Source: Nitrospirota bacterium (GTDB lineage: Bacteria > Nitrospirota > Thermodesulfovibrionia > Thermodesulfovibrionales > Dissulfurispiraceae). Taken from it: a stretch of DNA of 50,366 nt. How positions within the stretch are numbered: position 1 is the first letter of the stretch; the number at the start of each line of letters is the position of its first letter. A program made the position numbers and the translations under genes. Shown piece by piece: positions 1-50,366 of this stretch. Location: positions 1 through 50,366 of the forward strand of contig JAJZPZ010000004.1 in the NCBI GenBank assembly GCA_021847795.1. Reading direction: 5' to 3'. The notes under the pieces were generated by a model. The model was not told the origin of the DNA, did not search any database, and saw only the letters and a list, made by a program, of their open reading frames with translations.

Positions 1-1
1 T

Positions 2-91
2 GATTTGAAACCACACAGGGGAATTCCGGCACTACAGGATCCGGCCGGATATGAATATGCCTTTCATCGCATCACAAAGGCTTTGGGGTGA
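2..91 (+). CDS. possible C-terminal end of a gene entering from the left edge
   Basis: Frame 2 is open from the window edge for 29 codons and ends at a TGA at 89-91. The translated tail, ending ...YAFHRITKALG, has ordinary protein composition, whereas the other two forward frames stop almost at once. There is too little to name a family. It could be chance, since 29 open codons is not rare. Nothing downstream suggests co-transcription with the TPR gene, which has its own -10 box. Confidence 0.3.
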   Translation, partial: DLKPHRGIPALQDPAGYEYAFHRITKALG

Positions 92-142
92 ATTGAGACA
101 CTACCCGACGATCAAAAGCATTGCCCTTTAGCCGGGATATCC

Positions 143-151
143 TGTTATAAT
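143..151 (+). promoter_or_regulatory. extended -10 promoter for the TPR gene
   Basis: TGT followed directly by a perfect TATAAT (146-151) gives a TGN extended -10. TTGCCC at 121-126 is a possible -35, but its 19-base spacer is long. Transcription would start near 158, giving a leader of about 58 bases before the ATG at 216. Confidence 0.5.
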
Positions 152-215
152 AGCAGTTGAAAATCTGAAATCATGGGGTGAAAATCGTAATGGCCCCAAT
201 ATCATGGAGTCTGAG

Positions 216-815
216 ATGAAAAGAGTAAGCATGGTCCTTATAGTATTCAGCCTGTTTGTCTTGTGCGGTTCGGCAGCTGCAGCTGATGCCCAATCATATT
301 TCAAAAGCGGTAATGAGTACTTCAACGACGGGCAATATGATAAAGCCATAAGGGAATATGACCTGGCTGTTTCCGCAAATGCGGATTTCCCTGATGCATA
401 CTATAACCGCGGTATGGCCTATTACAAAAAAGGGAAATACGATGAAGCCGTCGATGATTTCAACAGGGCTATCGCCTATTATCCCCAGGACGCCGAACTC
501 TATCACAAAAGGGGCCTGTCCTACCTGAAAAAAGGGCAATATGAAAACGCAATCAGGGACTATTCCAAGGCGATATCGATCATGCCCGATTCCGCAGAAA
601 TGTATCAAAACAGGGGGGTCGCCTACTCGCGAAGAGAGCAATATGATGAGGCAATCGGGGATTTCAATAAAGCCATATCCCTTAAGCCTGATTACAGCGA
701 CGCCTACTATTCCCGCGGGTTTGCCTATGTGAAGAAGGCGGAATCCGATTTCCGCAAGATTTGTGACAAGGGCGACAAGAATGCCTGTGATAATTTAAAG
801 CAGCTTTCGGAGTAG
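216..815 (+). CDS. secreted tetratricopeptide-repeat protein
   Basis: The 199-residue product begins with a signal peptide (MKRVSM then a hydrophobic core, cleavage after ...GSAAAA). It then carries about five TPR units of the YDKAIxxYxxAIxxxPxxxxAYxNRGxAYxxxG type, so it is a periplasmic protein-interaction scaffold. The last unit is shortened and leads into a tail with two Cys (KICDKGDKNACDNL), a common ending for small bacterial TPR proteins. I chose the ATG at 216 because GGAG lies about seven bases upstream and the signal peptide then starts normally; an ATG at 204 has no ribosome site. The partner and function are unknown. The neighbours give no hint beyond a small membrane peptide 54 bases downstream. 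Confidence 0.85.
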   Translation: MKRVSMVLIVFSLFVLCGSAAAADAQSYFKSGNEYFNDGQYDKAIREYDLAVSANADFPDAYYNRGMAYYKKGKYDEAVDDFNRAIAYYPQDAELYHKRGLSYLKKGQYENAIRDYSKAISIMPDSAEMYQNRGVAYSRREQYDEAIGDFNKAISLKPDYSDAYYSRGFAYVKKAESDFRKICDKGDKNACDNLKQLSE

Positions 816-869
816 TACAGGGCTTGGCAGTCTTGCAGTTACCATCGGTTTTACGGGGGATACGCCTGT

Positions 870-1025
870 ATGGATGCACTATTGTTTTTGCTCGGCATAA
901 ATGATTTCTGGAAGATCATCATCTTCTTTGTGCTTCTGAACTTTGTGACCCTGTTCATTGCCTCCCGTTTGTTGACCCCGAAAGACCGCAATGGTGGTTG
1001 CGGGAAAGCAGGGGAAAAGACCTGA
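870..1025 (+). CDS. small single-pass membrane protein (51 aa)
   Basis: An ATG at 870, nine bases after GGGGGA, opens 51 codons. Residues 16-32 (IIIFFVLLNFVTLFIAS) form one transmembrane helix, flanked by a short polar N-terminus (GINDFWK) and a charged tail containing one Cys (RNGGCGKAGEK). It resembles no family I can name. Its position 54 bases after the TPR gene, on the same strand and with no terminator between them, suggests co-transcription. It is supported by its ribosome site and helix design only, so it may be fortuitous. Confidence 0.45.
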   Translation: MDALLFLLGINDFWKIIIFFVLLNFVTLFIASRLLTPKDRNGGCGKAGEKT

Positions 1026-1153
1026 AAGGCAAAAAGCGGCAGGTCTGCCGGAAGCTGAACGTTCCTGGTAATTCATTCTGCCCCTCTCCTCCCTCCTCCC
1101 CCGTCGCGGAATGCTGCGGGCGGCACTTGCATTCCCATGCAAAAGTGATAAAA

Positions 1154-1287
1154 TATAATCAGAGTTTGAATAAGGGAAGCGGCAACATTAAAGCAGTCAC
1201 CTCAAACACTTTACAATTTACCGGACCCGCCCGAGTGATTGAGGAAAGCACGGAGCTGCCGTTCATTGCGCCGTGCTTTCCTTTTTT
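1154..1287 (+). promoter_or_regulatory. putative leader or small RNA: -10 box followed by a terminator
   Basis: The 409 bases between 1026 and 1434 hold no convincing gene. TATAAT at 1154-1159 could start a transcript near 1166 that would end at the T-run at 1282-1287, about 120 bases. CCTCAA (1200-1205) can pair with TTGAGG (1239-1244), and the last two bases of that pairing also belong to the terminator stem. The two structures are therefore mutually exclusive, as in attenuators. No -35 at standard spacing is visible. I did not recognise any known riboswitch consensus. Confidence 0.4.
1243..1287 (+). terminator. Rho-independent terminator upstream of the PEP-binding gene
   Basis: GGAAAGCACGG (1243-1253) pairs perfectly with CCGTGCTTTCC (1271-1281) across a 17-base loop, and six T follow at once. 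It ends either a short RNA or the TPR transcript, or it attenuates the gene downstream. Confidence 0.85.
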
Positions 1288-1434
1288 ATTGATTCCGGTA
1301 CTCCGGGCCCCTGTTCCGCTTTTATGTGATCCATGGGAAAGACTATTGATATCTGCAGCCTGGACTACCTGGTGGGGACCTTTGCGACTGCTTACAAGGG
1401 ACTCATTACTTCTCTGGTCATGAAGGACTTCTGC

Positions 1435-4400
1435 ATGTCCGGCGAAGACGATGAAGTAGTCCTGAGCGGCGCCATCCTTTCCATTCCTCAAGGGGAGTAC
1501 ACGGCCTCTCTCATGCACGGCGGTGAAGAGATTTCAAGGGAGCGCCTTCGGGAGGGGCGCTTTGAATTCAAGGCTGAGGGCAGGCGTATAGGTGAAGCAA
1601 AAGACCTCCGGATCGATATTGTCCGGAACGGCAGGCATATCGGAACTTTCCTGCTGAAAAGGGAGCGTCCCGATGAATTTTTCAGTTCGGCCCTTGAGCT
1701 GTCACAGGAACTCAGGGGGGTAAACTTCAAGCGCTACACGTCATACCTGCAGGACAATCCCGGACTGGTGAAAAAGGCAGAGGAACTCATAGCTCAGGCG
1801 CTTTCAACAAAAAAGGACTGGAGGAGGCTCTCGGACGAGGTAGCGGGTTTCTCCCGGGACCTTTTCTGGTTTGCCCGGGAAGCCTACTACCAATGGTATG
1901 AACTCCTGGTCAGGTATTCCCTGAAAGCCTGTGAAAGAGTCGAACTTGCAGTTGGGGACAAGCCTGTAAGCAACTTTCTCACACTGATGGAATTCCCCCT
2001 TGAGCACGAGCCTGACCAGGACAAATTAAAAAGGCTTGCCGGCATATGGCTCCGGGACATCAGGGGCTCCGCCATCGACCTCTCATACCGTTTCAAACAG
2101 GCGCGGCGTGTGCTGTCCGCCCTCCATGAAAAGGCCGGTGCAGAGATCGGACCTGCTTTAAGAGTACTCCTCCTTTCTTTGAGGAAAAAGGCGCAGCGCA
2201 GTGCAGCGATAAAAGATTCCGTGCTCAGGGACATGGAGGGAGTCGTTGCACATGATGACCTTGAGAAGCTCAGCAGGTATAGTGAAAAGGGCAGGAAGGC
2301 AGTTCTGTTCCATATATCTGCGGCTGAGGCCATGGTGGAGAAAAAGGAGCCCGACGGAATTTTCACAAAAATCGATGAAATCAATTCGGCGCTCCCGGAA
2401 GATACGGAGATGGCCGACCTGTTTTTCAGCATCATCATGAAAGATATGGGCAGGACATCTGCCGTGGGGCTTATGAATGCCCTGTACGGGATGCTGCCCG
2501 TGTTTAGAGAACTGTCCCCGGAAGCCCGCAGGGAAACTATGCTGAACATAGCGAAGCTCATCGGGAAATTAATCACCCTGGATATGATTGATGCCTGTGC
2601 GGAATTGCTGACGCGCATGGCAGGAGAAGACGCGCTTTCGAAGGAGGATATTTTCCTTGACCCGAAAGTGGCGCTTGCTCTCCTGCAGGCAGGGAATGAC
2701 GTCCTTACAGGAAAATATAAGGACATCCTGAGGACGATTGTGATCCCTGCTCCCCGCGTTACAGGTTTTTCAGGAGAAACCTGGGCCGAGGTGGTAAATC
2801 CCCGGCACCTGGCAAGGCTTTCAAAGTTCCTGCAGATTATAAGCCTTGACAGCGATGTGTTCAGAGATGTCCTGCTGCAGGTAATCTGCAATATTCACAT
2901 CAGCGGTGTTTTTATTCCCGATGACAAGATTTTTCAGCGGGACATATCGGCATACCTGAACTCCGATACCTTCCGCAATAATTTTCTGCTCCACTACATG
3001 CTTTTGAAAAAACTGCCCGTGTACTTTAACGAGGTGGGGGCCACGGGAAGAATACGGGATTATACGACGGAGATAGATTCCTGGGGCAATGATACGGTCC
3101 TTTATTTCCTGAGGAAGCAAACTCATGTAAATGCCAGTAATTACAATATCCGTCTTGTCGAGGAAATTATAAGGTCATGGGTTTACAATGATCCGGAAAT
3201 CCTGGAAGGGGTGATAGCTGCCGATGCCTTCAGCAAACTGAACACCGGGCTTCTCGGGCGCTATTCAGCCGCTATTCAGCCCCTCTTCAGCTCACTCGGG
3301 ATCCTTGACGGGGAAGGGCTGCATCTTGAGAAGCTGCTCCTGCTGAGTGAAACCGTACTGCAGGAGAGGCTGAGGGATGCAGGGGTATCGGATGAGGTGA
3401 GGTCAAAGATAGTGCTCCTCTGCAAAATTTACCGGGAGATTGTGAAGAAATATTCCGTCTCCGTGCGCCCGGAGTGCGACGGTTCAGGGGCAGGGGGCAA
3501 CCTGGCCGGGATTGCCGGCCCTCTTGAGCAGATAAAAAAATTAAAAGAGATAATCATTTCCCCTCAAAAGACCCAGCCTGCTGAATCTTTTTTTTTCAAG
3601 AGACATATAGCCTTCGGGATTCCCTCGGTCCTCGGCTCCTATCATGAACCCAAGTTCGATGCGCTTGGCGAGATCTTCAGATATGAGGACAGCATACGGC
3701 TGAACCTTGAGACTGTTCTTTCAAGGATCGAAAAGGGGCAGCAGGAAGGCTCAACAGAAGACATCAAAGAGTGGGTACGCTGCCTTGAATTCATAAGAGA
3801 CCTCTTTACTTTTCATGATCAGGGGAACTTCCAGGTAGATGAGCTTATGGCGGTTTTCAGCAAGAACACCCTCCGTCTTTCCCAGATTGCCGATATGCTC
3901 AGTATGTGGCGGAAGGAACTGACCTGGATGGTCGGATCTCTTTCAAGGATGTTTCACGGGCCGCTTACGGAGATACTTATGCTTTTCCCGAAAGACGAAC
4001 TTCCTGAAAGACTCAGGAGGCTCGGCTCCGAAGGCGGCGACTTTGTGAGCAAAGCTGCGGACATCGTTATGAGGGACCTCATAAGCAGTGTAACGGGGTT
4101 CGTTGAGCTTGACAGGCTCCTGAACGATGTCATAAATACCTTGAATTCCCGCATACTCTCCATGCAGGACAAGGCGGTTGCCCCGGGAGAGCACAATGAG
4201 AATGAAAGAGATTTTTTTGTAATTGATGAGCTGTCGGACCTGGATGCCATGAGCTTGTCCCCGATCATGGGAAGCAAGGCAAAAAATCTCGCCTATATCC
4301 ATAACCACGGACTGAGGGTCCCTTTCGGGATTGTGTTCGGCGCCCCCAAAACAGAACATTATACCGAATACACGGAAAGTGAAGGATTTGCATCAGCGCT

Positions 4401-5715
4401 CAAGAGGGCTGTGAAAATAATTGAAGCTGCCGCGGGATTGTCCTATGGGAGGGGCAAGAGGCCCTTGTTTTTATCGGTAAGGAGCGGGTCGTATATTTCC
4501 ATGCCGGGGATACTGTCTTCGATATTGTACTGCGGGATGAATGGGGAAACGCTTAAGGCCTTGATTGAGAACACGGGAAATCCCCGGCTCGGGTGGGACT
4601 CGTACAGGCGATTTATAGAACATTATGCAACAATTGTTCATGGTCTTGATATAAACATATTTGAGGAAATAGCCGGGGCCGTTATGGGAAGTACAACCAT
4701 GGATAAAGAACCCGGCGCCGGCCGTATGGCGGAGATCGTCAACCGGTACCTTAAGGAGCTCAAGGACAGAGGAAAGCGGATTCCGGACGATGTCTACGAA
4801 CAGTTGAAAGAGTCGGTGAGGGCGGTCTACGGATCGTGGTACGGTAAAAAGGCTGAGCAGTTCAGGCAGGCTATGAATATTTCCGGGCACTGGGGCACTT
4901 CCGTAACGCTGATGCAGATGATTTACGGGAATGCCCGTGGAGCAGGCGCATCTGTTTTCTTCACCAGGCAGCCCTTCACTCTCGAAAAGAAGATTTACGG
5001 CGATACGCGGGAGAATTCCACGGGTGATGATCTTGTCTATGGAAGGCATACGGGGCGGCCCCTTGCCCGGGGGCAGGTCCTGGACAGCCATGAAAGCCTT
5101 GAGGAATTCGACCCCGGGCTTTTTCTGCAGCATGAAGAACTTGCAAGAGAGATTGAAGATGCTATGCGGGGCTTGCCGCAGGAGGTGGAAGTTACGTATG
5201 CAAAGGGGCCGGATGGAAAAAGGCTTCTCTATGTTCTTCAGACAAGACGCATGGAGCTTTACCGCGGCTTCACAAAAAGATTCCGGGACGTATGCGGGGA
5301 CCAACTGAACATCATCGGCCGCGGGGCCGGGGTGCATGGAGGGGCTTTGAGCGGCGTAGCTGTGTTTGTTTCCTCTCCGGAAGATGTGCAAAAGATAAGA
5401 AGCGAGCACGGGATGCCGGTAATTCTCATCAGGGAGATGACAAGCACCAACGATGTTTCGCTGATGCCCGGGATTGATGGGATAGTCACCGCCACGGGCG
5501 GGGCAACATCCCATGCAGCCATCCTGGCGCAGAAGTTTGATCTCGATGCTGTTGTCGGCTGCTCAGGCATGGACATAGCAGTTGATGAACACGGCGAATA
5601 CTATGCACAGATAGGTAATTATACCGTCAGGAACGGCACGTATTTAAGCATAGACGGCTCGACAGGACTTGTTTATTCGGGACTCTGCATGCTGACTGTA
5701 GAGGCGGAGACATAA
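1435..5715 (+). CDS. PEP/pyruvate-binding domain protein (PPDK/PEP-synthase-like), 1426 aa
   Basis: The C-terminal third carries the two halves of PEP-utilising phosphotransferases. An ATP-grasp-like PPDK N-domain begins with MGSKAKNLAYIHNHGLRVP (about nt 4267-4325), and the phosphohistidine swivelling domain has TATGGATSHAAILAQKF (about nt 5488-5538) with its catalytic His. No PEP/pyruvate TIM barrel follows, so it is not a standard pyruvate phosphate dikinase. It may be a dikinase for another acceptor, as in phosphoglucan, water dikinase-like proteins. The first ~940 residues are mostly helical and unrecognised. The start at 1435 has AAGGA seven bases upstream; an in-frame ATG at 1333 has no ribosome site but would add 34 residues. 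The gene stands alone and converges on the minus-strand efflux operon. Confidence 0.85.
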   Translation: MSGEDDEVVLSGAILSIPQGEYTASLMHGGEEISRERLREGRFEFKAEGRRIGEAKDLRIDIVRNGRHIGTFLLKRERPDEFFSSALELSQELRGVNFKRYTSYLQDNPGLVKKAEELIAQALSTKKDWRRLSDEVAGFSRDLFWFAREAYYQWYELLVRYSLKACERVELAVGDKPVSNFLTLMEFPLEHEPDQDKLKRLAGIWLRDIRGSAIDLSYRFKQARRVLSALHEKAGAEIGPALRVLLLSLRKKAQRSAAIKDSVLRDMEGVVAHDDLEKLSRYSEKGRKAVLFHISAAEAMVEKKEPDGIFTKIDEINSALPEDTEMADLFFSIIMKDMGRTSAVGLMNALYGMLPVFRELSPEARRETMLNIAKLIGKLITLDMIDACAELLTRMAGEDALSKEDIFLDPKVALALLQAGNDVLTGKYKDILRTIVIPAPRVTGFSGETWAEVVNPRHLARLSKFLQIISLDSDVFRDVLLQVICNIHISGVFIPDDKIFQRDISAYLNSDTFRNNFLLHYMLLKKLPVYFNEVGATGRIRDYTTEIDSWGNDTVLYFLRKQTHVNASNYNIRLVEEIIRSWVYNDPEILEGVIAADAFSKLNTGLLGRYSAAIQPLFSSLGILDGEGLHLEKLLLLSETVLQERLRDAGVSDEVRSKIVLLCKIYREIVKKYSVSVRPECDGSGAGGNLAGIAGPLEQIKKLKEIIISPQKTQPAESFFFKRHIAFGIPSVLGSYHEPKFDALGEIFRYEDSIRLNLETVLSRIEKGQQEGSTEDIKEWVRCLEFIRDLFTFHDQGNFQVDELMAVFSKNTLRLSQIADMLSMWRKELTWMVGSLSRMFHGPLTEILMLFPKDELPERLRRLGSEGGDFVSKAADIVMRDLISSVTGFVELDRLLNDVINTLNSRILSMQDKAVAPGEHNENERDFFVIDELSDLDAMSLSPIMGSKAKNLAYIHNHGLRVPFGIVFGAPKTEHYTEYTESEGFASALKRAVKIIEAAAGLSYGRGKRPLFLSVRSGSYISMPGILSSILYCGMNGETLKALIENTGNPRLGWDSYRRFIEHYATIVHGLDINIFEEIAGAVMGSTTMDKEPGAGRMAEIVNRYLKELKDRGKRIPDDVYEQLKESVRAVYGSWYGKKAEQFRQAMNISGHWGTSVTLMQMIYGNARGAGASVFFTRQPFTLEKKIYGDTRENSTGDDLVYGRHTGRPLARGQVLDSHESLEEFDPGLFLQHEELAREIEDAMRGLPQEVEVTYAKGPDGKRLLYVLQTRRMELYRGFTKRFRDVCGDQLNIIGRGAGVHGGALSGVAVFVSSPEDVQKIRSEHGMPVILIREMTSTNDVSLMPGIDGIVTATGGATSHAAILAQKFDLDAVVGCSGMDIAVDEHGEYYAQIGNYTVRNGTYLSIDGSTGLVYSGLCMLTVEAET

Positions 5716-5770
5716 CGGATATCAAAAGAATAGCGCAAGCCGCTGTCTCCGCGCATTGCTGAATTCTCCA

Positions 5771-6358
5771 TCAGCGCACGTTTCTGCCGGAACTCAATTT
5801 AATGGGGGCTTTCGAAACTGCCGGATAGTTCCACTTCCGGAAAAAACTATCCATAGCCGATGTCTTCCCTATCGGGATGTGCTCATACAGGATCGATAAC
5901 TGCTTTCCTGCCTCCGCTTTCGGTTCCTTATCAACGATTACCTTCCACATTGCCGCTGCCAGGCCTGACCTGTCGGCGCCTCCCTGGCAGTGTATCAGTA
6001 CGGGGCGGGGCGCCTGCATGAAGATTTCCATGAGCTTCCGGACGTCTTCCTCTCCCGGCTCATGAGATGCGGACAGAGGGAGGTCAAAGTGTGCTGCGCC
6101 GTTTTCTGCGCTCACCTTTAATTCTTCCATGTACCAGGCCGTGCCCGGGTTTTTCCCCCGGAGATTAATAATGCTCTTGATGTGATGCTTATTGATGTAG
6201 TATTTAAGTTCGTCCCTGTCGAGTTGCCCTGACCTGTAGGCCTCGCCCGGGGTGATCGCATGGAAGTTGCCCTGTTCCTCTGCATACAAGAAATAACCTG
6301 CGGTCAAAAGTAGTAACAGCGCGGGGATTATAAGGAAACTTTTAAATGTGCGTGTCAT
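5771..6358 (-). CDS. periplasmic dual-specificity/tyrosine phosphatase family protein
   Basis: The 195-residue product has an N-terminal signal or anchor helix (residues 8-24) followed by a protein tyrosine phosphatase fold. The catalytic loop is HCQGGADRSG, with nucleophile Cys124 and Arg130 (CX5R), and an upstream INLRG strand is typical of the family. The exported location and the AYRSGQLDRDEL segment resemble bacterial DSP-like proteins predicted to act on phosphoinositides or phosphoproteins; the substrate is unknown. AAAGGA lies seven bases before the ATG. The start overlaps the end of the sensor-kinase remnant by 17 bases, so it appears to be the last gene of the minus-strand efflux transcript. 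Confidence 0.85.
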   Translation of the reverse strand: MTRTFKSFLIIPALLLLLTAGYFLYAEEQGNFHAITPGEAYRSGQLDRDELKYYINKHHIKSIINLRGKNPGTAWYMEELKVSAENGAAHFDLPLSASHEPGEEDVRKLMEIFMQAPRPVLIHCQGGADRSGLAAAMWKVIVDKEPKAEAGKQLSILYEHIPIGKTSAMDSFFRKWNYPAVSKAPIKLSSGRNVR

Positions 6359-6554
6359 CTTTCAGTCCTTTCAGATATACGGACACCGTGGTTCCGGAAG
6401 CCGCTTTGCTTTTTATCTCTATACTGCCGCCATGCAGCTTCACTATTTCATTGCAGATGCTGAGACCCAACCCGGCGCCGTCCCGCTCCCTGTCGGGGTC
6501 CAGGATGGCTGCAAGGGCCTGCCTGTATTCTCCGGAAGTCCTGTCCTCCCTCAG
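6342..6554 (-). pseudogene. remnant of a heavy-metal-type sensor histidine kinase
   Basis: The minus-strand reading after an in-frame TAA (6555-6557) gives LREDRTSGEYRQALAAIL, which resembles the segment just after the phosphoacceptor His in CusS-type kinases. It is fused directly to GAGLGLSICNEIVKLHGGSI, the G2 box of the ATPase domain, and ends at a TAA (6342-6344). The N-terminal sensor, the His and the N and G1 boxes are gone, so both an N-terminal loss and an internal in-frame deletion occurred. It lies between the RND pump and the phosphatase, where metal-efflux operons often carry their two-component genes. No response regulator remains. Confidence 0.7.
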
Positions 6555-6589
6555 TTAATCCCTTAGGCTTCCCGCAGCGCCTCCGCCTG

Positions 6590-9500
6590 TCATTTGCGGT
6601 GCGCTTTCAGGGATAACAGGTAATATAACGTCGGCAGTACGACAAGCGCAAGCGGGACCTGGACCAACAGCCCTGAAATGATTGCGATTGCGAGCGGCTG
6701 CTGCATGGCTGATCCCTGGCCTATGGCCAGCGCCAGCGGCAGCAGAGTAAGGATGGCCACAAGGGTGGTCATGACGATCGGCCTCATACGGTTCTTTCCG
6801 GCCTCGAGGAGCGCCGGGAGCATGTCCATCGTTTCCACGCGGTCGCTGTATTCAGAGAAATAAAAGACTGCGGCCTCGGTGACGATGCCGACGATCATGG
6901 TTATCCCCATCATGGCGGAGATGTTCAGCTCGGCACCGGTGAGCCAAAGGCCGATGAATACCGCCGACAATGACAGCAGGGGGAGCGCCATGATCGCCAG
7001 CACTATCCGGAAGCGCTCATATAGAAACAGCAGGAGCAGGAAAACGAGGGCCAGTGCGGCGATGAATACGGCAACGAGTCCCCTGAACGCGATCTGTTGC
7101 TGTTCGTACATCCCGCCCAGCTCGAAGTATACGCCCTGCGGTATCAAACCGGGACGCGCCAGCGCCCGCCGCACCTCCTGTATCGTAGAACCCATGTCGC
7201 GTCCGCTAATACGTCCTGTTACCGCTATCATTGGTTTGAGATTTTCTCCGGTTATCTCGGGCTGGCCGGTAACCGCAGTCAGGCTTGCCACCCGGCCCAA
7301 GGGGAACAGATGCCCATCCGGGGCGCGCAACAGGAGGCTGCCTATTTCCGCTTCGGTTGCCCGCAGGTCCGGCGGTATCCAGACGCGGACCCCGACCATT
7401 TTTATACCCTCCTGAATCTGCGTGGTCACCGCGCCTGTCAGATAGTCGTTCAGCATGCGCGTAACCGCCTCCGGATCGACTCCCTCCAACGCTGCCTTGA
7501 TACGGTCGACGTGGATCTCGAGCGCATCCCCTGCAAGCACAATGCCGCTGCGCACATCCACTACCCCTGTGATCTTGCGAACGGCAGCCGCCACGCCCGG
7601 GGCTGTTGAGCGCAACTGCGGAAGGTTGTCCGAGTACAGCTTGATCTCAATAGGCTGCGGCACTGCGGTCAGATCGCCGATCAGGTCCTCCATGAGCTGG
7701 GCCAGTTCTACCTTGACCCCGGGGACTTTACGTTCGACTTTGTTCCTGATTTCATCCATAACCTCACCGATAGGCCTCCGGGGCAACGGTTTCAGGCGAA
7801 TGAAGAAGTCGCTTGAATTTGCCTCCGTCAATCCCCCTCCGAGCTGGGCGCCGGTGCGGCGGGAATAGGTCCGCACTTCCGGGGTGGTTTTGATAATTGC
7901 CTCTATCTGGCGCATCAGGCGGTCTGTTTCGGAGAGCGCAGTGCCGGGTGGGGTGAGGCAATCCAGGATAAAGCCGCCTTCATCCATGACCGGCATAAAG
8001 CCGGAGCCGACCTGCCTGTAACCGATGTAGCCCAGAACCAGCAATGGGAGAATCCCGGCGAGGATCAGGACGGGCTGTCTCAACACACGGCGCATCACCC
8101 GGTCGTAAATATGATGAAAACGGTCGGTGAGCGCTCCCCCCTCTTTCTGCTGCGCCTCTTTTTCCCCCAGCATATGATCCGCCAGGATAGGTATTGCAAG
8201 AAAGGTGACCAGGTACGAGATAATCAAAGCCGACGCCATGGTAAGCGAGAGCGCTTTGAAAAAAGCACCCGTTACCCCGCTCAAAAACGCAAGCGGCAGA
8301 AAGATAACAATGGTAGCCAGGGAGGAACCGGAAAGCGGATGGACGAATTCACGGGCCGCCGCCATAACGCGCCCTCTGTGGTCATCTCCCCCGCCGCGCA
8401 GCCGCCGCATGATGTGTTCGACCATCACGATGACATCGTCGATAATCAGTCCCACCGCTGCTGCCATACCGCCCAGCGTCATGATATTGAAGCTCATCTT
8501 CATCGCATACAGCACCAAAATGGTGGCCGCAAGCACCGCGGGCACCACAACAACGGCGATCAGGGTTATCCTGACATTACGCAGGAACAAGAACAGTATT
8601 ATTGCCCCGAGCGCCACTCCGATAATAATCGCATCGCGCACGCTGGCCGCGGAAGCAAGGATCAATTCACTCTGGTCATACCATGCGCTGATATGCACAT
8701 CTTTCGGCAACTGCCGCTTGAATGAGGCGAGTTTGGCTTTGATGTCGTTATCGATCTGCACAGTATTCCCGCCCGGCTGTTGATAGACATTGATCAATAC
8801 CGCATCTCGGCCGTCAGCGGTCACCCGTATCCACTGAGGTACGGTGTCGCGCTGCACGGTTGCTACTTCCTCCAGGCGTACTATGCCGTTAGAACCACTG
8901 CGCAATATGGTATGGCGGATTTGCGCGAGGCCGGCAAGACGGGTGTCCGACATCGTCAGGTATAACTTATAATGGTCCTCCGTGCGTCCCACGGCGTTGA
9001 TAACGTTTGCCGCTGAAAGGGCCTGCGCCACATCGCCCAGCATCAGGCCGTAGGACTGCAAGCGCGCCGGATCTACAGTGACCCGGTATTCTTCAGTATT
9101 GCCGCCTGTCACCTGCACCCGCGAAGCGCCCTTGACGCCGGACAACAGGGGAAGCAGTTTGTATTGCGCTATATCGTGCAATTCTACCAGGGAGTGATTG
9201 TCGGACGTAAGGCTGTAAGCCAGCACGGGAAATACAGTCGGGTCCATTCGCCTGACCCGGAATACCGTACCGGCAGGCAGTTTGGGCAGCGCCCGGTTGA
9301 CCGCCGATTCCACCTGCAGCATGGCGGACACCATATCGGCGCCCCAGCCGAAATTAATTGAGATTTCAGCGCTGCCCCTGCTGCTGGTGGAGCGCACGGA
9401 ATTCACACCCGGCACCGCCCGCACAGCTTCCTCAACGGGCCTTGTGACCTGCAGTTCCATCAACTCTGCGGCCCGGTCTCCGGCGTCCAGCGAGACAACT

Positions 9501-9637
9501 ACCCTCGGGAAATCGACATTCGGGAACAGGGCTACCGGGAGCTTAAAGGCAATGATCGCGCCTGACAATGCGAGTATGAACACGAAAAACAGGATCGAGC
9601 GGCGGTGCGCCTGCGTCCATAGGGAAAAGGAATTCAT
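6590..9637 (-). CDS. RND family efflux pump, inner-membrane permease
   Basis: The product is 1015 residues, the usual RND size. A first transmembrane helix near residues 15-31 is followed by a large periplasmic porter domain beginning FPNVDFPRVVVSLDAGDRAA. A helix cluster carries the proton-relay segment GLIIDDVIVMVEHIMRR, and a second porter half and C-terminal helices follow. The double Asp in the fourth helix is closer to hydrophobe-type pumps than to the classic CzcA motif, so the substrate is uncertain despite the metal-type kinase remnant next door. Its ATG overlaps the adaptor stop by four bases (ATGA), showing translational coupling. Arginine is mostly CGC/CGG here, unlike the AGG-rich genes around it, suggesting acquisition. 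Confidence 0.92.
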   Translation of the reverse strand: MNSFSLWTQAHRRSILFFVFILALSGAIIAFKLPVALFPNVDFPRVVVSLDAGDRAAELMELQVTRPVEEAVRAVPGVNSVRSTSSRGSAEISINFGWGADMVSAMLQVESAVNRALPKLPAGTVFRVRRMDPTVFPVLAYSLTSDNHSLVELHDIAQYKLLPLLSGVKGASRVQVTGGNTEEYRVTVDPARLQSYGLMLGDVAQALSAANVINAVGRTEDHYKLYLTMSDTRLAGLAQIRHTILRSGSNGIVRLEEVATVQRDTVPQWIRVTADGRDAVLINVYQQPGGNTVQIDNDIKAKLASFKRQLPKDVHISAWYDQSELILASAASVRDAIIIGVALGAIILFLFLRNVRITLIAVVVVPAVLAATILVLYAMKMSFNIMTLGGMAAAVGLIIDDVIVMVEHIMRRLRGGGDDHRGRVMAAAREFVHPLSGSSLATIVIFLPLAFLSGVTGAFFKALSLTMASALIISYLVTFLAIPILADHMLGEKEAQQKEGGALTDRFHHIYDRVMRRVLRQPVLILAGILPLLVLGYIGYRQVGSGFMPVMDEGGFILDCLTPPGTALSETDRLMRQIEAIIKTTPEVRTYSRRTGAQLGGGLTEANSSDFFIRLKPLPRRPIGEVMDEIRNKVERKVPGVKVELAQLMEDLIGDLTAVPQPIEIKLYSDNLPQLRSTAPGVAAAVRKITGVVDVRSGIVLAGDALEIHVDRIKAALEGVDPEAVTRMLNDYLTGAVTTQIQEGIKMVGVRVWIPPDLRATEAEIGSLLLRAPDGHLFPLGRVASLTAVTGQPEITGENLKPMIAVTGRISGRDMGSTIQEVRRALARPGLIPQGVYFELGGMYEQQQIAFRGLVAVFIAALALVFLLLLFLYERFRIVLAIMALPLLSLSAVFIGLWLTGAELNISAMMGITMIVGIVTEAAVFYFSEYSDRVETMDMLPALLEAGKNRMRPIVMTTLVAILTLLPLALAIGQGSAMQQPLAIAIISGLLVQVPLALVVLPTLYYLLSLKAHRK

Positions 9638-10671
9638 TGAGCGCTCACTCTCACCGCCATTCCGTCACGGAGTTCGTAATTGCCCAACACCACAACCTTC
9701 TCTCCCTTACTGAACGGGCCGGTGATGCCGACGGCCCCGTTGCTTTCAGCGCCTGTCTGCACGTTTATGCGGCGGGCCCGGCCGTTCCTGACTACGAAAA
9801 TATACGGTCCCCCGGCGTCCCTGAGTACCGCCTGCCGCGGTACGGCGAACTCCTTGCGGCGGTTCAATGTTATCAGGCCACGGATCCGTATCCCCGGCAC
9901 CAGGCGGGCTGCCTGTTCAGTTCCCAGGCCTACTATCACATCGACCAACCTGGTTTGCGGGTTGATCATACCGTGTATTTTCTCTATTGTGCCTGATGCG
10001 TTCAGCTTTTCACTGAACACCGGGGTCAAACGCACCGGCATCCCCGGCCTGACCCTTTGTATATCTTCCGGCTCGATGCCCAATATCACGCGCAATCTGT
10101 CCAGCCGCGCAAGCTGCAGCGCGGTCGCCCCTGCCTGGATGCGTTCTCCCTGCGCTGCGTTCAATGCACTCACGATGCCGTCAAAAGGAGCGCGGATCCA
10201 TTCGCTTTTTGTGCCTGTCCCCATTCTCTGCTGTGCCGACAATGCCGCCTCCGCATCAATAAAGGCCTTTTGCGCGTTCGCAAGCTGGGATTTTGTGGCA
10301 AGCTGCTGTGCCGCCAGGCTTCGCACACGGGCCAGTTCGCTCCGGGCAAAATCCGCCGCGGACAGGGCCTGCGCATAGCCCACGCTGCCCTGCGGACTGG
10401 TTTCGAGTTGCAGGATAGGCGAGCCTTTTTTTACCACTTCACCCTGGCTGACCAGCAGGCGCGTGATCTGCCCTGCACGCGGCAAATTCACACTCGTCAC
10501 GTTCACCGGATCAACGCTTACCGTGCCGTAGCAGAGCAATGTTTCTGCCAGCTCACGCCGGCCGAGGGGCTGTATCTGCACCAGCGCACTGACGGTATCC
10601 GCTGCCGCAGCATAATTGAACAGTCCTGAAATGATTATTACGCCGAGGCTGAAAAGAAGATTCTTTTTCAT
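9634..10671 (-). CDS. RND efflux periplasmic adaptor (membrane fusion protein)
   Basis: The 345-residue product starts with a signal peptide (MKKNLLFSLGVIIISGL, cleavage near AAAAD). It then has the adaptor order: a barrel-sandwich half (ITRLLVSQGEVVKKGSPIL), a short Ala-rich helical hairpin (about residues 75-125), the second sandwich half (APFDGIVSALNAAQGERIQAG) and a beta-barrel domain. It would bridge the pump and the outer-membrane factor. The ATG at 10671 is chosen because AAGGGA, lying within the last codons of the upstream gene, is seven bases away; an earlier in-frame ATG gives a poorer signal peptide. Only one base separates it from the preceding stop. Confidence 0.92.
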   Translation of the reverse strand: MKKNLLFSLGVIIISGLFNYAAAADTVSALVQIQPLGRRELAETLLCYGTVSVDPVNVTSVNLPRAGQITRLLVSQGEVVKKGSPILQLETSPQGSVGYAQALSAADFARSELARVRSLAAQQLATKSQLANAQKAFIDAEAALSAQQRMGTGTKSEWIRAPFDGIVSALNAAQGERIQAGATALQLARLDRLRVILGIEPEDIQRVRPGMPVRLTPVFSEKLNASGTIEKIHGMINPQTRLVDVIVGLGTEQAARLVPGIRIRGLITLNRRKEFAVPRQAVLRDAGGPYIFVVRNGRARRINVQTGAESNGAVGITGPFSKGEKVVVLGNYELRDGMAVRVSAQ

Positions 10672-10672
10672 T

Positions 10673-12055
10673 TCAATTTCCCTTCTCATCGAATTGGATT
10701 TCGGCAGGAGCTATATCCATGTGCAGTTCGCTTCCGAGCAGTGTCTGCAAGGCGGCCCGTTGTTCTAATGTGGTTTGCTCAAGGGTGATCGCCTCAATAC
10801 GTTTTTTCAGCAGGGCTGCCTGCAGATCGGTATATGTCGTGATATTCATGTTGCCTGCTTCCAGGGCCGCTTCAGCACGCGTCACGGTAAGCTCCAGCTC
10901 CGGCAGTATGCGTGTGACCTCATTGTACTGCCTGTCCGACAGTTTCATCTGCGCCTGCAGGCGGTCCACCATCGAGTAGGCCTCGTTCAGGCGGGACTGG
11001 TATTCATCATACAAACGCTTGCGGGTGGCTTTTTCTATCGCGATATTGCCCTGATTACGGTCAAAGACAGGCAGGCTGAGCGTAATGTCGAAGCCTATGG
11101 TGTTTATATCGCTGGTATCCCGGGCGCGGGTCAGCCCGAAATTGAAGGCCGGGAATTGTGCCAGGACCGCTTTGCGGAACCGTTGCTCCTGGCTTGCATA
11201 ACCGGCTTGCAGCGCCAACAGGTCCGGGCGACGCTGGGGCAACTGTGCGAGGTATGTCTTTATTTTCGTTTGGTCCGGTTCGGGCAGGCTGATATCACCC
11301 ACGAGGCGGAGCCTGACTTCAGGCGACAACCCCACTAATAAATTGAGGTCGTGGCGCGTCTTGCTGATCCCGCGCTCCAGGTCATTGATGCGCGCCTGTG
11401 CGTCCTGCAATGCAGTCAGATCCGCGCTGGCGGCGCCGATCGTCAGGTTGCCCTCCTGCAGGGCCTCTCCGGCGCGCCTGTACCGTGTGTCGAAAAGCTC
11501 GCGGTAGGATTGCAACAGGCGCATCATCTTTTCCTGTTCCATGCTTCTGACGAACAACAGGCGCGCCTGCTGTACGACCTGCCATTCCTGCCACAGGACG
11601 TTCAGGTCTACCTTAAGACTGTGTGCACGCGCGGCTTCGGCTGAGGCGTTACGGGTGATAAGCGCAGCGATGTCGTAGCTCAGCCCGAGATTGAATGCAT
11701 TTACGTATCCGGGGGCTACGGCGATAGGGTGGTCCAGCGCGGCAGTCAGTTGGGGATTGGGCAGAATCCCGGCAGCTATGAGCTGGGCGCTTGCTATTTT
11801 CCGCTCATCCCGGGCGACCTTTAAACCGGGATTGTTCACTACGGCCAATATCGACACCTCGGTCATATCAAGGCCGTCATCGGGGTTGAAAGGGCGGCTC
11901 GATAATTCAGGCAGGGGCATCTGTCCGGCATTGATGATCAAATGGGGCACCTCGTGCAGCAATGTCGGGCGGGTATCCAGCGGCATTGCGTGATATGAGG
12001 CGCAACCGGACAGGGCTGCAAAAAACAAAAATACAAAAGCGGAACGTTTCCTCAT
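10673..12055 (-). CDS. TolC-family outer-membrane efflux lipoprotein
   Basis: The 460-residue protein opens with a lipoprotein signal (MRKRSAFVFLFFAALSGC, lipobox LSGC). Two repeated outer-membrane-efflux-protein halves follow, each starting near a VxxNPxLKxARDE / RRPDLLALQAGYASQ segment and rich in long amphipathic helices. It forms the exit duct of the tripartite pump. It is first in the operon, before the adaptor and the pump. The start was set by the lipobox position; no good ribosome site is visible. CGC/CGG arginine codons dominate, as in the pump. Confidence 0.9.
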   Translation of the reverse strand: MRKRSAFVFLFFAALSGCASYHAMPLDTRPTLLHEVPHLIINAGQMPLPELSSRPFNPDDGLDMTEVSILAVVNNPGLKVARDERKIASAQLIAAGILPNPQLTAALDHPIAVAPGYVNAFNLGLSYDIAALITRNASAEAARAHSLKVDLNVLWQEWQVVQQARLLFVRSMEQEKMMRLLQSYRELFDTRYRRAGEALQEGNLTIGAASADLTALQDAQARINDLERGISKTRHDLNLLVGLSPEVRLRLVGDISLPEPDQTKIKTYLAQLPQRRPDLLALQAGYASQEQRFRKAVLAQFPAFNFGLTRARDTSDINTIGFDITLSLPVFDRNQGNIAIEKATRKRLYDEYQSRLNEAYSMVDRLQAQMKLSDRQYNEVTRILPELELTVTRAEAALEAGNMNITTYTDLQAALLKKRIEAITLEQTTLEQRAALQTLLGSELHMDIAPAEIQFDEKGN

Positions 12056-12101
12056 AGGGGTATTTGATCTGTTGTCTCTTTGCCCATAGCTTCTTACTAT
12101 A

Positions 12102-12124
12102 TAGTGTATCATCTATGTATACTA
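12102..12124. repeat. imperfect inverted repeat in the efflux operon promoter region
   Basis: TAGTGTA (12102-12108) and TATACTA (12118-12124) form a near-perfect dyad 47-69 bases upstream of the outer-membrane factor start. The position fits an operator. The regulator is not in the window; the neighbouring two-component system survives only as a kinase remnant. No clean -35/-10 pair could be fixed. Confidence 0.35.
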
Positions 12125-12137
12125 TTACAAACGCTTT

Positions 12138-12196
12138 AAGGATGTCTCCCCGGTCTTTTTCAGACAAAAGACGATCTTCATCGGGGCACTATCCTT
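12138..12196. repeat. long interrupted hairpin in the intergenic region
   Basis: AAGGAT (12138-12143) pairs with ATCCTT (12191-12196), CCCCG (12148-12152) with CGGGG (12182-12186), and GTC/GAC inside. Only four T follow on the plus strand and none on the minus, so it is a poor terminator. It may be an RNA structure or a protein site upstream of the efflux operon. Confidence 0.35.
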
Positions 12197-12416
12197 TTCG
12201 TACTCACCAGTCCATTATATAAAGGGGAAGATTACAGAAAGATGAACGAGGAAGTGTGAAAAATGGATAGAGTAGTCCCCCTCTGCTGCTGCCTCTGCAG
12301 GCGGATGTCCTCCAATCTCAGAAAGTCTCCATGCCGTCTGGGGTAAGGGTGAAAAGCAGTGCCGCGGGGTTGTAATGCTCGGTCTTTCAACACATACTCC
12401 CCAGGCGCATTGCGCG
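12197..12416. other. intergenic stretch with no recognised feature
   Basis: Short open frames exist on both strands (for example 27 codons from 12263), but they have no ribosome sites and unlikely composition. I see no RNA gene, repeat or element end here. Confidence 0.5.
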
Positions 12417-12445
12417 TTGACAATCCCGTCGGTCCAAATTATGAT
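12417..12445 (+). promoter_or_regulatory. sigma-70 promoter for the AddA-like gene
   Basis: TTGACA (12417-12422), a 17-base spacer and TATGAT (12440-12445) form a near-consensus promoter. The start point near 12452 leaves a leader of about 140 bases before the ATG at 12593. Confidence 0.7.
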
Positions 12446-12592
12446 ACTTGTATGGAAGAAGGGAGAGTTAAAAGCTTTTGCGATGGCTACCTATCTGAAT
12501 GACCTGCTGCCTTATAAATACATCTCCTTCTCAATGAAGGAACTCTCATAACTTGTACTTCCTGCTCCTATGCTGAAAAGTAAGTAGTTGAT

Positions 12593-15484
12593 ATGGAAGA
12601 AAACTACCTTGATATAACGAAAAGCGTGATGATCTCTTCTCCGGCGGGCTCCGGAAAAACGGAAAAGCTCGCCAGGAGATATATCGCCCTGCTCAAGGGC
12701 GGGTCCGATGTCGGGAGGATCCTGGCAATAACCTTTACCGATAAGGCCGCAGCGGAGATGAAGGAAAGGATCCTGAGCATCCTGAGAAAAGAGGATGCCG
12801 GGATGTTTGAACTGGTAAGGGAGAAGATGCCGCGCATGCGGATCTCTACGATCCATTCCTTCTGCCTGAAGCTGCTGAAGAGATTCTGCCTTGAACTCGG
12901 GATGGACCTTTCCCTCGAGGTCATGGATAGCTTTAATGCCGGGATGCTCTGGGAGGAAGCGGTCTATGAGTCCCTTCTCGAAGACGGCGCATCTGAAGAG
13001 CAATTGTTCTATGAGGTCATAAAGGAAAACGGCATTAAGGGATGGGACAGGCTGTACGGGCATCTCAAGGCCGTCCATGAGAAAAGGCCTGGTATTGAAT
13101 TCGGTATCAGGGACCCCGGGGTCGGTATCGATTCCGGGAACTCTCCGAAAATCGGGAGAATCCTGTCCATTTATGCTAAGTGCCTTGAAAGGTACGGAAG
13201 AAAAAAGAAGGAACGTAGTTTGCTGGACTATAACGACCTCGAGCTTATGGCATATGAGGCGGTTTCAACGAATGCGGAGTGGCAGAACATCCTCTATTCC
13301 TTTGACGAACATACGGACCACATCCTGGTGGACGAGTTCCAGGACACCAGTTCGCTGCAGTGGCTGATCATCGACAAGCTTACGGAAGAGTGGCGTTCCG
13401 GGCTGGGGGCAAAGCGGGATGCAGGGGCAAAACCCACTATCTTTCTTGTCGGAGACGACAAGCAATCCATCTATTCCTTCAGGGGGGCCGACTCAGCCAT
13501 ATTCAAAGGGGTCAGAAAGAAGCTCTCGGAGTGGCTCGGCAGCGAGTATCACTTTGTTGAGATAAAGGAAAACTACCGCAGCCTGCCCTCGATAGTCGGG
13601 TTCGTCAATGCCCTTTTCGGGAAAATGATGCCCGGAGGTCTGTACGAGGACTGGAAAGTCGAATATGTGCCTTTCGAGGCGACAAGGCAGGGGGAAGGGG
13701 GTATCGAACTCATCCTTTGTGAAAGCGCGGGGAATACAAAAGAGAGCAGGAAGAAAGAGGCATCTGCCCTTGCAAAAAAGATAAAGGGTTTGCGGGCAAA
13801 ACAGGAAATATGCGAAGGCGGCGTAAAGAGGTCCTGCACGTATGGCGATATGGCCATCCTCCTCAGGAACAGGACACATCTGTCCGTTTTTGAAGATGCC
13901 CTGAGGAAAGAGGGGGTCCCTTTTGTCGTTGTCAAGGGCATAGGGTTTTACAGCACGCCTGAAATAGGATTTTTGAGAGACTTGCTCTTTACCCTTATCG
14001 ACCCGCAGGGCGACTATTGCCTTTTTAACATATTACGCTCTCCTTTGTTCTCAATGAAATACGGCGCCTTTTATAAAATGATAAAAGAGACAGCCCCGGA
14101 GGACAGGACGATCGGCTATCTGTATGCCGGGCTTGACTCGTACCAGGACCTTTTTGAAAAAGAGGCCATCGCTGAGATGAGGAGAGCAAAGGCCGCTCTC
14201 GACAACTGGCTGGAGAGGTCAAAGGATACCCCCTACGCGGTCCTCCTGGAAGAAATACTGAATGAGACCGGGGCATGGGAGTACTTCCATGAGAAGCAGC
14301 GCTACGTTAATGTGAAGAAATTCATCCGGCTTGTCGAGGAGTTTGAGTCAAAGGGACTCACCGGCCTGGAGATACGGGAGAAGCTGATCCGGGCCTCTTC
14401 AAAATCGGATGAGCCCAAAGCGAATGTAAACGCGGAAGGGATGGATGCCGTAAGGGTCATGACGGCACATGCGGCAAAGGGCCTCCAGTTTCCCATGGTG
14501 TTTCTCCCCTGCCTTGATGAGGGAAGCCAGGCAAAAACCGGCAGCATAGTAATCGATAACGAGGACAACAGGATGATCATCGGGTTCGAGGAGGATTCCG
14601 ATATCAGAAAGACCCTGCCTGCCTTCCGGAAATACAAGGACAAAGCAGAGGATGAAGAGAAGAGATTATTTTACGTTGCTGTTACAAGGGCGATGGATTA
14701 CCTGTGCATGTCGGCGGTCCTCGGAAAGAAGCCTACAGGGAAATTGGCATACCTCTTCGATGCCTTCCCGTTGGACGGCATGGGAGGCGGAAGAGGGGCG
14801 CCCTTTAAGGTCGAAAAGGTCCATGCCGGCGAAGGGACTGTCCCCGGGCCTGCCGCAAGCGGGTTCCTGAAGAAAAAGGACGTGCCTGTCTCTACCCTGA
14901 GCCGGCATGAGATCGTATTTGTCGGGCCGCTGAAAGGCGGCCCTGCGGCAGTCTGGCGCAGTGTTACTGAAGAAATAGACGAGATCAGGAGGGAACACGG
15001 GGAAGACCGGGCTGTCCTGGGCAGGGCATTGCACACGGTGTTTGAGGGGATATCGAAAGGGCTCATCTCAACAGACGGCCTTGATAAGAAGGTGGCCGAA
15101 ATATTGAGAAACGAAATGTTGTCGGATAAAGCTGCGGAGAGGATGAGAAAGCTTATCCTCTCCGACCTTGAGCGGCTCGGCAGTTCCGGGCATCTCGGGG
15201 AGATCATACTGCCGAGGGACAATTCCTATGCCGAGCTTCCCTTTATTCTCGACCTGGGGCATAACGTGTATAAAGGCAGGATCGACAGGATTATCATAGC
15301 AGACAATATTGCGCATATTTACGATTACAAGACGTACCCGGCAGCGGAGAGTGAAATGGCAGGGCTGACTGCGAAGTATTCTTTTCAGATGGACATCTAT
15401 AAAAAAGCAGTGGACAGGCTTTTCTCCCTCAAAACAAAAGGCCATCTTTTCTTTACCCACGAGTTGAGAATTATAGATATGTAA
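12593..15484 (+). CDS. UvrD-type helicase with C-terminal nuclease (AddA/RecB-like)
   Basis: The 963-residue protein shows the superfamily 1A helicase motifs in order. They are Walker A SSPAGSGKT (residues 15-23), TFTDKAAAEMKERI, the DEFQDTS box (near residue 246), GDDKQSIYSFRGAD, TAHAAKGLQFPMVFLP and LFYVAVTRAMDY (near 693). The C-terminal domain has GRIDRIIIADNIAHIYDYKT, the Asp...Asp-Tyr-Lys core of the RecB/AddA PD-(D/E)XK nuclease. Together these unwind and degrade DNA ends to feed recombinational repair. It is shorter than typical AddA (about 1200 residues), and no AddB-like partner lies beside it. The ATG is the first after an in-frame stop and follows a strong promoter, but the ribosome site is weak. 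Confidence 0.9.
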   Translation: MEENYLDITKSVMISSPAGSGKTEKLARRYIALLKGGSDVGRILAITFTDKAAAEMKERILSILRKEDAGMFELVREKMPRMRISTIHSFCLKLLKRFCLELGMDLSLEVMDSFNAGMLWEEAVYESLLEDGASEEQLFYEVIKENGIKGWDRLYGHLKAVHEKRPGIEFGIRDPGVGIDSGNSPKIGRILSIYAKCLERYGRKKKERSLLDYNDLELMAYEAVSTNAEWQNILYSFDEHTDHILVDEFQDTSSLQWLIIDKLTEEWRSGLGAKRDAGAKPTIFLVGDDKQSIYSFRGADSAIFKGVRKKLSEWLGSEYHFVEIKENYRSLPSIVGFVNALFGKMMPGGLYEDWKVEYVPFEATRQGEGGIELILCESAGNTKESRKKEASALAKKIKGLRAKQEICEGGVKRSCTYGDMAILLRNRTHLSVFEDALRKEGVPFVVVKGIGFYSTPEIGFLRDLLFTLIDPQGDYCLFNILRSPLFSMKYGAFYKMIKETAPEDRTIGYLYAGLDSYQDLFEKEAIAEMRRAKAALDNWLERSKDTPYAVLLEEILNETGAWEYFHEKQRYVNVKKFIRLVEEFESKGLTGLEIREKLIRASSKSDEPKANVNAEGMDAVRVMTAHAAKGLQFPMVFLPCLDEGSQAKTGSIVIDNEDNRMIIGFEEDSDIRKTLPAFRKYKDKAEDEEKRLFYVAVTRAMDYLCMSAVLGKKPTGKLAYLFDAFPLDGMGGGRGAPFKVEKVHAGEGTVPGPAASGFLKKKDVPVSTLSRHEIVFVGPLKGGPAAVWRSVTEEIDEIRREHGEDRAVLGRALHTVFEGISKGLISTDGLDKKVAEILRNEMLSDKAAERMRKLILSDLERLGSSGHLGEIILPRDNSYAELPFILDLGHNVYKGRIDRIIIADNIAHIYDYKTYPAAESEMAGLTAKYSFQMDIYKKAVDRLFSLKTKGHLFFTHELRIIDM

Positions 15485-15629
15485 GCAAAAGGCAAATCCT
15501 AAGCTCTGATATCTAAATCCTGAACAAGCAACAAGTTCCAAATCCGAATATCTAAATCCTGAACAAATTCGAAACTCAAAATTCAAAGGCTCCAAACAGA
15601 GGGTTTTGTGTCCTTTGTTTAGGCTTTAG
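15485..15629 (+). repeat. dispersed repeat, copy A (inverted partner at 18892-19036)
   Basis: This AT-rich segment starts right after the helicase stop. By eye it matches the reverse complement of 18892-19036 at about 85% identity over its whole length. Blocks such as GTTCCAAATCCGAATA and AACAAATTCGAAACTCAAAA are identical. It contains tandem-like sub-units around ATATCTAAATCC. No coding capacity or terminal repeats are evident. Confidence 0.85.
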
Positions 15630-15687
15630 AGCTTCGAATCGGGTGTTTGCCTCTCATTTAGGATTTCGCGCTTATCTTTCGGCTGGT

Positions 15688-15717
15688 TTGCCGGTGCCCG
15701 ACTGATAGGTGTATAAT
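15688..15717 (+). promoter_or_regulatory. sigma-70 promoter for the slipin gene
   Basis: TTGCCG (15688-15693), an 18-base spacer and a perfect TATAAT (15712-15717) precede the slipin by about 94 bases. The predicted start, near 15724, falls inside an inverted repeat. Confidence 0.6.
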
Positions 15718-15720
15718 AAT

Positions 15721-15739
15721 GAAACAGGAGGCCTGTTTC
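15721..15739 (+). repeat. perfect 8-bp inverted repeat at the predicted transcription start
   Basis: GAAACAGG and CCTGTTTC flank three bases. The dyad begins three bases after the -10 box, so it is either an operator that blocks initiation or a 5' hairpin on the slipin mRNA. No T-run follows, so it is not a terminator. Confidence 0.5.
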
Positions 15740-15810
15740 TTCAGATTACCTGTGAGCGGCACCTTTTCTATTGTAACCCTTTAGCGCCTGATGGAACAAA
15801 AGGAGGATTT

Positions 15811-16575
15811 ATGTGGGCACCGTCTTTAGTGAGCTTTCTATTCATTATTTTTTTGATAATCTATTTTTTTTCGAGCGCCGTTAAAGTTCTCAAAGAGTAC
15901 GAAAGAGGCGTAGTGTTCAGGCTCGGCAGGACTATTCCCCTCAGGGGCCCGGGACTTGTGCTCATCTGGCCTGTTATCGACAAACTGGTTAAAGTCAGCC
16001 TCAGGACCGTGACCATGGATGTCCCGCCGCAGGACATTATCACAAAGGACAATATTACTGTTAAGGTGAATGCTGTTATATACTTCAGGCCTGTTGATCC
16101 GACAAAGGCTATTACCGAGGTGGAAGACTTCTATTACGCCACATCGCAGATTGCGCAGACAACCCTGAGGAGTATTCTCGGGCAGAGCCAGCTTGATGAT
16201 CTGCTTGCCAAAAGAGAGGAACTGAACGCAGAGCTTCAGCGGGTCATCGACACCCAGACAGAACCCTGGGGGGTCAAGGTTTCTGCCGTTGAAGTGAAAA
16301 ATGTCGACCTGCCGACGGAAATGCTGCGCGCCATAGCAAGGCAGGCTGAAGCGGAAAGAGAGAGAAGGGCAAAGGTGATCCATGCTGAAGGGGAGTTCCA
16401 GGCCTCGCAGAAACTGGCGGATGCGGCAAAGATCATATCGTCCGAGCCGGCGACCCTGCAACTCAGGTTTCTCCAGACCTTGACTGAAATTGCGACGGAA
16501 AAGAATTCAACGATTATCTTCCCTGTTCCCGTAGACCTCATCAAGCTGTTTGTTGACAGGTACGATAAAAAATAG
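15811..16575 (+). CDS. slipin (stomatin/prohibitin SPFH family)
   Basis: The 254-residue product has an N-terminal membrane hairpin (residues 5-24) followed by the SPFH core, starting [17 protein letters not shown]. The conserved [23 protein letters not shown] and [27 protein letters not shown] segments follow, then a coiled-coil tail. It scaffolds membrane microdomains. Slipins are often paired with an NfeD-type protease partner; here none is adjacent and a TVP38-like protein follows instead. The start at 15811 has AAAGGAGG at ideal spacing. Confidence 0.93.
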
Positions 16576-16604
16576 GCTTCAAATTCGGCGATTAGAGGGA
16601 AACT

Positions 16605-17336
16605 ATTAAAGAAGAAGAAAAAAACAGAAAAAGCGGGGTCTGGCTCAAACCGTTAATCCTGGTCTTGATTGTTGGGGGCCTGACACTCGTATTTTACGAA
16701 ACTGGGTTAATCCGCTTCTTTCTCAACAGAGGGAAACTGCTTCATTTCCTGGACTCCCTGGGGCCTTTGGCATTTATAGGATTTATCCTGCTGCAGATTG
16801 CACAGGTTGTCCTGGCCCCTATTCCCGGGGAAGTCACCGGCCTTCTGGGGGGGTATCTCTACGGGCCTTTTCTCGGGGTGGTCCTCTCTACAGTTGGACT
16901 GACTATAGGCTCATATATGGCATTTGCCCTTGCCCGGACGTTCGGCAAGCCCTTTGTAGACAGGTTTGTGGACAAGGTGACCATGGCGCGGTTCGATTAC
17001 CTGCTCCATCACAAGGGGGCCTTTCTTGTGTTCTTGCTTTTTCTCATCCCCGGGTTCCCCAAGGATTACCTTTGTTACATCCTGGGATTGGGCCGCCTTA
17101 CCGCCATGGAGTTTCTGGTCATAGGAGGCGCCGGCAGGTTGTTCGGGACGATCCTGCTGACCCTCGGAGGGAGTTACATACGGCACCACCAGTACGGGAG
17201 ATTTTCCATCCTTATCGGCACAGCGCTTATCGTTGTCCTCGTTGCGATGGCGTACAGGGACAAACTGGAACGGTGGTTCAGGATATGGCATGTTGAAAAT
17301 TATAAAAAGAAAAAGGCGAAACGCCTGAAAAAGTAA
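16605..17336 (+). CDS. TVP38/TMEM64 (VTT domain) membrane protein, probable ATT start
   Basis: The 243-residue protein has several transmembrane helices with the VTT/DedA-superfamily core: LLQIAQVVLAPIPGEVTGLL, the G-rich GGYLYGPFLGVVLSTVG, and FLLFLIPGFPKDYLCYILGL. The family is implicated in lipid or undecaprenyl-phosphate movement across membranes. The frame stays open upstream to 16596. The only well-placed ribosome site, AGAGGGA (16594-16600), sits four to five bases before an ATT codon (16605). Starting there gives xKEEEKNRKSGVWLKP, a typical charged N-terminus before helix 1; the TTG at 16665 would cut into that helix. The start is therefore an inference; the family call is firm. Confidence 0.88.
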   Translation: MKEEEKNRKSGVWLKPLILVLIVGGLTLVFYETGLIRFFLNRGKLLHFLDSLGPLAFIGFILLQIAQVVLAPIPGEVTGLLGGYLYGPFLGVVLSTVGLTIGSYMAFALARTFGKPFVDRFVDKVTMARFDYLLHHKGAFLVFLLFLIPGFPKDYLCYILGLGRLTAMEFLVIGGAGRLFGTILLTLGGSYIRHHQYGRFSILIGTALIVVLVAMAYRDKLERWFRIWHVENYKKKKAKRLKK

Positions 17337-17341
17337 GGTAT

Positions 17342-18895
17342 ATGGCACTTATTATCGCAGGACTGTTCTTTCTCTTTGTCCCTGCAAATGCATGGGCGTT
17401 TGTTCCCCATAATTATCCTGAGATTTACATTCATCAGATGGGGCACGTTTATTTCGCCCTCTCCTGTGTGTTCATCCTTTGGGCCGTTATCCACAACCGT
17501 TTGCAGAAAAAGAAAGGCTGGAGATACCTGTTTTTTGCAGAGGCCCTTTTTCTTCTGTGGAATGTAGACACCTTTATCGGTCATATAACCGAGTTCTGGG
17601 TAGAGCCGTCACAGATAACAGGGGGCAAAGAGGGATGGGCTTTTTTCTTCAGGGTGATTGCCGTAGAGGGGCGCGAGTACCTCTACTATTTAACAAAGTT
17701 TGACAATCTGATATTGGTTCCTGCATTGCTGTTCTTCCTGATAAGCCTTAAAGAGCACCTGAAAGAGGAGGAAAAGGCATCTTTCCCGGTTGCCGCGGCT
17801 GTACTGCCGTTGCTGCCGATTGTCCTTATCGACATATCAGGTTCAATCCTGTTGACGGCGCTGGCGGTCATGAGCTTAGTGACTTCGATAAAGTTATACA
17901 GGAGCAACAGGGACAATACCTTGTGGAATTACATGCTGTGGCTCTCCATTGTCTATGTCCTCTTTTCGATATCACGGTCAACGGATCACATCCTGAACAG
18001 GGCGCTGGTGGCAACGGGACACCGGAAGGTGTGGGAGTCTCTTGTCGAGCCGATAAGCGGGAGTTTCAATACCTTCACCTTTATCATTATAGGCTCAGTG
18101 AACTTTTTCTTTTTCCGGGCCTACCAGGCCTACCGGAGAATTTCTGAAGACAACAACAAAATAGAAGCGATTAATGCCGATCTGAATGAACTGAACCAGG
18201 AACTGGAGACCATGGTGGCGGAGAGGACGATGAGTCTGATGGCCCTGACCGTGGCGGACAAGATAAGGAACCCCGCGGCTGTAATCGGGTGGACCTGCAA
18301 GAGGATGATCGAAAAAGGGGATGTTTCGGCCGTGCTCGGGGAGAACCTTAAAGACGTGATCGATGAATCTGCAAAGCTGGAGAACATTGTAAGGGACTTT
18401 GAAGCTTTGCTGAAAAGCAAGCAATCCATGTTCAAATATGAGGACATTAATGATATCCTCAGGGGCGTCATCCCCATTGTCGAAAAGGAAGCTGCGGACA
18501 AAAAAGTCCGCCTGTCGCTGCGCCTTTCCGAACAGCCTTTGCGGATAAACACGCAAAAGAACCTGCTCAGGACAGCGATTTTCCATCTCATCCGGAATGC
18601 AATCGAAGCAACAAAGCCCGGAGGCGTGATAACGGTCTCAACCTCGGAAGAGGGTGATAAAGTCATCATTGCCATATCCGATACCGGGTCGGGCATTGCC
18701 GTGGAGAACATAGGCAAGATCTTCGATCCTTTCTTCAGCACCAAACGGTTCAGGTTCGGGATCGGTTTGCCCTTGGTCAAGCAGATTGTGTCGGAACACA
18801 TCGGGGAGATCACGGTGGAAAGCGTGGAAGGCAAGGGGACCACGTTTCGTATGGTCTTTCCGGCGCGATGGACGGAGAAGAAAGACAAACTCTGA
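17342..18895 (+). CDS. membrane histidine-kinase-like protein lacking the H-box histidine
   Basis: The 517-residue protein begins with about seven to eight transmembrane helices (residues 1-260) and a short coiled coil. A kinase core follows: the dimerisation region reads LTVADKIRNPAAVIG, then N box (LIRNAIEA), G1 (DTGSGI), F box (IFDPFFSTKR) and G2 (GIGLPLVKQIV). In the H-box the usual His of AHEIRNP is Asp306, so phosphotransfer by the normal route looks impossible, although the ATP site is intact. It may act as a regulatory partner or an ATP sensor. It starts five bases after the TVP38 gene, so it is in the slipin operon. Confidence 0.85.
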   Translation: MALIIAGLFFLFVPANAWAFVPHNYPEIYIHQMGHVYFALSCVFILWAVIHNRLQKKKGWRYLFFAEALFLLWNVDTFIGHITEFWVEPSQITGGKEGWAFFFRVIAVEGREYLYYLTKFDNLILVPALLFFLISLKEHLKEEEKASFPVAAAVLPLLPIVLIDISGSILLTALAVMSLVTSIKLYRSNRDNTLWNYMLWLSIVYVLFSISRSTDHILNRALVATGHRKVWESLVEPISGSFNTFTFIIIGSVNFFFFRAYQAYRRISEDNNKIEAINADLNELNQELETMVAERTMSLMALTVADKIRNPAAVIGWTCKRMIEKGDVSAVLGENLKDVIDESAKLENIVRDFEALLKSKQSMFKYEDINDILRGVIPIVEKEAADKKVRLSLRLSEQPLRINTQKNLLRTAIFHLIRNAIEATKPGGVITVSTSEEGDKVIIAISDTGSGIAVENIGKIFDPFFSTKRFRFGIGLPLVKQIVSEHIGEITVESVEGKGTTFRMVFPARWTEKKDKL

Positions 18896-19036
18896 ATCCT
18901 AAACAAAGGACACAAAACCCTCTGCCTGGAACCTTTGAATTTTGAGTTTCGAATTTGTTCAGAGTTTAGGTATTCGGATTTGGAACTTGTTGTTTATTTG
19001 GGATTTAGATATTCGGATTTAGGATTTGTCGTTTGC
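18892..19036 (-). repeat. dispersed repeat, copy B (inverted)
   Basis: This is the reverse-complement partner of 15485-15629. It fills the whole gap between the kinase stop (18893-18895) and the fabH stop (19038), and it overlaps the end of the kinase gene. The two copies thus bracket the slipin-TVP38-kinase cluster in opposite orientation. Confidence 0.85.
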
Positions 19037-19037
19037 G

Positions 19038-20018
19038 TTACCACTTGATCAGCGACGACGCCCAGGTAAGTCCTCCGCCGAAGGCCTCGAGCAATATGTA
19101 ATCGTCTTTCCTGACTCTCCCTGTCCTTACGGCTTCATCAAGGGCGATGGGAATGGATGCCGCAGAGGTATTGCCGTACTTTTCGATATTGACGACAACC
19201 TTATCGAGCGGCAAGCCGAGCCTGTTCGCAGTGGCCTGGATTATCCTCAGGTTTGCCTGGTGGGGGATGAGCGCTGCCAGCTGAGAGGGTTTCAGCTTGT
19301 TTTTCTTCAAGGTATCGGTGACCAGGCTCTCAAGGGTCCGCACCGCAATTTTATACGTCTCGTTTCCCCTCATTTTTATGGAGTGGAGACCCTTTTTAAC
19401 GGTTTCTTTTGTGGGTGGGTGTTTTGATCCGCCCCCCGGGACCTTGAGCATTTCCCATAAACTGCCGTCTGAGTAGATATCGGTCGAGAGTATGCCGCTG
19501 TCGCCTGTAGCGGCTTCGAGCACAACAGCGCCTGCGCCGTCTCCGAAAAGCACGCAGGTTGTCCTGTCTTCCCAGTCAACGAACTTGGACAGCGCATCTG
19601 CGCCTGCGACAAGCACGCGTTTGCAGGCGCCGGATTTGATGAAGCTCTCGGCAGTCGACAGCGCGAAGAGGAACCCCGAGCACGCGGCGTTTATGTCAAA
19701 GGCAGCCGCTTTTTTCGCTTCAAGGCGGTTTTGCAGGAGGCAGGCAGTGGAAGGGAAAGGCATATCAGGAGTTACGGTCGCAACTATTATCAGGTCTAAT
19801 TCCCCGGCCTTGATGCCGGACTCCTTCAGCGCGTTTTTGGCGGCCTCATATGCCATGTCCGATGTGGTCTGCCCGTCGGCGGAGATCCTCCTCTCTTTTA
19901 TCCCGGTACGCTCGGTGATCCATTCGTCGGATGTATCTACCAACTTCTCCATATCGGCATTGGTCAGGATCTTTTCCGGCAAATAGGAGCCGGTTGCAAC
20001 AATTTTAGCCTTAAGCAT
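19038..20018 (-). CDS. fabH: beta-ketoacyl-ACP synthase III
   Basis: It condenses acetyl-CoA (or another primer) with malonyl-ACP to start fatty-acid synthesis. The 326-residue protein has the catalytic triad: Cys113 in NAACSGFLFAL, His in IPHQANLRI and Asn in EKYGNTSAASIP. It also has the glycine-rich ending LLEAFGGGLTWAS. The ATG at 20018 follows AGGGGGA at good spacing; a TTG seven codons upstream overlaps plsX and is less likely. It is the last gene of the yceD-rpmF-plsX-fabH transcript, a classic order. Confidence 0.96.
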   Translation of the reverse strand: MLKAKIVATGSYLPEKILTNADMEKLVDTSDEWITERTGIKERRISADGQTTSDMAYEAAKNALKESGIKAGELDLIIVATVTPDMPFPSTACLLQNRLEAKKAAAFDINAACSGFLFALSTAESFIKSGACKRVLVAGADALSKFVDWEDRTTCVLFGDGAGAVVLEAATGDSGILSTDIYSDGSLWEMLKVPGGGSKHPPTKETVKKGLHSIKMRGNETYKIAVRTLESLVTDTLKKNKLKPSQLAALIPHQANLRIIQATANRLGLPLDKVVVNIEKYGNTSAASIPIALDEAVRTGRVRKDDYILLEAFGGGLTWASSLIKW

Positions 20019-20035
20019 GCCGGGTCCCCCTTTAT

Positions 20036-21049
20036 TCAACCTTCATATTTTGCTTGTGCGACAAAGCCGCCCAGCGTCCGGGCGATGGTCTCATGTACTT
20101 TCTTCTTTGTCATTTCTGCTGAGACCTTGATCGCATTTTTTATGGCTTTTGATGAGGACCTGCCGTGGCTTATGATGCAGGTGCCGTTTATCCCGAGGAG
20201 AGGTGCCCCTCCGTATTCCGAATAATCCGTTTTTTTCTTGAAGTTCTTGATGGCAGGCTTTATCATCATGTAACCGATTCTTCCCGTTGCAACATTTACA
20301 ATCTCTCTTCTCAGCATCTTGATCACGGTCTCGGCAAGTCCCTCGCTTACCTTGAGGACTATATTGCCTATGAAACCGTCGCAAACGATAACATCGGCGT
20401 TTCCGGAAAAGATGTCCTTTCCCTCTATGTTCCCGATGAAGTTGATATCGGCGCTCTTGAGATATTTGAAAGCCTCTTTGGTGAGTTCGTTCCCCTTGGT
20501 GTCTTCTTCTCCTATGCTGAGGAGAGCGACGCGGGGTTTCGGGACGTTGAAAATTGCCTTGTAATAGGCGTTCCCCATCACTGCAAACTGCAGGAGGTTT
20601 TCAGGCTTGCAGTCTACATTCGCCCCGGCATCGATGAGGACAAAAAAACCTGTGAGGGACGGCATGATTGTCGCTATGGCGGGCCTGTCGACGTTCGGTG
20701 ATTTCCCCAGCAGGAACAGGGAGGTTGCCATTGCAACCCCTGAATTCCCTGCGCTTACAGCAGCATCGGCCTCATGGTTTTTTACGAGTTCTACCGCCTT
20801 CCGTATGGAGGAGTCCCTCTTTTTCCTGATAGCTGCAGAGGGAGATTCATGCATCTCGACAACCTCGGATGCATGGAATACGGATATTTTGCCGGAAGGA
20901 TACCGTTTATCCTTCAGAGCCCCGACGACCTGCTGCTTATCGCCTACAAGGATGACTTCGAGATCATACTCGCTGACAGCCTCTATCGCTCCCGCTATTG
21001 TCATGTCAGGAGCGAAATCACCCCCCATAGCGTCGAGGGCTATTTTCAT
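20036..21049 (-). CDS. plsX: phosphate acyltransferase PlsX
   Basis: It converts acyl-ACP to acyl-phosphate, the first step toward phosphatidic acid. The 337-residue product begins MKIALDAMGGDFAPDMTI. It keeps the family segments SPSAAIRKKRDSSI, AAVSAGNSGVAMA and GASVDC-like DAGANVDCKPENLLQFA, plus GGAPLLGINGTCIISHG near the C-terminus. Its ATG overlaps the rpmF stop by four bases, and its stop precedes fabH by 17 bases, so it is translationally coupled in a lipid operon. Confidence 0.97.
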   Translation of the reverse strand: MKIALDAMGGDFAPDMTIAGAIEAVSEYDLEVILVGDKQQVVGALKDKRYPSGKISVFHASEVVEMHESPSAAIRKKRDSSIRKAVELVKNHEADAAVSAGNSGVAMATSLFLLGKSPNVDRPAIATIMPSLTGFFVLIDAGANVDCKPENLLQFAVMGNAYYKAIFNVPKPRVALLSIGEEDTKGNELTKEAFKYLKSADINFIGNIEGKDIFSGNADVIVCDGFIGNIVLKVSEGLAETVIKMLRREIVNVATGRIGYMMIKPAIKNFKKKTDYSEYGGAPLLGINGTCIISHGRSSSKAIKNAIKVSAEMTKKKVHETIARTLGGFVAQAKYEG

Positions 21050-21234
21050 GACTCTTTGGAGACGACCTCGAGTATCTGCTTGCCGTTATAAGAGCCGCAA
21101 TGGCTGCAAGCCCTGTGGGGCGGTTTCAATTCCTTGCAGTCCGGACATGCGACGAGGGCAGGGAGCTTGCCTTTCCAGTTGGCCCTCCTCTTGTCCCTTC
21201 TTGATTTTGTATGGCGATGCGTTGGATTTGCCAT
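21046..21234 (-). CDS. rpmF: 50S ribosomal protein L32
   Basis: The 62-residue protein starts MANPTHRHTKSRRDKRRANW, the conserved L32 N-terminus. It has the zinc-binding form of the protein, with four Cys at residues 30, 33, 43 and 46 (CPDC...CSHC). L32 sits near the peptidyl transferase centre of the large subunit. It lies four bases downstream of the yceD-like gene and overlaps plsX. Confidence 0.97.
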   Translation of the reverse strand: MANPTHRHTKSRRDKRRANWKGKLPALVACPDCKELKPPHRACSHCGSYNGKQILEVVSKES

Positions 21235-21238
21235 GTGA

Positions 21239-21748
21239 TTACTCCTTTCTTTTTAATAATTGTTCAAGCACTTTAAGACGCGGATCTATTTCCGAAAACC
21301 CGCAGTTGCACTGTGCCGCATTCAGATCCGTACCGCATTTCGGGCAGATCCCTTTACATTCAGGCGAGCATAAAGGCTTCATCGGTACATTCAGCAGCAA
21401 CTGCTCTTTAAGCAATTCATCCGTATCAAGAGTATCATTTCGATAGAAGCCCATGTCAAGTTCGTCGCTTTGCAACTCATAGTTCTCATCCCTGCCGACA
21501 GCGTCAGCGGGATGGTACACGACCTCAACAGGGGACTTGATATTCACACTGAAATTCTTCAGGCATCTGCTGCACTGCAGCTTTACCTCTCCGCTGATTT
21601 CACCTGTGACAAGGACTTCCGACGCCCTTTTCTCGATTTTCAGGGAGGCGTGCACGGGTGATGCTATCCGTATAACGTCATCCCGGATGTCTTCCGTTAA
21701 ATCAAGTTCTATTCCCTCTTCCGGGATTTCTGAAACAATAATCTTCAT
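21239..21748 (-). CDS. yceD: YceD/DUF177 family protein
   Basis: YceD-family proteins are encoded beside rpmF in most bacteria and influence 23S rRNA accumulation. The 169-residue product has the central CSRCLKNF motif typical of the family and a C-terminal CPKCGTDLNAAQCNC region that probably binds zinc with an upstream CSPEC. The start MKIIVSEIPEEG at 21748 is chosen to match the family's short N-terminus; in-frame ATGs up to nine codons upstream are possible. It is the first gene of the minus-strand operon. Confidence 0.9.
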   Translation of the reverse strand: MKIIVSEIPEEGIELDLTEDIRDDVIRIASPVHASLKIEKRASEVLVTGEISGEVKLQCSRCLKNFSVNIKSPVEVVYHPADAVGRDENYELQSDELDMGFYRNDTLDTDELLKEQLLLNVPMKPLCSPECKGICPKCGTDLNAAQCNCGFSEIDPRLKVLEQLLKRKE

Positions 21749-21789
21749 AATCAATACCATTATATTATATAACAAAAAGTAAGACTTTA

Positions 21790-21818
21790 ATTCTAACGGT
21801 ATGGCGGAATTTTGTCAA
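21790..21818 (-). promoter_or_regulatory. strong sigma-70 promoter of the yceD-rpmF-plsX-fabH operon
   Basis: Read on the minus strand, TTGACA (21818-21813), 17 bases and TAGAAT (21795-21790) give nearly perfect consensus. Transcription would begin near 21783, about 35 bases before yceD. Confidence 0.8.
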
Positions 21819-21899
21819 GAAACCCTGCGGCCCGGTTCCGTTATCCCTTAACGAGTTTATCTTATTGACACAGCCCGTCTATCGCAGCGCTTTAAATTC

Positions 21900-21928
21900 T
21901 TGACAAAAAAGGGGCCAGTAATTAAAAT
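21900..21928 (+). promoter_or_regulatory. sigma-70 promoter of the first cytochrome operon
   Basis: TTGACA (21900-21905), 17 bases and TAAAAT (21923-21928) form a strong promoter divergent from the yceD promoter. The predicted start, near 21935, rules out translation starts upstream and supports the ATG at 21972. Confidence 0.75.
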
Positions 21929-21971
21929 TCTTTGTACATTAAGCGCAGAATTTCGTTCGGAGGCGGTTGTG

Positions 21972-23318
21972 ATGTGTAATAAATGGGTCAGGCGTACGTC
22001 GCTGTTTCTTTGTTTATCGGTGTTTGTTTTTGTTCTTTTCCTTTCACTCCGGAAACGGTTAGATGCTGCTTATGCCGGTACAAAGGAGTCCTGCATTACC
22101 GATAAATGCCACAGCAGGATGGGCAAGGAGAAGTTTGTCCACGGCCCTGCCGCGGTAGGGGATTGTTCCGCCTGCCACAAACAGGAAGGTAAGCACAAGT
22201 TCGCTCCCATAGCTAATGTTGGGGACCTTTGCTATAAATGCCACGACAGGCTTGATACGAAGAAGGCGGTGCATAAACCCGTCAAAGAGGGGAAATGTAC
22301 GAAGTGTCATGACGCGCATCAGTCCCCGTACAGATTTCAGCTTCGCGCTGAAGGCGTGAATCTCTGCTTTATGTGCCATGACAAGAAACTCGCCTCCGGA
22401 AAATTTGTCCATGGGCCGGTGGCGGTCGGGGGATGTACCATGTGCCATAATCCGCACCAGACGGATTATCCCAGGATGCTGAACGCTGCCGGCAACGAAG
22501 TATGCTTCACCTGCCACGTAGACAAGGCAGAGGCGTTTAAAGGGAAGAAATTCGTACACAAGCCTGTTCAGGACAAATGCGTCAACTGTCACAGTCCTCA
22601 TTCCGGCGATTTCCAGTACAATTTACCGGCAGAGGCCACGCAGGACCTCTGCTTCAGGTGCCATAAAGATAAAAAGGAATGGATATCCAAGGTGAAAGTC
22701 AAGCACGGCGGACTTACAACTGAAAGGAAGTGCCTTGCCTGCCATGACCCGCATGTTTCAGACTACGCCAAGCAGTTGATAAAGGCCCCGATGGACACCT
22801 GTATGACCTGCCACGACAAACAGCTGGATACTCCCGACGGCAAGATCATGAATATGAAATCGTATCTTGAAAATAACAAGGACCATCACGGCCCGATAAA
22901 GCAGAAAGACTGCTCTGCATGCCACAATACCCACGGCTCCGACAATTTCAGGATACTCAGGAAATATTTCCCCCCGGTTTTTTATGCGCCCTTTGATCCG
23001 AAAAACTACGACCTCTGCTTTAACTGCCATGAGAAAACGCTTGTGCTGGAACCCAGGACCACTACCCTTACAGGCTTCAGGAACGGGGACCAGAACCTCC
23101 ATTTCCTGCATGTCAACAAGGCGGTAAAGGGCCGTACCTGCAGGGCGTGCCATGACGCGCATGCCACAAACAACCCGAAGCACATCCGGGATTCCGTTCC
23201 TTTCGGCGCATGGCCGTTGCCTGTCGGGTTCCATAAGACGGCCCAGGGCGGCTCCTGTTTGCCGGGATGCCATCAGAAATTCGAATATAATAGAACAAAC
23301 CCTGTTAAAAACAGATAG
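21972..23318 (+). CDS. multiheme c-type cytochrome, about 15 hemes
   Basis: After a signal or anchor helix (MCNKWVRRTSLFLCLSVFVF) come 13 CXXCH motifs. An early CX4CH (CITDKCH) and a final CX3CH (CLPGCH) add to these, in the doubled-CXXCH pattern of periplasmic electron-transfer cytochromes (CxxCHxxH pairs such as CTMCHNPH and CVNCHSPH). Sequence between motifs is short and repetitive (FVHGPVAVGxC), indicating growth by duplication of a two-heme unit. The ATG at 21972 has GGAGG eight bases upstream. Eight bases separate it from the next gene. It is the first gene of an operon running to the sensor kinase. Confidence 0.92.
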   Translation: MCNKWVRRTSLFLCLSVFVFVLFLSLRKRLDAAYAGTKESCITDKCHSRMGKEKFVHGPAAVGDCSACHKQEGKHKFAPIANVGDLCYKCHDRLDTKKAVHKPVKEGKCTKCHDAHQSPYRFQLRAEGVNLCFMCHDKKLASGKFVHGPVAVGGCTMCHNPHQTDYPRMLNAAGNEVCFTCHVDKAEAFKGKKFVHKPVQDKCVNCHSPHSGDFQYNLPAEATQDLCFRCHKDKKEWISKVKVKHGGLTTERKCLACHDPHVSDYAKQLIKAPMDTCMTCHDKQLDTPDGKIMNMKSYLENNKDHHGPIKQKDCSACHNTHGSDNFRILRKYFPPVFYAPFDPKNYDLCFNCHEKTLVLEPRTTTLTGFRNGDQNLHFLHVNKAVKGRTCRACHDAHATNNPKHIRDSVPFGAWPLPVGFHKTAQGGSCLPGCHQKFEYNRTNPVKNR

Positions 23319-23326
23319 AGCACTCT

Positions 23327-23878
23327 ATGAAAACCGGAGAACGGCGTTATATCAGATCACAAAGCAGCCCGGGAGCGGCGTTTGCCCTCCTGGTCCTTAT
23401 ACTGAACTTTTTTCTTTTAACCTCCTTTGACGCATACGCCGAACAGGACGTGAGGGGGAAGGCTGAATCCCTTTTAAAGGATGCAACCGCCCTTTTCGAA
23501 GAGGGCAGCACAGACAAGGCGATCGGGCTTGCCGGAGAGGCGGTCAAGGCAGACCCGGGCTACTCCGAATCTTACGACAGGCTCGGATACATGCTTTTAA
23601 AGGCCGGGAAGAACGATGAGGCCATCAACGCCTTTGAGGCTGCTTTGAAGATTAATCCCCAACATAGGACTTCCAAAACCGGTAAGGGGCTTGCCCTTTT
23701 GCAGAAAGGTGACGCAACCGGGGCAGAGGTTGTTTTAAAGGATGCCCTGCTGTTGAACCCCTACCCGTCAATGACACACTATGCGCTGGGCCTTGTGTAC
23801 GAGAAAATGAACAACTATGAACAGGCGGTGCTGCAGTTTAAAGAGGGCATAAGGACTTTCAAGAGCGGCAAGAGATGA
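23327..23878 (+). CDS. exported TPR protein
   Basis: The 183-residue product has a signal peptide (hydrophobic stretch about residues 17-32, cleavage near DAYA-E) and about three TPR units (AIGLAGEAVKADPGYSESYDRLGYM, then AINAFEAALKINP, then a last unit ending near the C-terminus). It is probably a periplasmic scaffold for the neighbouring cytochromes, like TPR proteins in cytochrome c maturation. Its end overlaps the next gene by four bases (ATGA). Confidence 0.85.
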   Translation: MKTGERRYIRSQSSPGAAFALLVLILNFFLLTSFDAYAEQDVRGKAESLLKDATALFEEGSTDKAIGLAGEAVKADPGYSESYDRLGYMLLKAGKNDEAINAFEAALKINPQHRTSKTGKGLALLQKGDATGAEVVLKDALLLNPYPSMTHYALGLVYEKMNNYEQAVLQFKEGIRTFKSGKR

Positions 23879-24987
23879 GGCACAATCTGGAAAAAGTGAA
23901 GACATTCGCGATGCAGGCGGTATTGGCTGTTGTTGGAGCCGTTATTATTTTTTTCGCCAGCACGGCAACTGCCCGGGCTTTACTGCAGATGGGAGCGCCG
24001 GCCCCGGAGTTTTCCCTGAAGGACCTCGACGGCAAGGACGTGAATCCTGCACAATTTTCAGCGAACAAAGGCGTTGTTGTTTTATTCTGGGCGACCTGGA
24101 GTTCCAATTCCCCGAAGGCGCTCAGGAAATTTGAGGCTTTTTACCGTAAGTATAAGGAGCGGGGAATACAGGTCATCGGGATAAATGCGGACAATCAGGC
24201 GATTTCCAGCGGCGATCTGGAGAAGGTGAAAAAGCTCGCCCAAGAACTCGACATCACCTTCCCGCTTCTCCTTGATAAGGGTTTAAAGACATTCCATGAC
24301 TTCAGCATTATTGCCTTGCCTTCCACTATCGTTATCTCTGAAGGCAAAATATCCTACGAGCTTGCGGGACTGCCTCTTGTGGGGACAGAGGACATGTTCG
24401 ACTTTCTTCTTGCCCTGGCGGGAGATCCGCCCCGTAAGAAGCCGGAACCTGAATACATGCCGAGGCATGATGCTATTGCGGATGCGGGGCTCGCCCGGGG
24501 GTTTGTGAAAAAGAAACGGTATGGAACGGCATACCCGCTGTTCCGGAAGGCCATAGAGAAAGACCCCAGGTTTATCCTGGCCTATGTAGAACTGGCCAGG
24601 CTCTGCGAAACGGAAGGAAAGAATGCAGAGGCCGAAGATGTTTTAAAAAAGGCGCTCCTTGCGGCCCCGGAGAATGTGGTAGCGCAAAGCGAGCTGGGAT
24701 ATCTGATGACAAAGGCGGGAAGGCTCAAGGATGCAATAGATCTCCTTGACAAGGCCGCGAAGGTTGATTCGTATCCCCCTTCTCATTACTACCTTGCCTA
24801 TGCCTTTGGAGTAAGCGGGCAGTTGAAAGAGGCCCTGAACGCTTTTGACCAGGCCGTATCTCTTAATCCATACGAGCCTGAGATTTACCTGCTCAGGGCC
24901 GAGGTGTATGAAAAAAACAATATGCTGAAGGAGTCATCCGCAGATTACAGGAAGGCCCTTGAGTTGATTTTAAAAATAAAAGGCTGA
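23875..24987 (+). CDS. thioredoxin-fold protein without active cysteines, fused to TPR repeats
   Basis: Residues 1-36 form a signal or anchor. Residues 40-170 are a TlpA/ResA-like domain (APAPEFSLKDLDGKDV, VVVLFWATW, cis-Pro region IIALPSTIVI). The usual WCxxC is WSSNS here: Ser76 and Ser79 replace both cysteines, so it cannot do disulfide exchange. Residues 200-370 hold about four TPRs. The likely role is binding cytochrome or apocytochrome partners in the periplasm rather than redox chemistry. It is translationally coupled to the TPR gene upstream and followed 47 bases later by a cytochrome. Confidence 0.85.
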   Translation: MRHNLEKVKTFAMQAVLAVVGAVIIFFASTATARALLQMGAPAPEFSLKDLDGKDVNPAQFSANKGVVVLFWATWSSNSPKALRKFEAFYRKYKERGIQVIGINADNQAISSGDLEKVKKLAQELDITFPLLLDKGLKTFHDFSIIALPSTIVISEGKISYELAGLPLVGTEDMFDFLLALAGDPPRKKPEPEYMPRHDAIADAGLARGFVKKKRYGTAYPLFRKAIEKDPRFILAYVELARLCETEGKNAEAEDVLKKALLAAPENVVAQSELGYLMTKAGRLKDAIDLLDKAAKVDSYPPSHYYLAYAFGVSGQLKEALNAFDQAVSLNPYEPEIYLLRAEVYEKNNMLKESSADYRKALELILKIKG

Positions 24988-25034
24988 AGCGGGCGCCCAT
25001 TTACTTTCAGCAATATAAAAGCGAAAATGGAAAA

Positions 25035-26057
25035 TTGAAAGCTGCCGTCGAAAAATTAAGGAGTATTTGTTTTTTCAGCCCTGTTTTTTTAATTTCCGTT
25101 TTTGTATTTGTATTGCCGGTCGCTGCAACTGGTTCTCCTGAAATTTTTTCCGTGGTCCTGCCTGCAGACAACAGCATGGTTGAGGGGGATTTTGTATCTG
25201 TCGTGGTAAAGGTAAACAGCGGCAGTCCTGATGCGCTGAGGGTTTCAAGGAACAATAGTGATGTCTCGAATGCTCCCGTGCATGAGGGAAAAGATTATTA
25301 TTGCAGAACAATTGCCCTGGCGTACGGACCTGATGAAATTACCGTGAGCGCTCTGAAGGGCGGCAAGATCGTCGAAACAAAGAAGGTTACTGTATTCCAC
25401 AGGTCCGACATCTCCAAGGAGTACCACATCAATCCCCCGGAGTTTACAAATAATCCCTTCCACACCGGCGATAAAAGGAATGAGTGCGGCCTTTGCCACA
25501 GGATGGAGTTGTCGGAAAAGGATATTAAACCTGCAAACCCCGGGGACTCCATGTGCTATCAATGCCATAAAAGGATAACCTCCTACAGCAATGTGCATGG
25601 GCCTGCGGCGCGATGGGCCTGTTTAACGTGCCACGATAAAAGCTCAAGCCCTGTGGCGTTCTCCACAAAGCAACCCGACAGGGATGCGTGCTATACCTGT
25701 CACCAGGAGGAGAAGGAGAAATGGACGCGGAAAAAATATTTCCATGGCCCGACTGCAACGGGGAAGTGCACGCTATGCCATAACCCCCATGCCTCAAACA
25801 ACCCCTTCTGGCTCAGGAAGCCTACCTGGGACCTCTGTGTCACCTGCCATGAGGACCGCGCGTCGGGAGCGCATGTCATTGTGGGGTTCGGCTCGGGCAC
25901 CCATCCCACGAAAGGCAGGCCGGACCCCCTGCGTTATGGAAAAGAGCTCACCTGCGCGAGTTGCCATAACCCCCATGCATCCAATTCAAAGGCGCTCTTT
26001 AGAAACGACGATGATGATCCGTACAATCTCTGCAAGGCCTGCCATAAATACAAATGA
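25035..26057 (+). CDS. octaheme c-type cytochrome with N-terminal Ig-like domain
   Basis: The 340-residue product starts at a TTG (GGAAAA upstream) with a signal peptide ending near VAATG. Residues 33-125 look like a beta-sandwich (FSVVLPADNSMVEGDFVSVV). Eight CXXCH motifs follow, from CGLCH to CKACH, mostly in the doubled pattern (CTLCHNPH, CASCHNPH). It is probably periplasmic. The stop overlaps the ATG of the sensor kinase (ATGA), so kinase and cytochrome are made together. This makes the cytochrome a candidate redox partner of the kinase's own heme site. Confidence 0.88.
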   Translation: MKAAVEKLRSICFFSPVFLISVFVFVLPVAATGSPEIFSVVLPADNSMVEGDFVSVVVKVNSGSPDALRVSRNNSDVSNAPVHEGKDYYCRTIALAYGPDEITVSALKGGKIVETKKVTVFHRSDISKEYHINPPEFTNNPFHTGDKRNECGLCHRMELSEKDIKPANPGDSMCYQCHKRITSYSNVHGPAARWACLTCHDKSSSPVAFSTKQPDRDACYTCHQEEKEKWTRKKYFHGPTATGKCTLCHNPHASNNPFWLRKPTWDLCVTCHEDRASGAHVIVGFGSGTHPTKGRPDPLRYGKELTCASCHNPHASNSKALFRNDDDDPYNLCKACHKYK

Positions 26058-27574
26058 AAATATTCAACAGCATTAAATTCAAGCTGCTCTTCCTGGCGCT
26101 CCTGGTCGTGTTCATCATTACTGCGCTTCTCGTATGGTCGGATATAGAAGATACGAAAGCCCGATTGATCGCTATGCAGAAGGAAAAGGCGGTCCTGATG
26201 TCCGATACCATCAAACAAAGCATTATGCTGCTCATGCTGGAGAACCGGTGGAAAGAACTGCAGGTTCTGATCGGGGACATAGCAAAGAGCAACCCCGAAT
26301 TGAAGGAAGTGAGGATTTTTCATCCACGCAGCGGGCGTATTGTCGTTTCGGGAAATACAGCTGATATCGGAAACCAGATATATAAAGAAGACCGGGACAT
26401 GTTCCGGGAGCACGACAAAGAGCCTTTTATCGTAACGAAAGACAACAACATGTTTGCTGCCAGAGTAGTAGGGATAGACAATAGCCCAGCGTGCTTCAGG
26501 TGTCATTCTGCGGGGGCAAAGGTGCTCGGAGTCCTGGATATCCGCATTTCCCTGGCTATTGCCCAGCAATCCATCAGGGAGTTGAAGTACAAGCACACTA
26601 CCAGCCTCATCATTGGGTTTATCGGAATAGCCATCGTTTTTTTCGTAGGAGGGGAACGAATGATCAGCGCCCCTCTCAAAAGTTTTACGGAGGTAATGAA
26701 GAGGGTGGAATCCGGTGATTCATCCGTAAGGGCAAAAGCGAACGAAAACGACGAGTTCGGCTATCTTGCAGGCGCTTTCAACAACATGATCGACTCACTT
26801 GAATCAGCCAGGAAGGAGATAGATTCGTACCATAATCAACAGATGGAGAGGGCGGCAAAACTGGCCTCTTTGGGAGAGATTATTTCCGGGATCGCACACG
26901 AGATCAAGAACCCCCTTGCCGGGATAAGTTGTGCTGTCCAGGTTTTTCGTTCCGAACTTGAAGAAAATGACGGCAGGAAGGCCGTTACAAACGAGATCCT
27001 TAACCAGGTAAACAGGCTTGACAGGACCGTCAAGGACCTCCTGAGTTTCGCCAAGCCGAAGCCCCCGCAGTTCCTGCCTTCCAGGATCAGCTCGATCATG
27101 GAGAAAGCGCTCTTCTTCATATATACTGAGGCGAAAAAGCAAAACATTGTCATCGAAACCTGTGTCGAAAGGGACATCCCCGACATCCCCGTGGACCCCG
27201 ACCAGATGCAACAGGTCTTTCTGAATATCATTATAAACGCGATCCAGGCGATGCCGGGCGGCGGCGTGCTTGCCCTTTCCATATCGGAGAGAGCGTATCA
27301 GGAACTTACCGATGAAATAAAACACCCCCTGGGTTCCGGTAAGATTATGGCGGTGGCGTTTAAGGACACCGGGAAGGGTATTGCACAGGAGGACCTGGAG
27401 TTTATCTTTACCCCGTTCTTTACGAAGAAGTCTAAAGGAACCGGTCTTGGGTTGTCCATAAGCCGGAAGATCGTCCAGGAGCATGGCGGTGAGATAACCG
27501 TTAAAAGCGAGCTTGGCAAGGGCAGTACGTTTACGATATACTTACCCATCAATAAACAGGTAGATGGTAAGTAG
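26054..27574 (+). CDS. sensor histidine kinase with a c-type heme motif in its sensor domain
   Basis: The 506-residue kinase has helix 1 (about residues 7-29) and a periplasmic sensor domain. In that domain SPACFRCHSAG supplies a CXXCH (Cys147, Cys150, His151). Helix 2 (about 195-215), a HAMP domain and a canonical core follow: H-box SGIAHEIKNPLAG, N box NIIINAIQAM, DTGKGI, FFTKKSKGTGLGLSI. The covalent heme would let it read redox state or a diatomic gas. It overlaps the octaheme gene and lies about 100 bases before the sigma-54 response regulator, the obvious partner. Confidence 0.9.
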   Translation: MKIFNSIKFKLLFLALLVVFIITALLVWSDIEDTKARLIAMQKEKAVLMSDTIKQSIMLLMLENRWKELQVLIGDIAKSNPELKEVRIFHPRSGRIVVSGNTADIGNQIYKEDRDMFREHDKEPFIVTKDNNMFAARVVGIDNSPACFRCHSAGAKVLGVLDIRISLAIAQQSIRELKYKHTTSLIIGFIGIAIVFFVGGERMISAPLKSFTEVMKRVESGDSSVRAKANENDEFGYLAGAFNNMIDSLESARKEIDSYHNQQMERAAKLASLGEIISGIAHEIKNPLAGISCAVQVFRSELEENDGRKAVTNEILNQVNRLDRTVKDLLSFAKPKPPQFLPSRISSIMEKALFFIYTEAKKQNIVIETCVERDIPDIPVDPDQMQQVFLNIIINAIQAMPGGGVLALSISERAYQELTDEIKHPLGSGKIMAVAFKDTGKGIAQEDLEFIFTPFFTKKSKGTGLGLSISRKIVQEHGGEITVKSELGKGSTFTIYLPINKQVDGK

Positions 27575-27680
27575 GAAGGTGTGATTTATTATTATTTCTC
27601 CTTAACTTCTCACTTCTTAATTCCCACTTCCTGCTTGTCTTCGCTTCTTAACTAGTTTGTACAGTTTTCAAGGAGGCTTT

Positions 27681-29057
27681 TTGGGCCAGATTAAAATTCT
27701 TGTTGTAGATGATGAAAGATTTATTACATGGTCTCTCAAACAGCATCTCGAAAAAGAAGGATACGAGGTCTTTACTTCAGACTCCGGAGAGGAAGGGATT
27801 GAGGTCTACAGGGCCGAGGTCCCTGACATTACCATTCTTGATATTCACCTGACCGGAATCAGCGGGCTGGAAACTCTCGAGTTGATAAAAAAGCAGAATA
27901 AAGAGGCGATAGTCATTATCATAACCGCTCACGGGGACATCGAGACTGCGGTTTCCGCCATAAAACTGGGCGCCTATGATTTTGTCGAAAAGCCTTTTGA
28001 TCTGAACAGGATATCCGTTCTCATCAAAAAGGCGATCGAAACCATAAACTTAAAGCGTGAGGTCACCTATCTCAGGGAAGAACAGTATGATAAATACAGC
28101 TTTAACAATATTATAGGCCAGTCCAAGCCGATGCGGGATGTGATCGCCCTTGCGAAAAAGGTGGCGGAAAGCGATGCCAATATTATTCTTGTGCAGGGCG
28201 AGAGCGGCACCGGCAAAAATCTGATAGCACGGGCGGTTCATTACCACAGCGCACGGGCATCGGATCCGTTTGTGGAAATCACCGCTACGGCAATTCCCGA
28301 TACCCTTATAGAAAGTGAACTGTTCGGCTACGAGAAAGGGGCATTTACCGATGCCAAAACCGCGAAAAAAGGACTCTTTGAGCTCGCAAGCGGAGGAAGC
28401 ATATATCTTGACGAAATCGGCGATATCAAACCTGCGACACAGGCAAAGCTCCTGAGGGTCATCGAGGAAAAGACCTTTAAGAGGGTCGGCGGACTCAAGG
28501 ATGTCAGTGTCAACGTAAGGGTTATTGCAGCCACCAACAAAAATCTCGAAAACGCAGTGAAAGACGGAACTTTCAGGGCAGACCTTTATTACCGGCTTAA
28601 AGTGATCCCTATCTTTATCCCCCCTCTCCGGGAGAGAAAGGAGGACGTCATGCCGCTCGTCCTGCATTATGTAAAGGTATTTAACAAGGAATTCAAAAGA
28701 AACATTAAGGAAATATCTCCTGAGGCCGAGAAAATCCTGATTAATTATCCCTGGTACGGCAATGCAAGGGAATTGAGGAATGTCATTGAGAGGATATGCA
28801 TACTCGAGGATACGGAAGCTATTTATCCTGAACATATTCCCTCGGAAATCATTGACCAGGTGGAAACAGAAGCGCCGTCCGAAGAAAAGGCGTCTTTTAA
28901 TCTCCCCCCTGAAGGGCTCTCACTAAAGAACGTGGAGAAGGAACTCATAGTGCAGGCTCTGCAAATGGTTGAAGGCAACCAGACAAGGGCAGCCAAGATG
29001 CTTGGGATATCAAGGGACGCCCTGAGGTATAAGATGCAGAAGTTCGGTCTTCTGTAG
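27681..29057 (+). CDS. sigma-54-dependent response regulator (NtrC family)
   Basis: The 458-residue protein has a receiver domain with phospho-acceptor Asp54 (TILDIHLTG). The AAA+ domain carries Walker A GESGTGKN, the sigma-54 contact loop GAFTDA instead of GAFTGA, and Walker B YLDEIGD. A Fis-type helix-turn-helix follows (GNQTRAAKMLGISRDALRYK). The TTG at 27681 is taken as start because AAGGAGG is four bases upstream and the receiver then begins normally. It should activate the -24/-12 promoters found at 29135, 31531, 33207 and 47523, and is the likely target of the heme kinase upstream. Confidence 0.93.
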   Translation: MGQIKILVVDDERFITWSLKQHLEKEGYEVFTSDSGEEGIEVYRAEVPDITILDIHLTGISGLETLELIKKQNKEAIVIIITAHGDIETAVSAIKLGAYDFVEKPFDLNRISVLIKKAIETINLKREVTYLREEQYDKYSFNNIIGQSKPMRDVIALAKKVAESDANIILVQGESGTGKNLIARAVHYHSARASDPFVEITATAIPDTLIESELFGYEKGAFTDAKTAKKGLFELASGGSIYLDEIGDIKPATQAKLLRVIEEKTFKRVGGLKDVSVNVRVIAATNKNLENAVKDGTFRADLYYRLKVIPIFIPPLRERKEDVMPLVLHYVKVFNKEFKRNIKEISPEAEKILINYPWYGNARELRNVIERICILEDTEAIYPEHIPSEIIDQVETEAPSEEKASFNLPPEGLSLKNVEKELIVQALQMVEGNQTRAAKMLGISRDALRYKMQKFGLL

Positions 29058-29134
29058 ATTATCCCTCGCTTTCCTGCAGACCCGGTTTTTCATCACATCT
29101 TTCATGTATCATTGTGTAATTATGACTATGCGTA

Positions 29135-29150
29135 TGGCATATAAATTGCA
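29135..29150 (+). promoter_or_regulatory. sigma-54 (-24/-12) promoter P1
   Basis: TGGCAT, five bases, TTGCA matches the TGGCAC-N5-TTGCW consensus with exact GG-GC spacing. The start point near 29162 gives a ~53-base leader to the cytochrome at 29215. It lies just after the activator gene. Confidence 0.8.
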
Positions 29151-29214
29151 ACATATAATTATCGTATTTTACGGCACTTCCCTGTAAAGGGAGAAAGGCA
29201 GAGAGTATCGGATT

Positions 29215-30213
29215 ATGAGAGCAAAAAATTTCTCTATTATTATTGTTTTTTTCTTGGTTATTCAAAGCGTTTTTCTCTTACCGCCTGCCGGCAGGGCAAT
29301 GGTTATATATAAAGAATGCGAAACCTGCCATGTGCTTTTCCCGGGGTTGACGGGAAAGAATAAGGGGAAAAATAAGGACCTGCGGGAGTCTCTCTGCGTC
29401 AATTGCCACAGCAACGCAAGCGGGGATACGATAAAGCTGTTAGGCAATTTCAGGATACCCGTTGTAAATAATACCCAGGAGCCTGCGAAGCCGCTTGCCG
29501 GCGGCAACTTTTATTATGTTGCCGGTCTGGGTGAAAGAAAAGGGCACAATGTGCATGGCATTTCACCGACAGACATGAAGTTCGGGATGACTCCTCCGGG
29601 GTACGACAGGGCGAATGATCCTTCCTCTATCGGGTATAACCCGGCCAAGCCCCTTACCTGTGCCGGCTCAAACGGCTGCCATGGAGACAGGAACGTGGAG
29701 AATCCCTTTGCCGCGATCATGGGATCTCACCACGCCGAAGATAATCCGATTGACGGAAGCACTACTGCGAAGAGTTTTCGATACCTGAGAATTACTTCCT
29801 CCGTTAAAGGTGTGCTCGGACTTGAAGACGAAGACTGGGGCCAGGATGCCACAGGGCTGAAGCATAATGAGTATTCGTCTACCATTAACAATCTCTGCAT
29901 GAGCTGCCACGGAAACTTCCACTACAAAGATAAAAAAGGCGCATGGTTCCGGCACCCTGTCGGAGTTCCCCTGCCTGTAAAGGGAGAATACGCAGGATAC
30001 TCCTCATACAATCCGGATGCCCCTGTCGGGCGTGCCGACATCTCCGGAGCTACGAGTAGATCGGTAAAGGCAGGAAGAGATGTCGTCCTTTGTATTTCGT
30101 GCCATATGGCCCATGGGAGCCCCTATAATTCATCATTAAGATGGAATTTCGAAGAAGTTTTTTCCGGGAAAGGGGGCCGGGGCGCGTGCTTTATCTGCCA
30201 CACAAAAAAATGA
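29215..30213 (+). CDS. OmcS-like hexaheme cytochrome, paralogue 1
   Basis: The 332-residue exported protein has five CXXCH (CETCH, CVNCH, CMSCH, CISCH, CFICH) plus CX5CH (CAGSNGCH). The landmarks of the family are in order: LAGGNFYYV, KGHNVHGI, the CAG..GCHGD box, IDGSTTAKSFRYLR, SCHGNFH, WFRHPVGV, CISCHMAHGSPY, SLRW and a final CFICH at the C-terminus. The same order of CHTMH, KGHN, RHP and CLSCHRAHAS elements is known from Geobacter OmcS, which polymerises into extracellular wires. The first motif lacks the CHTMHNS tail seen in the other paralogues. The gene is served by P1 and overlaps the next paralogue. Confidence 0.88.
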   Translation: MRAKNFSIIIVFFLVIQSVFLLPPAGRAMVIYKECETCHVLFPGLTGKNKGKNKDLRESLCVNCHSNASGDTIKLLGNFRIPVVNNTQEPAKPLAGGNFYYVAGLGERKGHNVHGISPTDMKFGMTPPGYDRANDPSSIGYNPAKPLTCAGSNGCHGDRNVENPFAAIMGSHHAEDNPIDGSTTAKSFRYLRITSSVKGVLGLEDEDWGQDATGLKHNEYSSTINNLCMSCHGNFHYKDKKGAWFRHPVGVPLPVKGEYAGYSSYNPDAPVGRADISGATSRSVKAGRDVVLCISCHMAHGSPYNSSLRWNFEEVFSGKGGRGACFICHTKK

Positions 30214-31290
30214 GAAATAAAGGCCAGGAAAGAATCCACCATAATACTACAAGGAGCACAGGGAAAACTTCAAAATCCTTTTTAAGCTCTGTGGTTTTGA
30301 TGGGGCTGCTTTTGGTTTGTGCGCTTGCGCTTGTCCGCCCCGGCGCCCCTGATGCAATGGTAGTGGGAACGTGCAAGTCCTGTCATACGCAGGACCTTTC
30401 AAACTGTATTGGCTGCCACGGCCAGAATCCCGGGGGCACTCAAAGTATTATACCGGTGCTGAACGGGGGGGGGGAACCCCCAGGTGCTCCATCACATGGT
30501 TGGCGGAGATCTTGCCGGAGGCAATTTCTATTACGTTGCAGATGGTTATAACCCCGACTATTCCAAAGGGCATAATGTGGGCGGAATCTCTCTGCGGGAG
30601 CTTCCGCCCAAAGACGTACCCCCCGGTTTTATCGGCAGCGTTATCATTCCCGGCGGAACAGGTCCTTTTCAATGGGACCAGACAAAACAGCTTACTTGCG
30701 CGGGCACATGGGGGTGCCATGGAGACAGGACGATAGCAGATCCGCTTCAGTCCATTTCCGGCGCGCATCACACGGATGACAGCGTTATAGACGGAAGTAC
30801 TGTAGGCACAAGTTATCGCTTTCTTTACGGCATAAAAGGTAAAGAGCACAAGACATGGGAGTACCAGGCCACTGCCAACAATCATAATGGATATAAAGGC
30901 GACGGTAACTACAGTTCCATGGAGACCATCAGCTATCTCTGCGGCGAGTGTCACGGCGCCTATCACCTTCATCAGAACCTGGGCGGCAAGACTTCGGATG
31001 TATGGGTCAGGCACCCGGTGGATATTTCTTTCAGTGTGGTGAAGGGCGGCTATACGGGCTCGGAGTATCAGAAATATACAAATTACAGCCTCGATACCCC
31101 TATTGCCTACATAAATCCAACAGGCATGGAAACAACAGTAGATGTGAACAGCATTGTCATGTGCCTCTCCTGCCACAGGGCGCATGCAAGCAATTATCAA
31201 AGTATGCTCAGATGGGACTACTCCAAGGTTTTTGTCGGCAACGGGGCACAAACGGGTTGCCTGACCTGCCATGCTGACAAAGCAAAGTGA
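30210..31290 (+). CDS. OmcS-like hexaheme cytochrome, paralogue 2, frame broken at a G10 tract
   Basis: The start ATG overlaps the previous stop (ATGA). The frame runs through a signal peptide (LSSVVLMGLLLVCALALV) and two motifs (CKSCH, CIGCH), then shifts at ten G (30465-30474). The rest continues one frame over: DLAGGNFYYVADGYN, KGHNVGGI, CX5CH (CAGTWGCH), CGECH, CLSCHRAHASNY, LRWDY and CLTCH. With nine G the frame is restored across LNGGGNPQV, so a single protein of about 359 residues is intended. As given, translation stops after 114 residues. The break is either phase variation or a sequencing error. Confidence 0.85.
30465..30474 (+). repeat. homopolymer of ten G inside a cytochrome gene
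   Basis: The tract lies 255 bases after the start codon. Loss of one G restores the full reading frame. Tracts of this length slip readily in replication, and also in sequencing. Confidence 0.9.
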
Positions 31291-31310
31291 CACCTCTCTG
31301 TGGCATATCC

Positions 31311-31328
31311 TTCACCCAATTGCGTGAA
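31311..31328. promoter_or_regulatory. candidate activator-binding dyad upstream of P2
   Basis: TTCACCCA and TGCGTGAA are near-perfect inverted arms around AT. The TGCGTGAAA half-site begins exactly 210 bases before the -24 element of P2. The same half-site is exactly 210 bases before P3. Confidence 0.45.
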
Positions 31329-31367
31329 ATAACACACCCATATGTGGGGAAATAGTAACGGACCCTG

Positions 31368-31390
31368 CCTGTGTTGCAGAAAAACACAGG
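31368..31390. repeat. perfect 8-bp inverted repeat upstream of P2
   Basis: CCTGTGTT and AACACAGG flank seven bases. No T-run follows in either direction, so it is more likely an enhancer or protein site, 140-160 bases upstream of the sigma-54 promoter, than a terminator. The rest of 31291-31530 holds no gene. Confidence 0.5.
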
Positions 31391-31530
31391 ACCTGAAAGC
31401 AAATCTTTATCAGAACCCGATTTACTGTAAGATGATGTATAAGAAAAGATACTTAATATCAGGAAGTTATAGGGAAACGGACGGGGTGTATCATGCATAT
31501 TGACGAAATCTTTTTTAGTTCTGGTGTTTT

Positions 31531-31546
31531 TGGCATGACGATTGCA
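31531..31546 (+). promoter_or_regulatory. sigma-54 (-24/-12) promoter P2
   Basis: TGGCAT, five bases, TTGCA with correct GG-GC spacing. The start would be near 31558, followed by a ~145-base leader to the ATG at 31703 (or ~88 to 31646). Confidence 0.82.
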
Positions 31547-31702
31547 TAAATAAGTGTCAGTATAAGAGCAGAAAGGGTTGCGAAGCTATCATTAGAATAA
31601 TTTTGAGGAAATCCCAAATAAACGGGAAAAGGAAGGAGGAACAAAATGAAAACAGGAAAGATTCAAAAATGTCACAAAACATTAAAGGGAGGTGAGAAAA
31701 AT

Positions 31703-32800
31703 ATGAGAAAAGCATTTTCAGTAATTCTGGTTGCGTTTTTAGCTATGGTTCTCGTGTATGGCGTATCTACCCGTACGGCTGATGCAAAGGTAAGCGGACA
31801 GTGTGTCAACTGTCATACTATGCATAACAGCCAGGGCGGCGCTGCAATGAGGTTTGATTCCAATGCTACTCCGCTGAACACCTTGCTGAGGGGAGACTGC
31901 GTTAGCTGTCATTCATCCACAGTTGCAAACGAGGTTGTGAAAGCCGGTGGTATCCCTGTTGTTTACAGCACAACTGCATTCCCTGCAGTTCCCCTTGCAG
32001 GCGGTAACTTTTATGGGCTGAACAACGATGCATCAAGGCACAACGTTGTAGGCATAGCTGCTGCTGATGCTGTCCTGACTGCCCCTCCGGGATTCGATTC
32101 GACAACTGTTACCGTGCCTACCGGCTTTGTACAGTCCGGCACAGGATGGGGCATTACGAACTGGGCCGGTAAGGAGGTTACCTGCGCGGGAGCACAGGGT
32201 TGCCATGGTGACCGTTCGGTAGAGAACACCAGTAACGAGGCCGGAGTAAAAGGCGGGCATCACGGGGACGATTCTACGATTGACGGTACAACAACCGTGA
32301 AGAGCTACCGTTTCCTGGCAGGCATCAAGGGCGTTGAGATGAACACAGCGGGCAACCAGTGGGAACAGGCTCCTACGGCAACAAGCCACAACGGATACTA
32401 TGGAGCGGCCGGCAGTAAGAACTCCATCAACTATCTCTGCGGTGAGTGTCATACGAAATTCCATGCAACTGCAAGTGGAGCAAATGCTGCAACTAACGTC
32501 GGCACGGCATCTCCATGGCTCAGGCACCCGACCGATGTTTCTGTCGCGCTTCTTTCCGGGGCTGATTATACAGCCTACAATCCTGCTGTCCCTGTTGCAA
32601 GTGCGCTTCCGAAAACAGGCGCTCTGAATCCTACAACAGAGCCCGGTTTGGTTATGTGTCTGTCATGCCACAGGGCGCACGGAAGCAATCAGTTGGATCT
32701 CCTGAGGTTCGACTATACTGCAGGTACGACACAGGCTGGTTTAGGGACTACGCAGGTTAATGCCACAGGCTGCCTCGTCTGTCATGTTGCTCAGAGGTAA
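31703..32800 (+). CDS. OmcS-like hexaheme cytochrome, paralogue 3
   Basis: The 365-residue precursor has a textbook signal peptide (MRKAFSVILVAFLAMVLVYG, cleavage near ADA-K). It carries [17 protein letters not shown]5CH (CAGAQGCH), CGECH, CLSCHRAHGSN and CLVCH, with LAGGNFYGL, RHNVVGI, SYRFLAGIKG and WLRHPTDV between them. The family is that of wire-forming OmcS, inferred from motif order. Two strong ribosome sites exist: GGGAGGTGA before 31703, and AAGGAGG before an in-frame ATG at 31646 that would add 19 residues (MKTGKIQKCHKTLKGGEKN). I prefer 31703 for its signal peptide. A terminator follows 25 bases after the stop, so it is transcribed alone from P2. Confidence 0.9.
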   Translation: MRKAFSVILVAFLAMVLVYGVSTRTADAKVSGQCVNCHTMHNSQGGAAMRFDSNATPLNTLLRGDCVSCHSSTVANEVVKAGGIPVVYSTTAFPAVPLAGGNFYGLNNDASRHNVVGIAAADAVLTAPPGFDSTTVTVPTGFVQSGTGWGITNWAGKEVTCAGAQGCHGDRSVENTSNEAGVKGGHHGDDSTIDGTTTVKSYRFLAGIKGVEMNTAGNQWEQAPTATSHNGYYGAAGSKNSINYLCGECHTKFHATASGANAATNVGTASPWLRHPTDVSVALLSGADYTAYNPAVPVASALPKTGALNPTTEPGLVMCLSCHRAHGSNQLDLLRFDYTAGTTQAGLGTTQVNATGCLVCHVAQR

Positions 32801-32825
32801 ATTGTAATAACAGGTATTTCAATCA

Positions 32826-32858
32826 AAGGGGAGCTGAGCAATCAGTTCCCCTTTTTTT
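32826..32858 (+). terminator. Rho-independent terminator after cytochrome paralogue 3
   Basis: AAAGGGGAGCTGA pairs with TCAGTTCCCCTTT (one mismatch) around a four-base loop, and seven T follow. It insulates paralogue 3 from P3 downstream. Confidence 0.92.
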
Positions 32859-32985
32859 ATGTTGTCCTGGACCCGCCCTCCCGGTACTCTCAGGCAATTC
32901 CCGGTGAACTTATAAATCCTTGAGACTGCCGCTCCCGATTGCTATGGACCCTGAATCCCCTGAAAAGTTGCTCTGCGTGCGTTTT

Positions 32986-33004
32986 TTAACGCAAACTGCG
33001 TGAA
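32986..33004. promoter_or_regulatory. candidate activator-binding dyad upstream of P3
   Basis: TTAACGCA and TGCGTGAA are inverted arms (7 of 8 matching) around AAC. The TGCGTGAAA half-site (32997-33005) starts 210 bases before P3, the same distance as at P2. The remaining bases to 33206 show no gene. Confidence 0.45.
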
Positions 33005-33206
33005 AAAGCCCACTAATCTTATTTATCAGAAAATTTCCAGCAGTTATGCTTTTTAAATTATTTCAAACCTGAAAAACCCGGGTGGCAGCTGCTTAAATAA
33101 ATATATCAAAAATTATAGAGACTTATGCGCAAGCGGGGTCAGGATAAGGCATTCCCTTATATTGAGAGAAAATAATTAAGGAGTTTATTTACAAGAGCTT
33201 AGGGGA

Positions 33207-33222
33207 TGGTATGTTTATTGCA
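33207..33222 (+). promoter_or_regulatory. sigma-54 (-24/-12) promoter P3
   Basis: TGGTAT, five bases, TTGCA keeps the GG and GC at the right distance; one more mismatch to consensus than P1, P2 and P4. The start point near 33234 lies only a few bases before a small inserted repeat. Confidence 0.7.
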
Positions 33223-33240
33223 TCAACAAAATATTAACAC

Positions 33241-33385
33241 GAGTTACGCACCTTTCATCATACCGGACCCGACCCGGTATCCTGAAGGCTCGGAAGGCAC
33301 TGGATTCCGGGTCAGAGGATCTGCAGGAATGACGGGCATTGCAACTCTTTGAATTTCATAATAATGGTTCAAAAGTGCGTAACTT
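33241..33385. mobile_element. small non-coding element with inverted ends (MITE-like)
   Basis: AGTTACGCAC (33242-33251) and GTGCGTAACT (33375-33384) are perfect 10-bp inverted ends, and the next bases also pair partly. The interior has a different, GC-rich character (CCGGACCCGACCCGG... TGGATTCCGGGTC) seen in dispersed bacterial repeats. It carries no gene. AAAATATT occurs just outside both ends and may be a remnant target duplication. It sits between P3 and its gene; without it the leader would be about as short as those of P1 and P4. Confidence 0.6.
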
Positions 33386-33410
33386 ATTCTATAAAATATT
33401 GGGGTTAACA

Positions 33411-34610
33411 ATGAAAAAAATTGTCTTGGTAATATTGATAGCACTTTCCCTTATACCTTTTATCAGAGGTAATCCTGATGCAAAGATAACCGGTCCCTGC
33501 GTCAACTGCCATACCATGCACGACAGCCAGGGCAACACAGGCATGGCTACCTACGGAGCAGACGGAAAACCCTGGAAAAGCATAGGCCCGAATCCGATGC
33601 TGGTTCGCGGCGGTTGCATGGGGTGCCACGGCATAGGAACTGCAAAGATCGTGAACATAGGCGGAAGCGACGTCCCTCAGGTTTATCATAGCGATGCCTC
33701 GGGCGACCTCGCAGGCGGCAACTTCGCTTATATTCTGGGAGCAAAAGGCTCAGGCGCATCCGACCGCAAAGGACACAATATAGATGACCTCGGGAAGCCT
33801 GATGCTGTAATGGCAGGCATTATACCCGGCGGTTTTTTAGGCTCTTTCCACACTAAGACTTCAGGCGGTATTCTTGACAGCACCAATGGCGATGGAGCTA
33901 CTATCCCAACTCTTACATGTGCAGGGGAGAATGGCTGCCATGGAGTAAGGTCGCCTGCAGGCTTTGGCGGCTCGGGTTTGGTGAATTTGGCGGCTATGAA
34001 GGGCACTCATCACCAGAATGCGAGCGGGCAATTGGACGCAGCGGATAAGGTCTCAAACAGTTATAGATTCCTGACAGGCGTGAAGGGATTTGAGAATGAT
34101 GGGACCTATAAATGGCAGAACAAGGATGCGAGCAATCACAACGAATATTTCGGGACAACAACCCCTCCCAAATACGGTTGTGCCGGCGGCACCGTCAACT
34201 GCCATGGGGCAAACGGCGTCCAAAGCCAGAACAATTCGATAAGCGGTTTCTGCGGCACATGCCACGGAAATTTCCACACACTCAGCGGCGGGACAGGCGG
34301 CAGTGCGGCAGGTATCGGCAGCACGACAAATTCGCCTTTCCAGCGGCACCCTACTGATGTGGTCCTCCCAAACAAAACCGAATATGCAGCGTACACATCT
34401 TTCAGCGTGCAGGCGCCGGTGGCGAGGCAGGCGGTGCCCGCGGCTATGAGCGCAGCAGTAGCTCCGGGCAGTGATGTTGTCATGTGCTTGTCCTGCCATA
34501 TGGCTCATGCCTCCGATTATCCCTCGATGCTGAGATGGGACTACACTGCAATGGTGGCAGGCGGAGGCGGAAGCGGCGGATGCTTCACCTGTCATACCAC
34601 AAAGAACTGA
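33411..34610 (+). CDS. OmcS-like hexaheme cytochrome, paralogue 4
   Basis: The 399-residue precursor starts [17 protein letters not shown] with GGGG at seven bases. It carries [17 protein letters not shown]5CH (CAGENGCH), [17 protein letters not shown] and CFTCH. The family landmarks are [35 protein letters not shown] and LRWDY. Compared with the other paralogues it has an extra Gly-rich insert containing CAGGTVNCH (CX6CH), just before the fourth heme; whether it binds heme is doubtful. It ends at a strong terminator and begins downstream of P3 and the inserted element. Confidence 0.9.
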
Positions 34611-34685
34611 AGAATAAGAGACCAAACCACTTTATTTTTTTACCGCTGATTTGGATATAAGGGTTGCTGAAGTGGCGGGCAGGGT

Positions 34686-34721
34686 AAAAAAGGCCACTCC
34701 TTTCGGAGGATGGCCTTTTTT
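34686..34721 (+). terminator. Rho-independent terminator after cytochrome paralogue 4
   Basis: AAAAAAGGCCA (34686-34696) pairs with TGGCCTTTTTT (34711-34721), with CTCC/GGAGG-type pairing inside. The arms make it effective on both strands. It separates the cytochrome genes from the propeller/barrel operon. Confidence 0.92.
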
Positions 34722-34822
34722 ATTTCCGGATTTTCTGATCATGCAGCAGGACATCTTTTTTAAAGGGCGGCCCCTGTTTTTCATAGCATCGTTTTTTTTA
34801 TGGGGAATAGCGAAAAAATGCA

Positions 34823-34852
34823 TTGACACATCCATGACAATCTCAATAAAAT
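34823..34852 (+). promoter_or_regulatory. sigma-70 promoter of the propeller-barrel operon
   Basis: TTGACA (34823-34828), 18 bases and TAAAAT (34847-34852). A start near 34859 excludes the longest possible N-terminus of the next gene. No -24/-12 motif is present here, so this operon seems not to share the sigma-54 control. Confidence 0.65.
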
Positions 34853-34905
34853 TAACCACGATGAATAATAGAGCTATTAGTATGGGAGCCTCAAAAGCGA
34901 GTACA

Positions 34906-35877
34906 ATGTGGAAAGTCTCCGCAAGGAGAGGGTGGACATCTTTTATCCTCTGCACGATCTGCATGGCCTTCTGCTTTGCCTCCTGCACTGCCGGCGTAGC
35001 CGGCGCCGAGTCGGAAGGCGCGGGAACAGGTCCGCCTTATATAGAAAGCATTCATTACGATGATGAGGGAAACGTTATCCGGTTCCCCTCTTTTGTCATG
35101 GCCGAGCCGGTCATGAATGAAATCTATGTTATCGACAGCATGAACAGGATAATCGTCTATACGTCCGACCTCTTTCCCCTTCTGACGATCACCGGAAGGA
35201 ACGGCATCGAGAACCCCACGGGAGTAGCTGTTGACAAGGACGGCAATGTCTATGTTACGCAATCGTCAACCAAGGAAGACGCCAGGAGCAGGATCGTAAT
35301 CCTCAATGCCTGTCTCAAAAAAACACGCGAAATCTTTTTTCAAGGCTTTGAAGGCGCAAGTTCCTTTGTCGCTTTCCGGATTGCCCTGGATAAAAAAGGC
35401 CTTATGTATGTAGCCGGGCTCAGCTACCCGGGTGTGATTGTCCTCGACAACCAGGGCCGCTTCCTGAAAGTGCTGGCGCCGATGGAAGGCGACAGGACAG
35501 CGAGAATAAGCGGGGTCACCATTGATAAAGGGGGCCGGATATATCTGCTCAGCGAGGACGAGAGCCGCATATATGTTTACGATGAAAACTATAAATTCCT
35601 CTTTAAGTTCGGAGAAAAGGGCGGGAGTTCGGGAAAGCTGAGCCGGCCAAAGGGGATTGCCGTGGATGACGCCAACGGGAAAATTTATGTGTCTGATTAC
35701 ATGAGGCACTCGGTCAATATTTACGACAAAGAGGGCAAATACCTCTCTGAATTCGGCGGCATGGGCTGGGGAGAGGGCTGGTTTCAGCATCCGATGGACA
35801 TAGCCGTAGATTCAAACGGCAGGATACTCGTTGCGGATACTTTTAACGACAGGATACAGCTGTTCAAATCCATGTGA
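34906..35877 (+). CDS. NHL-repeat six-bladed beta-propeller lipoprotein
   Basis: The ~323-residue product has a lipoprotein signal ending FASC. It then has NHL-type blades (GVAVDKDGNVYVTQS, GVTIDKGGRIYLLSEDESRIYVY cut into blades, GIAVDDANGKIYVSDYMRH, DIAVDSNGRILVADTFNDRIQ). NHL proteins occur next to extracellular cytochromes such as omcS in Geobacter, where a structural or assembly role is suspected. The start at 34906 (MWKVSARRGW) gives a normal n-region; in-frame ATGs at 34861 and 34882 are alternatives and no ribosome site is decisive. It overlaps or abuts the next gene closely. Confidence 0.85.
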   Translation: MWKVSARRGWTSFILCTICMAFCFASCTAGVAGAESEGAGTGPPYIESIHYDDEGNVIRFPSFVMAEPVMNEIYVIDSMNRIIVYTSDLFPLLTITGRNGIENPTGVAVDKDGNVYVTQSSTKEDARSRIVILNACLKKTREIFFQGFEGASSFVAFRIALDKKGLMYVAGLSYPGVIVLDNQGRFLKVLAPMEGDRTARISGVTIDKGGRIYLLSEDESRIYVYDENYKFLFKFGEKGGSSGKLSRPKGIAVDDANGKIYVSDYMRHSVNIYDKEGKYLSEFGGMGWGEGWFQHPMDIAVDSNGRILVADTFNDRIQLFKSM

Positions 35878-35897
35878 GCGGACAGGAGTTGAAGGAT

Positions 35898-37478
35898 ATG
35901 AAAAAAAGCGTAAAATTTGCAAGGATCTTGTTCCCCATCTGTCTTTTCCTGATCGCAGGGCTTTCAGGATGCGCCACAACCGAGGAGCAGGGTGAACCCC
36001 CATCCCAGGAGCCCACGCACGGACAGGTCACCCTTTTTATGAACGGGCCTGAACGGGCCTCTCTGGACATAACTTTCGAGATTATCGCGGTAAACGTAAT
36101 TGCCGAGGACGGGACCGTGCGGGAGATCATGAATACACCGCTGAAGGTCAATTCCCTCGCTATGATCGGTCACCAGATATCCCTGGGCGAGAGGACCCTG
36201 CCGGAGGGTACCTATACGAAGGTCCAGTTCATCGTAAAAGGGGCATCGGTCAGGAAAAAGGAAAAGCCCGCGACCCTTGCTCTCCCCCCTGAAGGGATTA
36301 ATGTGGATGCACGGTTCACCATCAGCAGGAGGGTCAATACCACGATCTTTTTCAGCTGGAGCCCCGATGCCTCGGTTGTGGACGGTTACCTGTTCAGGCC
36401 GGCCTTTTTGGTGAAAAGGCAGATGCCTGAGTTGAACACCCTGATGGTTTATGTGACAAACGAAGGGTCGGACAATGTTTCGGTCATTAACAGGCAGACT
36501 GATGAGGTGGTTGCAACGATCATGGTGGGAAGAAGGCCCAGGGGTATAGCAGTGGGAACGAAGAAGGACGGGCTGAAGGTCTATGTGGCGAATTCCGGGT
36601 CCAACAGCATCTCCGTAATAGACCCGACAACGAATAAGGTAGAGACCGAAATCCCCATCAGATTCGGATGGTCTCCCGAGAGTATTGCCGTGGGAAAGAC
36701 AGGTCCCGATAAAGAGCTGATCTTTGTGGCGAATTACAGCTCGAACACCGTGTCGGTGGTCGACGGGTCGACCTATCAGGAGATCGATAAGATCAGCACA
36801 GGAAACGGGCCTATAGCAGTTGCCGCGGACCCTCCTGCCGATACCCTTCTGACTTCGAGGACCCTTAGCCAGGATAGTGTGAATATCCTGAAGAATTACC
36901 GTGAGAAATTCATCAATGTCTATGTTGCAAACCGGAATTCAAAGGATGTTACCGTGGCGAGGATGGATGCTGCAACGGGCAGGAGCCTGGAAACCTTCAA
37001 TGTGGGGGTCGAATGGAGCCCTATGTCAGTCAATGTTGATTACCAGCGTGGCAAGCTTTATGTGACAAACTATGATTCGGACAAACTCTCGGTTATCGAC
37101 ATCCTGCGCGTTGTGAGGGGAAATAAAACCGACCTGGTCGGCACAATCAACAATATCGGGACCGCGGGGATCGGGACAACTACGGATTCAACGTTTGACA
37201 GGCTTTATTTTTTAAGGGAGGTCCCGGGAGAGGTCCTGGTTGTAAGGCCTTTTTCAGAGAGCGGCGACGTTGTCAAATCGCAGATAACTCCGATTGTCGA
37301 CGTTATCGGTGTCGGGGGGGACCCAAGAGCGCTGCTCATGGATCCGGAAGCGCGGAAGCTGTATATAGTCAACAGGGGGGCGAATACGGTCTCGGTGATG
37401 GATAAAACTACACGAAAGCTTGAGCAGGTCGTGCCTGTCGGGAAAAGGCCTTACGGGATAGCGGTGTTTCCACGGTGA
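35898..37478 (+). CDS. YncE/YVTN-type beta-propeller lipoprotein with N-terminal DUF4382-like domain
   Basis: The 526-residue precursor has a lipoprotein signal with lipobox LSGC. Residues 25-150 form a beta-rich domain (GQVTLFMNGPERASLDITF...LPEGTYTKVQFIV) resembling DUF4382. About six YVTN blades follow (MVYVTNEGSDNVSVINRQT, VYVANSGSNSISVIDPTT, LYVTNYDSDKLSVID, LYIVNRGANTVSVMDKTT). Such propellers sit on the outer membrane as binding platforms. The ATG at 35898 has GAAGGA five bases upstream. It is in one operon with the NHL protein and the barrel; G7 runs occur within it. Confidence 0.87.
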   Translation: MKKSVKFARILFPICLFLIAGLSGCATTEEQGEPPSQEPTHGQVTLFMNGPERASLDITFEIIAVNVIAEDGTVREIMNTPLKVNSLAMIGHQISLGERTLPEGTYTKVQFIVKGASVRKKEKPATLALPPEGINVDARFTISRRVNTTIFFSWSPDASVVDGYLFRPAFLVKRQMPELNTLMVYVTNEGSDNVSVINRQTDEVVATIMVGRRPRGIAVGTKKDGLKVYVANSGSNSISVIDPTTNKVETEIPIRFGWSPESIAVGKTGPDKELIFVANYSSNTVSVVDGSTYQEIDKISTGNGPIAVAADPPADTLLTSRTLSQDSVNILKNYREKFINVYVANRNSKDVTVARMDAATGRSLETFNVGVEWSPMSVNVDYQRGKLYVTNYDSDKLSVIDILRVVRGNKTDLVGTINNIGTAGIGTTTDSTFDRLYFLREVPGEVLVVRPFSESGDVVKSQITPIVDVIGVGGDPRALLMDPEARKLYIVNRGANTVSVMDKTTRKLEQVVPVGKRPYGIAVFPR

Positions 37479-37583
37479 TCACGGGCGGTTTTTCCCGGAA
37501 GCTGCTTTTGTCCGGGCGCATGCGTTCGCTGTTCTCGAGGATAGTGAAGAAAGGAAAGGAGAATCACATGCCGGCGGAACCAG

Positions 37584-39890
37584 ATGTTATTTGGGAATAC
37601 AGCCGTAACACGATGGCGGGGGGGGGCAATACTGTTGCGGTATTTCGTCGTATTATTATTGCTTTTGGCATCTAGCGCGACTGCTCTGGCAGAAGGCCTC
37701 AGCGGGTGGACTAATTTCAATCGCAATAGCACACAACAATTCGAGAACAACAGGAAGACCGGATCAACCGATACGTTTAACAGGAATTTTTATATCAACC
37801 TGGACAAATCAATAACCCCGGTACTCTCCTACCAGCTCTACCTGAGAGCAAATATGGCCGATTCCAATTCGACGGGTGCCGATGGGAACCTGACGTCGGT
37901 TTACCAGAGGTCTGCCGAGCCGGCCGTCGATTTTTTCCTCAGGAACCCGATGTATACCCTGGATGCGGGATACCGCAGGCACGAGGTGTGGTCAGCTGCC
38001 CACCTGAACGACAAAAACAGGACGACCACGGATTTCTATTACTCTCGACTGAACATCTTAACCTATGAATTTCCAACCCTTCTCCTCCAGTATGAAAGGC
38101 AGAAGGATTATGACTACCTGACCCCGAGGAATGTGGATACCACTTCCGATAAATATTCGGCAAGTTCCGGGTACAGATTTGCATATAAGGGTATAGACAC
38201 ATCAATGAATGCCTATTATTCGAGGGCTATCACTGAAACCCCTATGGCTTCGACGACCAAAACGATCAGCGATAGTTTCTCCGGCCTCTATAACATCGGC
38301 TATTCCAGGTCTGTGAAGGACGGGCTGGCGGTTGTATCTGCGATTTACCAGGGCAACTATGCGCAGAACAGGACACAGCAGTTTGCGTCCCACACAGGGA
38401 GCAATGTCCTGAAAAGGCTTTTACAGACCGGCCTGCGCGCAGTTGGGACAGCGATGCAGCCTGCTGTCGATGTCCTGAACTCCGACCTTGCGCTGATTGA
38501 CACCAATCTGACTGACGGCATTGCGGCTCTCAATATCGGGCAGAACGGGACTAATTTCACGAACATAGGAGTGCAGCTTTTTACGGAACGCAGTGTTGAC
38601 AGGCTCTTTGTCTATGTGAATAAAAACGTTTCTGCGGATGCCGACCTCTCGAATATCATTAACTGGAAGGCGTACATGAGCAATTCAAACATCGCGGGGA
38701 CATGGTCGGAGGTGTCGATAAAGTCGGTTACGATATCGGCGTACGATCCCATCAACAATATCTACCGCTATGAGATAGATTTCAACAGCGCGCAGAGCGC
38801 GCTGTTTTTCAAATTAGTCACGCTGAAGACCATTACCGGAATTAATGACGTCCTGGTTACCGAGATAGAGGCATACGGAACGGATATCATTCCGGATACC
38901 GGGAAAATATCCGATGTGTCGACGCTTTTCAACCAGGGTTTGAATCTTAACGTTAATATACGGGCTACATCAAAGCTGAATTTTGCCCTGAACTACCTGA
39001 TCAACAGGGCGGACAACAACCCGGCATCCGTATTCAGCTCCATCAGCGGAATCGCGAGCGATATATTCACCAAGAACACGAATGGGGCCGTGGGAGATAC
39101 TTCGAAAGTCAATATTACAAAGACCTACGGCGCCACCTCAACCTGGATGGTCCACAGGCTCCTGACCGCTACCGCCCGCATACAGCGCAACGAGGCATAC
39201 GACAACAAGAAGGAAACGGACGTATCGTCGAATATCTATTCCGTTGCCCTGGGCTCTGCGCCCCTGCCGACGGTAAGCACGACCCTAACGCTGATCAAAA
39301 ATGACAATTTCAATTTCAGCGCCATGCAGTCAACCAGCAAATCGACACTGCTGAATGTCGGCACAAAGCTCTACCGTGACATCAATATGATGACTGATAT
39401 CGGGTTAGAGCAGACGAAGAACCTTACGGACGGCACAACGTCGTCGTCGCAATACATAAGGGGAACAATTGACGCTCCCCTTACGCCGAAATTATTCACG
39501 AACTTTACGTATGGGCTCAGCAATACGAAATCGGCCGGCACGAAGACTACGACAAAAGAGGGCGGCACGATCATTTCATACAGGCCCAGCCGCCTGGTAA
39601 ACCTGGCGGGCACGTTCAGGATATCCGATACCGACGGGAATGCGGCGACAACCGAGAGCCTCATGATAGACTGGCTGCCTTTGCCTGTAGTCAAGCTGAA
39701 CCTGAACTATCAGCATACCCAGACCTCTCCCGGCCCTTCGATCAGCGACACCCTGGGCAGCTATACTATTTGGTATATCACGAAATTCCTGGACCTTCAG
39801 CTGTCGTACAGCTATACTCAGAGCGAGACGGACAAGAAATCCAAGAGCTATAATCTGGGCTTAAATTTGAATTGCAGATTCTGGCAATGA
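37584..39890 (+). CDS. large outer-membrane beta-barrel protein (putative cytochrome conduit porin)
   Basis: The 768-residue product has a signal peptide (LLRYFVVLLLLLASSATALA). Many alternating amphipathic strands follow with aromatic girdles (FNRNFYINLDKSITPVLSYQLYLRANM, cut here; LNLNYQHTQTS; LDLQLSYSYTQS), and the protein ends LNLNCRFWQ. Residues ~325-440 form a different beta-sandwich insert (VDRLFVYVNKN...WKAYMSNSN...FFKLVTL) like a discoidin-type domain. Size and context recall PioB/MtrB-type porins that sheath cytochromes, though no sequence homology is claimed. The best ribosome site (AAGGAG) serves an ATG at 37568 in another frame; a nine-G tract at 37618 decides whether that start is productive. 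From 37584 the frame is open as given. Confidence 0.8.
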   Translation: MLFGNTAVTRWRGGAILLRYFVVLLLLLASSATALAEGLSGWTNFNRNSTQQFENNRKTGSTDTFNRNFYINLDKSITPVLSYQLYLRANMADSNSTGADGNLTSVYQRSAEPAVDFFLRNPMYTLDAGYRRHEVWSAAHLNDKNRTTTDFYYSRLNILTYEFPTLLLQYERQKDYDYLTPRNVDTTSDKYSASSGYRFAYKGIDTSMNAYYSRAITETPMASTTKTISDSFSGLYNIGYSRSVKDGLAVVSAIYQGNYAQNRTQQFASHTGSNVLKRLLQTGLRAVGTAMQPAVDVLNSDLALIDTNLTDGIAALNIGQNGTNFTNIGVQLFTERSVDRLFVYVNKNVSADADLSNIINWKAYMSNSNIAGTWSEVSIKSVTISAYDPINNIYRYEIDFNSAQSALFFKLVTLKTITGINDVLVTEIEAYGTDIIPDTGKISDVSTLFNQGLNLNVNIRATSKLNFALNYLINRADNNPASVFSSISGIASDIFTKNTNGAVGDTSKVNITKTYGATSTWMVHRLLTATARIQRNEAYDNKKETDVSSNIYSVALGSAPLPTVSTTLTLIKNDNFNFSAMQSTSKSTLLNVGTKLYRDINMMTDIGLEQTKNLTDGTTSSSQYIRGTIDAPLTPKLFTNFTYGLSNTKSAGTKTTTKEGGTIISYRPSRLVNLAGTFRISDTDGNAATTESLMIDWLPLPVVKLNLNYQHTQTSPGPSISDTLGSYTIWYITKFLDLQLSYSYTQSETDKKSKSYNLGLNLNCRFWQ
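37618..37626 (+). repeat. homopolymer of nine G at the start of the barrel gene
   Basis: With nine G, translation from the strong ribosome site (ATG 37568) stops at 37675 after 35 residues. With eight G that start would read straight into the signal peptide and barrel. With nine G only the weaker ATG at 37584 works. The position, before the signal peptide core, is typical of slippage-controlled surface genes. Confidence 0.85.
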
Positions 39891-39901
39891 TCAACTATAA
39901 T
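39872..39901 (+). promoter_or_regulatory. possible internal sigma-70 promoter
   Basis: TTGCAG (39872-39877), 18 bases and a perfect TATAAT (39896-39901) straddle the barrel stop codon. It could give the CsgG-like/foldase genes extra expression independent of the barrel. Confidence 0.45.
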
Positions 39902-39915
39902 ATAGTCCGTTTAAT

Positions 39916-40530
39916 ATGCTTGATTTCATGAACAGCACAGAGCATCGGAGCAACCGGGGGCATGCAGGGGCGTGTATAGCGCTGTTTCTTGTGTTGAGCT
40001 GCCTGCTCTTTTCCCTGGACGGATGCGGGGTGCGGCCCAAGTACTACACGCGGCCCGATGCCGGCGCTGGTAAGATCAGGAAGATCGCCGTACTGCCTAT
40101 CGAGAATTTTACAAGCGACGGGCTGGCTGCGGAAAGGATAAGGAAGCTCGTCATTGCGGAGATCCTGACAAAGGGAGTCGATGTCGTCGAGCCGGGCGAA
40201 GTGTCGAGCGTACTGATTGACATGAAAATCAAGTCCCTCAACTCCCTTTCCATAAAGGACATCCGGGAAATGTCCAAAACACTGGGGGTGGAAGTCCTGA
40301 TGCTGGGCTCTGTCGAAGCATACGGCATAAGCAACGGGATATCAACAACCTATCCTGAGGTTTCTATCCACCTGACCCTGCTTGACGGGGCGACCGGTAA
40401 TGTAATATGGTCTGCATGGAACACCTCGGAGGGGCCGAGTTTTTGGACCAGGCACTTCGGCTCGGAAGGGCCGACACTGAGCGAGACTGCAAGAAAGGTG
40501 GTACGGAATGCCCTTAATACGCTGCTCTGA
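39916..40530 (+). CDS. CsgG/LpoB-like lipoprotein, single domain (A)
   Basis: The 204-residue precursor has a lipoprotein signal (ALFLVLSCLLFSLDGC) and one alpha/beta domain. The domain reads KIAVLPIENFTSDG, then a partner strand in EILTKGVDVVEPGEV, LGVEVLMLGSVEAYG, and VSIHLTLLDGATGNVIWSA. That pattern is shared by CsgG, LpoB, FlgO and TolB N-terminal domains. Such proteins form oligomers at the outer membrane; CsgG itself forms the curli secretion pore, but its membrane hairpins are not obvious here. It starts at 39916 or 39928; neither has a good ribosome site. It is the first of three related genes in a row. Confidence 0.75.
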   Translation: MLDFMNSTEHRSNRGHAGACIALFLVLSCLLFSLDGCGVRPKYYTRPDAGAGKIRKIAVLPIENFTSDGLAAERIRKLVIAEILTKGVDVVEPGEVSSVLIDMKIKSLNSLSIKDIREMSKTLGVEVLMLGSVEAYGISNGISTTYPEVSIHLTLLDGATGNVIWSAWNTSEGPSFWTRHFGSEGPTLSETARKVVRNALNTLL

Positions 40531-40552
40531 GATAAACAACGGAACAAAAAAT

Positions 40553-41152
40553 ATGAGGAGAAAAACAGTGGGCCTGCTGAAGAGTTTCTTATTAGGTTGT
40601 ATGCTTTGCATGATGGTGTTTGTTCCCGGGTGCGGGGGGGGGAGCACTGCAACCTACCATATCCGCCAGGATGTCGATTTCGGCTTTATCAAAAGGATCG
40701 CCGTGCTTCCCATGGATAACCTGACGGGTGACAGGTATGCAGGGGACGTGGTGAGACAGGTGGTCATCAGCGAACTGCTGGCTTCAGGCCTGGCTGACGT
40801 TGTCGTGCCCGGAGAGGTGGTCGCCGCGCTTGATAAAATGGGACCCAAATCCATATCAGCGCTGACTACGGAACAGCTGAAGGCCCTGGGCAATACCCTG
40901 AAAGTGCAGGCCTTTGTCCTCGGATCAGTCGAAAAATTCGGAGAAGTGAGGGTTGGGAACGTGTCGGCGCCGGAAATAAGCATTACGCTTATGCTGGCTG
41001 ACGCAGGTTCCGGAAGCATCATCTGGTCGGCCACAAGGACAACCGGGGGGGCGGGTTTTATGGCGCGGCATTTCGGCGCCAGGACCGACACTTTGAGCGA
41101 AAGCGTGCTCAAGATCGTGAGAGCCACGCTCCAGACGCTGACAAAGTATTAA
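40553..41152 (+). CDS. CsgG/LpoB-like lipoprotein, single domain (B)
   Basis: This 199-residue paralogue of the preceding protein has lipobox VPGC followed at once by GGGST, encoded by a nine-G tract. The domain repeats the same landmarks (RIAVLPMDNLTGDRY, VVVPGEVVAALDKMG, LKVQAFVLGSVEKFG, ISITLMLADAGSGSIIW) and the shared ending GFMARHFGARTDTLSESVLKIVR, cut here as a pattern. It therefore arose by duplication. The start at 40553 (MRRKTVGLL) is chosen for the signal; an ATG at 40508 overlaps the previous gene. Confidence 0.75.
   Translation: MRRKTVGLLKSFLLGCMLCMMVFVPGCGGGSTATYHIRQDVDFGFIKRIAVLPMDNLTGDRYAGDVVRQVVISELLASGLADVVVPGEVVAALDKMGPKSISALTTEQLKALGNTLKVQAFVLGSVEKFGEVRVGNVSAPEISITLMLADAGSGSIIWSATRTTGGAGFMARHFGARTDTLSESVLKIVRATLQTLTKY
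40634..40642 (+). repeat. homopolymer of nine G directly after the lipobox cysteine codon
   Basis: The tract encodes Gly-Gly-Gly right after the lipidated Cys and keeps the frame open as given. Gain or loss of one G would end translation of the mature protein early. Confidence 0.85.
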
Positions 41153-41162
41153 CGGGAACGCC

Positions 41163-42206
41163 GTGGGAAGAAAGGATTGCGGACCCATCGTTTTTTTGCT
41201 CTGCCTGCTGCTTTTTTCCACCGGCCCGTCTTATGCAGCGACATCCCCTGCTGAAAAAAACCACGGCGCCGGCAAAATCGCTTTTTTCCCCTTCGAAAAC
41301 CTCAGTGAAAACAAAAATGCCCTCGATAAGATTCTTCCCGTACTGAAAGGACAGCTCGAAAAGAGGGGAATCGAAATAGCGGACGACGGCAGCGTGGACG
41401 CCTTCCTGCTCAGGGAAAGGTTCAGGTTTTCCGGATACATCTCAAAAGACCTGGCCGTGAAGCTCGGGAAGGAACTGCAGGTGAGCGCCGTTGTGCTGGG
41501 CGCCGTCACTTCCTTTTCCGAAAAGGACAACCCGGAGGCCGGGCTGTCGCTCCGCCTGGTCAGCACTGCTGACGGCTCTCTCTTATGGGCGAACAACGCT
41601 TCAGCAACAGGGGATGATTTTACCGGCATCCTGGGGCTGGGCAGGATCGGGACCCTGGACAAATTGGTCCCTGTCGTCATTAAAAGGCTGCTTGCCTCTT
41701 TCAATATGAATCCGCCGCGTAAGGAAGTGGAATCAACGTATAAAATTGCGGTGATGCCTTTTCAGAACAGGAGCAAGGCGAAAAACGCAGGCGCAGCGAT
41801 TACCTATATGTTTATCGGGGAGCTCTTCAAAGACAGGCGGTACATACCCTTTGAGTACGGAGATATCAGGAAAGCGATTGTCGAAAAGCGCATAAGGGAA
41901 AAAGGAGAGTTGGATTACAAGAACATGGATTTCCTCTCAGGGGACCTGGACGCTGATGGTTTTTTGGTAGGAACGGTCGAGGTCTTTTCTGAGAAGAATG
42001 ACGCTTCCTCTCCGCCTGAAGTCGCCCTGAACATCAGGCTTATAGATGCCCGGAAAAAAAGAATTTTATGGTATGATAGTTATCACTTGAACGGAGACGA
42101 TGATATATTTATTCTCGATTTCGGCAAGCTGCGTTCCGTAGATGAGGTGGCCCGGAAGGTGATCTCAAAATTAATAAAGAGGATGGGGAAAGCCAAATGG
42201 TTTTGA
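41163..42206 (+). CDS. CsgG/LpoB-like protein with two tandem domains
   Basis: The 347-residue precursor starts at GTG with a signal peptide (VFLLCLLLFSTGPSYAA, no lipobox). It holds two copies of the domain found singly in the two genes upstream. Copy 1 is about residues 35-170 (KIAFFPFENLSENKN, LQVSAVVLGAVTSF, LSLRLVSTADGSLLWA). Copy 2 is about 190-340 (KIAVMPFQNRSKAKN, DADGFLVGTVEVF, LNIRLIDARKKRILWYDSY). A soluble, double-domain relative beside two lipoprotein relatives suggests a hetero-oligomer at the outer membrane. The gene end overlaps the foldase start by ten bases. Confidence 0.75.
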   Translation: MGRKDCGPIVFLLCLLLFSTGPSYAATSPAEKNHGAGKIAFFPFENLSENKNALDKILPVLKGQLEKRGIEIADDGSVDAFLLRERFRFSGYISKDLAVKLGKELQVSAVVLGAVTSFSEKDNPEAGLSLRLVSTADGSLLWANNASATGDDFTGILGLGRIGTLDKLVPVVIKRLLASFNMNPPRKEVESTYKIAVMPFQNRSKAKNAGAAITYMFIGELFKDRRYIPFEYGDIRKAIVEKRIREKGELDYKNMDFLSGDLDADGFLVGTVEVFSEKNDASSPPEVALNIRLIDARKKRILWYDSYHLNGDDDIFILDFGKLRSVDEVARKVISKLIKRMGKAKWF

Positions 42207-43867
42207 GAAATATTAAAACATTAAGCATCAGGATTTTTTTCACGACCTCCTGCCTGCTGTTGCTTGCCGGCGCAGGCGGCTGCATAACGAGCCATAAGGC
42301 GAGGGTGTTTGCCGTCGTCAATGGAGAAAATATTTCCGAAGACGACCTGGCGTACGCGCTGAATATAGAGCACCGCAAGGAGAATCTCGCGCAAACGGGA
42401 AAGCTGGACCTCGATGAGTACCTGAAAAAACTGATAAACGACAGATTGTTTATCCAGGAGTCGCGCCGCATGGATCTTGAACATACCCCTGAAGTGCAGG
42501 AAGCTCTTAAGGCTTATATCGTAAGGGAGTCGGTGACGCGGCTTTATGATGATGAGATCAGGAAAAAAGTATCTGTAACCGACGACGACATCCTGAAGGA
42601 GTACAGGAAGGATTACGAGAAGTACGAGATCGGCTTTATAGAATTGAGTTCAGAGGACGCTGCGAAAAAAGCGCTGGAGCAGTTAAAGAAGGGCGGGAAT
42701 TTCAAGGAACTGGCTCAAAAGATCTCCGAACACAAATCAAAGAAGGACGGGGGAGAGCTTACGCTTCCCCGGAGGGCCCTGTCTCCCCAGTTGCTGGAGG
42801 TTGTCTCGAAGCTCAAGCCGTCGGAGTTCAGCGATGTTGTCGGCATGAATAAGAAGTATTATCTTATCCGGCTCATCAGCAGGAAGGAAGCTCCTGCAGA
42901 GGACCTCGGCAAGGTAAGAGACGGCATAAAAAGGAACATTACCAAGCTCAGGGAAAAGGAGAGGGGTGACGAGTACCTCAAGGAACTCCGCAAGGCCGCG
43001 CCTGTAAAGATCAACAAGGACCTCCTCGCATCCGTAAAGATCGACGGGGACAAGAAAGAGATGGAGAAGTGGGCAAAGGACAAAAACGTCGTCGCCGGGG
43101 TATATGATTACGTGCTGACGGTCTCCGACGTAGTGGCGGCGGCAGGGCAGGAAAATCACGGGGCGGTCCCGGACAAGAAGCCTGATTCCGGGAAAATAAA
43201 GGAAGAGATCGTAAACTCCTGGATCGATTTCAAGGTCGTCGATCATGAGGCGCTGAGGCGCCGTTACGACGAGCAGCCCGACCTCAGGGAGATGATAAAT
43301 AATTACAGGGACCAATTGCTCAAGAGGACTTTCTTTAAAAAGGTGATAGCTCCCGAAATCGTCATCACGGATAAAATTCTCAAGGACTATTACGCCGGCC
43401 ATAAGAAAGACTACCTTAAGCCCACGTTGTACAGAATCCAGCAGATCACCGTGAAGACGAAAGAGGAGGCCGAGGATGTGGTGAACAGCCTCAGGAACGG
43501 GGCTGATTTTGCATGGCTGGCGAAGACGAAGTCAATCGACTCCGTGGCAGACAATGGGGGAGATGCCGGGTGGTTTGCAAAGGAAGGCTTGCCGGAAAAC
43601 GTGCGTGAAATCATCGTGAAGCTCAAGGATGGAGAGACAAGCCCCGCCCTGGAAGTCGATTCCCAGTACAGAATATTGCAACTCGTGACAAGGTCTGCGG
43701 AACAGGTGGAGGATTTTGATACTGTTAAGGACGTGGTCACAAAGGCTTATTTCGATTCACAGGTGAAGGACCTGTATGATAAATATATCGAGCAACTGAA
43801 GCAGGGTTCCAAGATAAAGATCATGGAAGACGCGGTCAGGGAGTTTGAACGGAAGTTTAAAAAGTGA
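42197..43867 (+). CDS. SurA/PrsA-like peptidyl-prolyl isomerase lipoprotein
   Basis: The 556-residue precursor has lipobox AGGC, a SurA-type N-terminal helical chaperone domain (VFAVVNGENISEDDLAYAL, YLKKLINDRLFIQES) and two parvulin-like domains. These centre on LAQKISEHKSKKDGGELTLP (residues ~175-200) and LAKTKSIDSVADNGGDAGWF (~440-460). The first lacks several parvulin active-site features and may be structural. It would fold or escort exported proteins across the periplasm: the barrel, the CsgG-like proteins or the cytochromes. A GGGGA site precedes the ATG, and it is coupled to the double-domain gene upstream. Confidence 0.88.
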   Translation: MVLRNIKTLSIRIFFTTSCLLLLAGAGGCITSHKARVFAVVNGENISEDDLAYALNIEHRKENLAQTGKLDLDEYLKKLINDRLFIQESRRMDLEHTPEVQEALKAYIVRESVTRLYDDEIRKKVSVTDDDILKEYRKDYEKYEIGFIELSSEDAAKKALEQLKKGGNFKELAQKISEHKSKKDGGELTLPRRALSPQLLEVVSKLKPSEFSDVVGMNKKYYLIRLISRKEAPAEDLGKVRDGIKRNITKLREKERGDEYLKELRKAAPVKINKDLLASVKIDGDKKEMEKWAKDKNVVAGVYDYVLTVSDVVAAAGQENHGAVPDKKPDSGKIKEEIVNSWIDFKVVDHEALRRRYDEQPDLREMINNYRDQLLKRTFFKKVIAPEIVITDKILKDYYAGHKKDYLKPTLYRIQQITVKTKEEAEDVVNSLRNGADFAWLAKTKSIDSVADNGGDAGWFAKEGLPENVREIIVKLKDGETSPALEVDSQYRILQLVTRSAEQVEDFDTVKDVVTKAYFDSQVKDLYDKYIEQLKQGSKIKIMEDAVREFERKFKK

Positions 43868-43873
43868 GATCAC

Positions 43874-43902
43874 TTGACATCGTAAAGTCATTTAAGGATA
43901 AT
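43874..43902 (+). promoter_or_regulatory. sigma-70 promoter before the 26-heme lipoprotein
   Basis: TTGACA (43874-43879), 17 bases and GATAAT (43897-43902). The start would fall near 43909, leaving only about 11 bases before the ATG at 43920, an unusually short leader. Confidence 0.6.
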
Positions 43903-43919
43903 AATCAGCAATTGCATGT

Positions 43920-45911
43920 ATGAGATATATTACGATTTTGAAAAACAGTAAACGTCCCCTGAAGAAAAGCTGCGCTGTTCTCTTTTTGCTTTTTATCATC
44001 GGAGTGCTTTCCGCATGCGTCACCGACGATACAGTGGTGAGGCAAGGCGGATTTACCCCGAAGCCCTGTATTGATTGCCATAAGGAAAAGCAGGCGGAGT
44101 TCCGGAAAAAGTTCGTGCATGCGCCGGTGGGCAAGCAGGAGTGCGAAGCCTGCCACATCAGGCACGGAAAACTTGCCGTGAAATCCTTTAAGGAAAGGGA
44201 TGAAGACAAGCTGTGCTACCTGTGCCATACCCAGATGTCTGCGAAAATGGAGAAGACGTCCCATGTGCATACTGCGCTGAAGCAGGGCAAATGCATACCA
44301 TGCCACAGCCCGCACGCTTCCGACAATAAGGCGCTCCTGAAAAAGACAGGGAACGACCTGTGCTACACCTGCCATGACCAGGCCACCTTTACGCGCGCTA
44401 CCAAACACAAGCCCCTCATGGACGGATGTCTCACCTGCCATGCGGCTCACGGTTCCCCTTATAAATTCAGCCTTGTAAAAGAGGAGGTCGAACTCTGCAA
44501 GACCTGCCACAATTTCGGTGACGGCGCTTTCAAGCAGGCCCACAGGAATTATCCCGTGCAGAACGGCAAGTGTATGGGATGTCATACGGCGCACAGCTCG
44601 ACGAATGGCAAACTGCTGAGGGAATCCGTCCATGAACCCTTGGCAAAGGGCAAGTGCGAATCGTGCCATAACAAACCGACTGACGCGAATCCCTTTGGCG
44701 TTGCGGCTGACGGCGCAAAGCTCTGCTATACCTGCCACGCCAAAGAGGAAAAGAGTTACATGGCGGCATACAGGCACCGCCCGGTGGAAGAGGGGAAATG
44801 CCTGAGCTGTCACAGTCCCCATGCTACGGACTACCCGAAAGTTACTCTTATGGGTAAGAACGACCTCTGCATAAGTTGTCATGAAAAGAAGGCCGAGGCC
44901 CTGAAAATGAGCAGCATGCACGCCCCGATAAAAGAGAAAGGATGCATTGCCTGCCATAACCCCCATGCGTCGGAGAACAAGTTTTTTTTGCGTGTGCCGG
45001 AAAAACAGATATGCCTTACCTGCCATTCCGATATGGAAAAAGACATGAAAGAGAAATACGGGCATCAGCCGTTTGTGAATGCGGAATGCACGAAGTGTCA
45101 TGATCCGCATGGCAGCAATAACCCGAAAATGACCATAACTTCCATGGGCAGCCTTTGCTACACCTGCCATAAGAAGGAGGAGAAGGAGTTTCTTAAGACA
45201 TATGTCCATACTCCGGTGAACAACAGGCAATGCGGCTTATGTCATTCTCCCCATTCCTCGAATTACAAAGGGCTGTTGAAGAGCCCGGCCGAACAGCTTT
45301 GCGCGGATTGCCACAAATCAATGCTCCAGCAGACCGATATGAAAGCGGTGCATCCTCCTTTCAGGGAGAGGGCATGCGATACCTGCCATAATCCTCATGC
45401 AAGCGACTATATCGGAGTTACCAACGCTCCGACCCGTGAGCTTTGCTATAAGTGCCATAAAAATATGGAAAGCAGTGTGAACTCGAGCAATATTAAACAT
45501 ACCCCGGTCGAAGAGGGAAAATGCACCGTCTGCCACAGCCCGCACATGGCGAAGATTGAGAAGCTCCTTTTGAGCCGTCCCAAAGAACTCTGCCTTAACT
45601 GCCATGAGAAAATCGTCACTACTACTGCACGGAAGGGGCATATCGATATGGACAAGGGTGATTGTACAAGCTGCCATCTTTCCCACTCTTCCGAATCGAA
45701 GGGCCTTCTCAATGACAGTGATCCGGCGCTCTGTCTCAAATGCCATGCGGCAGATACGGAGAGGCTGCTGAAGAGCCACGGCGAGCCCGTTGCAAAAATC
45801 GGGCATTGCGGCGCCTGCCATGTGCCTCATGTTACCGAAAAGCCGGGTCTTCTGAAAAGTGTTACCCACGATCCTTTTGCAACCGGGGACTGCAAGGTCT
45901 GCCATGAGTAA
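43920..45911 (+). CDS. 26-heme c-type cytochrome lipoprotein
   Basis: The 663-residue precursor has a lipoprotein signal (FLLFIIGVLSAC, lipobox LSAC) and 26 CXXCH motifs, one per ~25 residues. Almost all occur in the doubled pattern, where every second motif is followed by xxH (CIPCHSPH, CIACHNPH, CGLCHSPH). The last motif, CKVCHE, ends the protein. Spacer segments such as FVHAPVGKQEC and YVHTPVNNRQC recur, showing repeated duplication of a two-heme unit. Anchored to a membrane, it could carry electrons across the periplasm or sit in the barrel. Its stop codon lies inside the start of the next cytochrome gene. Confidence 0.92.
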   Translation: MRYITILKNSKRPLKKSCAVLFLLFIIGVLSACVTDDTVVRQGGFTPKPCIDCHKEKQAEFRKKFVHAPVGKQECEACHIRHGKLAVKSFKERDEDKLCYLCHTQMSAKMEKTSHVHTALKQGKCIPCHSPHASDNKALLKKTGNDLCYTCHDQATFTRATKHKPLMDGCLTCHAAHGSPYKFSLVKEEVELCKTCHNFGDGAFKQAHRNYPVQNGKCMGCHTAHSSTNGKLLRESVHEPLAKGKCESCHNKPTDANPFGVAADGAKLCYTCHAKEEKSYMAAYRHRPVEEGKCLSCHSPHATDYPKVTLMGKNDLCISCHEKKAEALKMSSMHAPIKEKGCIACHNPHASENKFFLRVPEKQICLTCHSDMEKDMKEKYGHQPFVNAECTKCHDPHGSNNPKMTITSMGSLCYTCHKKEEKEFLKTYVHTPVNNRQCGLCHSPHSSNYKGLLKSPAEQLCADCHKSMLQQTDMKAVHPPFRERACDTCHNPHASDYIGVTNAPTRELCYKCHKNMESSVNSSNIKHTPVEEGKCTVCHSPHMAKIEKLLLSRPKELCLNCHEKIVTTTARKGHIDMDKGDCTSCHLSHSSESKGLLNDSDPALCLKCHAADTERLLKSHGEPVAKIGHCGACHVPHVTEKPGLLKSVTHDPFATGDCKVCHE

Positions 45912-47211
45912 GCCGGTATACATATCCGCCCGCGCCGGACAGCACGACAACCGGAAAGCGCACAAAGCAGGGTTTATGCTGTCCCTGGCGGTAATCATCG
46001 TATTCGCGTTTGCAGCCTTCTCCCATGAGACCGTCTTTGCCGGTGTAAAGGCTCAACTGTCCGATATTTGCGTGAAATGCCACCCGAATCTGAAGGACGA
46101 GATGGCGCAGAAGGATGTCCACTTTCCCTTCAAGCAGGGCAAATGCGGCGCCTGCCATGATATGCATGTAAGCAACTACAAGGGCCTTGTCAGGGATGCG
46201 ATCATCCCGCTTTGCCTGAGCTGCCATGAAGACATCAAAACCGCCATGAAGAAGAGCTACGTGCATGGCGCGCTTAAAAAAGGAGTCTGCACCGACTGCC
46301 ATTATGCCCACAGCAGCCCGAACAGGCGCCTCCTGGTCAAGCCGGAGAAGGACCTCTGCTGGACCTGCCACGAGAACATGAAGGAGCAGCTGAAACAAAA
46401 CCATGTCCATCAACCTTTCAAGGGCGGGGAATGCTCATCCTGTCATAACCCCCACGGCTCTTCCGAAAGGGGGCATCTGGCTGCCGCCCCGGTCAAGGTG
46501 TGCAAGAGCTGCCATGGAGCCCGGTGCAATGTGAACGGGGTTTCGATTTCCTCCTTTACAAAAGATATGGACTGTACAACATGCCACGCCGGGCACAGCT
46601 CGGGCGCCAAGGGCCTCCTCGGACCGAACGGCCATTCGGCTTTTTTAAGCAAAAATTGTGACCAGTGCCATAATCCCATCACATCCGGGAAGGCGATAAC
46701 GACAAAACTCAGCGGAGAAAAGCTCTGCTTCAGCTGCCATAAGTACGACCCCTCGAAATACAGGGACAACGATGTCCACAGAAGCAAGGAAAAGAACGCC
46801 TGCACCATGTGCCATAGCTATCACGCATCTAAAACGAATAAGATGACGGTAAACGAGACAAAACTCTGCATCACATGTCATGAGAGCACCGAAAAGAAGA
46901 TGGTTTCCATGGAAAAGACACTGAAGAACATAAAATGTGTGCCTATCAGGGACAGGAAATGCTTTGAATGCCATATGCCGATGCATTCCAGCCGGCCGCT
47001 TTATCTGCGGGCTGACATGATCCAAACATGTGCACGGTGCCATGAGACACAGCATAAAATCACGCATCCGCTTGGGGCAGGCACTGTTGACCCGCGGAAC
47101 GGCAAGCCGATCACCTGCCTTTCATGCCATAGTATGCATGACGCCCCTGCTGAATTTATGCTGACTTTTGACCGGAAACGCCAGCTCTGCATACAATGCC
47201 ATAATAAATAA
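45904..47211 (+). CDS. 16-heme c-type cytochrome
   Basis: The 435-residue precursor starts at an ATG overlapping the previous stop by eight bases. A membrane helix (FMLSLAVIIVFAFAAFS) with cleavage near VFA-G is followed by 16 CXXCH motifs in doubled pattern (CGACHDMH, CTDCHYAH, CSSCHNPH), ending CIQCHNK. A longer linker around CHGARCNVNGVSISSFTKD separates two clusters. The coupling suggests equimolar production with the 26-heme lipoprotein, as for a two-part conduit. A later ATG (45976) is possible but would leave no n-region. Confidence 0.9.
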   Translation: MSKPVYISARAGQHDNRKAHKAGFMLSLAVIIVFAFAAFSHETVFAGVKAQLSDICVKCHPNLKDEMAQKDVHFPFKQGKCGACHDMHVSNYKGLVRDAIIPLCLSCHEDIKTAMKKSYVHGALKKGVCTDCHYAHSSPNRRLLVKPEKDLCWTCHENMKEQLKQNHVHQPFKGGECSSCHNPHGSSERGHLAAAPVKVCKSCHGARCNVNGVSISSFTKDMDCTTCHAGHSSGAKGLLGPNGHSAFLSKNCDQCHNPITSGKAITTKLSGEKLCFSCHKYDPSKYRDNDVHRSKEKNACTMCHSYHASKTNKMTVNETKLCITCHESTEKKMVSMEKTLKNIKCVPIRDRKCFECHMPMHSSRPLYLRADMIQTCARCHETQHKITHPLGAGTVDPRNGKPITCLSCHSMHDAPAEFMLTFDRKRQLCIQCHNK

Positions 47212-47522
47212 ATCCCCGGCTGTTTTCGGACTGGAGAGAATTAAGCGCCAGGAGGATTGTAATGAAAACCTTAACAACGTTTTTTTTAGTGCGTTATTTC
47301 GCGCAGAAAATAAATGATGAAGTGTTTTCACTTAGTATCCCCGGTCTTCCCGACCCGACTACAGGATGTTCTGATCGTGTTTTTCCCCTGTTTGCATGCT
47401 TTTACATATCAATTATTGGGTTTTATGGGGTGGCGGGAAAGGACGGAAAGTGCGCAACGGTTTAATTTTGTTGCTTTTTACCCATATATGAGTTAATAGT
47501 TTTATGTTGTAACCTGTGTGCT
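47212..47522. other. intergenic stretch before P4; possible short open frame and weak hairpin
   Basis: A 67-codon frame (47262-47465) has an excellent ribosome site (AGGAGG, six bases upstream) and starts MKTLTTFFLV, but it lacks any family signature and reads like drifted sequence. GCAAC (47454-47458) and GTTGC (47470-47474) form a short hairpin followed by five T, a weak terminator or a protein site about 50 bases before P4. Confidence 0.3.
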
Positions 47523-47538
47523 TGGCATAATTATTGCA
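47523..47538 (+). promoter_or_regulatory. sigma-54 (-24/-12) promoter P4
   Basis: TGGCAT, five bases, TTGCA with exact spacing, identical in both boxes to P1 and P2. Transcription would begin near 47550, about 41 bases before the cytochrome ATG at 47591. Confidence 0.82.
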
Positions 47539-47590
47539 AGTTTCTTGAGATAATGGTAATAAGTAATGGCCTGAGAAGAAAGTATAACGT

Positions 47591-48625
47591 ATGAAATGTA
47601 AAACATATAAAGTAATTGTCCTTGCCGCATTGTTTGCCCTGGCGCTTATGACGGAAGCACAGGCCAATGTCACCGGGGATTGCGTCAACTGCCATACCAT
47701 GCATAATAGCCAGAATGGCTCGGCCATGGCAACGGATGACAACGGTGTTCCTACCAATACTCCTTATAATGGACTTCTCAAGTACAGCTGTTTGGGTTGT
47801 CACACAGCGACAAATGCGACAACCTGGAAGGACCCGGTCACGAATGCGCCTATTGTGTACAACTCTGTTGCCCCGACCTATAACAGCGCCAAAGGCCTGG
47901 CCGGAGGGAATTTTTACTATGTGAAGAGTGTCGATCAGGATTTGGGGCATAATGTGCTGGGAGTAACGACTGCTGATGCGACACTGGGAAACACTCCTCC
48001 AGGGGGCTCAGCCCTGGGAGGGCAGATATCCTGTGCAGGGACTAACGGGTGTCACGGTCACAATGGACGCCAGAGCGGTGATACGGCACAGGCTAATCAA
48101 ATTACAGCTATGAAAGGCGCGCATCATGGGAAAGCGGCTCCTCCATTAACAGGAAGTCTTACAGATATCTCGAAGAATTACAGATTCCTGCTGGGGATAG
48201 CAGGTAAGGAAGACGCCGACTGGGAGCAGGAAACAACGACCAATCACAACGATTATAAAGGCGCTACAAGTTTTAGCGACACAACCAGTATGAGTTTCCT
48301 CTGCGGCGAATGCCATGGGAATTTCCACAGCACTTCAGGTGTCGGAAGCGCAAGCCCATGGGTAAGGCATCCGACCGATATCCTGCTGCCGCAGGGCGCC
48401 ACTGAATACAACGCATATAATCCGACTACAACGTATAATAATACGGCCCCCGTGGCGTATACGGACCCGCAGAATCCCTCACGAGGGACTGCCGTAGTCA
48501 TGTGCCTTTCATGCCATAGGGCGCATGCATCGCCGTACTATAAGGCGATAAGATGGGACTACAAAAGCGCGACCCTTGCAACAGCGATTGCGGGATGCAA
48601 TGTCTGCCATACGAGCAAGAATTAA
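47591..48625 (+). CDS. OmcS-like hexaheme cytochrome, paralogue 5
   Basis: The 344-residue precursor has a signal peptide (VIVLAALFALALMTEAQA) and [17 protein letters not shown]5CH (CAGTNGCH), CGECH, CLSCHRAHASPY and CNVCH. LAGGNFYYV, GHNVLGV, NYRFLLGIAG, WVRHPTDI and IRWDY lie between them. It is closest by eye to paralogues 3 and 4, although 13 kb away, and has its own sigma-54 promoter. It therefore belongs to the same regulon as the 29-34 kb cluster. The ribosome site is weak (AGAAGAAAG). Another cytochrome follows after 58 bases. Confidence 0.9.
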   Translation: MKCKTYKVIVLAALFALALMTEAQANVTGDCVNCHTMHNSQNGSAMATDDNGVPTNTPYNGLLKYSCLGCHTATNATTWKDPVTNAPIVYNSVAPTYNSAKGLAGGNFYYVKSVDQDLGHNVLGVTTADATLGNTPPGGSALGGQISCAGTNGCHGHNGRQSGDTAQANQITAMKGAHHGKAAPPLTGSLTDISKNYRFLLGIAGKEDADWEQETTTNHNDYKGATSFSDTTSMSFLCGECHGNFHSTSGVGSASPWVRHPTDILLPQGATEYNAYNPTTTYNNTAPVAYTDPQNPSRGTAVVMCLSCHRAHASPYYKAIRWDYKSATLATAIAGCNVCHTSKN

Positions 48626-48683
48626 GGGATCTGGAAACAATGCGAAACATCATAAAATCTATGAAAAGAGCAAGGGGCGTACA

Positions 48684-50366
48684 ATGAGATCGGTTTCTCG
48701 AAATAGAGTGAAAAGTCTCATTATAACTGCATTGCTTCCAGTCGCCGGGATACTGTCTGCCTGGCTTCTGTATCCGGGCATAGCAGGGGGAGGAACATAT
48801 ATTACTACATTGCATGGAAATGGAACTGTCAATAGTGTAACGAATGGAGCAGACCGCTCTGCTGTGACAAGTTCTCCATTTCCGGATGCGGGAAATACCT
48901 ACCCTAAAGGCCATTGCGGCCATTGTCATGAACAGCATGCGAGTATCAATGGGACAGAGCCGATCCCCCCCGCAACTGAAGGTGCAACATCCTACACGCT
49001 TTTCAGATCAAACTTTGGCGGAACCAACAAGACAAACGAGCTTTGCTATGCCTGCCACGAAACATTCAGTTTAGGGAAAGGGCTTGGATACGGGCGCTAT
49101 GGCATATATATGGGGAAGGCGGTCTATAACGCTTCCGTGCATTTTACGGGCAGCCAAATGACATGGAGTCCTAATGCGGTTCCTCCCGGGCCGCCGGTTA
49201 CCGACGCAGGAAACTGCGTCAATTGCCATAATCCCCATGGATACAACGATGGCAACGGTGTTATCCCAAGCATGCTCTTCATGCGTGCCGATTACAACAC
49301 AAGTGATTATACGAACCGCATTCTCTGCGACATGTGCCATGATGGAACTCATGGGACAAAGGACGTGAGGACCCTTTTCAGCAAGGTATATAAGCATCCC
49401 ACGTATTCAGTAGCCGGAAAGCATCTCGAATGGGAAAACACGACGACATACAACAGCGGCGCCTTCAGCGGCACTAACCGCCATGCCGAATGTGTCGACT
49501 GCCACAACCCTCATGCGGCGACGGCAGCTTCGGAACTGACGGGAGTCGATGGGGTTACCATCAGCAGCAATCCGACTAATTTTACGGATTTGGCGACCGG
49601 CAATTTTACCGCGAATGCGGATGTTTCCACTTCAGTTACGCAGCCCAATGGACAAACGCTTTATCTCGATTATAAGCTTTGCTTTAAATGTCATTCCAAC
49701 TGGGCGTATGGCGCAGCTACTAATGCGCCTAATCCTACTCCCAGCGCTGCATGGCAGCAGACCAATATGGCCCAGGAATTCAATGTAAACAACTATTCGC
49801 ACCATTATGTGGAGGGTGATAAGACAACTGCTGCAGCCCTTCCTTCAAACGGGACAGGCTGCAATTCTTATGGCCCGCTTGCAGCAAGCACCCAGATACC
49901 GAGGGCGAGCACGTCGTACGGCAATTTCAATAGTACCTACATAGGGGTAATGGAGCCCTCGTTGTCCGGGGCCACGCATGCCCAGATAAGGACCGCCAAA
50001 CTCAGGTGCAGCAGCTGCCACGGGATGGACGGAAAATCCTCTTCAACGCCCGAGGGTCCGCATGGGTCTGCATACCCATTTTTGCTCAAGACGCCGAGCG
50101 GGAGCACTTACACAGTGTGGAACAACTCAGTATCCAAGAGCAGCGGAACAGTCTGGTGCTTCAACTGCCATGACCCTAACTTTACGAACACTGGTTTCAT
50201 CGCTATGGGCAGCAACCTGCATACAACCAGACACAACGGCAGGGCGTGTCAATACTGTCATGTCGCTGTCCCCCATGGATGGAAGAGGTACAGGTTCATC
50301 AGGTTTGATGATTGCGACTCAGCGCCTTATGTCGGGATAACCGGTGGCTTGAGCAGCGGTGTCAGC
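48684..50366 (+). CDS. multiheme c-type cytochrome, at least 9 hemes, cut by the right edge
   Basis: The frame is open from the ATG at 48684 to the window end, 561 codons without a stop. A signal peptide (SLIITALLPVAGILSAWLLYPGIAG, cut here as a region) precedes CGHCH, CYACH, CVNCH, CDMCH, CVDCH, CFKCH, CSSCH, CFNCH and CQYCH. Motif spacing is wide (40-100 residues), with long Thr/Asn/Ser-rich loops as in large outer-surface cytochromes rather than compact periplasmic ones. A C7 run at 48965-48971 leaves the frame intact. It is probably co-transcribed with paralogue 5 from P4. The C-terminal part lies outside the window. Confidence 0.87.
   Translation, partial: MRSVSRNRVKSLIITALLPVAGILSAWLLYPGIAGGGTYITTLHGNGTVNSVTNGADRSAVTSSPFPDAGNTYPKGHCGHCHEQHASINGTEPIPPATEGATSYTLFRSNFGGTNKTNELCYACHETFSLGKGLGYGRYGIYMGKAVYNASVHFTGSQMTWSPNAVPPGPPVTDAGNCVNCHNPHGYNDGNGVIPSMLFMRADYNTSDYTNRILCDMCHDGTHGTKDVRTLFSKVYKHPTYSVAGKHLEWENTTTYNSGAFSGTNRHAECVDCHNPHAATAASELTGVDGVTISSNPTNFTDLATGNFTANADVSTSVTQPNGQTLYLDYKLCFKCHSNWAYGAATNAPNPTPSAAWQQTNMAQEFNVNNYSHHYVEGDKTTAAALPSNGTGCNSYGPLAASTQIPRASTSYGNFNSTYIGVMEPSLSGATHAQIRTAKLRCSSCHGMDGKSSSTPEGPHGSAYPFLLKTPSGSTYTVWNNSVSKSSGTVWCFNCHDPNFTNTGFIAMGSNLHTTRHNGRACQYCHVAVPHGWKRYRFIRFDDCDSAPYVGITGGLSSGVS

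Follow-up and report, generated by a model that had tools for sequence, protein, structure and literature searches.

The window, the whole 50,366-nucleotide stretch of DNA analysed here, is contig C11 in the draft genome (3.54 Mb) of a Nitrospirota bacterium and carries on its forward strand five genes for cytochromes of the OmcS family, which we call g1 (29215..30213), g2 (30210..31290), g3 (31646(31703)..32800), g4 (33339(33411)..34610, with ATG 33411 as the likely start) and g5 (47591..48625). The window translations of g1, g3, g4 and g5 are open reading frames in which the motifs run CxxCH, CxxCH, CAGxxGCH, CxxCH, CxxCH and CxxCH, the last of them at the C-terminal end of each protein. The third box, with CX5CH spacing, reads CAGxxGCHG in all five genes (CAGSNGCH in g1, CAGTWGCH in g2, CAGAQGCH in g3 and CAGTNGCH in g5). 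The single OmcS-like architecture assigned to the five genes in a preliminary description therefore stands for this box and for the motif order, but the strings it quoted are idealised and many of them vary. The first motif, given there as CxxCH(TMHNS) throughout, has TMHNS or TMHDS in g3, g4 and g5 only and is CETCHVLFPG in g1 and CKSCHTQDLSN in g2, so that g1 and g2 are without the histidine of TMH. Likewise, KGHN, YRFL, RHPTD, CLSCHRAHAS and LRWDY occur in some of the genes, with deviations in g1 (FRYL, RHPVG and CISCHMAHGS), g3 (SRHN at the KGHN position) and g5 (LGHN); LRWDY is exact in g2 and g4 alone among the five. Nor is the number of motifs uniformly six, since g4 has a seventh, CAGGTVNCH, with CX6CH spacing, and because of it the g4 product is potentially a heptaheme protein.

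The second gene is not the single open frame that had been described at 30210. From ATG 30210, which overlaps the stop of g1, it runs to a tract of ten G residues (30465-30474), changes frame there and continues as the open reading frame 30484-31290. The tract is an assembly error, the mark of a pseudogene or a phase-variable tract; the corresponding region is intact in the same-genus relative G001. Six more loci of the family lie on other contigs of the same genome (two on C37 and one each on C3, C103, C109 and C163), and the family there is therefore larger than five. Another paralogue, L113 (G000:C163:6541-7624), is seemingly divided over two reading frames.

Nine further genes on the same strand lie between g4 and g5. 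They encode an NHL beta-propeller (34651..35877; Pfam, synteny), a YVTN/YncE-type beta-propeller that is a probable lipoprotein (35874..37478; domain matches, synteny), an outer-membrane beta-barrel (37584..39890), three lipoprotein-like products with weak CsgG, GNA1162 and DUF4136 family matches, placed also by synteny, and a possible CsgG-like role in secretion (39916..42206), a SurA/PpiC-type peptidyl-prolyl isomerase, by its domain matches also a probable lipoprotein (42197..43867), and, as counted by CxxCH motifs, a 26-heme cytochrome lipoprotein (43920..45911) and a 16-heme cytochrome (45859..47211). The order NHL-YVTN-barrel-LpA-LpB-LpC-PPIase-26-heme-16-heme is kept in relatives, with OmcS-type genes before the block and usually one after it, and most of the block also stands alongside two loci of OmcS proper (L115 and L116). 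The block GSU2500-GSU2493 of Geobacter has been linked to the maturation and secretion of OmcS, and its GSU2495 product, with 26 hemes, is matched by the window lipoprotein in size and heme count (PMC12977616). The five genes are thus found next to a block of the OmcS maturation and secretion type, sharing with the OmcS neighbourhood the 26-heme cytochrome, the barrel, the prolyl isomerase and the propellers.

The barrel has no family match. Its AF2 model (pLDDT 86.5) consists almost entirely of long strands, and Foldseek returned outer-membrane barrels on top, with MtrB of the Mtr complex (6r2q_B) having the highest TM-score among the 50 matches listed. The model and the 26- and 16-heme genes together give the barrel with large multiheme partners that characterises OetABI/Mtr-type conduits, and we regard the barrel as a candidate conduit porin with an OetI/MtrB-like role. 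A comparable arrangement, barrel and large cytochromes beside OmcS-like cytochromes, appears in the OetABI-type cassette with OmcS-like, OmcX and the hexaheme Apc2a proteins; the parts of its description used for this comparison place it in Desulfobacterota and mention no unusual heme motif (PMC10553843).

Upstream of g1, the window encodes a sensor histidine kinase whose sensor part has a single CxxCH (26054..27574, forward; Pfam HisKA, HAMP and HATPase_c) and a sigma-54-dependent response regulator (27657..29057, forward; Pfam), and a regulator with 68-72% identity adjoins the block in L092, L103, L104 and L108. The pair (26054-29057) may sense the redox state and control the operon. Further upstream (21900-26057) are cytochromes with 13 and 8 hemes, accompanied by TPR/thioredoxin-like genes, homologues of which lie upstream in L108 too.

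To place the five proteins we compared them with known families and structures. In Pfam and NCBIfam the only matches were weak ones, of the doubled-CXXCH and general cytochrome kind, PHROGs gave none, and a single-sequence phmmer search of the PDB with g5 found no match. Compared to this, a profile of 120 family sequences searched against the whole PDB placed OmcS first (E 4.1e-26, 95.4 bits), with the next match at 23.7 bits; only the family profile, and not the g5 sequence alone, reached as far as OmcS. Shuffled OmcS sequences in which the CxxCH residues were held fixed (n = 500) scored at most 27.4 bits against 95.4 for the real protein, indicating homology beyond CxxCH composition. The same order also contains true OmcS orthologues, one of them (in G007) matching 6ef8 at 447 bits, and the core model of the family finds this orthologue at 5e-25. 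The AF2 model of g5, built from the 120-sequence alignment and without heme, had a pLDDT of 85.7 and a pTM of 0.85. OmcS was its sole good PDB match, both by Foldseek (E 2.5e-7, prob 1.00) and by VIA-align (Z 16.8 over 258 residues at 3.8 A; OmcE next at 4.5), so that the OmcS fold is predicted for g5, the protein that was modelled. The OmcS likeness put forward in the preliminary description was borne out on the point of fold as well, OmcS rather than an unrelated structure being the top PDB match by profile, Foldseek and VIA-align. Because the profile match, the fold match of g5 and the recurring gene block coincide, we consider these genes, on sequence and model, to be a genuine branch of the OmcS system.

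The window proteins have the motif order and the predicted fold in common with Geobacter sulfurreducens OmcS (PDB 6EF8, 6NEF). OmcS has six CX2CH motifs and 12 histidine ligands, one of which, a ligand of heme 505, is supplied by the neighbouring subunit (PMC6584659). Instead of six CX2CH motifs, the window genes have five and one CX5CH, and since they do, their sequences assign them to a variant branch, separate from OmcS proper. Its chain is about 80 residues shorter than that of OmcS, heme 3 corresponds to CX5CHG with no DPH histidine, and some members have a seventh motif.

Of the 396 genomes of the same phylum covered by a protein search, 37 contained relatives (E < 1e-20), and 130 full-length relatives from the fetched loci were aligned with OmcS. 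The alignment comprises group A, with six motifs including CX5CH (n = 51, and 15 more without the TMH histidine); group C, with CX5CH and a further CX2-6CH after NHN (n = 26, g4 included); group B, with seven motifs, in which a CX2-6CH and then a CxxCH precede an HH pair (n = 30); and an OmcS-type group with CX2CHDPHG (n = 9). Both cysteines and the histidine of CX5CH are invariant in 90/90 relatives of groups A and C, the two loop glycines and the following glycine are retained in 89 of them, and the surrounding residues (L, T, G, G, G and R) are strongly conserved. Cysteines outside the six motifs are absent from 61 of the 66 group-A proteins. In a second phylum, the one to which a MAG labelled Desulfobacterales belongs, strong matches (E < 1e-80) were obtained in 33/395 genomes, and CX5CH was present in 30 of the 41 proteins read, which brings the motif to at least 120 related proteins in two phyla. 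Because CX5CH proteins recur in this second phylum, the branch is, as judged from sequence, wide; the new branch with an altered heme-3 site that had been proposed is real and large. In the open-access literature searched we found no paper that links CX5CH with heme, and within that literature this OmcS-system branch, with its new heme-motif spacing, has gone unremarked.

The earlier view of five equivalent filament subunits cannot be kept: g1 and g2 have no first-motif histidine, g2 is broken in frame and g4 has seven motifs. Fifteen orthologues in which CHxL[YF]PG replaces CHTMHNS, g1 among them, form one clade with a support of 100. Their genes adjoin a g2-type gene wherever the neighbourhood was read, and the proteins retain the other conserved histidines, with FH changed to tyrosine in 3/15. 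We take the first-motif histidine (of CHTMH) that g1 lacks to be His16 of the OmcS structure published in 2019, the residue by which one OmcS subunit would ligate heme 5 of its neighbour. Because the clade has lost this residue, its sequence suggests that g1 is a filament cap or adaptor, and if the missing histidine is indeed the OmcS inter-subunit ligand, g1 could end a filament, not extend it.

Wire formation is not known for several of the Geobacter OmcS homologues (PMC12977616). The proteins described here could similarly combine an OmcS-like fold with a life as soluble or surface-bound carriers that build no long wires, as the absence of the presumed inter-subunit histidine from g1 and g2 would fit. 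We consider this unlikely, while giving it real weight, since the TMH histidine is kept in 50/51 proteins of group A, 26/26 of group C and 29/30 of group B, and the genes stand in an arrangement linked to OmcS secretion.

What the CX5CH site binds is the second point on which readings divide. The nine OmcS-type rows of the alignment have six non-motif histidines in common (TMH, GHN, DPH, DIH/FH, RHP and RAH). CX5CH proteins keep five of them (TMH, GHN, FH, RHP and RAH), and in the alignment to OmcS the CX5CH histidine falls on the DPH histidine and not on the CXXCH histidine of OmcS. The main rival to heme attachment builds on this position: the CX5C pair would close a disulfide hairpin, its histidine would serve as a distal ligand like that of DPH, and the protein would be a pentaheme lacking heme 3. 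The g5 model would suit such a disulfide too, since it shows the CX5CH loop as a tight beta-hairpin, with strands at 126-128 and 132-134, where most other motifs form a short helix. However, without heme 3 the stack on which the usefulness of OmcS depends would be interrupted, and the family has more invariant non-motif histidines than OmcS, eight against six. Three of these, the HH pair and NHN, are new and invariant in CX5CH proteins, and a substitute distal ligand is therefore available. Group B, moreover, retains C..CH of variable spacing in the same region, a CX2-6CH motif plus a CX2CH and including plain CX2CH, which would be odd for a disulfide and makes this a heme-site region on either alignment. 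Equating the CX5CH site with one particular group-B motif was set aside, since the distances are ambiguous, and we claim no direction of spacing change within B. On balance we judge the disulfide improbable and infer, from the invariance and homologous position of the motif, a covalent heme at CX5CH. That the shared motif arose by chance in cysteine-rich proteins or through faulty assembly, as the homopolymer frame change in one of the five genes might hint, is refuted by the survey, in which CX5CH is invariant in 90 proteins of many genomes, with 30 more in another phylum, and the motif groups strongly structure the tree.

A long-loop motif in a filament cytochrome has a precedent in OmcZ, whose 14-residue loop (CX14CH) lies at heme 1 and the subunit interface (PMC9473688). 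In the window family, where the filament is putative, the corresponding site is heme 3, and the fold and heme stack are unrelated to those of OmcZ. Other non-standard covalent heme motifs, CX15CH of the MccA type and CXXCK of NrfA, require dedicated lyases (PMC3601427, PMC10663686). The window has no dedicated heme lyase gene; ResB is encoded at four places on other contigs of its genome. In contrast to the MccA and NrfA sites, three draft genomes with CX5CH proteins (G040, G204 and G365) have one ResB, one adjoining CcsA and no CcmF, and because of this no dedicated lyase seems to be needed. We set that candidate aside, and, going by lyase counts in draft genomes, an ordinary lyase probably accepts the putative CX5CH heme site. 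A large doubled-CXXCH multiheme open reading frame past g5 (48770-50366) runs off the contig end. In G172 the genes after its homologue are ResB and CcsA, a pair that comes after the cytochrome cluster there, and its own-genome homologue (on C39) is near a ResB gene.

The reading that we favour, and hold to be fairly probable, is an OmcS-family branch with CX5CH as its heme-3 site. An ancestor would have changed this site from CX2CH to the invariant hairpin L-T-C-A-G-x-x-G-C-H-G-x-R, with both cysteines binding heme 3 and the following histidine acting as its proximal ligand, the heme being attached by the ordinary CcsBA lyase. Subunits would keep six hemes in the OmcS order, or seven in the g4 type. 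Those with the CHTMHNS histidine (g3, g4 and g5) would most likely polymerise head to tail like OmcS, this residue completing heme 5 of the next subunit, while g1, able to accept but not to donate the inter-subunit ligand, would be a cap, anchor or adaptor. The prolyl isomerase, beta-propellers and lipoproteins of the block would see to maturation and secretion, and the barrel with the 26- and 16-heme cytochromes would form the outer-membrane conduit for electron flow.

A more far-reaching version, in which OmcS-type nanowires of two phyla carry a heme fixed at the invariant CX5CH hairpin by the ordinary CcsBA lyase and are built from several paralogues, among them a dedicated CHxL[YF]PG cap that would end or anchor the filament, is one that we put forward as doubtful. 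If true, it would add to covalent heme chemistry a new spacing with no special lyase required, and g1 would be a candidate for the piece with which a cytochrome filament ends or is anchored. OmcS-type wires would then be common in Nitrospirota, and searches for CXXCH would miscount their hemes.
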